Assembly (NCBI GenBank): GCA_025200525.1
Contig: CM045763.1
Coordinates: 153,766,246 to 153,830,245 of the forward strand
Source: Camellia lanceoleosa
Taxonomy: Eukaryota > Streptophyta > Magnoliopsida > Ericales > Theaceae
Length of the DNA: 64,000 nt
Reading direction: 5' to 3'
This document shows, piece by piece, positions 1 to 64,000 of the stretch. Position 1 is the first letter of the stretch; every line of letters starts with the position of its first letter. The position numbers were made by a program, and so were the translations under genes. Below the pieces are notes generated by a model, which was not told the origin of the DNA, ran no database searches, and worked only from the letters and a program-made list of their open reading frames with translations.

Positions 1-828
1 GAAAGGTTTAGAATGTGCCAACACTGAAATTCCAGTGGTCTTGTTGTTCTTATTAAATTGGTTTTTTAGGCTGCTAGGTGGTGTGGTGGTTGTTTTTATT
101 ACATTATGTCTGTTGTTGTTGTTTGTTTCTTTTTGTTGGTTCCTCACCAACTTTGAGGTATGTGCTAGCAAGTGATTGTGTATTCTTCTTGCTGCGAACC
201 TAGTTGAAATCTTGAACTGATTGTGTATTCCTCACCAACTAAAGAAATTATTTATTAGAAATTTAAAGAACGGAAGTTATATCATACTTACATGTTAGAT
301 TTCAACTCATATTCTTTAGGACAAAGTTAATCCATTTAACTCACATTTCATTAAGTTCGGTTTCTGTGTAAGTCTTTTTTCCATTGAACTGCAAGAGGTT
401 ATTTAGAAACAATTAGATAACGGAAAAGACGTACAAAGTATCATGAATATAATATAGATAAAAGTTACAATTTATCTCACACATTGTTTTCTTAGGATGC
501 TTTGATCTCTAATGTGGTCTTTCATATAGCTCATTACATAAAACCCATATTCGACGTTTGTGGGTTGTTGTGAGGACTAAATGAAAGCATTTTCATTATT
601 ATTAGAATCTACATATAGTGTTATGATCAAGCTGAACAACCATTAGCATAACTATAAGTATGATAAAATTAGGGAAAATGATATTGATTACCTGAACTAC
701 TTTCCAAACTAGATTGGTCCTCCTCCTCCTTTAGGTAGTTTCATAAATTTTTACAAAAGAAATTTCAGAACTCAAAATATTTTTAGGAAAGTGTAATACA
801 AGATTTGTGAATATTTTACCTTATCATC
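1..828. other. Non-coding stretch, probably inside the CACTA element
   Basis: No gene is recognised here. The DNA is AT-rich and has no convincing open frame on either strand. It lies just downstream, in minus-strand sense, of the transposase C-terminus at 829-1060, so it is most simply the transposon's 3' flank. The other terminus of the transposon is not visible and probably lies to the left of the window. Confidence 0.4.
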
Positions 829-1060
829 AACTAATACAAGTTTTTTGGGCTAAGCAAAAAAAAAATCCCACTACTTCTCCAACAATAAGCATCTCATTTG
901 GGATAGGTATAGGAAGAGGGGCATCTTTTACTATAATAACTTGAATAGACACACGTACATTGGATTCTCCTAATGGCACCGTATGAATGACTTAATTGGG
1001 TTCAATTGTCTCATACACCGTACCATGAGCAACAATATTTTCAATAGAACCTACCGCGAG
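829..1060 (-). pseudogene. Ptta/En/Spm-type plant transposase protein, C-terminal exon remnant
   Basis: Read on the minus strand this stretch gives HTVPLGESNVRVSIQV, then DAPLPIPIPNEM, GEVVGFFFA and PKKLV. The VPLG..NVRV block followed by a G..V...A.WP..LV block is the usual C-terminal signature of plant proteins annotated as Transposase, Ptta/En/Spm. The Trp expected before PKKLV is a TAG stop, and a second stop lies upstream of HTVPLG, so this copy cannot be functional. It continues, across inserted element A, the N-terminal remnants at 10559-11003. Family assignment is from motif recall. Confidence 0.65.
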
Positions 1061-1094
1061 TTTACATGGTTTGCCCCGTAACCCACAAAGTTAA

Positions 1095-1820
1095 CAATGG
1101 AACAACTAAGAATATCAATAACATTATTAGAAAATATAACAACATCAACATATAAAAACTACACACCTTTTTCTTATTTTGTTTAGGATCTTGAGGTGGA
1201 ATGTCATACTTAGTTCTCGACCTATTGTCTTGTGAGATACAATCAAGCTGAAAATTGCCTCTATCATCACTCTTGAAGGTGTTTGAACATTTTCTCTACA
1301 ATAAATGTGAAGATAACAACATTAGAATTAATCAGATGAGGAGGGGAAGGGATTGGGAGGGTGGGAGATGGCTAAATTGTAGAGGCTTTTTTGGGCTTTA
1401 GACAAAAATGACACTATTAGCCCCACAAGTGCATTAATTGATGTAATACAGTAAAGTGCTTCTTCCCCTTGAGGTTTCATCATGATGAACACGAGGGCTA
1501 CCCAGAATTCAAAACTCACCATTCACAGTAAAAGAATACCTAGACAAGGAAGTACTCACCATTTACCACTTTTCAACGTGTTTGAACATTTTCTCTATAA
1601 CAGATAAGAACATAACAATAAAAGAACTAAGAATATCACTAACAGTATTAGAAAAATATAACAACTTTAGTTGTTCTAAATGCTACACACTTTTATGATC
1701 TTTTGGGTGGGAGCTTGGGGTGGAATGTCATCCTTAGTTCTCACCTTGTTTTCTGTTGAGAGAAAATCAGGCTGAAAATTTCCTCTCACCATTTCTCAAG
1801 GTGTTTGAACTAACATGTTC
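1095..1820. repeat. Imperfect internal duplication inside the CACTA gene
   Basis: Three short blocks recur. One begins AACTAAGAATATC (about 1103 and 1626), one contains GTGGAATGTCAT (about 1196 and 1719), and one is GTGTTTGAACATTTTCTCTA (about 1279 and 1579, with a shorter copy GTGTTTGAAC near 1800). Copies differ by roughly one base in five, so the duplication is old. In minus-strand sense the second block reads RTKYDIPPQ in one copy and RTKDDIPPQ in the other, which suggests a duplicated exon of the transposase-associated protein. Confidence 0.55.
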
Positions 1821-2128
1821 AGATTGTGGTGTATGTGGTGTTTGTTATTCCACTGCACTGATCCTAGCTTGCATTTGTATCACCACTACCTCAAGATCAT
1901 TATATTTCTTCTACCAATGTGATTGATTCCCATGTTTAGGCAAGTGAAAGTAGGTGCTAGGTGTGACAGAATTTCCTACACCCCTTACTCGACTAGAATA
2001 TATAGGAGTACCCAATGACATAGTAAGAATGTCATTACATCCTTCAGTTGTTAAACTCCCATCATTTTTTTGTTTAGTCAACTCACCCTATAACATTACA
2101 TTACTATATAAGAAAGATGAACAATTGA

Positions 2129-4522
2129 TGTAACAAGATGAATCAAATAGAATTTTGTCCTTATTATTATTTTTGTAGTGTGGTGAACCATTCTATTTAA
2201 ATTAGTGAAAATGAATTGAATTACTTCTTGATTTCGACTTCGTAAGGCCCGCTTGGCAAAATTATTTTTTTAGTTTTAGTTATAGTGATTCTTGGGTCTT
2301 GAGTACTAAATGAGATATAAATTCAAATTTTGGATTTTATTTGATTAGCCCATACTTAATCATTTTGGTTCATATTTAATTATGTGAATGTTGGGGACCA
2401 CCTTAAGTCTTTTAAAGTTAATTTATACTTTAATCTCAATTGGGGATTTATTTTAAATTATTAAACTCCATTCACTTTGGATCCAATTGATTGAATCATG
2501 ACCCGTTAGTAACCATGTAATATTGTTGTTGTTTTATTATTATTATTTGATTACGATAAAAAGGTTGTGAATATTTATGGTGTGTACCATTAAATGAAAT
2601 ATATTTTGTGGTGAGAAAATATTATAACTTTTTATCATTAATAATGTTGAAATATACTTTTAATTGATATATATAGATATATATGTATAGACAGATATTT
2701 GTATTGATTTGAAAAAAATATATATATACATATATATATTATTAAATTGAAACAAGGAGGCAGACCCACGTGGGTGTCGCTCTCCCATTCCCTTTTTTTT
2801 TTTCCTTTTCAATTGCACTGCTCACTTCCTCTATCTCTCTCTCTCTCTAATTTTTTTTTGTTACTTCTACCATATAAAATCTTTGATTTACCAAAATCTA
2901 TTAGGTTTTAGACCATAGTTCTTAAGATCAAAGTGAAGAGCTTGACGAGAGCAACATTTTGACTGGTGGAGATTGAAATCCAACACAACCGAAAATTGGG
3001 GCTTTTACTTGTTTCCACTTCTAGCTTTTGTGGTAGGGATTTTTCCTAGAATTCTTTATGTACTTTCACTTAATTATACGGAGCTTAGAGTTGTATTAAT
3101 TTAATTAGAATTTTTGTAAAATTTGTGATTTATTTGCTTAAAAGGAAAATTTTGAGAAAAATAAAGAGTTGATGCCCAAATTGCGAAAGTGTAAACTTGG
3201 AATATGTTTGTAAGGTTATGAAAGAGCTATGTTTTAAATTTGAACAAAAAAGGATTTCGACTCGACCGGTTTTGAAATTTTTACCGGTTTGCGACCAAAA
3301 GAGTATTTTTAAAGAAAACAAAGGAATTGCGTTTAACTTTTTGGTGCTTTTGATCAAAATAGGATGTCATAGTTGAATAATGCTTGGAGAATGAGTTTGG
3401 AAAGAAAATAATGTTTTCTTGGGCATTAATAATATTATTTTGCTTGACGTGTTTGTTGGAATAAAACTGACACGGTTATAAATGGACCTTGAGAGGTTAC
3501 TGGATGTGATTTTTATATGAAAACTAGTGTAGTTGTTCATATTTGATGAGATGTGGAATAGATTGTATCTATTGGAATTTTTAGAATCTAATTTTTTAAA
3601 TATCTATTTAGAAATATCTGTTTTGGGCTATTGGTAGAGGATAGCCATGATGGTTGTAGAAATGAATGAGACTTACGTAAATTGAACCACATTCGTCATT
3701 TGTTGCATTGGACATTGTATTACATTCAGTTCATTGGAAATGTATCTGTTCTTTGAGAAATGTTTGGAAATGTACCTGTTTGCGAAAATATGAATACTTG
3801 GTGAATCTGGGTAGGAGGTGTAGAACCGCGCGGTTAGGTGTCGAGCCTTCCAGTTTACTGGTAAAAATGACAGTGGTAGTGCATTTAGGCCTACTTGCAG
3901 ACACTCACCTAGAGATTCACAGAACCTGTATTCATGTAACATATTTGGTTTAAAATGGAAACGATTTTATATCAGTTGTTGCATCTCAGCATTGCATGTT
4001 TTATAAAAAAAGAGATAATATGTTTTATCATGAGCATGTCATTAGCATACTCCTCTTTAGTCTTGTCAAGGTCCATATGTGATGTAGTATATCTCTACTG
4101 GGCTGTGGTTCACCATATAAGGTAAACCATTTCAGGTACAGGTGCTATGCCTCCGCCAAGGCACTAACTTGGGACAACTCGGAGCTGAGGCTTCATTTTT
4201 GTTTTATGGTTATTTGTTGAATGTAAGCCCAGGGTTGTATTGCGTTGAGTTGAAACTCCATTTTGTGTAACCAAGAATGTTCTTGGATAAATTTGTAAGC
4301 CGGTAGGGCACTTATTATCTGCTTGGCTTCCATTTCATACTTGTTGTAAAATGCATGCTTGGGATTGGAATTGGGGCATTAAGATGTGAACAACATGTAT
4401 TTGGCATTTGAGATTAAATGGAAATGGATGTATGGAATAGTTAGCTAGATATATGTGTTTGTTTATCAGGTGGGTTTGTTGTATAAATAGATATACCTTG
4501 TCCAATTTTTCGGGGCGTTACA
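2129..4522 (+). repeat. 5' LTR of element A
   Basis: Runs from TGTAACAAG to GGCGTTACA. A TATAAAAT box candidate lies at 2873-2880 just after a CT-rich tract. A donor-like GTAGGG occurs at 3033, the GGCTAT/ATAGCC hairpin at 3626-3646, a conserved CTACTGGG...CACC block near 4095-4125 and an acceptor-like TTTCAG|G at 4130-4136. These landmarks recur in the same order in the other LTR families of this window. Confidence 0.88.
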
Positions 4523-4525
4523 ACT

Positions 4526-4537
4526 TGGTATTAGAGC
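4526..4537 (+). promoter_or_regulatory. Primer-binding site, initiator tRNA-Met type (element A)
   Basis: TGGTATTAGAGC starts 3 bases after the LTR end. It differs at one base from the classic plant PBS TGGTATCAGAGC, which pairs with the 3' end of initiator tRNA-Met. The C-to-T change is typical of old methylated copies. Confidence 0.85.
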
Positions 4538-4718
4538 TACCGGGTTTGAATACTTAGGGCTCGTAGGAAGTGTTTTTTACCATAGTGGGTTCATTTCGCT
4601 AGTGAGAAATGTTGCATATCTCATGTGCTATATGATAACATGTTTAGGTGACTATGTGGGTATAGGGTTAAACTTCTGAGTTCTGATTTGCGTCCATGAA
4701 ATTCTTTGAGGTCCTTTT

Positions 4719-4746
4719 AGAAAAGCACCTGATCAATGCTATTTCT
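4719..4746 (+). other. Conserved leader hairpin with TGATCA palindromic loop (element A)
   Basis: The 5' arm AGAAAAGCA pairs with TGCT-A-TTTCT, giving nine base pairs with one bulged A, and closes the loop CCTGATCAA. It lies 182 nt after the PBS and 201 nt before the gag-start scar. The same structure with different but still pairing bases occurs at 16002, 21239, 32097 and 43621. It is a candidate dimerization/packaging signal; the function is inferred. Confidence 0.7.
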
Positions 4747-7700
4747 ATTTGGAAGTCTTTGAATGTTTGTGGAACGAGTCAATATCTTGGAGGGGTAACT
4801 CGTATGTGCTCTATGTGACTATGTGCTTATATGGTTTGCCTTATGTGATGTAGATACATGTGTAGGTTTGTGTTTAATCCGCATGCAGTGTGTTAGAGCT
4901 AGTGTGGAGTACTTACTTCTGAGCTAAATTCTGTCTCTCATATAAGATGTCATAAAGTGGGAGAGGTCGTAATAGAGGCACTTGGGGTGCCCGGGATGTT
5001 CTCATGTAGGAGGATACATTTTCCCCAGAAAGAAGGTGTAAGCTAGAGTAATACGGCCAGGATGATTGGCCAAGATGTTGTGGAATTAGTATTAAAGTGT
5101 AGGTTAACCGATTTGTATGATTGTGGGTGTAAATGTGACCTTGAAATAGTAGAGTTTGTGTTGTGTAGCGACTGGTTTGTTATTATGAGGAGTTAATTAT
5201 TTTTCGATTTTATATCAAGTTTAGTGGACTAGATGAAAAAATTCTTACAAGTAGAGTGAGTTAGAGATTAACCTTATTCTAATAGTTTGGTTTGGTTGTG
5301 ACTTTAATAATGATTAAAGTAATCTAAGATAATATGCTTTGGATCGTTGGCATTAGAACACGTAAAACTAGTTCTAAATTTTCTTGGAATAGACGAAGTT
5401 AGTTATAGTTAGATTGTTTCACTTGCTTGATGGACTACTTGTGAGGTTAGTGATGGGCCTTAGGCCAATTATTTTGTATGTGTTTGGGAATAAACATAGT
5501 CGTAGCATGATAGAAATTATATCGTGTAGTATGAGATGTGTTTCTTAGAGAGTTTGTTTTATTCATAATTTTGCTGCAAATCCTAAGAGGGAAAATGAGA
5601 TAAATAATTTTGAAATAGATTGCAATGAGATTAAATTTGATTTGGGTTACGCCATTTGATGGGATTATTAGTAGTAACAACATTGACTCGTGAGTCGATA
5701 TTTTAGAACATGTAGGCGAGTTTCGAGTGCCTTCGAGATTGGTGGAGTCCATTGTCTTAGAGTTAGTTGTTGATATTCTTGAGTGCAATAAATGAGTGTT
5801 GAGGGACATGATGTGATGGATGTTGTGGAGTTGTGTTAGCAACCAATGTTTTTAGAGGAAATTTTTAAGATTACTTTGTGAAGATATTATAATTCTAAAT
5901 TAGGTGCTTTAGGATAATTAGTATGGTGGTAATTTGAGTATTTCCATGGGAATTTATGCTTGACCTATCGAGAGTGATTGATGTTAACTTTTACAGTTAC
6001 TTTAATGTATGAGTTAGAAATTGTGAAGATGGAAGGTATATGATAGTGTTTTGAGTTAAATTTGGTGCGTGTCGTGATGGTGTGGTTCATGTAATGGAAA
6101 TGGAGATTATTTTGTATCCTTTGTCCTTTAGCTACAAGATTGTTTTGTATCCTTGGAGTAAGAGTTATGAATCCTTTATATTGATCCTTTGTTTGCTATA
6201 AGTGTGGTAAGAATTCATGTTGTTAGTATGTTGGTCTAATACTACCATTGAGTTCAATTTAATGAGTGCATTCAACCTTAAGTGGTAAGTGTTTTCTTAA
6301 TTAAAATGTATTTAGTTTTGCCTAATAGAGGATGATTCCTTATTTTAATTTTGTTTCATCGTATTTTGTGGTGATATTACCTTAGAAGAAGTTATTCGGC
6401 TAACCCCTCATCGGGGAATAAATTGGTATGAAGTACTTTTGTTATTTTGTTAGTCTTGGAAATTGTTATGGAATGACTATTGTTGACATAGAAATTTTTT
6501 TTAGAGTGAATGAGTAGCATCGTAGCTTGTGGTTATATCTTTAGAATTTGGGCAGAAGCGAGCTGACTAGAGACTTCAAAGGAGATTTTGAAGTCACTAC
6601 AACTATGAGTATTTGTTGGGAGTACCTTAGTATTGTTAGAATGTGTATCTAGTCTTGATGAATTCTATGTGGACTCGATGTGCATTGTGTGAGCGTTTGG
6701 GTAAATTCTATGTTGGAGTGAAATTGTGTGGGTGGATGTAGACAAGTTTGCATAAACTGTTAGTCGGTTCGTCAAGTGAAAGAAATAGAGTGGATAGGTA
6801 AGAATAATATAGAAATTGCTTGGTTGGGCAATTAAAGTTGTGGCTGAGAATTTTCGAGTATTGTGTTTGGCATGATTGCATTATGTTTCATAAGGGTTGG
6901 TGTTTCTTGTTGTTCAAGTGAACCAATTGAGGCTAAGGTGATTTGTGAATTTTTTTTTTTGGAATAATTTAGGGAAGAATATGATTGTACTAGGGGATGA
7001 GTGGAGGTTCTTATGGGATGAAATATTTGAAGTCATTGTTTGTGATAGTTTTATTCAATTGGGTAACCGCGTATGAATTCATTTTAATATTGAGATGAGT
7101 TAGTTGTCGTGTGACGGTTGCGATTACAAAATGTATCATTGAATTGTGTCTTTAAAGGGGAGGTGCTCTCAATGGTTAAGAGTCTTGAGATAATCACTTT
7201 GGATGGATATCAAGTAAATTATTGCACTAGATTATGGGAAAAAAATTGTTTGTGGTGAGTCATCTTTAATGGTGTGTAATATTTGAATACTTTTCTCAGT
7301 GTTCTTCAAAGTAGTGGAATTCTTTCGTTGTTGTGACCTGTTGAGTTAGTTGTGTGGAATAAGCAAATTTTGTGGGTGTGTTTGAACGTGTTCAAGTGAG
7401 ATTGCGAGTACGGTTGCATTCTAATTGCGAGTTCGATAGATTTTTGATTAACCCCATATATGTTGCAAGAATCACCTACATTTTCCCTTCTATTATAAAT
7501 TGTTTGTCCAAATTCTAGTATGAGTAGTTTTAAGTTGAGGGGTGGCTTCTTTGGAACAATGTATCTTAATATCATGGATAGCTGGTGGGTGTAGAAATTT
7601 TGTTTTTGAGTCTATTGAAAATTTGTTACTTCATATTGCTAAAATAATGAGATGTTATTACGATTGTAGGGTCGATTGGATTAGACTGTTCGTTATTCTT

Positions 7701-7993
7701 GTTTGATTCAAGCGATAAGAAATAGTAGTACCATCATTGAGGAGTTATTGTTGTGTTTACAGCTCTATGATTAAAGTGAGTTTGAGAGTTTCGATTTCGG
7801 TTACGGTGTCTTTTACTATGGAAGGTAAGAGAGCATTAAATTCTTGAGAGTGAGCTTAGTACGTGTTTGGGGTGTTGAAAGAATGTGTCTCAATGTGAAA
7901 ATGGCTTTTGAGAGTTTAAGGCTCGAGTTATTACGTTAAGAGTAAATTCCATTATTTTTTTTATCATGGTGAATTTCGAGGATGAAATTTCAT

Positions 7994-8006
7994 AAGGGGG
8001 GAAGGT
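7994..8006 (+). other. Polypurine tract of element A
   Basis: AAGGGGGGAAGGT immediately precedes the TGTAAC start of the 3' LTR, the expected site for priming plus-strand DNA synthesis. It is preceded by GAGGATGAAATTTCAT, a motif (GGGACAAAATTCC-like) seen before the PPT of the other elements here. Confidence 0.8.
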
Positions 8007-8407
8007 TGTAACGAGTTGAATCAAATTGAATTTTGCCCTTATTATTATTGTTGCAGTGTCGTGAACCATTCTATTTAAATTGGTGAAAACAAGCTGAATT
8101 ACTTCTTGATTTCGACTTCGTAAGGCCTGCTTGGCAAAATTATTTTTTTAAGTTTTAGTTATAGTGATTCTTGGATCTTGAGTAATAAATGAGATATAAA
8201 TTCAATTTTTGGATTTTATTTGATTAGCCCATACTTAATCATTTTGGTTCATATTTAATTATGTGAATGTTAGGGACCACCTTAAGTCTTTTAAAGTTAA
8301 TTTATACTTTAATTTCAGTTGGGGATTTATTTTAAATTATTAAGCTCCATTCATTTTGGACCTAATTGATTGAATCGTGACCCGTTAGTAACCATGTAAT
8401 ATTGTTG

Positions 8408-8456
<49 letters not shown>

Positions 8457-10480
8457 TGATTACCATAAAAGAGTTGTGAATATTTATGGTGTGTACCGTT
8501 AAACGAAATATATTTTGTGGTGAGAAAATATTATATCTTTTTATCATTAATAATGTTGAAATATGCTTTTAATTGATATATATAGATAGACATTTGTATT
8601 GATTTGAGAATATATATATATATATATATATTATTAAATTGAAACAAGGAAGTAGACCCACGTAGGTGCTACTCTCCCATTCCTTTTTTTTTTTTTTTTT
8701 TTCTTTTCCTTCTTTCTTCTTCCTTACTTCTTTCATTCTGCTTTTCAATTGCACAGCTCACTCCCTCACTCTCTTTGCTCTCGGCTCTCTCACTCTCTGA
8801 ATTTTTTTTTATGTTACTTCTATCATATAAAATCTTTGATCTACCAAAATTTATTAGGTTTTGGACCATAGTTCTTAAGATCAAAGTGAAGAGCTTGGCG
8901 AGAGCAATGTTTTGACCAATGGAGATCAAAATCCAATACAACCGAAAATTGGGATTTTTACTTGTTTCCTCTTCTAGGTTTTAAGGTAGGGATTTTTCCT
9001 AGACTTCTTTATGTACTGTTACTTGATTATAGGGAGCTTAGTGTCGTATATAATTCAATTAGAATTTTTGAAAAATTTGTGATTTATTTGCTTAAAAAGG
9101 GAAATTTTGAGAAAAATAAAGAGTTGATGCCCAAATTGCGAAAGTGTAAACTTGGAATATTTTTGTAAGGTTATGAAAGAGCTATGTTTTAAATTTGAAC
9201 AAAAACAGACTTCGACTCGATCGGTTTTGAAATTTGTATCAGTTTGCGACCAAAAGAGCATTTTTAAAGAAAACAAAGGAATTACGTTTAACTTTTGGGA
9301 CTTTTGATCAAAATAGGATGTCATAGTTGAATAATGCTTGGATAATGAGTTTGAAATAAAAATGATGTTTTCTTGGACATTAACGATATTATTTTGCTTA
9401 ATGTATTTGTTGGAATAAAACCGACACGGTTAGAAATGGACCTTGAGAGGTTACTGGACGTGATTGTGATATGAAAATTAGTGTAGTTGTTCATATTTGA
9501 TGAGATGTGGAATAGATTTTATTTATCAAAATTTTTAGAATTTAATTTTTTAAATATCTATTTAGAAATATCTGTTTAGGGCTGTCGGTGGAGGATAGCC
9601 ATGATGATTGTAGAAATGCATGAGACTTAGGTAAATTGAACCACATTCCTCATTTGTTGCATTGGACATTGCATTACATTCATTTCATTGGAAATGTATC
9701 TGTTCTTTGAGAAATGTTTGGAAATGTAAAAATGACAGTGGTTAGGTGTCGAGCCTCGGTGAATCTGGGTAGGGGGTGTAAAACCGCGCGGTTAGGTGTC
9801 GAGCCTTCCAGTTAGCTGGTAAAAATGACAGTGGTAGTGCATTTAGGCCTACTTGCAGACACTCACCTAGAGATTCACAGAGTCTGTATTCATGTAACAT
9901 ATATGGTTTAAAATGGAAATGATTTTATATCTGTTGTTGCATCTCATCACTGCATGTTTTATAAAAAGAGAGATAATCTGTTTTATCATGAGCATGGCAT
10001 GAGTATACTTTTCTTTAGTCTTGTCATGGTCCATATGTTGTGTAGTATATCTCTACTGTGCTGTGGCTCACCCTATAAGGGAAACTATTTCAGGTACAGG
10101 TGCTATGCCTCCGCCAAGGCACTGACTTGGGAGGACTCGGAGCTGAGCCTTCATTTTTGGTTTTTGGTTATTTGTTGAATGTATGCCCATGGCTGTATTA
10201 CGTTGAGTTGAAACTCCATTTTGTGTAACCAATAATGTTCTTGGATAAATTTGTAAGCTTGTAGGGCACTTATTATCTGTTTGGCTTCTATTTGATACTT
10301 GTTGTAAAATGCATGCATGGGATTGAAACTCGGGCAATGAGATGTGAACAACATGTATTTGGCATTTGGGATTAAATGGAAATGGATATATAGAATAGTT
10401 TGCTAGATATATGTGTTTGTCTATCAGGTGGGTTTGTTGTATAAATAAATATACCCTGCCTAATTTTTCAGGGCGTTACG
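8007..10480 (+). repeat. 3' LTR of element A
   Basis: Begins TGTAACGAG and ends GTTACG, followed at once by the target duplication ATTGA. It aligns with the 5' LTR along its length but carries a much longer TTA microsatellite (8409-8455), a longer T run near 8690 and a partial duplication of the TGTCGAGCC/AAAATGACAGTGG segment around 9727-9835. The GGCTGTC/GATAGCC hairpin is at 9580-9600. Confidence 0.88.
8409..8455 (+). repeat. TTA/ATT microsatellite in the 3' LTR of element A
   Basis: About fifteen uninterrupted ATT units. The 5' LTR and the solo LTR at 60532 have only three or four units at the same place, so the tract expanded after insertion. Confidence 0.9.
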
Positions 10481-10558
10481 ATTGAGGTAGTATAAAATAA
10501 ATGCAATCAGTACACACAAATATCTTACAATCAAACATACATCAATTTTTAAAAATAA

Positions 10559-11003
10559 TCATATCAAAATTGTTATTAAATTGTAAAATTTATAACCACT
10601 TACATAGTCTTCTTGAAAGTGAGTGTAGCCCTTTCGACTGATTCTATGGTTATACTTATTTTGACTTCGTCTCCATTTCTGAAACTGAGTCAAAATCTTT
10701 AAAAGTGTAACACACAAAGTTAATCCAAATGTATAGAATTTCATATTAACATTTAATTCACTAAAATTTGATTGGTTTTACCTCAAACTCTTTTGATAGT
10801 CGTCTTTCAAGAAATGAGTCCCAATGTCTTTGTTCAACGAATCCATAAATTGTTGGTAGTTTTGATATGATCTTAGGATTGGACTTGTTTTCACGTATGT
10901 ACTTGGTAAGTTCTTTCTTGAATGTCCTCCATTTTAAACAAACTAAAGATAACACTTTTTTTTTACTTCTTTCATCCACTTTGTATGTTAACTGAGTAGT
11001 CAA
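10559..11003 (-). pseudogene. Ptta/En/Spm-type plant transposase protein, N-terminal part
   Basis: Two minus-strand segments are recognisable. The upstream one (10761-11003) reads W..FKKELTKYIREN, then PKIISKLPTIYGFVEQ..W..F..RRLSKEFE. The downstream one (10559-10744) contains KNKYNHRISRKGY. The order, a W..FK..LT..Y/I block, a P..Y..I/V...W..F..R.S.EF block and a KNKYNHR.SRKGY block, is typical of the plant Ptta/En/Spm transposase domain. A short AT-rich stretch between the segments could be an intron. The gene would continue leftwards but is cut by LTR element A; its C-terminal remnant is at 829-1060. Confidence 0.75.
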
Positions 11004-11842
11004 ATAAAAAAAATATTATCAAAAGAGGGGTGTAGTTTATAATCAATCAAATATAAAAACAAAAATACATAAAAATTTAATCCATGAAGTGTAAAAAATG
11101 CAATTTTCAATAATTTGAAATTAGTGAAATAACCAAATAAAAAATTAAATTAAATTTATAAAAAGAGGGGTGTAGGTACTTTTGTATATCTAAACTACTC
11201 TATTATATTTTAACTGCATCAAATAACTAATATAATTATTTTAAATTCCTATGTGTGTGCCTATACTTCTAGTAGAGTATATTTCAAGTAATTGGTAATG
11301 ATTCTGAAATTTCATTATCAAGAATTTTTGGAGGACTTGGTTTATGTTGCTAATCTACTATTGGGGGTGTTTGAGAAGCCAAAAATTAGTTTTTATTTTT
11401 TATTTTTTATTTTTATTTTTATTTTTAAATTCACAAAAATACAAAATAGGCTAAATAGCTAATAAGATAAAATGTCACATCAAACCAATAATCATTTCAC
11501 TTTTTTTTCCTCACAAATATCACATCTAATTATAAAAAAATCCAACCCTCTTTCCAAACCCAAATATTTTAGCCTACTAAAATAGTCAAAAATTAAAATA
11601 GCCTACTAAAATAGTCAACTTCTCAAACAAGGCCATTAATGTTTTAACTTTGAAATGAAAAGAGAAAAATTGGCAAATCAATAAAAAAAAAAAATTAAAT
11701 AAAAGAATCAAGGAAATTTTTGTATAACTTAGAAACTTGTAGAAATACTTGTAGAATATATGTGTAAATAAAAAATACAAATAAAAATAGGGTTGTATGA
11801 TAGTACCTATTTTTTTTTTTTTTTAATCTTCTATTATCATAG
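11004..11842. other. AT-rich non-coding part of the CACTA element
   Basis: Holds poly-T and poly-A tracts and tetranucleotide-like TTTTA runs near 11390-11430. No gene seen. Confidence 0.5.
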
Positions 11843-12050
11843 GCTTTCTTTGGTGTTTTTAATGGGCATGGAGGGGAAAAGCTGCTGAATTTGTGGCAAA
11901 CAACATCGATAGAAACATTATGAAGGAAGTGATGAGTAGATGCGAAGAGGAAATCGTAGAGGCAGTGAAAGATGAGTACTTTTTCATAGATGTGAAGTTT
12001 CGAAAGGAAAATTCAAGGTACTTGCTGCGTTACCAATCAAACTGAAACCC
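11843..12050 (+). pseudogene. Captured protein phosphatase 2C gene fragment
   Basis: After a T-rich tract ending in ATAG (acceptor-like AG at 11841-11842) the plus strand reads AFFGVFNGHGG, the PP2C metal-binding motif FGVFDGHGG with Asp changed to Asn. One missing base shifts the frame, which then reads AAEFVANNIDRNIM, then EEEIVEAVKDEYFFIDVKFRKE. This fits the following helix region of plant PP2Cs (AAEF..NLD..IL, IEEAVK.GY...D.EF.KE). A last piece in another frame reads TCCVT, as in the GG.CCVTAL strand. The rest of the phosphatase is absent. A fragment keeping an apparent splice acceptor inside a CACTA element suggests capture at the DNA level. It is non-functional. Confidence 0.72.
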
Positions 12051-12534
12051 ACCCACCAAAGGACATTGGAATGGCAAGGAAACCTACCCACCAATCAAAT
12101 AGAGTACCTATTTTCTGGCACAACCCGAAACCCTCATTCACAATGAAACCCTATATTTATATAATTCCACTAATAATAATAATAATCATAAATATACACA
12201 AACATATCTCATGAATGACATATGAAAGGGGCATAAAAATTGGAGAGAACTCACTAGAACTTTGAAGAGGTTGTTGATTTCAAAAGACAAACTTCAAGGG
12301 TGGTTGTTGAGTGAGTAACAATGGTGATTTTGGAGGTGGAAACTCAATTAGGGCTAATGAATTAGAAAGAGAGGCAAAGTGAATTGTAAAGATAGAGTCT
12401 GATATGATTGGAAATTCAATCTTCTTTGGAAGGGAAAGAGTCATGCCTTTGTCCCGAGAATCATGGAAGAGAAAAAGGCGCGAGTTTTGGGATATATTTT
12501 TATATAAAAACAATATATTCAAAAATATATACAA
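12051..12534. other. CACTA interior without recognised gene
   Basis: Short frames occur on both strands at 12280-12626. None matches a family I know. A plus-strand KRKRREF near 12466 was considered as another PP2C piece but the order would be wrong. It may be further captured or untranslated sequence. Confidence 0.4.
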
Positions 12535-12915
12535 TCACATGTATATTTTTTTATATATACATTTATATAATCACACTTATTTACAAAATGAGATTAAAAA
12601 AAATAAATAGTATCACACTCAATTAAATTAAGTGTAATTAAAATATCAATCTATATTTTTTTTTAATCACACTTTTAAAAAAAGTGAGATATTTTTAATT
12701 CCCCTAGTGCGATCTTTAAGTATTGGTGTGATTAAAAAAAAAATATATATAATCACACTTAATTGAAAAGTGACATAAAAAATAAATATTATCACACTTA
12801 ATCAAATCAAGTGTGATTAAAATATCAATCTAATTTTTTTTTTTATCACACTTCCATTAAAAGTGAGATATTTACATTTGTCAAAGTGTGATCTTTAACT
12901 ATTTTTGTAGTAGTG
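12535..12915 (-). repeat. CACTA terminal inverted repeat and subterminal repeats
   Basis: Copies of ATCACACTT, or its complement AAGTGTGAT, occur near 12568, 12611, 12662, 12750, 12792, 12815, 12845 and 12885, in both orientations. Such subterminal arrays are the transposase-binding sites of CACTA elements. The terminus itself, GTAGTAGTG, ends at 12915. Confidence 0.8.
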
Positions 12916-13030
12916 GATGTGGTCCGAGTAGATTTGCCGAGGATAGTTTGTGAATACCCAAATGTCTTTCCCTGAGGATCTTACTAGCTTGCCACTTCAC
13001 TATGAGATAGTTCTCTATTAATTTAGTGTC
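12916..13030 (+). pseudogene. Ty3/gypsy reverse transcriptase N-terminal fragment
   Basis: The DNA aligns by eye with 17960-18070 of element B1. It encodes LPRIVCEYPNVF, then, after a one-base shift, EDLTSLPLHYEI, the linker that precedes RT fingers in this clade. Stops and a frameshift follow. It starts exactly at the CACTA terminus, so the transposon probably landed in a gypsy pol gene whose other half is now outside the window or lost. Confidence 0.6.
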
Positions 13031-13595
13031 CGGCTTGGCACGTCCATAACCCCATTACATGACAACACAACTACAAGTTCAAATAAAAATCACGATTTCT
13101 TTACACAAATCCGGGCTTCATCAAGCCATCACAACTATCCACTTTATCAGGCACTAACTGGAAGGAACTTGAAACCTATAATTAGAAGCATAACCATCAC
13201 AACACAATTTACCAAGTACCAATTGGAAGGAAATTGAAACTTATCTCAAAGCGCCACTGTCACGCCGCTAAATTATTTAAATTAGTAATAAAAACTGAAT
13301 TATATTTAATTCCTATTTACATGAGTTAATAAGATGTTTCACATAGAACCCCTGTGGCATTTATAGATAATTTTAGCAGCAAAGCACTATTTTTCATTGA
13401 ACTATAACAAAAAGTCACAATTACAAGTTCAAATTATAGTTACAGCAGTATCTTCATAGTTCAAGGACCTAGGGGTTAAATAAAAAATGTCTTAATGGCT
13501 TACAATTATCAAGGCAGGGCCTTGGTACAACAAAATGAACACTCGGTCCCAAAACACATAAGCTAGAGCTTTACAACATCATATCCATGAGCCTT
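13031..13595 (-). repeat. Two abutting minus-strand LTR fragments
   Basis: At 13258 a TGTCACGCCGC begins, the reverse complement of a GGCGTGACA LTR end, so one minus-strand LTR starts there and runs to the B1 insertion at 13596. The piece to its left contains two copies of an AACTGGAAGGAA / AATTGGAAGGAA unit (about 13157 and 13222), the kind of tandem unit seen inside LTR H at 29276-29455. Both LTRs are incomplete. Confidence 0.45.
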
Positions 13596-15807
13596 TATAG
13601 CGATCCCGGTTTTTCCTTTCTTTATTTATTGTATTCCGGACTCGATTCCATGGATGTGTTGTTGTCTTATTCTCATTTCCATCCTTTACTCTTTGTATTT
13701 GAGTCTTGGGTTGTGTTGGATAGGTTTGAAACAGGTTGGTTGTACTTTGAAACCAAAAGTTGATGCCCAGAATTTGGCCTTCACGCTCGAGCGGGGCTTT
13801 TCGAGGCTTTTGACGCTCAAGCAAGCCCTTTATTGTTGCTTCTCCGCTCGAGCGGGTGTTTTGACGCTCGAGCGTGAATTTCCATCTCCTAGTATTTTTT
13901 CTCTGCAGGTCTTCGTACGCTCGAGCGGGAGTTTTGACGCTCGAGTGTGACCCTTTGATTTTGTTCTTCCGCTCGAACGGGGATTTTGACACTCGAGCGG
14001 GGACCATGTCTGCAAAACTTCTGCAGGTGTGCAATCGACGCTCGAGTGGCACTTTTCACGCTCGAGAGTGAGTCTTTGGCTGACGCTCAAGCGAGGGTTT
14101 CCACGCTCGAGCGGGGCGACTTCTATATCACTTTGGGATTTCACTTTTTGGATCACTTTTCAACACCCTTTCTCTCTCTTACTTTTCGAAAATCACCATT
14201 TGAGAGCACCTCACTCTAAAACCTTGACTTCTCTCTAGGATTTGATCTAGTTAGAGTGATCTCCTACCCTTGAGCCTTTACAAAAAGTGTAGAGCTTGGT
14301 GTGAGCTTTCTATCAATCCGAAAATCTTAGGATTTGGAGTACTTCGAGTTTTCATCATCTTCTTCCTTTGAGCTCCGAATTTAAGATAGGGATTCCTACT
14401 CATCTTTATGAGCTTTAATCTAAATGTTGAGCTTGTTGTATAAATGGTTTGATTTGGGAACTTAGGGTTTGTAATATGTTATATTGGAAAGAGGGGTTTT
14501 GTTATTTGATTCAAACATATGTGTTTTGGGTCTAAAATGGGAGGTTATTGATGTTATTGAAGTTGTTATGGGCCTTTGGGTCAATATTGAGAAAAGGGGG
14601 AAAATGCCATGTTTGGGCATATTTGGGTCATTTGTGTAATTAATAACAACTATTATGGAAATATGAAATTGAGTTGGAAATAATGAAATTGGCTCATTAT
14701 GAGATAGAATGGTGGAGTTGGATTTATTAATCGCTCACTTTGAAAATGTTGAGATTATATATCTGTTGAGGCATTTATTATTTGTTTAGAAATAATTGCT
14801 TTGGGCTATCGGTGGAAGATAGTCTTGATTATTGTAAACAATGCATGATGATTAGGTGAACTAAAACTAATCAATTAAAAATGTCATCGAATATGACGGT
14901 TGGAATAATACATCAAATTTATGTATTGATTGCTTATGTATATGATACGTGTTTGTATACATTGTGTTGAGTGGAAGGAGATAGGGGATGTACTCCACGA
15001 TTTAGGGGAAAATAGGGGATGGACTCCTAAACCGGATATTATTTGGGAGGAGATAGGGGATGGACTCCACTGATACAGCAAATATGTGTATCTATTGAAT
15101 TATTGATACAGCAAATCCGTGTATCATTTGTGAAGTATGGAAGTGTTTTGTATGTTATTGATACAGTAAATAAGTGTATCTATTGAGGCTTATGGAAGTG
15201 TTTTGATATGCGTTGTTATCTCATTTGAATTGTTAAAATGGAAGTATTATTGATATGAGATATAATCTCATTTAAAGTATATGGCCAGGTTCTGAGCTAG
15301 GGTTATGAATTGGGAAATTGGTTAGGAAATGGAAAATAGAATGAAACATGGATACATTTGTCATGTAGTTGAAATGGGTTATGAATTGACCTATGTGAGG
15401 TAGACATTTATTAAATGCTAATGTTTTAGTTATTGCTCATGTTATGTTTAGTATATCTCTACTGGGTGTTAGCTCACCCTATATGGGACATCATTTTTAG
15501 GTATAGGTATTATGCCGCCTCCGAGATCTTAGCTTGGATGGCAGTGGGAGTTGAAGACTCCTTTTGTTTATTTTGTTGTATTACATGTATATCAAGCCAA
15601 GGGCTTATTTTGTGTAGAGTTAGTACTCTCCTTTTGTAACCATGTGTTGACTTGGAAAGTTGTAAGCCTATAGGGCATTTACTTTTGTTGTCAACATGTA
15701 ATACATTTTGTAATGTATACTCTGATGAAATGTAATTTTGCTTTATTCTCTTTTGTCTAAGCATGTCAAGAATGTATGATAAATGGGTTTATTTTGAGGG
15801 CGTTACA
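13596..15807 (+). repeat. 5' LTR of element B1
   Basis: Runs from TATAGCGATCCC to GGGCGTTACA. Landmarks in order: the CTCGAG palindrome cluster (13784-14113), a donor-like site mutated to AAG|ATAGGG near 14388, the GGCTATC/GATAGTC hairpin (14804-14824), GGAGATAGGGGATGGACTCC tandem units (about 14968-15070), the CTACTGGGTGTTAGCTCACCCTAT block (about 15460-15480) and a TTTTTAG|G acceptor-like site at 15494-15501. The first two bases are TA, not the usual TG, as in both LTRs of B2. Confidence 0.85.
13784..14113 (+). repeat. Cluster of CGCTCGAGCG palindromes in the B1 LTR
   Basis: Perfect CTCGAG cores lie at 13786, 13847, 13867, 13920, 13940, 13992, 14041, 14061 and 14106, most within CGCTCGAGCG, with one-base variants (CTCAAG, CTCGAA) at about 13816, 13974 and 14086. 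Cores come in pairs about 20 nt apart, the pairs about 50-75 nt apart, and the linker often reads GGG.TTTTGA. Frames of 65-157 residues run through the cluster on both strands but are repeat artefacts. Confidence 0.85.
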
Positions 15808-15810
15808 ACT

Positions 15811-15822
15811 TGGTATCAGAGC
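15811..15822 (+). promoter_or_regulatory. Primer-binding site, initiator tRNA-Met type (B1)
   Basis: TGGTATCAGAGC, a perfect match to the classic plant initiator tRNA-Met PBS, begins three bases after the LTR end. Confidence 0.92.
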
Positions 15823-16001
15823 GTACTGGGTTTGAATACTTTGGGTACGTGGGAAGTGATTAGTATCACAATGGGTTTGTCTCGCTTGTTAGAGACTTAG
15901 ATATGTTATGTACTTATGTGACAACATGCTTATGTGACTACTTGGGTATGGGATTTAGTTTCTAGGATGTTGATGGGATCCTTGGGTTTCTGTGAGTCTT
16001 G

Positions 16002-16033
16002 TTGGAAAGGCACTTGATCAATGCTGTTTCTAA
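16002..16033 (+). other. Conserved leader hairpin with TGATCA palindromic loop (B1)
   Basis: TTGGAAAGGCA pairs with TGCT-G-TTTCTAA (eleven pairs including two G-U, one bulged G) around the loop CTTGATCAA. It lies 180 nt after the PBS and 176 nt before the gag ATG. Same architecture as at 4719, 21239, 32097 and 43621. Confidence 0.75.
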
Positions 16034-16208
16034 CCGAAACTCTAGTAACGCCTCGGGACTATCATTATCCAGAAATGAAATTCGTAAGTGCTTATGTGAT
16101 TATGTGCTTACGTGGAATGAATTACTGTTGTCCAATGTATTAGGACGCGAGTGTTTTAGCTTCGGCACATTTATGAATGTGCTAATGTTCTTCATTACCT
16201 TTATTAGG

Positions 16209-17330
16209 ATGTCAGGACGAGGACGTGGTAGACGTAGCAGGCGTGGTAGGCAGGAGATATCTTTACCGGATGATATTCTGGTGCAGTAGGAGGGTGTTGG
16301 TCAGGCCAATGTGGCCGAGCTAGTGGGTTAGCAGGCCATAGGTGCCTTCGCCCATGAGATCGCAGGAGCTATGAGGGAATCCATAGGCATTCTCAGAGCC
16401 GAGAATCCAGTTCAGGCCCAGGTTGTTGATGCAGGGCCTTTCTTTCTGAAGAGGGAGTTCTTCCGGTCTAATCCGGATGAGTTTGTTGGGGATCCTAAGG
16501 AGCCACTTAAGGCTGATGAGTGGTTGAAGCAGATGACGAAGACGTTTGAGATGCTTGGCACCGAAGATGGGGCTTTGAAGGTGACTTTGGCATCTTTCCA
16601 GCTTAAGGGGGGTACGGGTCAGTGGTGGAAGTACATCAGGGGTCGTATTGGTGGTACGTGGGAGGCTTTTGTAGATGCTTTCCAGGAGAAGTTTCTATCT
16701 CCAGCTGTCAGGGAGAAGCTGAGAGACTAGTTTTGTCAGCTCAAGAGCTGAGTTTGTCAGTGGCCGAGTTTGAGGCCGCTTTTACTAGCTTGTCCAGGTT
16801 CGCACCTGAGCTTGTGGCGTCTGAGGAACGCCGTTGTATCGAGTTTGAGAGAAAGTTGAGGCATGACCTCAAGATGAGAGTTGGGGGTTCTATGACCCGG
16901 GACAATGGGCGCCTTGTGGATGCTGCGGCCCATATGGAGATTATGATGCAGGAGGAGGAGGAGAGACAAAGGGGCTCCAAGAGGAGTCAGGATGGTCAGG
17001 GGGACGGTAGAAGGCAGAGGGGTTCTAACCCTCAGCAGTCCCAGGGAGCTTTTGTGAGATTGACCTTTCCAGTGCCGAGTTCGGGTTCTGGGAGAGGCAA
17101 TCAGGGAGACATCACTTGTTACAAATGTGGTCAGCTGGGCCACAAGTCTCCAGCTTGCCCGCAGAAGGACGGAGGGCAGAGAGCAGCTTCATCTTCGGCT
17201 CGACCTTAGAGCCAGAGTCAGGGCAGAGGTCAGCCACTGTCTTGTTACCAGTGTGGTCAGGCAGGGCACCTGAAGAGGTTTTGCCTGCAGTTGAGTGGCA
17301 CTTCTGCTGCATCTGGGCAGAGGTAGAGTT
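16209..17330 (+). pseudogene. gag: gag polyprotein of B1 (broken)
   Basis: Gag forms the particle and packages element RNA. The start ATG at 16209 gives MSGRGRGRRSRRGR, a basic N-terminus shared with B2 and C. The core includes FFLKREFFRSNPDEFVG, then AD.WLKQM.K.FEML, QLKGGTGQWWKY and W..F...F.EKFL, the usual retrotransposon Gag region. The first zinc knuckle is CYKCGQLGHKSPAC (about 17119-17160) and the second CYQCGQAGHLKRFC (about 17242-17285), both CX2CX4HX4C. Stops at 16288, 16329, 16728 and 17207, plus a frameshift near 16735, break the frame. Most stops are TAG or TGA where CAG or TGG is expected, which fits deamination. Confidence 0.85.
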
Positions 17331-17448
17331 TTCAGCCTGCTCAGTCAGTTCAGGCCTCGAGGGCCAATTAGGGAGCTTCGTCGTCCCAGTCTGTGCAGCA
17401 GTCTTTTGCTCCTAGAGGTGAGCAGGTAGATCAGGGCCTTGAGCGTGT

Positions 17449-17895
17449 ATGTATCTTGTTATGCAGGATCTTGTACCGGCTCCATCAGTTGTGAGAGGTA
17501 CCTTTTTGTTTTGCAACTCGGTTGCCAATGTATTGATTGATATGGGCGCATCCCATTCTTTTATATTTGCTGCATTTGCATCTGTTTTGGGTTTGGAGTT
17601 GGCACAGTTAGCATCTCCTATTTGTGTTGTATCACCTATTGGGGGTGAGTTGATTCTGAAACAAGGGTGTAGAGGTTGTGATACAGAGGTAGCTGATCGC
17701 CGACTTCCATTTTCTTTTGTAGTTATGGCTATGTCGGGTTTTGATGTGATTTTGGGTATGGATTTGTTATCGTCATACCGGCTTGTTATTGATTGCTACC
17801 GCCAGAGGGTCACAGTATGTACCTTGAGCGGGGATTGTTTTCACTTTTTGGGGAATCAGGTTGGTAGTGTTTTTCCACCGGTGTATGATCCGTGA
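17449..17895 (+). pseudogene. pro: Aspartic protease of B1, active site altered
   Basis: Retropepsin domain that would cut the Gag-Pol polyprotein. VLIDMGASHSFI (about 17530) is the active-site block; the family consensus has DTGASHSF, so the catalytic Thr is Met here, an ACG-to-ATG change at a CpG. The C-terminal block FDVILGMDLL.SY is present, where the family has GMDWL. The frame is open for 148 residues and ends at a TGA before the RT linker. The start is arbitrary since the protein would be part of a polyprotein. Confidence 0.82.
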
Positions 17896-18791
17896 GGACG
17901 GAGTGAACTTAGTGGTCTTCTTGCTAGCCTTATGAGTAGTAAGTGTGATGAGACCGGGGTTGAGTTGCCGAGAGTGGTTTGCGAGTATTCGGATGTTTCT
18001 CCCGATGATCTTGTTAGTTTGCCACCACATCGAGAGATAGAGTTCTCCATTGATTTAGTGCATGGCACAGCACCGATTTCTATGGCACCGCACCGATTTC
18101 TATGGCACCTTACCATTTTTCCCCAGCCGAGTTAAGTGAATTGAAGATTGAACTCCAGGAGTTGCTAGATAAGGGTTTTGTCCACCCTAGTGTTTCGCCG
18201 TGGGGAGCACTAACCCTCTTTGCTAAAAAGAAAGATGGTGCCTTGAGACTTTGCATTGACTACCGGAAATTGATTCGGGCTACGGTTAAGAATAAGTACC
18301 CTATGCCTCGTATAGATGATTTGTTTGACCAGTTGAAGGGTTCCCATTGTTTCTCTAAGATAGACTTGAGATTGGGTTACCACCAGTTGAGGGTCAGGGA
18401 GGAGGATATTCCGAAGACGGCATTCCGTACGCGGTATGGCCATTATGAGTTCCTGGTGATGCCATTTGGGCTCACCAATGCACCGGCAGTGTTTATGGAT
18501 TTGATGAACCGAATATTCCGGGAATTCTTAGATCGTTTTGTAGTCGTTTTTGTGGACGACATTCTGATTTATTTGCCTTCGGAGGAGGAGCACGAGGAAC
18601 ACTTAAGAGTGGTGCTTGAGTTGCTTAGAGCCCATAGGTTGTATGCCAAGTTTGGGAAGTGTGAGTTCTGGCTAGGAGAAGTCAAGTTCTTAGGCCATGT
18701 GGTTTCCGGGGAAGCGGTGTCTGTTGATACATCCAAGATAGAGGCAGTGCAGGATTGGGCACAGCCTAAGAGTGTTTTTGAGATCCGCAGT
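17896..18791 (+). pseudogene. pol: Reverse transcriptase of B1, C-terminally truncated
   Basis: The linker ELPRVVCEYSDVSPDDLVSLPP precedes the domain. RT motifs follow: [79 protein letters not shown] and [10 protein letters not shown] with the catalytic Asp pair intact. Two tandem copies of ATTTCTATGGCACC near 18075-18112 shift the frame just upstream. Sequence similarity to B2 ends at 18791, after GAGATCCGCAGT, inside the connection region, so the thumb, RNase H and integrase are lost. Confidence 0.88.
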
Positions 18792-19497
18792 GTTTATAAT
18801 AAATTTGTGGCCCCATTTTTATATAAGAGTTAATTCTCAGCATCCATATCTATAATCCACAGTGTTTATTTGAAATCTTGAGAAAATTTTGGGTAAAACT
18901 CCATTTTTAAAACATAAACTCAACTTGTGAACAAATCATCTCATAAACGTCATAGACACAATAAGACCACATAATCATCGTCAAAATAAAGAGATACCAA
19001 GTTAAAAGTAACCTTACCTAAAAAATGAGAGCAAGGAAGTTAGGTTCAAGAAGAATCCTTTGTGAAATCAAAATCCAATCGATAGACAGCAAGATCTTCA
19101 TGTAGACTTCACTTTTTACAAAGGGTATAGGCTTGAATCGTAGTGAAGTAAGGGATATTTAGAGAGAGAAAATTGGGGTTTTTTGAACTTGACAGAGAGG
19201 AGAGGGGAGGAAAAGAAAAAGTTACGAAAATGATCCAAAAAGTAAGTTTTAAGTCGTTGATATCTTGCAGGCTGCTCGAGAGATCTTTTCATTGCTCGAG
19301 CGGTGAACTTAAATTCTCAGTATTTTAGTCTATAACAAAAGATACTAGATTCCCCACATCTTTGCTTGAGCAATAATTGTACCGCTCGAGTGGTCCTCTT
19401 CTTTTCCCAGTCTACAAAACCAAATACTGGGAGTTCCTTATCCCCGCTCGAGCTGTCTTTTCACTGCTTGAGTAGTCACCAGAAATAAAATGTCACA
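18792..19497 (-). repeat. Minus-strand LTR fragment, element D (U3 side)
   Basis: On the minus strand the LTR starts TGTGACATTTT at 19497. Copies of CTCGAG and near variants lie at about 19275, 19296, 19396 and 19446 (variants near 19374 and 19470), the same type of cluster as in B and C. A donor-like TTTTAG|GTAAGG occurs on the minus strand near 19018. The LTR is cut at the B1 junction, so only its first 0.7 kb is present. Confidence 0.7.
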
Positions 19498-19925
19498 ACT
19501 TTCCCCCAAAAGGAATTTCGTCCTCGAAATAGTGCCAAACTCACATCGCAACAACAATGAGTATAAGAATATATTAGCCACAATTGGATAACATTGAGGA
19601 AGGATACAACAAAGATATTACAAAAATAACATATTCCATCCTGTTTACTATACTCATTTGTATTAACCATATATCAAGAAGAAGTGAATAAGAGAAAGAA
19701 AAGGTTTACATGTTATGAAATAAATCCAGGTATTTCTCGTCGACCTTAGCCTCACGCTCCCAGATTGCTTCCTAAACCCCAAGGTGGTACCGTAACACCT
19801 TAACTAACGCAATAGTTTTACCCCTCAATACTTGTTCTCGGGTATCTGAGATTTGTATCAGTCTCTCCTCATAAGATGCATACTCATCAACCTTAATGTC
19901 TGTCTAGTCTAACACATGTGAGATG
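19498..19925 (-). pseudogene. Element D polypurine tract and integrase C-terminus with chromodomain-like block
   Basis: Minus strand: the tract CTTTTGGGGGAAAGT (19498-19512) abuts the LTR. Upstream, ending with a TAA at 19706, the frame reads YEERLIQISD, EQVLRGKTIALVKVLRYH and WEREAKVDEKYLDLF. This is the VKV.W..H....ATWE.E..M...YP.LF block of Tekay/Del-type chromodomains. A TAG replaces a codon just before EAIWERE. The rest of pol is missing to the right, where element E begins. Confidence 0.75.
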
Positions 19926-21039
19926 TGTTGTGAAATGCATTGAATCAGTAATGATATGTGTGATTTGTGATGAACTTATGAAATTACAATTTGATGGGTA
20001 ATTTGGTATGGAACGGGAATACATATAGCAATTATTTGAAAAGAATGGATAAGGAAATTGTAACTGGATAAGGGGTTGGTGATAAAAAATTCATCGAGTT
20101 GTTTGCAACTATAAAGAGAGATTAGGAGTTTTGTTTTGTAATTAATGGAGAAATTGAATTAAAAGGGTTTATTATCCTTGTGATATGTAGAATTGTAATT
20201 GATAACGCAAATGTGGATGTGATGTAGTTGTTAGACAAGTAGGAGTTGAGTGTAGGAGAACTGTTATTGAATATAAAGGAGATTTAGATTTCTACGTTAA
20301 GGAGTTATAGCAATAATGGATCTGCAAGGGGAATGGAGTGTATGAGGGCTGTTTTGAGTATTAAGGGAACTTGAACTTGAGGTTATGGTGTTATAATGAA
20401 TGTAATTAGTAAAAAGAGGACTATTGAAATGGAAATGAAACGAGGAATACTTTGGAATCGGGTTAATAAATTTAAACTGATGTTGTTCCTTAAGCACATT
20501 TGTTTTCAAAAAGGATTTATGGTTTTTTGATGATAAGGGAAAATGTTTATGGTTGAAGGTTTTCCTTAAATGTTTAAATAAATCTTAAGAAAAAGGTACT
20601 CTATGTATGATATTTTGAAATTACAAAACATCACCTTATTATATGGTATCACCTTGCATGCATGATCATTTCTATCTATAGGAGGGTTATTGTTTTAGAA
20701 CTATGAGAGTCCTACTGGGCAATTGTGCTCACCCCTTGTTATTTCATTTGTCTTACAGGAAGAGAATTCAGATTGATTGGTTGGAGGGTTAAGAAGTTCA
20801 TGTATCTCTTATGTATAATCTCATTGTACATTGATGTTTGTATTTATTTATTTATAGCTCCACAGTGGAAATGGGGATGTATTATTATTATTGTTGTATT
20901 CATTGCGAGAGAGAACATGTGTTATTATGTTTCTATTACTCAAGGGTAATAGATATTTGAATAAAAGAAAAAAAACAATTGACCTAAAATTAAAGGCTTT
21001 AGGTAATATTTCCAGGTAATCAAAATTTGGGGCATGACA
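19926..21039 (+). repeat. 5' LTR of element E, 3' part only
   Basis: Aligns with 26188-27333. The copy lacks a 57-bp repeat of TGTGATATGT.GAATT..AATTGATAA.GCAAATGTGGATGTGA present at 26439-26530. It contains the CCTACTGGG...GCTCACC block near 20708-20735 and an acceptor-like CTTACAG|G at 20753-20760. It ends GGGGCATGACA. The 70-residue minus-strand frame at 20297-20509 recurs in the 3' LTR only because the LTRs are copies. Confidence 0.75.
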
Positions 21040-21042
21040 ACT

Positions 21043-21054
21043 TGGTGTCAGAGC
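21043..21054 (+). promoter_or_regulatory. Primer-binding site, initiator tRNA-Met type (element E)
   Basis: TGGTGTCAGAGC, one base from TGGTATCAGAGC, begins three bases after the LTR end. Confidence 0.85.
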
Positions 21055-21238
21055 TAACCAGGTTTGAAAACCTCGAGCTCGTGGGAAGTGGTTTTTACCA
21101 CAATGGGTTGGCTTTGCTTGGTGAGGATGTTTGCATGTAGAAGTAGGAGGTGTATGACATTATGTGTTGCATTGTGTGAGTGTGGGTTGGGCTTCATGGA
21201 TAGTGCTTGTAGTTGGCTAACTTGTTTTGAGATCTCAT

Positions 21239-21268
21239 TGGAAACGCGCCTGATCAACGTGGTTTTCA
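21239..21268 (+). other. Conserved leader hairpin with TGATCA palindromic loop (element E)
   Basis: TGGAAACGCG pairs with CGTG-G-TTTTCA around the loop CCTGATCAA, 185 nt after the PBS. Compared with the B and C hairpins the loop-closing A-U is G-C and the fourth pair G-U is C-G, so both arms changed together. The bulged G in the 3' arm is kept. Confidence 0.72.
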
Positions 21269-23574
21269 GTGAGAGTTCCTTGGAAGATTCAGGATAAGTG
21301 GTTATCCTTGTAGACTTGACTCGATTATGTGGTTTGTTGCATGAAATTTGTTTATGTGCTGTGTGATTATATGCTAGGTTAGTTTCTAGTTTTGGTAGGA
21401 AGAGTAGGTGTCTCAGGGAAGTGTTTGAGTTTGGTCGATTGATGTTAGATGTTATTGAGATAATAAGAGCTGTAATGGAGTATAGTTTAGATGAAAAAGA
21501 ATCTTAGGATGGTGTGAGGTTAGTATGAGTTTTGAAGAATATGGAGAAGGGTTTGGAAAGGGAGTGTGAGAATTGCGTTTCATAATGATGAGGGTGAAAA
21601 ATTGGGGGGGGGGTTATGGTATCTAAGTATTGAGTGATATGATTAAGGCTTGTATATAGTTCATGAGTATGAAGGAAACTTGATAGTAAAATGCTAGAAG
21701 TGGTTCTTAAGAAGGAATGTGGGTTGTACTCTTTGTAATGGGTATTGTTTGGGTACTGATTCTTTAGTGTGATTTGGAATTGGTGTCGCCATATCAGCAC
21801 AAGAGTGATGGGATTGTTGGGAATAGTGCTAGTGCAACGTGTATTTGATGCATATGGTGAAATTCTAGAAGTATGGGGAATGGTGTGTGGAGCTCCATCT
21901 CGGAGTATTTGATTTAGGGAAACCTGTGGATGTTTAAGTGTCAAAATTTAAGTTTTATTGAATGGTTAACCGAATTGGTTGATGGGTGACAAATAGTCAC
22001 TTTGGAATGCTTAGGTATGAGTAGAGTAGCAAGTTTGAGAAGTGTCTTTGGAGGGTTTTGTGAGTGTGGAGTATCCTATGTGTAATGGTGAGGCTTGAAT
22101 GAGGCTTGTCTCAAGTTGATGGAAATTCCTCGGGCTGAGGGTGAAACATCGTAAATTTCTTGGTCTAGTCTGCATGTGAATGAAAGGTGGTAACAATAAG
22201 TATGAATTTTGAGATGCGAAGTGTTGGTTAGTATGTCAATGTTTGAATTGTGAGGGTAGAAAATTGGTGAATTGGATTAAGTTGCGTAGAGGAGATGAAC
22301 CCTTGTAGCTGCTCCTTTTGATGGAACTTAAGGATTGATTTGGGTTAGTTTGGTTTGTTTTGGTTTGATTTGCGACTAGTTTTAAATGAATGCTATTTGA
22401 AGTGAATTGACACTTAGTCAATTTGGGAATTGCTATGGTTCAGACAAATAGTGGTACAGTCAACTAGTACTTTAAGTGGTACTAACAGACATAGAGTTTG
22501 TTATTGTATGTATGTTGTTGATGTGAATTTATGAAATTACCTTAATGGAATTAAAGTGTTTGAATGTAAAACATTATGAGCACACTTGTGTTAATGTGTA
22601 TTAATGATTATTTCTGCTAATGTTTGTAATGAGTAAGAACTCCCAAATTTTGGGAAGTTGTATATGTTTTATTATTCCTTGGATGTACTGGATTGTTTCT
22701 GTTCGTTGTTATTACAAATGTGTATGGTAAAGGTGTTGTGATGTCACCGGATGGCTGACGGAAATTATTGGGTGATGGTTAAAATTCACCGGGTAAATGT
22801 TGAGAATAATGTAGAAAATGAACGTTTCGTTTCTTTGTGTTGTGACCTGGGATGGCACGGTCAAGCTAAATGCTAAGGATTTAATCAAAGTTGTGTTAAT
22901 GAATAGCTTGTTAATTGAGTGGAATCTAAATATGGACAAGTCATGAGGATGTAATTGGTTTAATGTTCTCAATAACACTTTTGATGGTAAATGTAATTGT
23001 TGTGAAAATTTTAGATTTGCAAATGTACTTTGATGGTGAACGATGTGAGTTGGAACACCATTTGAGAAATAAAATTATATATATACACATATACATGAAC
23101 GATTTTTATTGTCTTATCTTTGAATACCAAGTTGTATAAATAATTGGAAATGTTGCTAAGCTTGGTGCAATTTGAAATTGTGGTGATGGACAATACATTG
23201 TGGTGTGCTATTGGCTTCTGCTAGTGTCAGCCGAGTTTTTGGTTTAATAGTGGCTTTCCTTCTCATCCAAATTGGGTATTGGTTATCTGGTGGTAGTGAT
23301 GCGGGTTGTTGCCAGTTGAGGAGTGGTTGATTTTCCTTGGGAGTACTAGTAATTGATGTTGTTCCCTGTCTCTTGGACTATGATGAGTATGTGATCATGA
23401 TCTCTTCCTTGTAATTCTTCTTGTCCGGGTGTCCTTGAGGAACTACGATATTGAATCAGAATCTGAGAATCTATCCCCAAGTGTGGATCTAGTTTTGGGT
23501 TAGAGGTTGTGTTTCCAATTGTGTTCATGCTACCTTTTGTTTGGCCTTCTTTAATTTTGGGGACAAAATTTCCT

Positions 23575-23587
23575 AAGGTGGGGAGGT
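23575..23587 (+). other. Polypurine tract of element E
   Basis: AAGGTGGGGAGGT directly before the 3' LTR, in the same context as in element C (40479-40490). Confidence 0.75.
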
Positions 23588-23776
23588 TTTAATACTTGTA
23601 TCCTTTAAACTATTGGAGATTGTATTATTTAATTCATTTATTTTAATTTTGGGAGTCTTTGGAGTTGTTGTATTTTGGTTTTGGAGTAGTATAATTTGAT
23701 TTAATCTTGTTGGGGTTGTTCGTTCACGCTTGTTTACGTTGAAAAGTTGTTTAGGAACTTAGAAACCTTGTTCTGG

Positions 23777-23860
23777 GGTCGACACCAATCTTGGTGGTGT
23801 CGACACTTGTCTTTTGTTGTTGGCGTCAAGGGTCGACACTAGTTTGGGAAAGGTCGACCC
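23777..23860 (+). repeat. Cluster of GTCGAC palindromes in the element E LTR
   Basis: Four perfect GTCGAC cores at 23778, 23799, 23832 and 23853. They pair 21 nt apart, with GGGTCGACAC / GGTGTCGACAC flanks. This sits where B, C and D have CTCGAG clusters. Confidence 0.85.
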
Positions 23861-23907
23861 TTGTCTATTGCTAAATCTGGGGTTTGCTTGCTGGAATTTA
23901 GTGTCAA

Positions 23908-24590
23908 TGTAACGCCCCAACTTCTGGACCGTTAATAAATCAAATCAACCTCAAATTTATAGTTGTAGGTAACTCATAATCTCAAATATACAAATCGTCT
24001 CCAAAATATAAATTATACAAATCTCCAAAAATAATATATAGTTGTGGACTAAAAAAATCTCCAACTCAAATAATCTCTTTAGATGCTTCAACCTCAATTG
24101 TCACTAAATTTGCTCCACACCTGAAAAATAAATTAATTCGGGAAGTATACAATACAACAAGAATAACAAGGCTCGGACAGAAAATAAATCAATAGAGATC
24201 CAACAATTACACAACCGATTAGATTCGATAATCAAGCAATTTATCAAATTGCACAAACAAGTCAACTTGACATATGATAATTTATCCAGAGCCAAATACC
24301 CAGTCCTACTCGGTACATGACCAGTGACCGGCCTCACCCACCTCACCTAAGCACAACCGCTTATCTGAGCTATTGGTCCAAGCTATTGGCAAGGTCTACT
24401 CGATCCATGTACGGAGCATTTCCATGTCATTTAGCTAGACAAATCAACATTGACTACACAAAACAACTTCATAGAATTTATCAAATGACCAGAGTACTCA
24501 AATGTACAGAATTTAACATATGACCATGGTAATCAAGAGGAGTACAAATGTGAAGTAATTAAGATAAAAACTCTTTGTAAAGTACTCAAA
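23908..24590 (-). repeat. Minus-strand LTR fragment inserted in the element E 3' LTR
   Basis: Starts TGTAACGCCCC, the reverse complement of a GGGGCGTTACA LTR end as in A and B. A CCCAGTCCTACTC segment near 24299 is the reverse complement of the TACTGGG block found in all LTRs here. The right edge is not defined: no matching TG start or 5-bp duplication of GTCAA was found at a suitable place, so the fragment is probably truncated. Confidence 0.5.
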
Positions 24591-24670
24591 TGTACCGAAT
24601 TGGTTGATGGGTTTTTGACTCATTTTTTTCATTTGACTTTGGGGTTATTGTTCTATTATTACCTTGCTAA

Positions 24671-24678
24671 TATAAATA
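24671..24678 (+). promoter_or_regulatory. TATA box candidate of the element E LTR
   Basis: TATAAATA with GC-containing right flank, followed 40-100 nt downstream by a CT-rich leader. This is the only good TATA box in this LTR and would place the U3/R border just after it. Confidence 0.6.
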
Positions 24679-25669
24679 GGCTCCAAACACTTATTCATTT
24701 CACTTTTCCTCCTCTTTTCTCTCTCTCTACACCGTGAGTTCTCTTCTCTCTCTCTCTCTAAACTCAAACTTTTTCACTTAGATCTTTAGATCTACTTACC
24801 TAGAGTGATCATTTCACTTTGGTCTTTTGAGAAAGATTGTAGATCTCATCAAGAGTTCCCTTTTGATTCAAGAGTTTCGTGGTTTCGTCGCCGGTGATTT
24901 TGGATTGTCTTCTCTTTGCTTCAAGAGGTGGGGTTTCTAGTTCTCCTTCAATACCCTCATTTATAGAGAGATTTGTGTATTTTTTTTATACAAATACAAA
25001 GGTAATATTTTTCAGCATAACATGAATAAATCAGGAGATTGGGGGTTTAGGATTTGAAGAGTTGGCATTCACTTGTTGGGTTATGATTTTGAGTCATGAA
25101 TTTGGGTGTATGATTAATAGAAGAGTGGAATAAAAAATGTTTTTGTGAAAATCTTTAATTTCTCTTACAAACCCTAGTTTGGGTCATGAAGATGGTTGAT
25201 GGTTTTTCTTAAATTGAAAATAGAATCATGAACTTGAGGTGTTAAATTACACATGTACAAGTTTAATTAAAATTTTAAAGAGTTTGAAAATTTATGTAAA
25301 AGTTGTGATTGAACTCTTAATGTTGATGCTTTAAATTATGTTATAATATGAAACCAAACTTGGGGGAAATGAAATTACTAATGGTATGGACGGTGTGAGC
25401 TTTGTGATGAAACGATGATGTGGAAGTTTAGGAGTTTGTATTGAATTATGCCGAATTGTATTGAATGGTGTTGAAATTGGTTGTGTTGCATTTTATTGTG
25501 TTATGTTGTATTGAGTTATGTTAAATTATGTTGTGTTGAGTTTGGTTGAGTTGTGTTTTGTGGAGTTGAGTTAAGTTATGTTGAGTTTGGTTGACTTGTG
25601 TTGTGTGGCGTTAAGTTGTGTTGGGTTGAGTTGAGTTGTGTTTGGTTGTGTTGTGGTTGGTACTGGGGC

Positions 25670-26190
25670 GGGGAGTCAAAAATGTTTTTGGGTGCCCACG
25701 GCCCGCCGTATAATAGCTGTCAAATGTGGGGGTGATTTTGAATTAAAGGCGCCCAAATGCCCTGTCTAGGCTTATCGCTGGACGAATGTGGGAAAAATAT
25801 TTTTGGGTGTCCACACAGTCCCGACGTATAGTAGCCGGCAAAAGTGGAAAATGATTTTCGGGTGTCTACACAGTCCCGCCATATAATAGCCAGCAAAAGT
25901 GAAAAAATGGATGGTTTTGATAATGTCTTTGGGTGCCTACTTCTTACCGTATAATAACCGGCAAATGTGGAGATGGTTTTAAAGTTGAAAATGTTTTTGG
26001 GGGTCCACGTCCTACCGTATGGCCGTTGGTAAATGTGGAAAAACATTGTTTTTGGAAAAATATGATTTTTGAGAAAAGCGTTTTTGGGGGTTCACTTCCC
26101 GCCGTATAATAGCCGGCAAAAGGTGGAGGGTGTTATGAGTTGGGTGCGTACAATCCCGCTGTATCAAGTTGGCAAAATGTGGGATGTGTT
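25670..26190 (+). repeat. Minisatellite array in the element E LTR
   Basis: About eight degenerate units of 60-80 bp. Each has TTTTGGGTG.CCAC, then CCCGCCGTATAATAGCCGGCAAA.GTGG or variants (for example near 25685, 25800, 25858, 25930, 25995, 26080 and 26140). The CGTATAATAGCCGGC part is a partial palindrome. The array sits between the donor-like and acceptor-like sites. Confidence 0.8.
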
Positions 26191-27333
26191 GCGAAATTCA
26201 TTGAATCGGTAATGCTATGTGTGACTTGCGATGAACTTATGAAATTATAATTGATGTGCAATTTGGTATGGAAGGGGAATGCTTATAGCTATTATTTGAA
26301 AATAATGGATAAGGAAATTGTAACTGAATAAGGGGACGGTGATAACGAATTCACTGAGTTGTTTGTAACTATAAGAAGAGATTACGAGTTTCGTTTTATA
26401 ATTAATGGAGAAATTGAATTAAAAGGGTTTATTATCCTTGTGATATGTAGAATTGTAATTGATAATGCAAATGTGGATGTGACGTAGTTGTGATATGTTG
26501 AATTATAATTGATAATGCAAATGTGGATGTGATGTAGTTGTTAGACAAGTAGGAGTTGAGTGTAGAAGAACTGTTATTGAATATAAAGGAGATTTAGATT
26601 TCTACGTTAAGGAGTTATAGCAATAATGGATCTGCAGGGGGAATGGAGTGTATGAGGGCTGTTTGAGTATTAAAGGAACTTGAACTTGAGGTTATGGTGT
26701 TATAATGAATGTAATTAGTAAAAAGAGGACTATTGAAATGGAAATGAAACGAGGAATACTTTGGAATCGGGTTAATAAATTTAAAATGATGTTGTTCCTT
26801 AAGCACATTTGTTTTCAAAAAGGATTTATGGTTTTGTGATGATAAGGGAAAATGTTTGTGGTTGAAGGTTTTCCTTAAATGTTTAAATAAATCTTAAGAA
26901 AAAGGTACTCTACGTATGATATTTTGAAATTACAAAACATCACCTTACTATATGATATCACCCTGCGTGCTCATTTCTATCTATAGGAGGGTTATTGTTT
27001 TAGAACTGTGATTTACGTACTGGACAATTGTGCTGACCCCTTGTTTCATTTTCTTATAGGAAAAGAATTCATGTTGATTGGTTGGAGGGTTAAGAAGTTC
27101 ATTTATCTCTTATGTATAATCTCATTGTACGTTGATGTTTGTATTTATTTATTTGTAGCTCCACAGTGGAAGTTGGGATGCATTATTATTATTGTTATAT
27201 CCATTGTGATAAAGAACATGTGTTATTATGTTTCTATTACTCAAGGATAATAGATATTTAAAATAAAAAAAAAATGGTCCTAAATTAAAGGCTTTCGGTA
27301 ATGTTTTAGAGTAATTAAAATTTGGGGCGTGAC

Positions 27334-28021
27334 TATACAAGTCCACATTGTTTCAAATTAAATATGTTATCAATATATATATATATATAACATTGTATAT
27401 ATACATCTACATTGATTTCCATTGAGTATAAAATCTTCTGATATGAAATCTTTTTGGGGTGGGGTGTGGGTATTCAAATGTGGGTTGAATTCTAATATGA
27501 GAATCTTTTTGATTTGGACTGGCTTGAAATATGAAAATTTTCAAACATTTCAAAACAAAAACCCCTTAGTAAGCTTTGGACAAATGTGTAATTTCAAACT
27601 GTGGGGATTTCAATCATTTTATTTATGGAATTCAATTGAGTGAATCTAGTGGCACAAATAAATAAATAACAATGTCACGCTATATAAGTCCACATTGTCT
27701 CACATTAAACATGCTGTAAACAAAATGTAACATTGTGTATGTCTACATTGATTTTGATTGAACATAAAATCTTCTGATATGGAAAACTTTTTGGGGTGGG
27801 GTGTAGGTATTCAAATTTAGGGTGGATTTTGATATGAGAATCTTTTTGCTTTGGAATGGCTTGAAATGTAAAATTCTTTAAACATTGCAAAAAGAGTATA
27901 AAAATCCCTTAGTAAGCTTTGGACAAATATGTAATTTCAAACCGTGGGTATTTTAGTCATTTATGGGTATTAACTAGCATCTACGTATGTAAATTGTAGG
28001 GCTATACTGTCATTTCCACAC
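27334..28021. repeat. 347-bp tandem duplication
   Basis: Two adjacent copies, 27334-27680 and 27681-28021, begin TATA.AAGTCCACATTG and share AATCTTCTGATATG, TTTTTGGGGTGGGGTGT, ATGAGAATCTTTTTG and CCTTAGTAAGCTTTGGACAAAT in the same order. They agree at roughly four bases in five by eye. Copy 1 abuts the element E LTR end and ends AATGTCACGC; copy 2 abuts LTR H. No coding frame is shared. Confidence 0.75.
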
Positions 28022-30298
28022 TGGAACGACCCAAATTTTTATTACTCGAATTCATTACCATAACCCATTAATTAAATCATTTTCCAAGATATGAAGCAAG
28101 AATAAAAATAAGTGAAACAATCAAGGTTCTTTCTCGTATGGATATACAATGATGAGATGATCAATACAATTAATTATGAGTGCTCTCAGGCTACGTTTAA
28201 CAATTTAAAAACAAAACAAATGACATCAAAAGGGTTTAACCCTTTTTACAACAATCGGCATTCTACCCGAGGTAATAGGCCCTATGGCCAACAATCAAGG
28301 AGATTTCAAGTCTTGCACAAATCTATTGAACTTCACTCCTAAAAAAAATAATCAACAACATGGGATGAACACGAATATCCAGTAGGAATCCCAAATGATT
28401 CTAAACAATAACAATACATAGATAGCTATGAGCATGAATGCTACAAGTCATAATTATATATATAATGTGACTTTTTATATCCAAATACACATACATAAGT
28501 ATATCTTTTTTTCAAAATAATCCTTCTTTATCATTTCTAGAAAACCAATTTTCTAATCTTGGTAACTCGCCATGTTCAATTCTAAAAGATTTTCATACCT
28601 AAATCACATCCCAAATACCATACATACACTTCAATCATTTCAAAATCACTACGACTCATCTTTTGTACTCCTAATGATTCCATTACACTATTTATTTCCA
28701 GAACCAATTCACAGTTTGTTCATTATATTTTCATGCTACTCATTTACATCAAATGATACTCATATTGTTAATTCAATATTCATTTCATAACATAGCACCA
28801 ACGTTATTATTGATACTTATTTTCATCGACAATTATCTCTACAGATATATACGTTTTAGCAATAAAAATCTCACGATAATATAAAGGGTAAATTACACTT
28901 ACACCTCTTGAGGTTTGGGTTTAATACATATCACCCCCTGATGTTTGGGAAATTACACTAACCCCCCTGTCATTGTAATTATTTAGACGGAATGAAGACT
29001 TTGAACTCATGCATTCTCTCTTTTTTTTGTTTTTCTTTACTTTTTTTTTTTTTTTTTTGCCTTTCCTTTACTTTTTTTTTTAAAATGTAATTTCCTCTGT
29101 TTTTCTACTAGGAGTTGTTACCTTTTACGTAAGCAGGGGGCTTTGTGAAATGAAACTATTAATCGCAGGGGTGGAAATGTAATTTCAAAAACATCAGGGG
29201 GTGGGTAGTAATTGGATCAAACCTCAAGAGGTGTCATTGTATTTACCTTAATATTAAATAACTTGTGGTCTCACCAAGCCCCACGTCTGCCTGCTTACCA
29301 GTTACTAGCCGGAATGAACACATTACCTCTATATAGCACATCCTACTTTACCGAGTGCTAATTGGAAGGAATGCATTACCTCTATATAGTACATTAGCCT
29401 ATTTTACCGGTTGCTAGCTGGAAGGATCACGTTACCTGTATATAACTAAATTACGTTTCACAACACATATATCTCAATTTCCTTCCATTCATCCTCATCT
29501 GATTACATAATTATGTAGTCAACCAACAATATATAAAGTTTCATTTCAACCTATTTCACATCAATTCTACAACAAGCAATACCATCCTCCACCGATGGCC
29601 AAAGACAAAACCTCTATGAAATAAAGACCCAACTCTCACATTGAAACAGAATAATTCTCATAGCAATTTCATACTTGATTCCATTATTTCCAGTCACCAC
29701 TAGTTTCAACATAAATCAAATTCAATACCATTACATATTTCTCTTCCTCTTCCAATCTTATGTTACCAATTTCACAAAAATTAATTATAAAATTATTATC
29801 CTTCCTTTGTCTATTTACATTCTACTATTTCAATAATTTAATTTCATTAATTCAATTTTCCAACAAGTTTGATAAAATTCCATTACATGACAACCCATTT
29901 CTTTTCTTTCCAATTCAATTTCACAATATTGAATTTACAATAAACGACAAGACTCAACAAGCATAAATTCCATCAATTTACCTCATTCTAGAAGTTATTA
30001 CATACACAATTAAGATTAGGGATTTTTTGCTTAAATCACCACAAATCATGTTCTAATTGCATAATAATCTTAACAATTATGTACTTACCAACTCTTCTTT
30101 ATCATCAAGAATATTTAATTAAAATTAGGGATTTTACATTCAATCATCATAAACATGTATTATTATCTCCAAATTTCATAACCAATAATAAAAACATTAG
30201 ATTAACTCTTAAAATCCAAAACCCTAACTCAAAACCCATATGCATTTCAAAAATCTCTCGACAATCATATTTTTAATGCAATAAGAAAATACCACCTG
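28022..30298 (-). repeat. Minus-strand LTR H, interrupted by element C
   Basis: Begins TGGAACGACCC, a mutated complement of a GGGTCGTNCCA LTR end. On the minus strand it has the TTCCTACTGGA block with TTTTTTTAG|G near 28340-28400, and a CAG|GTGGTA donor-like site near 30290. A three-unit array TACCGAGTGCTAATTGGAAGG (29276-29455) lies between them. A MITE is inserted at 28886. Element C inserted at 30298, taking the U3 side away from this piece. No gene. Confidence 0.6.
28886..29248. mobile_element. Mutator-like MITE with long terminal inverted repeats
   Basis: Both ends read, inward, GGTAAAT.ACA...ACACCTCTTGAGGTTTG, then CACCCCCTGATGTTT and AAATTACA, giving imperfect terminal inverted repeats of about 75-80 bp. 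The interior is short (about 200 bp), has T runs and no gene. A near-perfect 9-10 bp flanking duplication, TAATATAAA on the left and TAATATTAAA on the right, fits Mutator-type insertion. It lies inside LTR H. Confidence 0.8.
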
Positions 30299-31911
30299 TG
30301 TAATAGTTGACTTTGGGTGACTGCTCAAGCGTAGGAGTTGTCGCTCGAGCGGAGAATTGTTGCTCCTAGTATCTCACAGGTTTATAGACGAGACCACTCT
30401 AGCGAAAGAGTTGCCGCTCAAGTGTAAAATGTGAGCTCCTAGTATTTTCTTTATAGCTTTGCAAAACTTTTGAGACTTTATTTTTGTCGTTCAAGCGGTG
30501 GATAGTTTGCTCTAGCGGTCCCTCAGTATTTTGACACTTTGCTCGAGCGATGGAAGTCACGCTTGAGAGGTCATGTCGAGGCAGAAGACTTTAAAACATG
30601 ATCTGAACTCATTTTAGACCCACTTTTCATCCATTTTCTCTGCTTTTTCCCTTTTTTTTTTTTTTTTTTTTTTTTTTTCGAAAAACCTAGTTAAGAAACT
30701 CTAGATTTCATCTAGATAGAGCAAGAATCCACCTTAGCTCCTTTATCAAAGTTGGTATCCTCGTGAAAAGCTACATTTCGAACCGATTAAATCATGGTAT
30801 TTAAAGAGCTCATCGGGTGGACCTTCATCTTTTCTTGTGGAACCTTGAGGTAGGAATATCTTTACCATTGTATATCCACATTTTGGTCTAAATAGATACG
30901 AATCTAAAGGTGTATGGGTTGTTGAGATGAATGTATATATATGTTGTATATATAGAAATGCTTCATGAAATTGATGATGGATTATGATATTAACTACGCA
31001 ATGGTGTGTAAAAATACTTGAATTAAGGGAAAAGAATGAGTAGAAGGAAAAGCCCCAATTTTCATGTAAACCTTAGGGGCTTGTTCTTGAATTTTGATTG
31101 AATGGATTTGAATATGTAAAAATTGGGAAATTCTTGAAATGGTTGAGATGGTATGATGAAATTTAAATGTTATAGAACGTGTCTGAGTTGCCCACTTATT
31201 GGTTGTGTGAGGACGACAAAAGATGGGGCTATGTTTGAGGTGCCCACTGTCCGGTCTGCGTGAGGGCGTCAAAATATGGGGATGTGTGAGGCTTCAACTG
31301 GCCGATTCGTGTGAGGACGACAAAAGTGGAAAGGTTTGTGGTGTCCACATACCATCTGTGTGAGGACGAAAAAGTGTGGTGGTTGATTATGCATGGTAGT
31401 TACAAATAAAGAGAGGAATATATAAAAGAACCTTATTCATTTATAATTGATTCATAAATGTTTTTTTTATCAAATGTTAAAGTTATTCTCTACTAGGTAA
31501 AATGCTCAATCATAAATCTTTTCAACTTTTCAGGGAATGAAGAACCCCAAACCCGCTTATGAAGATGATTGATGGAAAAGATATTTGTCTTATTTGTTTT
31601 GTAACCTTTTGATCTTCTATGGACATGGAATTGTAATGATAAAATTTGAAATCCTTTTCTATTTATTTTTAAGTTTTATAATCTTGTTTAAAAATCCTAA
31701 CATAATATATTCGTTTTGTGATTTTCTCTAGCTCACTGAACAAGGATATGTATTTTGTAATTATTTTGTAAACAAAACTCTATGGTTCAATGAGAAAGAG
31801 AAACAGTGTTGGTTGGAATCATGTAAGGGTAAAGATATCATATTTAGGAATGTATTATCATTTATTTAATATCATGGGTGAATGTATTGTTAATTTCTTT
31901 GGGGTGTTACA
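30299..31911 (+). repeat. 5' LTR of element C
   Basis: Runs from TGTAATAGTTG to GGTGTTACA. It has degraded CTCGAG-type palindromes (about 30322-30570), a long T run near 30650, a donor-like GAG|GTAGGAAT at 30850, a four-unit array with TGTGTGAGGACGACAAAA (31180-31380), a shortened CTCTACTAGG...GCTCA block near 31484-31506 and an acceptor-like TTTTCAG|GG at 31527-31534. Confidence 0.85.
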
Positions 31912-31914
31912 AAT

Positions 31915-31926
31915 TGGAATTAGGGC
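31915..31926 (+). promoter_or_regulatory. Degraded primer-binding site (element C)
   Basis: TGGAATTAGGGC, three bases from TGGTATCAGAGC, at the expected place after the LTR. Confidence 0.65.
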
Positions 31927-32096
31927 CAACCAAGTCTAATACCTGGAGTTCATGTGGAGCAACCTTGTCACATGGGGTTGTTATGTTAGTGTGAAGAGCT
32001 GATGGTTTTATTTGATTATGTGTTTATATGAATAGGTGTGTATGGGGTCAATCCTCTAGGATATGACTTGTTTTCAGTACATTCATTGAAGTCCTT

Positions 32097-32128
32097 ATGG
32101 AAAGGCATCTGATCAATGCTTCTTCCAT
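32097..32128 (+). other. Conserved leader hairpin with TGATCA palindromic loop (element C)
   Basis: ATGGAAAGGCA pairs with TGCTT-C-TTCCAT around the loop TCTGATCAA: eleven pairs (one G-U) with a bulged C. It lies 171 nt after the PBS and 173 nt before the gag ATG, the same geometry as in B1 and B2 although the LTRs have little similarity. Confidence 0.78.
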
Positions 32129-32300
32129 TAGGAAGTCCTTGGATGTCGTGAAATTAGTTAATACCCTAGGAGAAGGATCCATATGTGTTCTATTTGTTTG
32201 CATGTTTAATTGTTGAAAATGATATTAAGACTTGAGGAGAAAGTGATGAACTAGTATATGAATTGTGAGTTAATCTTGTCCACATCTACTCTTGTATAGG

Positions 32301-33386
32301 ATGTCAGGACGTGTTAGGGGTCGTGGTAGGCCTCGTCGAGGTGGTAAGAATATCCCGGCTCAACTAGAGATCCCTTCTCAGGAAGAAGGAGTGGGTCAAA
32401 ACAATGTGGCCGCTCCACTGGCCCAAGACGTTAAGGGAGTGTTGGCTCGTAAGATAGCTGGAGCCCTTAGGGAATCGATGGATATTCTTAGAGCCGAACA
32501 AGAAATAAGAATAGTTGAAGGGGAGACTAGAGTTTCATTCCTGAAAAAGGAATTTTGCCGCTCGAATCCTGCCGAGTTTCTTGGCGGTGCTGAACTGTTA
32601 AAGGTGGACAAATGGCATAAGCAAATTACTAAATCTTTTAAGATCTTAGATATTCGAGACGGTGAACTTCAGGTGGCGCTTCCTAGTTATCAATTGAAGG
32701 GAGATGCCGACCAATGGTGGAAATATGCCAAGGGCCGAGTTGAGCATACTTGGAAGGCATTTACTCATGCCTTTCAAGAGAAATACCTCCCTACTACTGC
32801 GAAAGAACGTTTGAGGAGAGAGTTTGAGGAACTCGAATAATTTGATTCCACAGTGGCGGAGTTTGAGGCTACTTTTAAGAGCCTATCACGTTTTGCACCC
32901 GACCTAGTAGATACCGAAAAATGTAGGTGTCTAGAATTTGAGAAGAGACTAAGGCCAGGAATTTCGATGAAAGTGATGGGAAACATGATTTGGGATTATG
33001 ATAGGTTGGTAGAGTCAACAGCACATGTTGAGATTATGCTTATAGGAAAGGAAAAGAAGCGACAATTTAAGAGACAAGGGTTTATAGAATCTCGAGGGGG
33101 TTCTATGGCATCAAAGAAGTCGAGGAGTTCTACACCTTGGCATCTACCATTGTCACTAGTCGCATCATCAAATCTCATGTCGGGAAAGAGTACAGATAGT
33201 ACTGGACAAAGTGGGATCACTTGTTATCGGTGTGGTGAATGGGGCCATAAGTCTGTTACATGCCCACGAAGGAGTAACTGACGACAACCTTCTATACATC
33301 TTCAGAATCAGACTTTGAGTAGGAGTCAATTACCTGTTTGTTACCAATGTGGCCAATCGGGTCATATGAAGAAGTTTTGTCCCTAG
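32301..33386 (+). pseudogene. gag: gag polyprotein of element C (broken)
   Basis: Starts at ATG 32301 with MSGRVRGRGRPRRGGK. The Gag core follows: FLKKEFCRSNPAEFLGG, D.WHKQITKSFKIL, QLKGDADQWWKYAKGR and W.AFTHAFQEKYLP. A single TAA at 32838 splits two frames that are otherwise in phase. The second (from 32853) has F.SLSRFAPDLV and FEKRLRPGI, then the first zinc knuckle CYRCGEWGHKSVTC (about 33226-33267). After a TGA the same region goes on to a second knuckle, CYQCGQSGHMKKFC (33339-33380). Role: capsid and RNA packaging. Confidence 0.85.
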
Positions 33387-33602
33387 CTTACCGGGATGGC
33401 TAGTGTTTCAAGATTTCAGGCCGGACAAAGCTAGAGACACACTCATTAGCCAGTTCAATCTGGACAAGCATCTTGAACTGTGCATGGAGCTACCTCCGCA
33501 CAATCTATACCACGTGTCTATCAACAAAAGAGTGAGTTAACTGAACAGAGGCCCTAAGGGAGAGTTTATGCAGTTACCGCATCTGAATAGTCGACAGGAC
33601 CT

Positions 33603-34076
33603 ATGGTGATGCGAGGTACATATTTTATGTATAATACCTGGGCTCATGTGTTGATAGATACGGGGGCATCTAATTCTTTCATAGCATCTTCATTTGCATC
33701 CATGTTGGGGTTAGAGGCCGAACTATTAGAATCTCCTCTTGCAGTAGAATCACTGATTAGGGGTAAGATAGTATTGAATCATGGGTGTTGTGGGTGTGTG
33801 ATAGAAGTTGTGGCTCGCCAACTTCCTTTTAGTTTGGTGTTGTTAGAGATGGTGAGTTTTGATATTATTCTTGGCATGGACTGGTTGTCCTCTTATCGTG
33901 TTGTGATATATTGTTACCAGGGAAGAATTACTGTGTGTACTACTGGGGGCGATTGTTTTTACTTTATGGGGGATAGAACTGATAGGCTTTTAACACCATT
34001 ATTTGACTCCCGGAGTCAAGGCAAATTCACTTCCCTTATTACAACTTTGAAGAATGATGGGAACGACGAAGTGTGA
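33603..34076 (+). CDS. pro: Aspartic protease domain of element C
   Basis: Open for 157 residues. VLIDTGASNSFI (about 33650) carries the intact DTG active site of retropepsins, and FDIILGMDWLSSYR is the C-terminal flap/dimer-side block. This is the only pol domain of C without a stop or frameshift. It would act on the Gag-Pol polyprotein; upstream 33387-33602 joins it to gag with several stops. The start used here is only the first Met; a polyprotein needs none. The element as a whole is dead. Confidence 0.8.
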   Translation: MVMRGTYFMYNTWAHVLIDTGASNSFIASSFASMLGLEAELLESPLAVESLIRGKIVLNHGCCGCVIEVVARQLPFSLVLLEMVSFDIILGMDWLSSYRVVIYCYQGRITVCTTGGDCFYFMGDRTDRLLTPLFDSRSQGKFTSLITTLKNDGNDEV

Positions 34077-35040
34077 AGGGTACTTCTTAGGGTGGTTTGT
34101 GATTATGTAGATGTTTTTTCGGAGGACCTTACTGAACTACCACTACATCAAGAGGTCGAGTTTTCCATAGCCTTAGTGCCGGGTACCACACCCATTTCCG
34201 TGTCACCCTATTGATTCACACCAGCAGAATTGCTTATCTTGAAAGAACAATTACAAGAGTTGTTAGACAAGAGCTTTATACACCCAAGTACCTCACCCTA
34301 GGGAGCACCGACCCTCTTTGCGAAAAAGAAGGATGGTTCCTTTCGCTTATGCATTGATTACCGTAAACTAAATAGAGTCACAGTCAAGAATAAGTACCCG
34401 TTGCCTAGGATAGATGATCTTCTTGACCAACTCAAGGGCTCTTAGTGTTTTTCAAAGATAGATCTTCGATCAGGCTACCATCAGCTACGCGTGAAAGAGG
34501 AGGACATTCCAAAAACGGCCTTTCGTACTCGTTATGGCCACTATGAGTTTCTTGTGATGCCATTTGGATTCACCAATGCCCCTGCCACCATTATGGACTT
34601 AATAAACTGGGTTTTTCGGGAATATCTTGATAAGTTTGTGGCAGTTTTTGTGGATGATATCCTTATATATTCACCTTCTGAGGAAAAACATGAGTTGCAC
34701 CTTCACATTGCGTTGCAATTACTTAGGGAGCATAGATTATACACTAAGTATGAGAAATGTGTGTTCGGCTCAACGAGGTGAAATTCTTGGGTCATGTTGT
34801 TTCTAATGATAGGGTTACTATAGATTCCTAAAAAATAGAAACAGTAGAGAATTAGGAGCAACCTAGGAATGCATTTGAAATCCATAATTTCTTGGGTCTT
34901 GCTGGTTACTATAGACAGTTTGTGAAAGACTTTTCCTTGTTAGCTTCTCCTTTAACTAGGTTGACGTGGAAGGAGGTGAAGTTTGTATGGAATGAAGCAT
35001 ATGAGAATCCTTCCTAGAGCTAAAGGCTAGATAAACAACT
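34077..35040 (+). pseudogene. pol: Reverse transcriptase of element C (broken)
   Basis: The order of motifs is complete: VCDYVDVFSEDL linker, [91 protein letters not shown] with both catalytic Asp residues, then after a one-base loss near 34765 [10 protein letters not shown] and FLGLAGYYRQFVKDFS. Stops replace Arg (TGA at 34213), Trp (TAG near 34301) and Gln (TAG near 34443), all single C-to-T or G-to-A changes from the expected codon. Further stops follow in the thumb. Confidence 0.88.
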
Positions 35041-35430
35041 GCACCGGTCTTGGTCATCCCAGAAAGAGGTTTGGGTTACACCGTGTACTGTGATTCCTCT
35101 AGAGATGGTTTGGGATGTGTTTTGATACAAGAGGGTAAAGTAGTGGCTTATGGTTTGGGTCAACTAAAGACCCATGAGTGGAATTATCCGACACATGATT
35201 TAGAGCTGGCCGCATTTATCTTTGCCTTAAAATTGTGGAGACATTATTTGTATGGGGAGAAATTTGAGGTGTTCTCAGATCATAAGAGCCTTAAATACTT
35301 ATTTTCCCAAAAGGATTTGAATTTGCATCAAAGGACGCGGATGGAATTTTTGGATTATGATTTCGAATTACACTACCATCCTGGAAAAAGCCAATGTGGT
35401 GGCTGATGCCTTGAGTAGAAAATCAGTGAG
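35041..35430 (+). pseudogene. pol: RNase H domain of element C
   Basis: [28 protein letters not shown], then [18 protein letters not shown] and [12 protein letters not shown], carry the RNase H core residues (Asp, Glu, Asp). The C-terminal block is split: one frame ends in HYHPGKSQ and the next begins [13 protein letters not shown], a one-base shift near 35390. It would degrade RNA in the RNA-DNA hybrid. Confidence 0.82.
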
Positions 35431-35847
35431 TACTATCGCCAATCTTGCAATCAAGGAATGGACTATGCTGGGTGATTTGGGAGAATTTGATTTGTGTTTT
35501 AATGAATCTTCAGGGCATGCCACCTTGCTTTCTGCCATTGCGCAGCCGACACTTGGTACTCAAGTTATAGAGGCACAACATAATGATTTGGAAACTAAAG
35601 TAATCAAGGAGAAGACCATACAAGGGAAAGAAGAAAGGGGTTTGAGGGTCAATCCCAAATCAAATGTTCGATATCTAGACTGTCTTTTTGTACCAAAGTC
35701 ATGTAGAGAAGAAGTACTTCGAGAGTTTCACCACTCCTGTCTAGTAGTACATCCGGGGGGTACAAAAATGTACCATGATCTTAGCTGACAATTTTGGTGG
35801 AGAGGTATGAAGCGGGATGTGGCGTCCTTCGTATCTAGGTGTCTAAC
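35431..35847 (+). pseudogene. pol: Integrase N-terminal part of element C, cut by the G solo LTR
   Basis: After the spacer the zinc-binding region reads [21 protein letters not shown] (His residues of the HHCC finger). Then [14 protein letters not shown] and SRCL lead up to the first Cys pair, and the sequence stops at CTAAC (35843-35847). The frame resumes at the duplicated CTAAC (39151) with TCQQVKAEH, the remaining finger residues. A TGA at 35786 breaks the frame between them. Confidence 0.85.
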
Positions 35848-38800
35848 TGAAGCTCGCATTTTTCTGCACCCCCTTTCAGAAGTTCGAAAATAAGTCCTAT
35901 AGTTCGAACTCTTACGGTTTTGAATCTAATCTCACAAGTGCAATGTGAAATTGATAAACACCAAAGAGTCCAAATTCGACAAATCTTTTAGAAAATCGAT
36001 TTTTGAATCAAATTTCAAAAAATGGACTGCTTTTCCAGATACAGAGTTGCCACCTAAATATTTTATTTTAGAAAATTTAGGAAACCCATGACTTGTGCCA
36101 AAGGCCACGTGTCTGGCATCACCAAGATTGTCTCAGCTCGAGAACTTAGGTATGAGAAAGGAAGGTCTTGAATTGAGCACCCCACTTGCCCGATCAAAGG
36201 TCGGCCTTTACTAATCATGATATGATTTTTATGTACATTATATGTTCTTGTTCCGGTTTATTAGGCTAGCATTGCTATGTGATGCGCACACACAAGTATA
36301 GACTAACTTTGCAAGAATTGGAACATTTCAAGTGATGTTTGTTTTGAAAATTGTTTCGAATATGCACCACTTGAAAAGTTGATCACATATGAACATTACT
36401 CAAATTATTCCAACTCAAGCAACAAGCCTTCACCCACAAGCATTCAAGCAGTTATAACACTTAAGCACTCAGCCTCATGGCAAGCATACTAAACCTGACA
36501 ACACTAACATACTATGTAATATGCTAAAGCAAGTAAAGGCTCACCTAGTACTCCAAGCCAAATGAACAAAAGGGTTAGAAAAAATGCACGATTCCTAACT
36601 ATGCAAGATGACTAGTGCAACACATGTGATATGAAATTTAAATAGGCTCGGCTACTTAACATGATATGTGAAGCAATTTTGATAGCATGCGTTCTAAGCA
36701 TGTATTCAAAGAAGTATTTAAACTAACAATGCAAGTTAGAATGATGAACCGAGCCTCAGTGCATACAATACAAATGGATGCAAACATGGAGAATGCTAAT
36801 TGAAACACGATGTTCCTAAACTAACCATCATAAGCTAGTAAATAAAAGGGAGAAATACGTGGGGTTGGAAGACATACACGTTATTGCAACATTGCGCCCT
36901 CACACAGGAGGGTCCGAATAAATAAACTAAGCTAACTAAGCTAAGATAAAGCTAATTAAGCTAATTATTACAAACCAAAACGAATAAACTAGCTAAACTA
37001 CATAACTAGTTATTACAACACTTGAATTAACTAACTAGTTAACTAACTAATTAAATAATTACAACACAAGTACAATTAAAATAAGTAATTAAACTACACA
37101 ACTAATTACTACGCCTTGGGAAACGAGGGATGGTCATGCACATGCTCATTTTCTACCTGAAAAGCCACTGTTTTGCTTCTGAATGCATCTGTTTGCACAG
37201 TTGAACACCAACACTGCTGCTCACTATGCTCTGCCTTACAAACTCACTGTTGAATTTTGCACCAGTGGCCGGCTGGCCAGTGATGAGGATTTCCGTCCAT
37301 CAAAGTTGGTCTGTCGGCTACCTGCCGACCATGGAAAGTGGCCTGCCAGCCACTGCTACCCAATTCTCCTTGCTGCAACAGAGGACAAACAGAGCATATA
37401 CATGGTATTTCAAGGGTTTGTTTGCACAACTCACCCCTCCTTTTCATGAACAAATCAAAGAAGTAGCAAGTTTGGTTCACAAACCATAAATGGATGCAAT
37501 TTCATTGCATGATGGCTTGTGAAACCAAGTGTGCAAGTTCAATAAATGCAAAACAAGACTCAAACCTCCTCTCTTTCATGAATGATCAAGGGAAGTAGTG
37601 ACCTTGGAGTCTTGAATCATTTCATCGCTAATGAGTATGAAATGGTTCAAGTTTCCATGTGTTCAATTAACATCCGATTGAACACAACCAAATTATTATC
37701 TTGCTCAATTTTAGTCCCAAGTTTTAGTTACTCATTTTAGTTTACAAACCATTCTTTAATCCAATTAAGTCCAAAGGGTGAGATTAAGTCCTCTAATGGA
37801 AAGAGAACTCAAACCAAAAGTTGTTGTAGGCATGAAAGAGACATCATACCGTTGGTAATGAACCCCCTAAGGGATTAAACTATTAAGCATGACATCTTAA
37901 TCTCATGCTTTAAACAAACAAATTGTTTGAACCACTTTCAAAGAAAAATAAAAGCCAAGAAAGGAGGGAGGTTGCAGAGATGATTAAGTGCTGACAATGA
38001 GAAAAGCATAAATAAATGCTATCAACTCAAACAAGATGGTGTCTAAGGCCTAGAACACCAAACTCATGAGGACTATTAGACTATAAGCATGCAAAACAAA
38101 GCTCAAATCCAAACAACAACCTAAAATAGTGCTAGAATAGTCTAAAATAAGTCCTAAAACATGCTGAAATTAGGCTAAAAATAGTTGGATTAAAATGCTA
38201 AAACATGGCACCAACTAGGCTAGTAAGTAAGACACAAGGAAAGGAGGCTAACCCCTCCGAATTTGGACTTCAAAACATGATTTTGGCCACTGAAAAAGCT
38301 CTAAAAATCAGTGTTTAAAAGCTTCAAAAAAGATAGTAAAAGGGCGGGAAACACAAGGGCAAAGGCCTCCAAAACAAGGTATAAAGAAGGGCTATCAACC
38401 CCTCAACCTTTAATGGCCTTATATCGAAGCTTCAGCCCAAAAAACATAGAGTTTTGACAGCCCAAAACAATGGGAAAATAGTAGGAATAATAGCAAATAA
38501 AACAAAGCTACAAGCAAAGTCTTGTACCTCTTGAAGAGAAGAAGCAATTCCAAGAAACAAAACCAAGTAAACACACCCTCTAGAGCTCAAACCAAGCTCA
38601 AAGACACCTCAGTTCAAAGATGAGAAGATTTGGTTAAGGGTGTATAGGCAAAGGTTGAAGATTTGTAGGCAAAAGTGTAGATATTTGGCTAGAGAGAGAG
38701 AAAAATTTTTGATCTCAAAATTTTCTAACCTTTAAACATGAGAGAGGGGCCTCCTATATATAGAAAACATAAAATTCCCTCAAGGAGATCCAGCCCTACA

Positions 38801-39150
38801 TGTGGAGATAGATGCATGCATCTGTGCAAACAGCTGGCATAAAATATCTACAAAATATACTGGTGGCCGACCGGCCATCACTGGTGGCCGAAAACCCACA
38901 TCAGTGGCTGGTATCCCAAAAGTGATGGCTGGTAGCCCAAAAGGGGTGGCCTGCAGGCCACCAGAGGCTGCATGCTGGAAAAGCTAGGCTTGGTCCAAAA
39001 CTTGGACAACAAAGGTACAGGGTTTGAACGGCTCAAAGTTGTGGCATTCCGCTGAGGACTTTGACCACTTGGCGAGCATATAAACTCATCATCGGGTGTG
39101 CATGCGAGGACGTCCAAGTCGTAAGGACTGTCAAAAATGGGGTGTCTACA
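35848..39150 (-). mobile_element. Solo LTR of family G (about 3.3 kb) inserted in the element C integrase
   Basis: Flanked by a perfect 5-bp duplication CTAAC (35843-35847, 39151-39155). On the minus strand it begins TGTAGACACCCCATTTTTGAC and ends GCGAGCTTCA, so it has TG...CA ends. The start matches other family G copies at 52628 and 63215. A TATATATAG box lies on the minus strand near 38753-38762. No PBS, polypurine tract or pol gene is seen, so this is taken as a solo LTR. Contents include palindromic GGCC clusters at 38862-38965 and 37259-37355, and a CTAACTAAGCTAATTA-rich stretch (36930-37110). Short frames at 37183-37489 and 38802-39117 have no known motif. Confidence 0.8.
38862..38965 (-). 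repeat. GGCC-type palindrome cluster in the G solo LTR
   Basis: GGTGGCCGACCGGCC, GGTGGCCGAAAACC, GTGGCTGGTA, GATGGCTGGTA and GTGGCCTGCAGGCCACC follow one another at 15-25 nt steps. The unit is built on a GTGGC...GCCAC palindrome. It lies about 190-290 nt from the LTR start, comparable to the CTCGAG clusters in B and C. Confidence 0.7.
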
Positions 39151-40284
39151 CTAACTTGTCAACAAGTCAAGGCAGAACACCAACAGCCAGCCAGGCTATT
39201 GCAACCTTTGCGCACAGTGGAATGAAAGTGAGAACATATTACTATGGACTTTGTTTCAGGCCTTCCTAGAACATAAAGAGGTAATGATGCAGTTTGAGTA
39301 ATAGTGGATTGATTGACTAAGTCAACTCATTTTCTCGCTATGAGTATGGGGGACTCTGTTGATTACTTGGCAGAACTTTATGTTAAAGAGATTGTCCGAC
39401 TTCATGGAGTGTGATTATCGTCTCAGATCGGGACCCTCATTTTATTGCATGATTGTGGCAAAGTCTACAAACAGTTATGGGTACTCAATTGACTTTTAGC
39501 ACTGCTTACCACCCCCAAACATATGGACAGTTCAAGCGCACTATTCAAATTCTGGAAGATATGTTAAAAGCTTGTATGCTAGATTTTAAGGGTTCTTGGG
39601 GAAAATATTTGCCTTTAGCAGAATTCACCTATGATAATAGTTATGAAGCTAGTATTGGAATGGCTCCCTTTGAAGCCCTGTATGGGCAACCATGTAGGTC
39701 ACTGGTGTGTTGGACAGAGGTGGAGGACTCACCTATGCTTGGACCCGAATTAGTTCGTGAAACCATTGAGAAAGTAGCTCTCATTCGAAAACTGTTAATT
39801 ACGGCTCAAAGTCGACAAAAGAGTAATACTGACCGGAGGAGAAGACCCCTCTCTTTTGAGGTGGGCGATCATGTATTCTTGAAGATATCCCCTAGAAAAG
39901 GCTTAATGAGATTTGGGTGAAGCGGTAAATTGTCACCAAGGTTCATCGGCCCCTTTGATATTATAGAACGGATAGAAGAAGTCGCGTATCACATTGCATT
40001 GCCCCCGCAATTGTCCAGAGTGCACAATGTGTTTCATGTCTCCATGCTACGCAAGTATGAAACCAATCCTTTCCATGTTTTGGATTGGACAACTTTAGAG
40101 GTGGATGAGAACGCTTCGTACGAAGAAAAATCGATAAGAATCTTAGATACATAGGAACAAGTTTTGAGAGGTAAGGTTATTCCTTTGGTAAAAGTATTAT
40201 GGCACCACCACGGAGTAGAAGAGGCCAATGGGAACGAGAAGCTGAAGTTTGTGAAAAATACCCAGGCTTATTCAATAATATGTA
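39151..40284 (+). pseudogene. pol: Integrase core and chromodomain of element C
   Basis: Resumes with TCQQVKAEHQQP. The first catalytic Asp lies in VIVD (stop follows), the second in SDRDPHF (shifted frame near 39410). In the third block the catalytic Glu is replaced by Lys: GQFKRTIQILEDML, where B2 has GQSERTIQ. Then YLPLAEF.YDNS, MAPFEALYGQPCRS, FEVGDHVFLKISP.KG, LSPRFIGPFDIIERI, LPPQLSRVHNVFHVSMLRKY and a chromodomain-like VKVLWHHHGVEEA followed, after a one-base loss, by REAEVCEKYPGLF. A TGA at 39918 and a TAG at 40152 also interrupt it. It ends with TAA at 40282-40284. Confidence 0.87.
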
Positions 40285-40478
40285 AACTTCTTGTTTGTAA
40301 TTTTGAATCCTTGTGAAAGTAATATAATTCCTATGATTTTGCTTGAAATTAGCCTTGATTTTGTCTGATTTAAGAGCAAATGAGGGTTGTGATCATTATT
40401 ATGGTAATATTCATCTTCTTGGGAGTTGTTGAATGGTTTTTGGCAGGAACTATGCAATTTCGGGGACAAAATTCCCTA

Positions 40479-40490
40479 AGGGGGGTAGGT
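40479..40490 (+). other. Polypurine tract of element C
   Basis: AGGGGGGTAGGT just before the TGTAACAG LTR start, preceded by CGGGGACAAAATTCCCTAA. Confidence 0.8.
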
Positions 40491-41350
40491 TGTAACAGCT
40501 GACTTTGGGTGATCGATCGAGCGCAGGAGTTGTCACTCAAGCGGTGAATTGTTGATCCTAGTATCTCACAGGTTTACAGGTGAGACCGCTTGAGTGAAGG
40601 AGTTGTCGCTCGAGAGTTGTCTCTTGAGCGTAAAATGTGAGCTCCTAGTGTTTTCACTGTAGCTTTGCAAAACTTCTGAGACTTTGTTTTTGCTACTCGA
40701 GTGGTGGATAGTTTGCTCGAGCGATCCCTCAGTATTTTGACACTTCGCTTGAGCGATGGAAGTGTCGCTCGAGTGGTCATGTCGGGACAGAAGACTTTAA
40801 AACACAATCTGAACTCATTTGAGACCCACTTTTCATCAATTTTCTCTCATTTTCCCTTTTTTTTTTGAAAAACCTAGTTAAGAAACTCTATATTTCATCT
40901 AGATAGAGCAAGAATCCACCTTAGCTCCTTTATCAAAGTTATTATCCTCGTCAAAAGGTACATTTTGAACCGATTAGATCATGGTATTTCAAGAGCTTAT
41001 CGGGTGGCCTTCATCTTTTCTTGTGCAACCTTGAGGTAGGAATATCTTTACTTTGTATATCCACATTCTGGTCTAAATAGATATGAATCTAAAGGTGTGT
41101 GGGTTGTTAAGATGAATGTATATATATATGTTGTATATATAGAAATGCTTTTTGAAATTGATGATGGATTATGATATTAACTGCGAAATGGTGTGTAAAA
41201 ATACTTGAATTAAGGGAATTGAATGAGTGGAAAAAAAACCCCAATTTTCATGTGAACCCTAGGGGCTTGTTCTTGAATTTGGATTGAATGGATTTGAATA
41301 TGTAAAAATTGGGAAATTCTTGAAAGGGTTGAGATGGTATGATGAAATTT
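40491..41350 (+). repeat. 3' LTR of element C, first part
   Basis: Starts TGTAACAGCTGAC and follows the 5' LTR closely to GATGAAATTT, where B2 is inserted. The CTCGAG cluster is here (about 40515-40775): CTCGAG or one-base variants near 40535, 40587, 40608, 40697, 40715, 40746 and 40768. It continues at 50826. Confidence 0.85.
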
Positions 41351-43425
41351 TATAGCGACCCCGGTCTTTTTCCCATTTGATTATTGTATCCGGACTTACG
41401 TTCCGCGGATTCTGTTGTTATATTTGTTGTTCTCTAATTCCTCAATTGAGTTATAGGATGTGTTGGGCAGGTTTGTTTCAGGTTGGTTGGGTTCGGAAAT
41501 CAAATCTTGCTGTCCAGTTTTTGAGTTGGTCGCTCGAGCGAGGTTTTGGTCGCCGGCGAGGGTTGAGTTTTGTTTCTAGTGGCTCGAGCAGATTTCTTCG
41601 CCGGCGAGATTGCGTCTAGTATAGACGAGAGCGAAGTGTTTTCGCTCGGCGAGCTTTCTTCGCTTCAGCGGCGAAGTTGTATGTTTTGAGTTTTTCGCTC
41701 GGCGAGCATTCTGTCGCCGAGCATGCTTCAGGTTGCGAACTGAAGCATCGAGTTCTTGGCTCGAGCGAGCTTTTCTTCGCCGAGCGAGTATTCTTTAATC
41801 GGTCGCTCGAACGAGCATGTCTCCGCTCGAGCCAGCCTGTCCAGTATTTAAACGCAGCAGCAGTTTTAAAACGTTCTTTTTCACAATTTTTGATCCAGAA
41901 ACCCTAGTTCCGTGTTTTCTCTTTCTCAACTCATCTTTTCCTTGGGTTTGATCTATCTAGAGTGTGTTTCTAACCTAGTTCCTTCATTAAAAGGTAGAGG
42001 AGAGTGAGGGCTTTCATTTAATCGGAGCATTGTTGGATTTGGAGCACTTTAACATTTGGGCAAACATCTTCATCTTCTTCTATTGGGTTCATTGCTTTGA
42101 GGTAGGGATTTCCTACTCCTTGTATACGTTTTAATCCTAAGTGTTGGTGTTCTGGTATGTGGGAGGGGGTGGTTTAGTAATTATGGGAGAAATCTTAGGG
42201 TTTTGTCATAGATTAATTCATGTAATTAATTTAAAAAGGGGAATTGTGTATTGGGTTAAATTCATGAGATTTGGGAAATTGAGATTGGTTGATGTAATTG
42301 AATATTTAATCACTCATATGTGGATTTGATAATATATATATATTGTGATATTTATTTCTCGCTTAGAAATAACTGTTTTGGGCTATCGGTGGAGGATAGC
42401 CATTGATTGTTGTAGAGCTTGCATCTCGCTTAGGTATAATCGAATTAAGTCACATATGTTGATTTGTTGAATTAATCTGAGAACATTACTTGTATTGATT
42501 GTGTGTTGCATATGGCAATTTGTATGTTTCATTGCATATGCATGATGTTTGGAGGAGATAGGGGATGAACTCCACGGTTTAGGGGAAGATAGGGGATGGA
42601 CCTCTAAACCGGATTTGTTTGGAGGAGATAGGGGATGAACTCCACGGTTTAGGGGAAGATAGGGGATGGACCTCTAAACCGGATTTTTGTTTGGGAGGAG
42701 ATAGGGGATGGACTCCATTAGCATCACTTTTATGTGTGCTTATTTATATTGAAGTGTTTTATTGATACAGCACTAAAATGTGTATCAATTGGGAAGTATG
42801 GAAGTGAATTGATTATAATTGATATAATACCAACTCGTGTATTTGTTATGATTAGGTTTAACTTGAATTGTTATTCCTGTGGAATTTGGAAGTTTTGTTA
42901 ATAAAAGATGAAACCCGTTGAGTTATTTGGCGAGTTCGAGCCATAGATGAAAAGTAAGATGTGCCATAGACAATGTGTCATAGGCAATATAGACATTCAT
43001 GTCTTAAAAAGTGTAATCTGGATTATAGTGTGTTAACCATGTATTAGATGCTAATACTTTAGTTAATTCTTATGCTTGGTTTAGTATTTCTCTATTGATT
43101 TGTGGCTCACCCTATATGGGAACTTCATTTTTCAGTAATGTGTGGTTCACTACCTCCAAGGACTTAGCTTGTGAGGAATTGAATTGGAAGACTTGTTTTA
43201 TTTTTTTATTTATTTTATTTGAACAATGTAAACTTTCAAGCCTAGGGCTTTATTTGTTTTGAGTTAGAACTCATGAATTTGTGTCCAAGTGTTGGCTTGG
43301 CAAGATGTAAGCCCATAGGGCATTTATTTGATGTTTTATTCCATATTACTCTGGTGACTTAAATAATATCTTGTTTTTCTTTTATTAATGCATGTCATGT
43401 TTCGGTTTAATTTTGAGGCGTTACA
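41351..43425 (+). repeat. 5' LTR of element B2
   Basis: TATAGCGACCCC to GGCGTTACA. A CTCGAG-type cluster lies at 41528-41830, TATTTAAA, a TATA variant, at 41846-41853, donor-like GAG|GTAGGG at 42102, the GGCTATC/GATAGCC hairpin at 42381-42401, AGGAGATAGGGGATG units at 42551-42716, the CTCTATTG...GGCTCACCCTATATGGG block at about 43090-43120 and acceptor-like TTTTTCAG at 43128-43135. Confidence 0.9.
42551..42716 (+). repeat. Tandem array in the B2 5' LTR
   Basis: Two nearly identical 66-bp units, each GGAGGAGATAGGGGATGAAC, then CCACGGTTTAGGGGAAGATAGG, then CCTCTAAACCGG, and a third partial unit. Each contains the inverted pair CGGTTTAG / CTAAACCG, so a unit can form a hairpin. The 3' LTR has the same array at 49949-50115. 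Confidence 0.85.
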
Positions 43426-43428
43426 ACT

Positions 43429-43439
43429 TGGTATCGAGC
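43429..43439 (+). promoter_or_regulatory. Primer-binding site of B2 with a one-base loss
   Basis: TGGTATCGAGC instead of TGGTATCAGAGC in B1: one A of the CAG is missing. A PBS should be under strict selection in a young element, so this is either a lethal change after insertion or a sequencing error. Confidence 0.75.
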
Positions 43440-43620
43440 GTCTGGGGTTTGAATACTTTAGTCCGTGGGAAGTGATTAGAATCACAATGGGTTCGTCTCG
43501 TTTGATAGAGACTTAGTGTAATGATTGCATGCTTATATGATAACATGTTTATGTGACTATGTGGGTATGGAATGTAGTTTCTAGGATGTTGATTGGACCC
43601 TTGTGTCTCTGAATGTCTTG

Positions 43621-43652
43621 TTGGAAAGGCACTTGATCAATGTTGTTTCCAA
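43621..43652 (+). other. Conserved leader hairpin with TGATCA palindromic loop (B2)
   Basis: TTGGAAAGGCA pairs with TGTT-G-TTTCCAA around CTTGATCAA: eleven pairs (two G-U), one bulged G. It is 182 nt after the PBS and 171 nt before the gag ATG. Relative to B1 one arm changed GC to GU and the outer arm regained G-C, keeping the stem. Confidence 0.78.
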
Positions 43653-43822
43653 GGAACTTTAGCGACGTCTCGAATTGTCATTATCCGTGAATGAAATTCG
43701 AGGTGCTTATGTGATTATGTGCTTACGTGGTGTGATTTATTGTTGTCCAATGTATTATGACGCAAGTGTTATAGTTTTGGCACATTATTTAGAGTGCTAA
43801 CGTCTTTGTTTCCTTCATTAGG

Positions 43823-44757
43823 ATGTCGGGGCGAGGACGAGGTCGCGGTAGGCGTGGTAAGCGAGCTAGGCAGAAGTGCCTATACCTGAGGAGATCTGGC
43901 GATTCAGAGGGTGTTGGCCAAGCCAATGTGGCCGAGCGAGGCTGAAGGTATGGGCGCTTTGGCCCAAGAGATAGCTGGAGCTTTTAGGAGTCTGTGGGCA
44001 TTCTTAGGGCTCGAAATCGAGCTCAGTAGTTGTGGCGGATCTGAGGCCTTCTTTTACGAAAGGAATTCTTCGGTCTCAACCGGACGTGTTTATAGGTGAT
44101 CCTAGCGAGTCGCTTAACGAATGGCTCGAGCAAATCTAAAACGTTTGAGATGCTTGGCATCGAAGGCGAGGTTGAAGGTGACCTTGGCATCGTTCAGTTG
44201 AAGGAGATCTTGGTCGATGGTGGAAGTTCACCAAGGGTCGTATTGGAGGTACGTGGAAGGCTTTTGTTGGTGCTTTTCAGGAGAAGTACTTGTCTCCTGC
44301 TGTTCACGTGAAGTTGTGAGATCAGTTCCGCCATCTTGTGCAGAACGGTTTATCAGTGTCCGAGTTTGAGGCGGCATTCACTAGTTTGTCGAGTTTGCAC
44401 TGAGTTGGTGGCAACCGAGGAGCGCATTGCATTGAGTTTGAGAAGAAGTTGAGGCGTGGCCTCATCTTTGAGAGTTGTTGGGTCTATGATTAGGGATTTG
44501 GGCGATTGGTTGATGCGGCCTCACACCGAGATTATGATCACGAGGAAGAGGGAAAGCGGAAAGGCTCCAAGAGGAGTCGGGATGGCGAGTGATGGCAGGG
44601 AGGCAGAGGTTTCACTCCTCGTGACCTCGAGTAGTTTTCTAGATCCACTTTTCAAAGGTCGAGTGCTAGTTACGGGAAAGCGGTCGAGACATTACCTATT
44701 TCAAGTGTGGTCGGTGGGCCACAAGTCTCGGTTTGTCCTCGAGAGGAGGAGTTGAGA
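43823..44757 (+). pseudogene. gag: gag polyprotein of B2 (frameshifted)
   Basis: ATG 43823 begins MSGRGRGRGRRGKR. Pieces of the Gag core appear in shifting frames: GVGQANVAE, then AQEIAGAFR, FEMLGIEGE, QLKE and GRIGGTWKAFVGAFQEKYLSPA, FEAAFTSLS and FEKKLRRGL. The first zinc knuckle is reduced to SVGHKS, the Cys codons being lost near 44700; the second is scrambled near 44815-44855. Against B1 nearly every break is a 1-3 base loss or change at CAG, GCC or CGA sites. Confidence 0.8.
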
Positions 44758-45019
44758 GGGCGGCATCTTCTTGGCTCGATCTCGAGCGAGTCGAGTAGAG
44801 GTCGGTCGTCCTCTTGTTTTCGATCTTGATCGGCGAGGCACATGAAGAGGTTTGCCCACAGTTGGGTGGCACACGGTGCCTCTTGGTTGGCGGACTGAGT
44901 CGATGCCTACTCGGTCGATTCAGCCTCGAGGGCCAACCAGGCTTCTTCGTCCCAATCGTACCTTGATCTTACGCTCGAGGGGTGAGTTGATCGAAGGTCA
45001 TCTGGGCGTGTATCTTGTT

Positions 45020-45451
45020 ATCACAGGATCTTATACTGACTCCATCTGTGGTTAGAGGTACCTTCTTGTTTTGCAATTGATTGCTAGTGTATTGATCGTC
45101 TGGTCGTCTCATTCCTTTGTGTCTGCTGCATTTGCATCTATTTTGGAGTTGGAGTTAGCTCGTTAGCATCTCCTATTTGTGTAGTGTCGCCTCTTGGGGT
45201 GAGTTGATTTTGAAACAAGGTGTTAGGGGTTGTGATATAGAGGTCGATGATCATAGAATCCCTTTCTCTTTTGTAGTGATGCCCATGAAGGGCTTCGATG
45301 TTATTTTGGGTATGGATGGTTATCATCATACCGGGCATTTATTGATTGCTACCGTCGAGGGTAACTTGTTGTCTGATGGCGGAGAAGCGTTTTCATTTTA
45401 CGGGGACGGGGTTGGTAGTGTTTTGCCACGAGGTATGATCCGCGAGGCGGA
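45020..45451 (+). pseudogene. pro: Aspartic protease of B2 (active site scrambled)
   Basis: Aligns with 17460-17895 of B1. The DNA where DTGASHSF should be encoded (45095-45115) reads GATCGTCTGGTCGTCTCATTC, so the active site is destroyed. The later part, LILKQGVRGCDIEV, then PFSFVVMPMKGFDVILGMDG, is open in one frame (45177-45455). Confidence 0.78.
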
Positions 45452-45509
45452 GTGAGCTTAGTAGTTTACTTGCTAGTCTTGCGATTAGTGAGGATGTTGA
45501 GACTCGATT

Positions 45510-46480
45510 GTGTTACCAAGGGTGGTTTGTGAGTACTCGGACGTCTTTCGAGGAGATCTGGTGATTTACCACCGCATCGAGATTGAGTTCTCTATTGACT
45601 TAGTGCGATGCGGCGCCGATTTCTATAGCACCTTATCGTTTTGCCCGCGCCGAGCTAGTTGTATTGAAGATTCAGCTGCAGGACTTGTTAGACAAGGGTT
45701 ATATCCGTCCTAGTGTTTCACCGTGGGGAGCGCCAGCCCTTTTCGTTAAAAAGAAAGGTGGTGCTTTGAGACTTTGTATAGATTACCGGAAGTTGAATCG
45801 GGTGACGGTTAAGAATAAGTACCCGATGCCTCGTATAGATGATTTGTTCGATCAGTTGAAGGGTTCTCGTTGTTTCTCTAAGATAGACTTGAGATCGGGT
45901 TATCATCAGTTGAGAGTCAGGGAGGAGGATATTCCAAAGACGGCATTAAACGCGGTATAGCCCTCTGAGTTTCTGTTGATGCGGTTTGGGCTCACCAATG
46001 CACCAGCGGTATTTATGGATTTGATGAACCGGATCTTCCGAGCATTTTTGGATCGTTTTGTGGTCGTCTTCGTGGACGACATTTTGATTTATTCACCTTC
46101 AGAGGAAGAGCACGAGGAACACTTGAGAGTGGTGCTAGAATTACTTAGAACCCATAAGCTTTATGCTAAGTTTGGGAAGTGTGAGTTACGGCTAGAAGAG
46201 GTGAAGTTCTTAGGCCATGTGGTTTTAGGAAGGGGTATCTGTTGATACATCCAAGGCGGAGGCAAAGGCAAGATTGGGCACAACCTAAGAGTGTATTTGA
46301 GATCCGCAGTTCGGGATTAGCATGTTATTACCGTGGGTTGGTGAGGGATTTCCGCAGGTTAGCTCCACCGTTGACTAGATTGAGTCGGAAGGGAGTCAAC
46401 TTTGTTTGGAGTGAGACTTGTGAAAGGTCATTTCAGGAGTTGAAAGTTAGATTGACCACCGCTCGATTTTGATTATTAGG
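45510..46480 (+). pseudogene. pol: Reverse transcriptase of B2 (frameshifted)
   Basis: Three frames cover the domain. 45664-45960: [57 protein letters not shown] and [14 protein letters not shown]. 45976-46245: [16 protein letters not shown] and [20 protein letters not shown] with both catalytic Asp residues, then KFLGHVV. 46242-46472: [32 protein letters not shown] and SFQELK, the thumb/connection. The TRYGHYEFL region between the first two frames is corrupted (45945-45975). Confidence 0.88.
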
Positions 46481-46860
46481 AGAGGGTTGGGTTATTCAGT
46501 TCTTGTGACGCCTCACGAGAGGGTCTAGGTTGTGTGTTGATGCAAGAGGGGAAAGTGGTTGCCTATGGCTCACGTCAGTTGAAAATTCACGAGAAGAATT
46601 ACCCTACGCATGATCTAGAGCTAGCAGCTGTGATATTTGCCCTAAAAATTTGGAGACATTATTTGTATGGTGAGAAATTTGAGGTATTCTCCGACCATAA
46701 GAGTTTAAAATATTTGTTCACTCAGAAGGACTTGAATTTGAGGCAGAGGAGGTGGATGGAGTTCATTGAGGATTATGACTTCGAGTTGCACTATCATCCA
46801 GGGAAGGCCAATGTTGTGGCCGATGCCCTTAGTAGAAAATCTGTTGGTGACGTTGCCAGT
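46481..46860 (+). CDS. pol: RNase H domain of B2
   Basis: Part of the 283-residue open frame 46534-47385. [19 protein letters not shown] (the preceding first catalytic Asp region YCD is damaged near 46500), [32 protein letters not shown] and [15 protein letters not shown] contain the Glu and Asp residues of the RNase H fold. It removes RNA during cDNA synthesis. Confidence 0.85.
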
Positions 46861-47385
46861 ATAGCCATCCGGGAGTGGGAGATGTTGGGTACTGTTGGGG
46901 AGTTTGATTTGCATTTGGGCGAATCCGTTGAGGCTGCGGCCTTGTTTTCAGTTGTTGCACAGCCTACACTTGTGACTCGAGTGTTAGAGGCTCAGAGGGG
47001 TGATCTTGAGGTAGAATCTCTCCGAGAAAAGATTTCCATTGGGAAGGTTGAGAAGGGTTTGACGGTGTATCCCGACTTGAGCGTGAGATACCGAGATCGT
47101 CTGTTTGTACCGGAATCTTGCCGTGAGGAGGTACTCCGAGAGTTTCATCATTCGCGCCTTGCGGTACATCCGGGAGGTACTAAGATGTATCGGGATTTGG
47201 GCCGCCAGTTTTGGTGGCGGGGTATGAAGAGAGATGTGGCGACAGTATCTAAGTGCCTTACTTGTCGCCAAGTGAAGGCCGAGCATCGAGGGCCCGGGTT
47301 TGTTGCAACCCTTGCCTATTGCCGAGTGGAAGTGGGAGCATGTCACTATGGACTTCGTTGTGGGTCTTCCAAGACTCACGGGTAG
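46861..47385 (+). CDS. pol: Integrase N-terminal zinc-finger region of B2
   Basis: Continuous with RNase H in one frame. After the spacer, [22 protein letters not shown] and [24 protein letters not shown] carry the H-H-C-C finger (His in HH...H, Cys in CLTC). The frame is lost after KAEHRGPGF, near 47310, at CCTTGCC, and ends at 47385. Confidence 0.87.
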
Positions 47386-47963
47386 TGATGCTATTTGGGT
47401 TGTGGTAGACCGGTTTAGCGAAGCACTTCATTCCTCTACGTGTTAGAGATTCGGTAGATCATCTTGCCGATTTGTATGTTCGGGACATAGTGAGGTTGCA
47501 CGGGGTCCCAGTGACGATTGTTTCAGATAGAGATCCTCGTTTCACTGCCAGGTTGTGGCAGAGTTTGCAGAGTGCTTTAGGCACTAAGTTGACCCTTAGT
47601 ACGGCTTATCATCCTCAGACTGACGGGCAGTCCGAGCGTACTATTCAGATCCTGGAGGATATGCTTCGAGGTTGTGTTCTCGACCTTAATGGGTCGTGGG
47701 AGAAGCACTTGCCATTAGTGGAGTTTGCTTACAACAATAGCTTTCAGTCTAGTATCGGTATGGCACCGTTTGAGGCCTTATATGGCCGACCGTGTAGATC
47801 TCCAGTTTGTTGGGCCGAGGTGGGTGACGCACCTTTGTTGGGTCCGGAGTTGGTGAGGGAAACCACGGAGAAAGTTGAGCTTATCCGTAAGAGGCTGGTT
47901 ACAGCACAGAGTCGTCAGAAATCTTATGCCGAATCAGGAGGAGACCTTTGGTGTTTGAGGTAG
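47386..47963 (+). pseudogene. pol: Integrase catalytic core of B2
   Basis: The first Asp is in VVVDR near 47400; an indel at 47420 garbles the next residues. From 47472 the frame YVRDIVRLHGVPVTIVSDRDPRF contains the second Asp, and TDGQSERTIQILEDML the catalytic Glu. FAYNNSFQSSIGMAPFEALYGRPCRSP and the WAEVGDAPLLGPELVRET.EK block follow. A one-base shift at about 47945 separates it from the C-terminal frame. Confidence 0.88.
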
Positions 47964-48385
47964 GTGATCATGTCTTTCTGAAAATATCACCTAGGCGAGG
48001 TTTGATGAGATTTGGGAAGAGCGGGAAGTTGTCCCCTCGGTTCATTGGGCCTTTTGAGATCCTTGAGAGGATTGGCGAGGCTGCTTATCGTTTAGCTTTG
48101 CCACCGCAGTTATCCGGAGTTCATGACGTGTTTCATGTGAGTATGCTCCGGAAGTATGAGCCAGATCCGTCACATGTGTTGGATTGGACGGAATTAGAGG
48201 TTGATGAGGATGTCTCGTATGAGGAGAGACCGGTCCGGGTTTTGGATAGGCGGGATCAAGTTTTGGGTCCGAAGAGTATCCCTTTGGTGAAAGTTCTGTG
48301 GAAGCATCACGGAGTGGAGGAAGCCACTTGGGAACGTGAGTTGGAAGTCCGTGAGAAATATCCGGATTTGTTTATTGATTTGTAA
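47948..48385 (+). CDS. pol: Integrase C-terminus with chromodomain-like block (B2)
   Basis: Open for 145 residues: FEVGDHVFLKISPRRGLMRFG, LSPRFIGPFEILERIGEAAY, LSGVHDVFHVSMLRKYEP, SYEERPVRVLDRRDQVLG, then IPLVKVLWKHHGVEEATWERE and VREKYPDLF before the TAA. The GPFEIL...VFHVS.L module is the GPY/F domain. The VKVLW..H..EEATWE.E...YP.LF end is the chromodomain-like tail of Tekay/Del elements, thought to steer integration to certain chromatin. This is the best-preserved copy in the window. Confidence 0.9.
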   Translation: MVFEVGDHVFLKISPRRGLMRFGKSGKLSPRFIGPFEILERIGEAAYRLALPPQLSGVHDVFHVSMLRKYEPDPSHVLDWTELEVDEDVSYEERPVRVLDRRDQVLGPKSIPLVKVLWKHHGVEEATWERELEVREKYPDLFIDL

Positions 48386-48766
48386 TCTTGTACTTAGATT
48401 ATATAATATTGCGGAACTTAAGAATTTTATATATGTCTTGAGTTGGAAAACATTGAGAACAGTTTGATTGAATGTTAACATTTTGAAACTTGCCACATAA
48501 TGGGAGTAATGTGTTGTTTATACCATGAGATTGAATACGATATGGAATTTGTTAACATCGAAAGGAATAATGCATAATATTGATGCAGGTTGAAATATAT
48601 GTTGGTTTATACATATTGTGAGATGCCTCTTAATGAGAGATGAAGTGACCAATATTGGTCAAGATTGTTGATTATTGTTTTATATATCATTGGGAATTAA
48701 GAAAAACTTGTTTTTTTTTTACAAACTCATGCTTAATTTCGGGACGAAATTCTTTTAAGGGAAGGT
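48386..48766 (+). other. B2 3' untranslated region and polypurine tract
   Basis: No gene. It ends TTTCGGGACGAAATTC, then AAGGGAAGGT (48757-48766) directly before the 3' LTR. Confidence 0.75.
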
Positions 48767-50825
48767 TATAGCGACCGGTCTTTTTCCCATTTGATTATTG
48801 TATCCGGACTTACGCTCATGGATTACATTGTTATATTTGTTGTTCTCTAATTCCTCAATTGAGTTATAGGATGTGTTGGGCAGTTTGTTTCAGTTGGTTG
48901 GGTTGAAATCAAATCTTCTGTCCCGATTTTGAGTTGGTCGCCGGCGAGGTTTGGTCGCCGGCGAGGGTTGAGTTTTGTTTCTAGTGGCTCGAGCCAGATT
49001 TCTTCGCCGGCGAGAGATTGCGTCTAGTATAGACCAGAGCAGAGTGTTTTCGCCGGCGAGCTTTCTTCGCTCGAGCGGCGAAGTTGTATGTTTCGAGTTT
49101 TTCGCCGGCGAGCATTCTGTCGCTCGAGCATGCTTGAGTTGCGCACAAGCATCGAGTTCTTGGCTCGGCGAGCTTTTCTTCGCCGGCGAGTATTTCTTGT
49201 CTGCAGTCGCCGGCGACCATGTCTCGCCGAGCGAGCCTGGCCCAAGATTTAAACGCAGCGGCAGCTTTTAAAACGCCCTTTTTCACATTTTTGATCCAAA
49301 AACCCTAGTTCCGAAGTTTCTTCTTTCTCAACTCATCTTTTCCTTGGGTTTGATCTATCTAGGGGCGTTCTAACCTAGTTCCTTCATTAAAAAGGTAGAG
49401 GAGAGTGAGGGCTTTCATTTAATCGAGCATTGTTGGATTTGGAGCACTTTAACATTTGGGCAAACATCTTCATCTTCTTCTATTGGATTCATTGCTTTGA
49501 GGTAGCGATTTCCTACTCCTTCTATATCTTTTAATCCTAAGTGTTGGTGTTCTGGTATGTGGGAGGGGGTGGTTTAGTAATTCTGGGAGAAATCTTAGGG
49601 TTTTGTCATAGATTAATTCATGTAATTAATTTAAAAAGGGGAATTGTGTATTGGGTTAAATTCATGAGATTTGGGAAATTGAGATTGGTTGATGTAATTG
49701 AATATTTAATCACTCATATGTGGATTTGATAATATATATATATTGTGATATTTATTTCTCGCTTAGAAATAACTGTTTTGGGCTATCGGTGGAGGATAGC
49801 CATTGATTGTTGTAGACCTTGCATGCTGCTTAGGTATAACTGGAATTAAGTCACATATGTTGACTGTTGAATTAATACAGAACATTACTTGTATTGATTG
49901 TGTGTTGCATATGGCAATTTGTATGTTTCATTGCATATGCATGATGTTTGGAGGAGATAGGGGATGAACTCCACGGTTTAGGGGAAGATAGGGGATGGAC
50001 CTCTAAACCGGATTTGTTTGGAGGAGATAGGGGATGAACTCCACGGTTTAGGGGAAGATAGGGGATGGACCTCTAAACCGGATTTTTGTTTGGGAGGAGA
50101 TAGGGGATGGACTCCATTAGCATCATTTTTATGTGTGCTTATTTATATTGAAGTGTTTTATTGATACAGCACTAAAATGTGTATCAATTGGGAAGTATGG
50201 AAGTGAATTGATTATAATTGATATAATACCAACTCGTGTATTTGTTATGATTAGGTTTAACTTGAATTGTTATTCCTGTGGAATTTGGAAGTTTTGTTAA
50301 TAAAAGATGAAACCCCGTTGAGTTATTTGGCCAGGTTCTGAGCCATAGATGAAAAGTAAGATGTGCCATAGACAATGTGTCATAGGCAATATAGACATTC
50401 ATGTCTTAAAAAGTGTAATTGGATTATAGTGTGTTAACCATGTATTAGATGCTAACACTTTAGTTACTTCTTATGCTTGGTTTAGTATTTCTCTATTGGT
50501 GTGGCTCACCCTATATGGGAACTTCATTTTTCAGTATTGTGGTTCACTACCTCCAAGGACTTAGCTTGTGAGGAATTGAATTGGAAGACTTGTTTTATTT
50601 TTTTTATTTATTTTATTTGAACAATGTAAACTTTCAAGCCTAGGGCTTTATTTGTTTTGAGTTAGAACTCATGAATTTGTGTCCAAGTGTTGGCTTGGCA
50701 AGATGTAAGCCCATAGGGCATTTATTTGATGTTTTATTCCATATTACTCTGGTGACTTAAATAATATACTGTTTTTCTTTTATTAATGCATGTCATGTTT
50801 CGGGTTTAATTTTGAGGGCGTTACA
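48767..50825 (+). repeat. 3' LTR of element B2
   Basis: TATAGCGACC to GGCGTTACA, then duplication AATTT. From about 49500 onward it is almost identical to the 5' LTR. Before that, in the palindrome cluster (48937-49240), the copies differ by many one- and two-base indels: where one has CTCGAG the other often has CTCGG, CCGAG or CCGG. Landmarks are as in the 5' LTR (hairpin 49781-49801; array 49949-50115). Confidence 0.9.
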
Positions 50826-51497
50826 AATTTAAATTTTATAGAATATGTTTGAGGTTCCCGCTTACCGGTCATGAGAGGACGACAAAAGATGGGGCTATGT
50901 TTGAGGTGCCCACTATCTAGTCTTCGTGAGGGCGGAAAAATGTGGGGATGTGTGAGGCTTCCACTAGCCGGTTCGTGTGAGGATGACGAAAGTGGAAAGG
51001 TTTAAGGTGTCCATGTACCATCCGTGTGAGGACGAAAAAGTGTGGTGGTTGATTATGCATGGTGCTTGCCAATAAAGAGAGGAGTATATAAAAGAACCTT
51101 ATTCACTTATAATTGATGCATACATGTTTTTATCAAATGTTCATATACCTGGTTAAAGTTATTCTCTACTAGGAAAAACGCTCATATCTATATTTTTCTA
51201 ACATTTCAGGGAATGAAGAACTCCAAACCTGTTTATGAAGATGAATGATGAAAAATATATTTCTCTTATTTGTTTTGTAACCTTTTGATCTTTTGTGGAC
51301 TTGGAATTGTAATGATAACCTTTGAATTCCTTTTCTATTTATTTTTAAGTTTTATAATCTTGTTTAAAAATCCCAACGTAATCTATTTGTTTTGTAATTT
51401 TCTTTAGCTCATTGAACAAGGATATGTATTGTGTAATTGTTTTGTAAACAAAACTCTACGGCTCAATGAGAAAGAAAAGTAATGTTGGTTAGAATAC
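50826..51497 (+). repeat. 3' LTR of element C, second part, 3' truncated
   Basis: Starts with the duplicated AATTT and follows 31152-31820 of the 5' LTR: the TGTGAGGACGA array (about 50850-51045), acceptor-like TTTCAG|GG near 51207-51214. Similarity ends near 51497, about 90 bp before the LTR end. Confidence 0.82.
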
Positions 51498-52627
51498 ATA
51501 TCCTTGTCGATCACATACAAACACAACACAACCTCTGGTCACTCCATAACTTCAAAACTCACGAATGGGATCATACTCACATCAAAAGCTTTAAATCGAC
51601 CCTCACTCAGAAACTCAATTCATAAGGTTGGCTTGATAACGCAACAAGATCAACACCATTACTCAATCAAGAACAAAGTGCATAACTAAAAGCTAGCAAT
51701 CCAAGCTTAGTTCATTACACAACATAACCATGTAAGGTTAAGGAATTAATAACATTTCTTTTCTTAATCGAATACTATCACACTAATAATATTTCCATTT
51801 AACTTTACCATTTCAGCTCACAACATCAATAAAACTCGTTTTCCGCATTCTTTCTTCAATCATCACAACCGATGATGCTCAACCATTACCCAACAATAAC
51901 AATCACAACCGCAGTGATGCCACAATTCATTCACATTATCTCTACGCTACCAATTAATAACAAAATGATTTATGTTAATAAAACGATAAGACATACTCTT
52001 TCATAGGGTTTTTGGAGTCTCGTCCTGTAACAATCACTTTCACAATTTATTAATTACACATTAGCACGTTTATGTTCACAAGTTCAAGATTTCACATCAC
52101 TATCAATTTCTAGGGAATTTCGTATTAGTTTACATTAAGTGCTATACTGGCACAAGCTAACTTAACACTCTTAAGTGTGACCAAAACACTCATTAACTCC
52201 ATAACTACTCACTCAAAGCCAAAGTAATTTTTGAGGTAACTCCTTGTCAACCCCTTCCCGACGCCAACCAACTCAACAAACTCTCTATACTTAGCACTGC
52301 ACATCGACATCTACCCAATATCGTTCACTCTTTCACGAGAGTTTGACTTGGACTCCTTTAGACAAATCAAGCTATGACCACTCTCTCTAAACATCCCGCT
52401 CATTTGAATTTTAATAACATGGTTCTCATTCTTGAGTCACTCATTCTAACATTTATGCTTACCTAGCAATTCAATAACTCACACCATTCGTAAGGAAACC
52501 AGTGGAGTCTACAACAATCCCTTAATTACACAAACCTACACACACTAAGTAATTAACACAAACATTACTCTTATCAACAAAGGACACGTACGCCACGCTC
52601 TCTCAAGGAACACTCTCAACATAAAAT
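51498..52627 (-). other. Unassigned retroelement-like DNA, probably minus strand
   Basis: C/A-rich on the plus strand, hence T/G-rich on the minus strand, the same skew as the interiors of A and E. No gene or LTR edge is recognised. It is bounded left by the broken LTR of C and right by the TGTAGACACC start of LTR G2. Confidence 0.4.
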
Positions 52628-53695
52628 TGTAGACACCCCATTTTGACCAGCCCTAAGACTTGGACACTTCACTCCTGGTACCCGATGATGAAAATCGTAA
52701 TGTGTAATTCCTCGATTTCTCTAGCAGAAAGCTCTGTCTTAAACTGAATCCCATCCTTACACCCATTTTGGCTAACTATTTTTAGACTATTAAAATCGTT
52801 TTCTAAATGTTTTTAGCTGTGTAGAATCCAATTGTTTTTACAATGTTCAAACTCACTTTTCAAACAAAACATTGTACTTTTCGATAACTGAGCGAAGACT
52901 AAGTGAAAATAAATAGAAAGGAGGAGAATCCGTTAGAAAAACCCTATTTTCTCTTCATTTTTGGTCTAACTGTACAAAACTTGACCAACTAGAAAAATTT
53001 TGTACATCTTTGTGCTGGCCAAACATAAAATTAGTTGCCAAACAATTTTGTGCAGGCCATACAACTTTGTTGAGAAACATAGAAGTTTGTAGAAAATAGT
53101 CCCCTATGCATGTGGAGGTGCCACCTCTACAATTCTTGAGCGAATTGTGGAGCAAGCAATCTCTGGAGCTATAAATACACCCCTGTTTCAAGAAGAAGAG
53201 AGGTTAGAAAATTGAAGGGTTACCAAAGCATAGAAACACCCACTTTTCATCTCAAAGCTTTTGGAACTTCAAATTTCTCTTTCTATATACTTACACCTAT
53301 ACATACACCGTTGAAGCTCATGGAATGAAGCATTCTTTTGCTTCAGATTCAAGACATAATTTAAAAGCTTGAGGTTGCCTAGAGTGGAGTTTGCTAATCA
53401 AGGAGCTTTTCTCCTTTGCTTAAGGTAAACTCTTGAACTTTCCCACCACTTTCTCTCTTGTTTTCTTTTATTTTCTCTCTTGTCAAACACTCCATAATTC
53501 TGAATTCTATTATTTAAGATGTGATTGGGCTTTTTGGATAGGGAAGGGGATTAACCACCCCTTCATAGGAGTTACTGGAATTGTTTAAATGCTAGTTTTC
53601 CTACATTTTCTCTCATTTTCTCACTTCCCAAACACTTTATTTTCTGAGTTTTTCTTGCTTATTTAGATTAGATATGGACTTCTATAGAGGGTTCT
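52628..53695 (+). repeat. LTR G2 (family G), interrupted by element F
   Basis: Begins TGTAGACACCCCATTTTGACC like the other family G copies. A run of GGCCA-containing units (CTTGACCAACTAG, GTGCTGGCCAAAC, GTTGCCAAAC, GTGCAGGCCATAC; 52980-53065) sits about 350 nt in. A TATAAATA box lies at 53170-53177, and a donor-like AAG|GTAAACT near 53426. Element F begins at 53696, so the rest is displaced beyond the window. Confidence 0.65.
53170..53177 (+). promoter_or_regulatory. TATA box candidate of LTR G2
   Basis: TATAAATA in the context GGAGCTATAAATACACCCC, about 540 bp from the LTR start, with CT-rich leader downstream. Confidence 0.6.
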
Positions 53696-56014
53696 TGTTA
53701 CAACCGAAACCCACCCCTAGAAGTTTAGGCCACGACCAGCTAGTAATCCAGATTACCCGGCCTCAAAGACAAATCAAACAATCATTAATAAGTAACATGG
53801 CTTAACAGAAGAAATAACAAAAATATAATTACGTCCATTGATTGCATATATGCAAATTCTATAAATAGTTAAGATGTCAACCTTCATACATAGATTCATA
53901 AGTACATAAGTACATCACAACATCTCTAAACTCTTATACATAACATCCATTCATAACAAGTCTCCAAATAACAAAAATAAAATAAAATAAAAGGGTTGAC
54001 AAGGCTTGGCTCCACTTGAGTCCAAGTACGTCCCATCATGAAGACACTCCAAAAGCAAGTGGACTCCCGAGGCATCTCTAGACTTGATGCTCCAATTGCT
54101 CACCTATATATATATATATATAAGGGAGGGGTGAGCTAAAGCCCAATGAGTAATACTAGTATAAAGAGGTTAAATGATTGAAGTCTAGCACAGTTGAAAG
54201 CATAACTTATAAGTTTTGAGACGAATCATAGTCAAGCATTTGATTTAACAAAAATTCATGAATCATATCTCATACATGGTGCATCCAACAGAGTAAAGCA
54301 AATGGCTAATCTGGTCTAAGTCAAAGGGACCATCGTGGTCAACAAAGGGACCTTATAGTTCTAAACAAAAAGAGCACATAGGTCAAGCAAACGGACCACG
54401 TGGGTTAAGATCAGAGATCTCTATAAACAATAACAAAGGGCCATGGTATTGTGTCCCCTAGATGAGTGCCTGACTAAAGGATACCACGATTACTTTTCAA
54501 ATAAGACATTCAATCATTCATTCAAAATAACATTTCAAAATAACTTTTTTGAAGTAATTCAAAAAAACATTTGAATGTATCTTTACAAAGATACTACTCG
54601 TAGTGGGCTGGCACATGTTTTAGACCTCAGTTGACCACCTACACAAAACATATAACAAAGATACACATTGAAGCACACATAAGTAAACAAGTATTGAATC
54701 TTGATTCAATTCCCTTATGTGTGTTTGCAGCTTATTTCATTATTAAGGATGTCAAAATAATACCTAAGAATGCTTAAATGAGTATGAAGATGCAAATATG
54801 CACATATCAGTGTTTCTAAAAAATGTTATAAAATAGGGTGTTCGGTCGCGCGCACCTAAGGTCACTCGAGCAGTGTGGCTTGATTGCAAAAGTGTTGGAT
54901 GGTTGAAAGGTAAGCTTGATGATCGCTCGAGCCAATTATTCAAAACGAATTGAGTTCTCTCAAGCTAACCCTTTCTCGTTCGAGCGGTCTGCAAAACTTC
55001 TAGATGCCCAAAATCTAGGATCAAGCTAACTTTTGGTTTCTCAAGCCACTGTGTAATGTTCTGCAAAAGTACAAGATGCATGTAAAGTGTGCTCGAGCGA
55101 TAGATTCATCGCTCGAACGAAGTAGATGAATTTTACGTTTTCCAAAATTGAATTCTAAGTTCGAAAACATGAATTTCAACCCTAAAGCTCTTCAATCTCA
55201 TTATGCATGCAATGAATTCAACTCTTTTTTTTCTTTTCTTTTCTTCAAAACATGATCATATGAGATGATAAGTGTGAAGTCATGAAGAACCCTTCAAGTT
55301 AACATGTATAAATTCCATGGATGTATGAATTTTTGCAAAACCAAACTTGAAGATGAAGAAATATGCATGCATGTCCCAATTTTGCTCTTGCCTGTTAAAT
55401 TCATAATGCTTCTTGCATTTCCTCCTTAAATTTATGCAAATGATCCTACAAACTTTATGAATTCAACTTCTACATGAATTATCTATAAAGATTATGAGTG
55501 TATTTCATACCTAGAGGTTCAATTTGAGTATACCCTTGCCTAATCCCTTCATTCACCTTCAATCCTTCTCAAATTCTCCTCATCTCCCTCTATAGGTGTT
55601 GTTCTCAATCTTTCTCTACAATTTTCAGCTCCAAGGATGAACAAAATGAGTTAATTAAGCTTATATCACATATATATAGTCTTGATTAGGCTAAGCTACT
55701 TAAATAGGATTACGGTTAATTAACCTAGCTTAAGTGTAATTAATCCTAATCATTCCATTTGATTGATTCTAATTATTTTGATCCAAATCAAATTTTAATC
55801 GAACTTACCATATGGTTCTAAATATTTTAATTAGCTTATTGAACAAGCCAATTTTGGTTTCTGAATCCATTCGGGCCTTCAATTTTAAATTCAAAGTTGG
55901 TATTCTAATATATATTCCATAAACAAACAAATAAGCACAATTTAAACACATAATTATACTAGCATGCTCAATAAAACAATATGTAAAAATAATATGTACA
56001 TCGAGGTCATCACA
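53696..56014 (-). repeat. 3' LTR of element F
   Basis: On the minus strand it starts TGTGATGACC at 56014 and ends GGTTGTAACA at 53696. In minus-strand sense it has a CTCGAG cluster (54855-55120), a donor-like TAG|GTATGAAAT near 55511, the ACTCATTGGGCTTTAGCTCACCCCTCCC block (54122-54155) and an acceptor-like TATATAG|GTGAGC near 54105. The order matches the other LTR families. Confidence 0.78.
54855..55120 (-). repeat. CTCGAG palindrome cluster in the element F LTR
   Basis: CTCGAG or one-base variants near 54867, 54926, 54976, 55091 and 55110, some inside CGCTCGAGC. It is a looser cluster than in B1. Confidence 0.65.
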
Positions 56015-57233
56015 GTCTCTCCCCCTTAGAAAGTTTGGTCCTCCAAACTTAAGTTACCTCCTTTCGGAAATAGGTGTGGGTACCATTGTCACATTTCATC
56101 CTCTTTCTCCCAAGTAACCTATTTTTGTAATGTTATTTCCACTCTACCTTTACCATTGGAATCGATCTATTTCTCAGTTGTTTCACTTGTTAGTTAATGA
56201 TTTGTACCGGCCATTCTTCGTATTTCATATCATCATCTAAGGCTGTCTGATGGTGGTTTATCACACGAAATGGATCACGAAGATAACCTCGAAGCATCGA
56301 TATGTTAAATACATTATGCATTTGCTCCATCCCTGGTGGTAAGGCAATTTGGTAAGCGACTAGGCTAAGTCTCTCTAAAATCTAGAATGGTTCGATGTAG
56401 CGTGGAGTTAATTTTCCTTTCCTACTAAACCTCATTTGCCCTTTCATCGATGTGACTCTAATAAACACATGATCACCCGCTTCACATTCCAAATCCCTTC
56501 TTCTCTGATTTGCATAGCTTTTCCGTCGGCTTTGAGCCTTTGTTGGATGATCATTATCTTTTCGGTTGTCTCTTGCACAAGTTTAGACCCATACAAAGCC
56601 CTATCTCTAACTTCTGTCCACCAAATCGGAGACCTACACTTCCTACCATACAATGCCTCACATGGTGCCATACCAATACTGGCTTGAAAATTATTGTTGT
56701 TTACAAACTCAACCAACGGTAAATAAGTTTTCCAACTGCCTTGGAACTCTAATACACACATACGAAGCATATCCTTTAGAGTTTGGATAGTTCTCTCGAT
56801 TTGCTCATCGGTTTGTAGATGGAAGGCAGTGTTAAATCTCAACTCTGCGCCCATTTCTCTTTGAAGACTTTGCCAAAATCTAAAAACAAATTTAGGATCT
56901 TTGTCAGAAACAACAAATACTAGAACCCCATCTAATCGAATGATTTCATCAATATAGGTAGTAGCAAGTCTATAAGCATTGAACGTAGTTTTCACAGCAA
57001 GAAAGTGGGCAGACTTTGTCAATCTATCTACTATAACCCAAACAACATTCATACCTCTAGATGTCTGAGGTACACCGACAATGAACTCCATGGTTATATG
57101 CTCCAATTTCCATTTCAGAATAGAAAGAGATTCAAGTAAACCTGCCAGTTTTTGGTGTTCTGCCTTAACTTGTTGTCATTGGAAGCATTTGGAATTGTAA
57201 TCAGCAATCTCTTTTTTCATGTTCGGCCACCAG
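56015..57233 (-). pseudogene. pol: Polypurine tract and integrase of element F (broken)
   Basis: Minus strand: the tract AAGGGGGAGAGAC ends at 56015. The integrase core frame 56444-57106 gives VIVDRLTKSAHF (first Asp), VVSDKDPKF (second Asp), DEQIERTIQTLKDML (Glu), SIGMAPCEALYGRKCRSP. A frameshift near 56530 is followed by NVKRVIMCLLES in place of the GDHVFL block. Further down, in other frames, YEEWPVQI, then RNRSIPMVKVEWK, are the start of a chromodomain-like tail, with stops. The zinc finger region just upstream (57110-57240) is degraded. Confidence 0.82.
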
Positions 57234-58020
57234 TTACACTTGTTTCAAATCTTGGTACATCTTGGTATTTCCGGGATGCATAGAGAACATTGATTTGTGG
57301 CCTTCTTCCAAAATCCTTCTTTTCAATTCTACATCATTCGAGACACAAAGTCTTCCTTGAAACTTCAACACTTGACCTTCAATGGTGAACCTCGATCTAG
57401 GCTTACTTTCAAATTCATTACACATTTTCTTGAAAAACTGATATTCTCTTTGTTTTTGTTTGATTTCTTCGATGATTTTCGATTGTGCAGACATTGTGGC
57501 CAATACACTGTCGTGCCCATGAAGCACAATTTCTATCTCGAGTTTGTCTAGATCTTGCAAAAGTTCACTTCGATCTGTAGGCAAGCATGCCAAAATCCCC
57601 GCATTCTTTCTACTAAGTGCATCCGCTATAGTGTTAGCCTTAACTGTATGATATTGAATCTGCAAATCATAATCTTTGATCAATTCAAGCCACATCCTTT
57701 GACACATGTTCTGTTCTTTCTGTGTAAATAAATACTTCAGGCTTCTGTGGTTTGTATACACTTCACGTTTCCCTCCATAAGGTAATAGTGCCATATCTTC
57801 AATGTAAACACCATGACGGCAAGTTCTAAATCATGTGTCGGGTAATTCTTCTCATGCAATTTTAGTTGTTTGGATGCGTAAACTATCACTTTGCCATTTT
57901 GCATTAAGACACAACCTAAACCTTTGTGAGACATATCACTAAAAATTACAACCCCTTCGATACCTGATGGTAGAGTAAGAACTGGGGCCGCGGTCATTCT
58001 TGTTTTCAATTCCTAGAATG
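57234..58020 (-). pseudogene. pol: RNase H and integrase N-terminus of element F
   Basis: Frame 57737-58009 has [28 protein letters not shown] and [16 protein letters not shown], the RNase H start. After a shift, frame 57234-57794 has [26 protein letters not shown], a spacer, then [21 protein letters not shown], the His residues of the integrase finger. In B2 the corresponding RNase H residues are [11 protein letters not shown]; here FSD is replaced by YTN, which removes an Asp. Confidence 0.82.
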
Positions 58021-59020
58021 TCGATTCCCTTTGGTCCATCCACTTGAATGTTTCTTCCTTTCAAGTTAATTGAGTCAACAGTACAACAATCTTGGAAAAG
58101 TCTTTGATAAATCACCGATAGTAACCTGCCAAACCCATGAAACTTCAGACTTTTGTTACATTCGTCGGAGTAGACCAATTAACAATTGCTTCAATTTTCT
58201 ATGGATCTACAAATGTACCATCTTTGTCAATGGCATGTCCCAAAAATGTAACTTCATTCAACCAAGACTCACACTTCTTAAATTTCCCATATAATTGTTT
58301 CTCCCTAAGTGTTTGAAGAATTACTCCTAGATGTTGTTCATGTTCCTCTTTACTCTTTGAATAAATCAGAATGTCATCGATGGATACAACAACAAATTCA
58401 TCTAAAAATGGTTTAAAGATGCAATTCATCAAATACATGAAGGTTGCAGGTGCATTGGTGACTCCAAGGCGTGACTAGAAATTCATAATGTCCATACCTA
58501 GTTCGGAAGGTAGTTTTCTCAATGTCCTTGGCTTTAACCTTCAACTGATGGAACCTTGATCTCAAGTCAATCTTTGAAAACACTTGGGCCCCCTATAGTT
58601 GATCAAACAAATAATCAATCTACGATAAAAGATATTTATTCTTGATAGTTACCTTGTTCAACTCTTGTTAGTCAATACACAGGCGAAGTGTTCCATCTTT
58701 CTTTCTCACAAACAGTACGAATGCACCCCATGGTGTTGTATCGGCTGAATAAACCCCTTATCAAGCAATTCCTGCAACTAAACTTTCAATTATTTCATTT
58801 CAGCAGTTGACATGCGATATGGAGTTTTAGATATTGGTTGAATACCCGGTACCATATCAATCTCTCCATTTATCAATTGTCCTGGCAACTCTTCTGGAAA
58901 CACATCAGGAAAATCCCTCACTATTGGAATATTATCTAATGTACTATTTATAGTTTGGACACTCAAAACACTACACAAATACCCTTGACATCCATTATTA
59001 ATCAATTTATGAGCCTTCAT
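58021..59020 (-). pseudogene. pol: Reverse transcriptase of element F (broken)
   Basis: Frame 58790-59020 ends with IVRDFPDVFPEELPG, then INGEIDMVPGIQPISKTPYRM, the RT linker. The fingers and palm (58440-58790) are readable only in pieces. Frame 58199-58438 has [20 protein letters not shown] with the catalytic Asp pair, then [24 protein letters not shown]. The residue before IDD is Ser where B and C have FVDD. Stops and shifts separate the pieces. Confidence 0.82.
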
Positions 59021-59530
59021 TGCAAAAATTAAGTATAGTGGGGGAACTACACCTTTCCCTTCAAAATAAAACTCATCTCAATTTGAGGTTTGGAATATAA
59101 CTCATTTAGAAGCATAGTCAATGGTTGCATTGTATTTGGATAGCCAGTCCATACCCAAAATTATGTCCAAATGAGTCATGTCCAAAGGTAATAAGTCAAC
59201 ATATAAGATGGCATTCTCAATGCAAGGTAAATAGATGAACACAACATAGATCCTCCCGATGGTGATGACACACACAACACACGTCTCAAAGTTTCCAAAG
59301 GTCTATTCAGTTTATGAGCAAATATCATAGAAACCAAAGAATGTGTAGAGCCTGAATCAATCAGTACATAGGCACTTCTCCCACAAATAGAAAGTGTACC
59401 TGAAACTATAGTTCTCTATATTCTGGGTGTCCCCGGGAATGAGTGCAAAAACACTTCCTTGTCTTTGGTTGTCTCTTGTTACAGTTGGTGTTACATTAGC
59501 CCTTACTATCGGTACAGATCCAGTTGAACT
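59021..59530 (-). pseudogene. pro: Aspartic protease of element F
   Basis: YVLIDSGSTHSLVS is read on the minus strand with the catalytic DSG codons at 59350-59358. This is the DSG form, unlike the DTGAS of C. Downstream, near 59135-59150, a GMDWL-like block (ILGMDWLSKYN) is present. Stops lie on both sides. Confidence 0.72.
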
Positions 59531-60484
59531 TGTAGCACCCCGATTACCACCTTGTCATTGTTGTGGACATTCCCTTGACATGTGTCCCAACTTTCAACAT
59601 TGAAAACAAGCCCCTATTGTTCCATAGCATACACCTCGGTGATTTCTCCCACAATCCTGACAGGTAGGTGCCGAGTTACCACTTTAGTTTGAGCTGCTAG
59701 AATTTCTCAATTTTGCCTTCTTATTCATTATTGATGTTGCCTTTTGTTCACATTAAAGTTCTACCTCTTGGCCTTCCATTAAAAGTTTCGATTACGAGCA
59801 GTCATTTTTGCTTCTGACATAAGTGCCTTGTCTAGAACATCAACATATTTCGATAGTTTTAGCACATTAACCCTTTCTAAAATCAAATCACGTAGGCCTC
59901 CTTCAAATTTTCTAGCCTTTTGGTAGTCCATATTGACCATATGTGGTGCAAACCATGCTAGTTCAATAAATTGAGCCTTATATTTTACCACTGCCTTGTT
60001 TCCATGCGTTAACCCCTCAAATTCAGACACCTTCCTATCTCGGATACACTGTGGAAAGTATTTTTCGTAGAAAATCTCCAAAAATCAGGCCCATCCAATT
60101 TTCTTATTATCATCTTGAATCAACATCCACCATCTCCTTGTCTCATCCTTTAAAGTGAATGCAGCCAATAGAACTTTCTACATCTCTGTACATGGAAACA
60201 CTTCAAATAGCTTTTCAATCCCCAATACCCAAGCTTCATCCATGAGCGGGTCTACTCCTCCATGAAACTAAGGTGGTCTTCATCTTTTTAAATTCCTTGG
60301 TGAGGGCAATGGTTTGGTCGTTTGATTGATGGTCTTGTAGCGATGGTGGTATGAGCATTGGATGCGGAGGTGGTGGTTGTTGTTGTTGCCTTATGCTTTT
60401 GGCCATATCATGTGTCATTCTCTCCATTTGGTCAAGTCGGGTAGAGGTAGATTCCTCCAGTTCATCTGCTCTTGTTCTCACCAC
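59531..60484 (-). pseudogene. gag: gag of element F with double zinc knuckle (broken)
   Basis: The first Met at 60484 gives MVRTRADELEESTSTRLDQME, then a Gln- and Pro-rich stretch. The core frame 59779-60081 has FYEKYFPQCIRDRKVSEFEGLTHG.K.V..YKAQFIELAWFAPHM and KARKFEGGLR. The C-terminus has CQDCGRNHRGVC followed by CFQC.KLGHMSREC (about 59565-59672), a CX2CX3HX4C plus CX2CX4HX4C pair. B and C have a different pair, which marks F as another lineage. Frameshifts occur near 60100-60240 and a stop lies in the second knuckle. Confidence 0.78.
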
Positions 60485-60531
60485 TATCTATATGAACCTT
60501 GTATTATAACAAACATAATATATGAACATAT

Positions 60532-61313
60532 TGTAATGAGTTGAATCAAATTGAATTTTTGCCCTTATTATTATTGTTGTGGTGTCGTGAACCATTCTAT
60601 TTAAATTGATGAAAATAAATTGAATTACTTCTTGATTTCGACTTCGTAAGGCCCGCTTGGCAAAATTATTTTTTTTAGTTTTAGTTATAGTGATTCTTGG
60701 GTCTTGAGTAATAAATGAGATATAAATTCAATTTTTGGGTTTTATTTGATTAGCCCATACTTAATCATTTTGGTTCATATTTAATTATGTGAATGTTGGG
60801 GACCACCTTAAGTCTTTTAAAGTTAATTTATACTTTAATCTCAGTTGGGGATTTATTTTAAATTATTAAACTCCATTCATTTTGGACCCAATTGATTGAA
60901 TCGTGACCTGTTAGTAACCATATAATATTGTTGTTGTTTTATTATTATTATTTGATTACCATAAAAGAGTTGTGAATATTTATGGTGTACACCATTAAAC
61001 AAAATATATTTTGTGATGAGAAAATAATTATATCATTTTATTTCTTATGTTACAAAATATTATAATGTTCCTAAAATACACCTTTAATATATGTATATAT
61101 ATATATATTTATATACATGGATGTGGTTCAAAGATGGTGGAAGAAAATGATTAAAAAATATAAAAAAAAGAAAGTAATGCACTATCTCTTGTCTCTCTCT
61201 CTCTCGTGGGGTATGATGAGTAGGATGATGGGTTTGAAAATTAATATATCTCTTCTAAGTGTTCTCTCTCTGAAACACACAACAGATCTTATCCCTCCCT
61301 CTCCCAGCTCTCG

Positions 61314-61355
<42 letters not shown>

Positions 61356-63011
61356 AATTTTTTTTGTTACATTTATCACATAAAATCTTTGATCTACCAA
61401 AATCTATTAGGCTTTAGACCATAGTTCTTAAGATCAAAGTGAAGAGCTTAGTGAGAAAAACATTTTGACCGGTGGAGATCGAAATCCAACAAAGTCGAAA
61501 ATTGGGATTTTTTTCTTGTTTCCTCTTCTAGCTTGAGGTAGGGATTTTTCCTACACTTCTTTATGTACTTTTACTTGATTATATGGAGCTTAGAGTTGTA
61601 TATAGTTCAATTAGAATTTTTGGAAAATTTATGATTTATTTGCTTAAAAGGAAAATTTTGAGAAAAATAAAGAGTTGATGCTCAAATTGCAAAAGTGTAA
61701 ACTTGGAATATGTTTCTAAGGTTATGAAAGAGCTATGTTTTCAATTTGAACAAAAATGGACTTCAATTCGATCGGTTTTGAAATTTTTACCGGTTTGTGA
61801 CCAAAAGAGCATTTTTAAAGAAAACAGAGGAATTATGTTTAACTTTTGGGGCTTTTGATCAAAATGGGATGTTATAGTTGAATAATGCTTGGAGAATGAG
61901 TTTGGAAAGAAAATGATGTTTTCTTGGACATTAATGGTATTATTTTGCTTAATGTATCTGTTGGAATAAAACCGACACGGTTAGAAATGAACTTTGAGAG
62001 ATTACTGAACGTGATTATGATATGAAAACTAGTGTAGTTTTTCATATTTGATGAGATGTGGAATAGATTGTATTTATCGGAATTTTTTTGGAATTTAATT
62101 GTTTAGAAATATCTATTTTCGGCTATCGGTGGAGAATAGCAATGATTGTTGTAGAAAGGCATGAGACTTGGGTAAATTGAACCACATTCCTCATTTGTTG
62201 CATTGAGCATTGCATGACATTCATTTCATTGGAAATGTATCTATTTTTGAGAAATGTTTGGAAATGTATCTATTTACGAAAAGATGAATACTTGGTGAAT
62301 CTGGGTAGGGGGTGTAGAACCGCGTGGTTTGGTGTCGAGCCTTCTAGTTTACTAGTAAAGATGACAATGGTAGTGCATTAGGGCCTACTTGCAGACAGTC
62401 ACCTAGAGATTCATAGAGCCTGTATTCATGTAAAATATATAGTTTAAAATGGAAAAGATTTTATACATGTGGCATCTCAGTATTTCATGCTTTATAAAAA
62501 GAGAGATAAACTGTTTTATCATGAGCATGTCATGAGCATACTCCTCTTTAGTGTTGTCATGGTCTATATGTTGTGTAGTATATCTCTACTGGGATATGGC
62601 TCACCCTATAAGGGAAACCATTTCAGGTACAGGTGCTATGCCTTCGCCAAGGCATTGACTTGGGAGGACTCAGAGTTGAGGCTTCATTTTTGTTTTATTC
62701 TTATTTTTTGAATGTAAGCCCAGGGTTGTATTTGCATTGAGTTGAAACTTCATTTTGTGTAATCAAGAATGTTCTTGGATAAATTTGTAAGCCTGTAGGG
62801 CACTTATTATCTGTTTGGCTTCCATTTCATACTTGTAAAATGCATGCTTAGGATTGGAACTGGGGCATTGAGATGTGAACAGCATGTATTTGGCTTTTGG
62901 GATTAAATGGAAATGGATATATGGAATAGTTAGCTAGATATATCTGTTTGTCTATCAGGTGGGTTTGTTGTATAAATAGATATACCCTGCCCAGTTTTTC
63001 GGGGCGTTACA
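60532..63011 (+). mobile_element. Solo LTR of family A inserted in the element F leader
   Basis: A complete family A LTR, TGTAATGAG to GGCGTTACA, with a perfect 5-bp duplication CATAT (60527-60531, 63012-63016) and no interior. It arose by recombination between the two LTRs of an inserted element. It keeps a GAG|GTAGGG donor-like site at 61538, a weakened GGCTATC/AATAGC hairpin (62121-62140), CTACTGGGATATGGCTCACCC (62586-62606) and TTTCAG|G at 62621-62627. A long CT microsatellite lies at 61314-61353. Short frames inside are not genes. Confidence 0.93.
61314..61353 (+). repeat. CT microsatellite
   Basis: About twenty uninterrupted CT units just upstream of the TATA-like ACATAAAATC of the solo LTR; the other two family A LTRs have a shorter or interrupted CT tract here. 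Confidence 0.95.
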
Positions 63012-63016
63012 CATAT

Positions 63017-63144
63017 ATTTACATACACAATTACAGAAGATATCTCATTCTAATATTCAAATGCATATGAATGCAATCCTTAAGTCTTTTCTAGACACCT
63101 TATTTCTCAATGGACAAGTGAGTGAGATATAACTCGTGCCCTAA
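63017..63144 (-). other. Leader remnant of element F
   Basis: Joins the gag start (60484) to the 5' LTR across the solo LTR. A PBS for initiator tRNA-Met is not recognisable next to the LTR; the sequence there reads TTAGGGCACGAG on the minus strand. No gene. Confidence 0.45.
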
Positions 63145-63214
63145 TGTCACGACCCGAACCCACCCCTAGAGGTTTAGGCCATGACCAGCCAGTAATCCCA
63201 GATTATCCGGCCTC
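63145..63214 (-). repeat. 5' LTR of element F, last 70 bp
   Basis: TGTCACGACCCGAACCCACC and on to CCGGCCTC, matching 53696-53765. It is cut by the family G LTR that starts at 63215. Confidence 0.8.
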
Positions 63215-64000
63215 TGTAGACACCCCATTTTTGACCGTCCTCAAGACTTGGACATCACCGCTTGAACACTCGGTGATTATCCATGTTCGTGTTCGTTTGG
63301 AGTTCCTGGAGTTCTCGGCCACGCGCCTTGCCTCAGGACCTCCGAACTTGACCGTTTTGTGTTTGGTTTTGCACCAAACACTTGTTCTTTGCCTAGGAGG
63401 GGCAGGGAATGCCTTGTGAGGCATCCCCACACACCACTGGCAGTGGCTAGAGGCCACCGGCTGGTTGATGTTGCCATCGGCACTATATTGTGCCGGTCGG
63501 CACTCTTTTGTGCCGGTCGGCAGTCAATTTTGTCAAAATGACAATTTTGCCCTGCCGACTACTGTGCAGTTGCTTTATGAGATATTTTAAGGCAGCTGTC
63601 TTGCATTGGTTTCCCCTCCATACACGTGTATGGAGGATGAGCCTTTGTTTTGCTTAGCTTGTAAGCTTTGTTGCTTATAAGAGAAGACTCTCTTCTCTTG
63701 GCTCAAGGGTTAGCAAAGTTAGACATTTTAGAGAGAAAAGACAGAGAAGAAGCTCTGGTTTTAGGGTTTGAGTTCTATATCTATCCTATCTCTCTTTTTC
63801 TCTCTTGTTTGTACACTAGGTGTTTGTGACTTACTATTGCTCATCAACACCTAGTGTTTCACCTTCCCTTGGCTATTGAGGTCCCAAGAGGTTGTTCTTG
63901 CTGTTCTTGACTAGTTTGGGGCTCAAGAAAGCAAGATAATCAACATTTGTGAAGAGGTCTACAAGGGTAACAAAACTAGCATTTTATTCCCCATTTTTGC
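63215..64000 (+). repeat. LTR of family G, truncated by the window end
   Basis: Starts TGTAGACACCCCATTTTTGACC, then ACTTGGACATCACC, like the reverse of 39150. A palindrome cluster follows: GGCCACCGGCTGG, then TGTGCCGGTCGGCA twice (63450-63525). A TATAA box candidate lies at 63676, followed by an R-like leader with AGGGTTTGAG. An acceptor or PBS is not reached. Three short frames here (for example 63144-63419) cross the LTR start and are not genes. Confidence 0.7.

Follow-up and report, generated by a model that had tools for sequence, protein, structure and literature searches.

The window, a 64-kb stretch of Camellia lanceoleosa DNA, carries five LTR retrotransposons (A, B1, E, C and B2, in order of position) that share an RNA hairpin in their leaders, between the PBS and gag. 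The features used below are as follows.

2129..10479, + strand: element A, LTRs at about 2129-4521 and 8007-10479, 87.7% alike; gag-start scar at 4947
4525..4537, + strand: PBS of A, one mismatch to TTGGTATCAGAGC
4712..4753, + strand: extended hairpin of A, core 4719-4746, palindrome TGATCA at 4730-4735
15810..15822, + strand: PBS of B1, exact
15997..16038, + strand: extended hairpin of B1, core 16002-16033, palindrome at 16015-16020
16209..18833, + strand: B1 gag start with gag, protease and reverse transcriptase pieces, interrupted by stops and frame changes
19916..27333, + strand: element E, LTRs at about 19916-21038 and 26177-27333, 88.0% alike
21042..21054, + strand: PBS of E, one mismatch
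21233..21274, + strand: extended hairpin of E, core 21239-21268, palindrome at 21251-21256, 16 of 16 pairs in the shared register
31914..31926, + strand: PBS of C, degraded, placed by alignment with the other four
32092..32133, + strand: extended hairpin of C, core 32097-32128, palindrome at 32110-32115
32301..39920, + strand: C gag start with gag-pol pieces, broken
43428..43439, + strand: PBS of B2, one base lost, placed by alignment with the other four
43616..43655, + strand: extended hairpin of B2, core 43621-43652, palindrome at 43634-43639
43823..48385, + strand: B2 gag start with gag-pol pieces, broken, and a weak chromodomain match at the end

Elements and leader layout

Above the Pfam cut-offs we found gag (B1 and C), a zinc knuckle (B1), protease (C) and reverse transcriptase (B1) and, in B2, RNase H, integrase zinc-binding and SH3 domains. 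The B2 integrase core (23.7 bits against a cut-off of 32.6) and chromodomain (18.9 bits against 25.1; E 0.0015) fell below, and three of the ten coding pieces had no Pfam match. The elements are plant Ty3/gypsy retrotransposons, probably of the chromovirus, Tekay/Del-like kind. The label 'Tekay-like' in the initial annotation fits the Ty3/gypsy domains, with the reservation that the chromodomain match is weak.

The PBS of A is one that we take to be of the initiator-methionine tRNA type. Counted from the first PBS base, the hairpin starts at 194 nt in A, 192 in B1, 197 in E, 183 in C and 193 in B2; from its end to the gag ATG there are 200 (A), 175 (B1), 172 (C) and 170 nt (B2). The gag start is intact in context in B1, C and B2. 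In A it is a scar whose third codon is a stop, and E has an ATGT in a similar context 173 nt beyond the hairpin. The initial annotation had placed all five hairpins correctly, with TGATCA in every loop, and the nearly fixed distance from the PBS that it described is real; its values (182, 180, 185, 171 and 182 nt), however, lie about 12 below ours and appear to have been counted from the PBS end. Its gag distances hold for A (the scar), B1, C and B2, but its 'absent' for E is not quite right.

A and E are about 8.4 and 7.4 kb long, with interiors of 3,485 and 5,138 bases, in which none of 11 gag-pol pieces had a match; the hairpin is thus kept in coding-free elements, as had been claimed. Both are longer than 4 kb and without coding capacity, as LARDs are described to be (PMC6696364). 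LARDs are described as families, whereas in the window A is represented by a single additional LTR, flanked by a target duplication of 5 bases, and E by no further copy. The hairpins of A and E could have been inherited from coding parents shortly before insertion.

Pairing in the stem

The stem has up to 16 pairs and one bulge, and extends outward from the 9-11 bp core that was originally taken for the whole; the bulged hairpin is real, and that length was too short. Pairing holds in 71 of the 78 cells of the five-row alignment (91.0%), and seven of the 16 pairs have changed on both sides. These include the two paired changes named in the initial annotation, at pair 18-34 (AU, GU, CG) and pair 21-31 (AU, GC), and five further pairs. 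Neither the observed pairing nor the observed two-sided count was reached in 500 shuffles; with the partners slid by 1-3 columns, at most 53.8% of cells were paired and three pairs were two-sided.

An unguided scan of the leader found its strongest place at the hairpin, where RNAalifold in 60-column windows gave z values of -4.97 and -4.90 (0/200 shuffles each). Taking all leader windows jointly, the observed energy was reached by 3/300 shuffled alignments and, for columns 101 onward, by 0/300. Element E is the source of much of the covariation, because without it two-sided change is left in no more than two pairs (counted from the alignment rows). The folding signal is independent of E, since the alignment without it still gives a z of -4.61 (1/500 shuffles as low); every leave-one-out set gave -4.3 or lower.

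Some features of the stem are less regular. In B2 the upper stem has decayed (pair probabilities 0.02-0.04) and the outer 3' arm has a 2-nt gap. Folded by itself, E favours a register in which the bulge lies in the 5' arm; its upper-stem pair probabilities in the shared register are 0.11-0.23. The reverse strand folds equally well (z -6.88); the stem has ten G-U cells against two A-C cells, an excess that favours sense-strand RNA, though the leader is also G- and T-rich. In an exhaustive stem search the observed score was 10.5, with 7 two-sided pairs, and the null had a mean of 6.5 and a maximum of 10.0 in 60. The separation is less clear in this search, which credits two-sided changes at any energy; null hairpins had as many as 9 such pairs. 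Our conclusions therefore draw on the alignment shuffles, the leader scans, the leave-one-out sets and the simulated decay.

Another hairpin, some 50 nt downstream of the PBS (GTGAT..ATCAC / GTGGT..ACCAC), seemed by eye to covary but was rejected as no better than shuffles (z -0.42, 137/500 shuffles as low).

The five leaders can be aligned over their full length at 55-85% pairwise identity (85% between the close pair B1 and B2), as would be expected if an old hairpin were simply decaying by shared descent, without selection. No other 25 columns of the leader are as well conserved as those of the hairpin, where mean pairwise identity is 0.80 against 0.43-0.76 in other windows. Neutral decay simulated from a fully paired ancestor to matched identity left 77.8% (SD 4.3) of cells paired and a mean of 1.08 two-sided pairs, and none of the 2,275 runs kept (of 5,000) reached the observed values for either; structure and alignment were chosen on the same sequences here, and the tree is a rough guess. 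We therefore consider descent alone very unlikely. Selection on pairing is well supported, from five sequences of which E gives much of the covariation, and the original proposal of a stem kept by paired change is upheld.

The loop and its possible functions

UGAUCA is invariant: TGATCAA is identical in all five elements, its six-base palindrome lying in a nine-base loop. Folding of the leaders, as the initial annotation had suggested, covered the 420 nt from the PBS onward, downstream of the LTR part of the RNA, and left the palindrome mostly unpaired in all five ensembles (mean 0.77-0.99). On this model the six-base self-complementary loop is predicted to be exposed. Because the palindrome is invariant, covariation is evidence for the stem but none for kissing; because the elements share descent, its conservation is one event. 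Four six-base registers are available in a nine-base loop, and a palindrome would arise by chance with a probability of about 4/64 (roughly 1 in 16). The pairing of UGAUCA is weak, at -5.0 kcal/mol (duplexfold). Of five retroviral hexamers taken for comparison, four gave -7.3 to -10.9 and the fifth -5.1 kcal/mol.

This modest kissing energy, a chance palindrome that is not very unlikely, and the invariance of TGATCAA in 5/5 with no palindrome-keeping alternative would all suit a hairpin bound by Gag or a host protein, acting in packaging, export or RNA stability, with a coincidental palindrome and no loop-loop contact. We regard this as a serious minority possibility: against it, the six-base palindrome, nine-base loop, bulged stem and PBS-gag interval together resemble retroviral dimer sites (PMC5874298). 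As the palindrome never varies, 'kept as self-complementary' and 'kept as a protein site' are inseparable in these sequences.

The coding leaders are also rich in start codons, with 18 (B1), 16 (C) and 17 (B2) AUGs between the PBS and the gag start, and plain scanning is therefore unlikely. The hairpin might then serve shunting or re-initiation for gag, but A and E, although they make no Gag, keep it just as well, and the last upstream ORF before the stem ends at no constant distance; control of translation is an unlikely function. A leader intron could remove the hairpin from the translated RNA. It is a candidate, with weak donor-like sites 5' of the hairpin (at 136-137 nt and 4.1 bits in B1 and B2, at 122 nt and 5.0 bits in C) and an acceptor-like TAG/GATG at the gag start of B1, C and B2 (5.7-6.2 bits), which other AGs equal. 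In the predicted Camellia gene model P0141 the leader frame after the hairpin is joined directly to the gag start, and splicing as predicted there would keep the hairpin in the spliced RNA.

The relatives that we saw outside the window were all translated leaders, selected for an open frame; they comprise 23 proteins, of which one is from Camellia sinensis. TGATCA can be encoded in 19 of the 23 and not in the other four, and in a scripted check of the pairs in 22 of them, 6 could not form pair 17-36. The frame open in all 23 is the same one that, started by an AUG, crosses the hairpin in A, C and E, and a conserved upstream peptide (..E-R/K-H-L-I-N..) could mimic a conserved RNA structure. We find this the least credible reading: the peptides were chosen for their open frame, the in-phase AUG-started frames of B1 and B2 end at 156 and 157 nt, short of the hairpin, single-base gaps break the frame between families, and the paired change in the outer stem is left unexplained.

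Known systems and the preferred reading

In viral contigs there were 66 matches to the hairpin-core pattern, but every PBS-like site in the 260 bases before them had at least three mismatches, and neither three protein queries nor the PBS pattern found relatives. Prokaryote assemblies yielded 27 loci encoding a gypsy-type reverse transcriptase (RT). Among 26 of them (L093 was left out, as its match starts at base 2), an exact PBS lies upstream of RT in L069, L070 and L071, the leaders of the last two being nearly identical; L073 and L077 have two-mismatch sites, of which one lies shortly before RT and the other a long way upstream. The hairpin covariance model had no match in the 27 loci, including three readable, more distant leaders. 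An AT palindrome about 190 nt after the PBS in L070 and L071 was read as a simple repeat. Plasmid records had no match to the B1 leader, and Rfam none at gathering score within the window. One weak Rfam match, on the other strand of the A leader (the only leader searched at that threshold), was read as chance.

The HIV-1 dimer hairpin has a bulged stem and a nine-base loop. Its palindrome is flanked 5' by purines, whereas ours is flanked by pyrimidines. HIV-1 and HIV-2 SL1, ALV L3 and MPMV Pal SL also have a six-base loop palindrome in the 5' region of the genomic RNA, and retroviral dimer sites are described as commonly containing a short palindrome, mostly in the 5' leader (PMC5874298). Form alone is no proof of function, because in foamy viruses the leader palindrome can be mutated without loss of packaging (PMC5874298). 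Ty1, likewise an LTR retrotransposon with a candidate leader loop-loop contact, relies on a pair of unlike hairpins that are complementary to each other, and on a pseudoknot, in a region that extends into gag, whereas the Camellia elements have one self-complementary loop upstream of gag. Such contacts in Ty1 are proposed to start dimerization and packaging, and a helper/mini-element assay shows uptake in trans (PMC5454406).

A plant element without gag beside a coding relative is also seen in barley BARE1 and BARE2. Pol is retained in BARE2, whereas the interiors of A and E had no gag-pol match. BARE1 particles take up the RNA of gag-less BARE2, which is said to have kept its signals for dimerization and packaging; these are Copia elements, whereas ours are gypsy, and the passages on them describe no such hairpin (PMC3735527). 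LARDs, long and coding-free like A and E, are said to specify conserved RNA secondary structures, with trans-complementation assumed to be necessary (PMC7215508). Among the matches listed in a search of titles and abstract openings, covering few subscription journals, there was no paper on a hairpin for dimerization or packaging in plant Ty3/gypsy elements, and the main text of a 2025 review on the life cycle of plant LTR elements contains none of 'dimeriz', 'hairpin' and 'encapsid' (PMC12786077).

We put at about even the chance that this is a conserved cis-acting leader hairpin which marks the RNA for Gag through dimer initiation coupled to packaging. The reading in the initial annotation is upheld in part, for the structure, its place, its paired changes and its presence in A and E; dimerization, packaging and the carrying of A and E in trans by B- or C-like particles stay proposals. 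In full-length RNA the loop would be exposed and would mark the RNA for Gag, most likely starting with a loop-loop contact between two RNAs. Coding-free A and E would retain the hairpin because their RNA depends on uptake by particles of coding relatives.

How coding-free plant LTR elements enter the particles of others is described as mostly assumed (PMC7215508), and a hairpin common to coding and coding-free elements is a defined target for mutation. With the same UGAUCA loop in all five, their RNAs might also pair mutually, be co-packaged and recombine across the diverged chromovirus families, coding and coding-free, of one genome. We think this rather doubtful; if true, the shared loop would feed coding-free parasites and generate new families.

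The leader hairpin and its pairing

Five LTR retrotransposons of the window (A, B1, E, C and B2) each carry a hairpin in the leader, the stretch from the primer-binding site (PBS) to the gag start. All five lie where the initial annotation had placed them; with the outer stem included they span:

4712..4753, + strand: hairpin of A
15997..16038, + strand: hairpin of B1
21233..21274, + strand: hairpin of E
32092..32133, + strand: hairpin of C
43616..43655, + strand: hairpin of B2

The leaders were aligned from the PBS onward and, separately, the hairpins with about 10 flanking bases per side. In the five-row alignment the common stem has at most 16 pairs, with a single bulge in the 3' arm after pair 4 counted from the loop, and the common loop is nine bases long (YY-UGAUCA-A). 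Folded alone, the C hairpin gains one closing pair, its bulge shifts and its loop is seven bases. The hairpin lies 183-197 nt from the PBS start in the five elements, and 170-175 nt from the gag start in B1, C and B2. The distance is 200 nt to the gag-start scar in A and 173 nt to an ATGT in E.

The hairpin is a real RNA structure under selection, of a known kind. We found no description of it in searchable papers. Its stem had been proposed to be kept by paired change, and counting, folding and simulation concur. Pairing is retained in 71 of 78 cells (one pair in one row; 91.0%). Seven of the 16 stem pairs show two-sided change, five are invariant, two changed on one side and two deviate solely through unpaired cells. 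With the structure picked on these same five rows, no shuffle of 500 paired as fully or had as many two-sided pairs; two had as many pair types. E contributes much of the covariation: without it, two pairs show two-sided change. A further stem search separated the hairpin less sharply from its null.

In an RNAalifold scan (60-column windows) the hairpin scored z -4.97 and -4.90 (0/200 shuffles as low), the next window, which overlaps it, z -3.92 (2/200), and the best window not touching it z -1.97. Over all windows jointly, 3 of 300 shuffled leaders matched the observed minimum; with the scan begun after column 100, none of 300 did. A larger set of shuffles gave the hairpin window z -4.62 (1/1,000). 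Leave-one-out sets ranged from -4.31 to -6.71, with 0 or 1 of 500 shuffles as low in each; A and E only gave -4.88, and B1, C and B2 only -4.03.

We also simulated selection-free decay of a fully paired ancestor to the same stem identity, on a guessed tree, retaining 2,275 of 5,000 runs. In these runs pairing averaged 77.8% and never exceeded 89.7%, compared with 91.0% observed; two-sided pairs averaged 1.08 and numbered at most 5, compared with seven observed. LTR pairs are 87.7% identical in A, 88.0% in E, about 87% in C and 94.9% in B2, so that A, E and C have each changed by about 6% since insertion. Two or three mutations would be expected in each of their 42-base hairpins, which would suffice to explain the seven unpaired cells.

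The reverse strand also folds (z -6.88), so folding alone leaves the strand undecided. The excess of G-U cells (ten) over A-C cells (two) in the stem favours the sense RNA, modestly because the leader is T- and G-rich (T 0.37, G 0.26).

The elements and their leaders

Searches of stop-free pieces gave Pfam matches above cut-offs to gag in B1 and C, zinc knuckle and reverse transcriptase (RT) in B1, protease in C, and RNase H, integrase zinc-binding and SH3 domains in B2, where integrase core and chromodomain scored below them. Three of the ten pieces of one set had no Pfam match. Eleven gag-pol pieces of B1, C and B2 gave 8, 16 and 15 matches in these source elements. At 1e-3 none of them matched the 3,485-base interior of A or the 5,138-base interior of E, in agreement with the earlier description of both as coding-free. 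A retains the gag-start context and has a stop at codon three. Its leader is 67-69% identical to those of B1 and B2; the E leader is 55-58% identical to each of the others.

Three side observations concern insertions in the window:

60532-63011: A-family solo LTR flanked by a perfect target duplication of 5 bases (CATAT)
41350-50829: B2, within the C 3' LTR (40491-41350 and 50825-51495 match 30299-31819)
56444-60487, - strand: sixth gypsy-type element, more distant and broken

The first suggests more than one transposition in the coding-free A family; that scan detected no exact target duplication for A, E or C. From the second, B2 is the younger insertion. In the sixth element, searches detected neither a PBS with up to two mismatches nor the hairpin.

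An 18-nt motif resembling TATGTGATTATGTGCTTA has these best matches upstream and downstream of the hairpin:

4645 and 4812, + strand: A
15915 and 16093, + strand: B1
21153 and 21360, + strand: E
32009 and 32191, + strand: C
43550 and 43708, + strand: B2

They agree at 12-18 of 18 bases. As the motif was chosen by eye, its p-values are after the fact: the C downstream match is at chance level (p 0.18) and the E upstream match has p 0.03. The E downstream match lies outside the aligned place. The leader alignment likewise shows conservation of two stretches of this kind (0.71-0.72), and several copies hold a start-stop AUG-UGA.

The leaders of B1, C and B2 may contain an intron, judging from sequence signals. 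Directly before their gag starts (16208, 32300 and 43822) stands an acceptor-like polypyrimidine-TAG/GATG, with CTAAT, TTAAT or CTAAC upstream (by eye), and 16-18 AUGs precede the gag start. A gene model of Camellia sinensis (P0141) connects the leader frame with the gag-start point.

Relatives outside the window

Among the 120 best of 7,993 RT relatives are plants, including Tanacetum, Cucumis and Gossypium, and three proteins labelled bacterial (P0057, P0076 and P0077), which are probably contamination. The closest full-query relative among these 120 is P0003 (89% identical). Prokaryote assemblies contain 27 gypsy-type RT loci (L067-L093). Contigs labelled as bacterial genomes (for example, Streptomyces clavifer and Mycobacterium sp.) there carry gypsy retrotransposon DNA, of plant type and other; this too is probably contamination. 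The hairpin is absent from the three of these loci with an exact PBS before RT, two of whose leaders are near-identical; their RT is 65-69% identical to the first sequence of alignment A3.

The B1 reading frame crossing the hairpin retrieved 21 proteins, 20 on short contigs and one from C. sinensis (P0141); a profile built from the frames of A, C, E and B1 retrieved 12, two of them new. These 23 peptides were chosen for an open frame and indicate compatibility with the hairpin only. They point tentatively to Camellia or a relative as the source of the window. TGATCA is encodable in 19 and not in P0121, P0123 and P0131 (by script) or P0142 (from reading its LIY). The inner eight pairs, each judged singly, were scripted for 22 proteins. 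Pair 17-36 (alignment columns) is impossible in six (P0124-P0128 and P0141), and pairs 20-32, 21-31 and 15-38 in one each (P0123, P0137 and P0140).

A proposed role in dimerization and packaging

Ensembles were predicted for the stretch from the PBS to 420 nt downstream, which excludes the LTR portion of the RNA. The mean unpaired probability of the palindrome is 0.77 in B2 and 0.93-0.99 in the other four elements. The upper stem is predicted to form in A, B1 and C; E prefers a register bulged on the opposite arm, and the upper stem of B2 has decayed. The layout is similar to that of retroviral dimer sites: PBS, then a hairpin exposing a six-base palindrome, then gag. In plants, BARE2 RNA without gag occurs in BARE1 particles (PMC3735527).

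The palindrome is the weak link of a dimerization reading because it is invariant, its pairing strength is modest (-5.0 kcal/mol) and chance would place one in about one of sixteen nine-base loops. The hairpin might instead bind a protein, with no kissing of loops, which we consider rather unlikely. Given the retroviral-like anatomy, the predicted folds and the BARE precedent, we hold with middling confidence that it serves dimer initiation: it would start RNA dimers, and this step would be coupled to packaging. The dimerization and packaging function put forward in the initial annotation is a plausible proposal for these elements.
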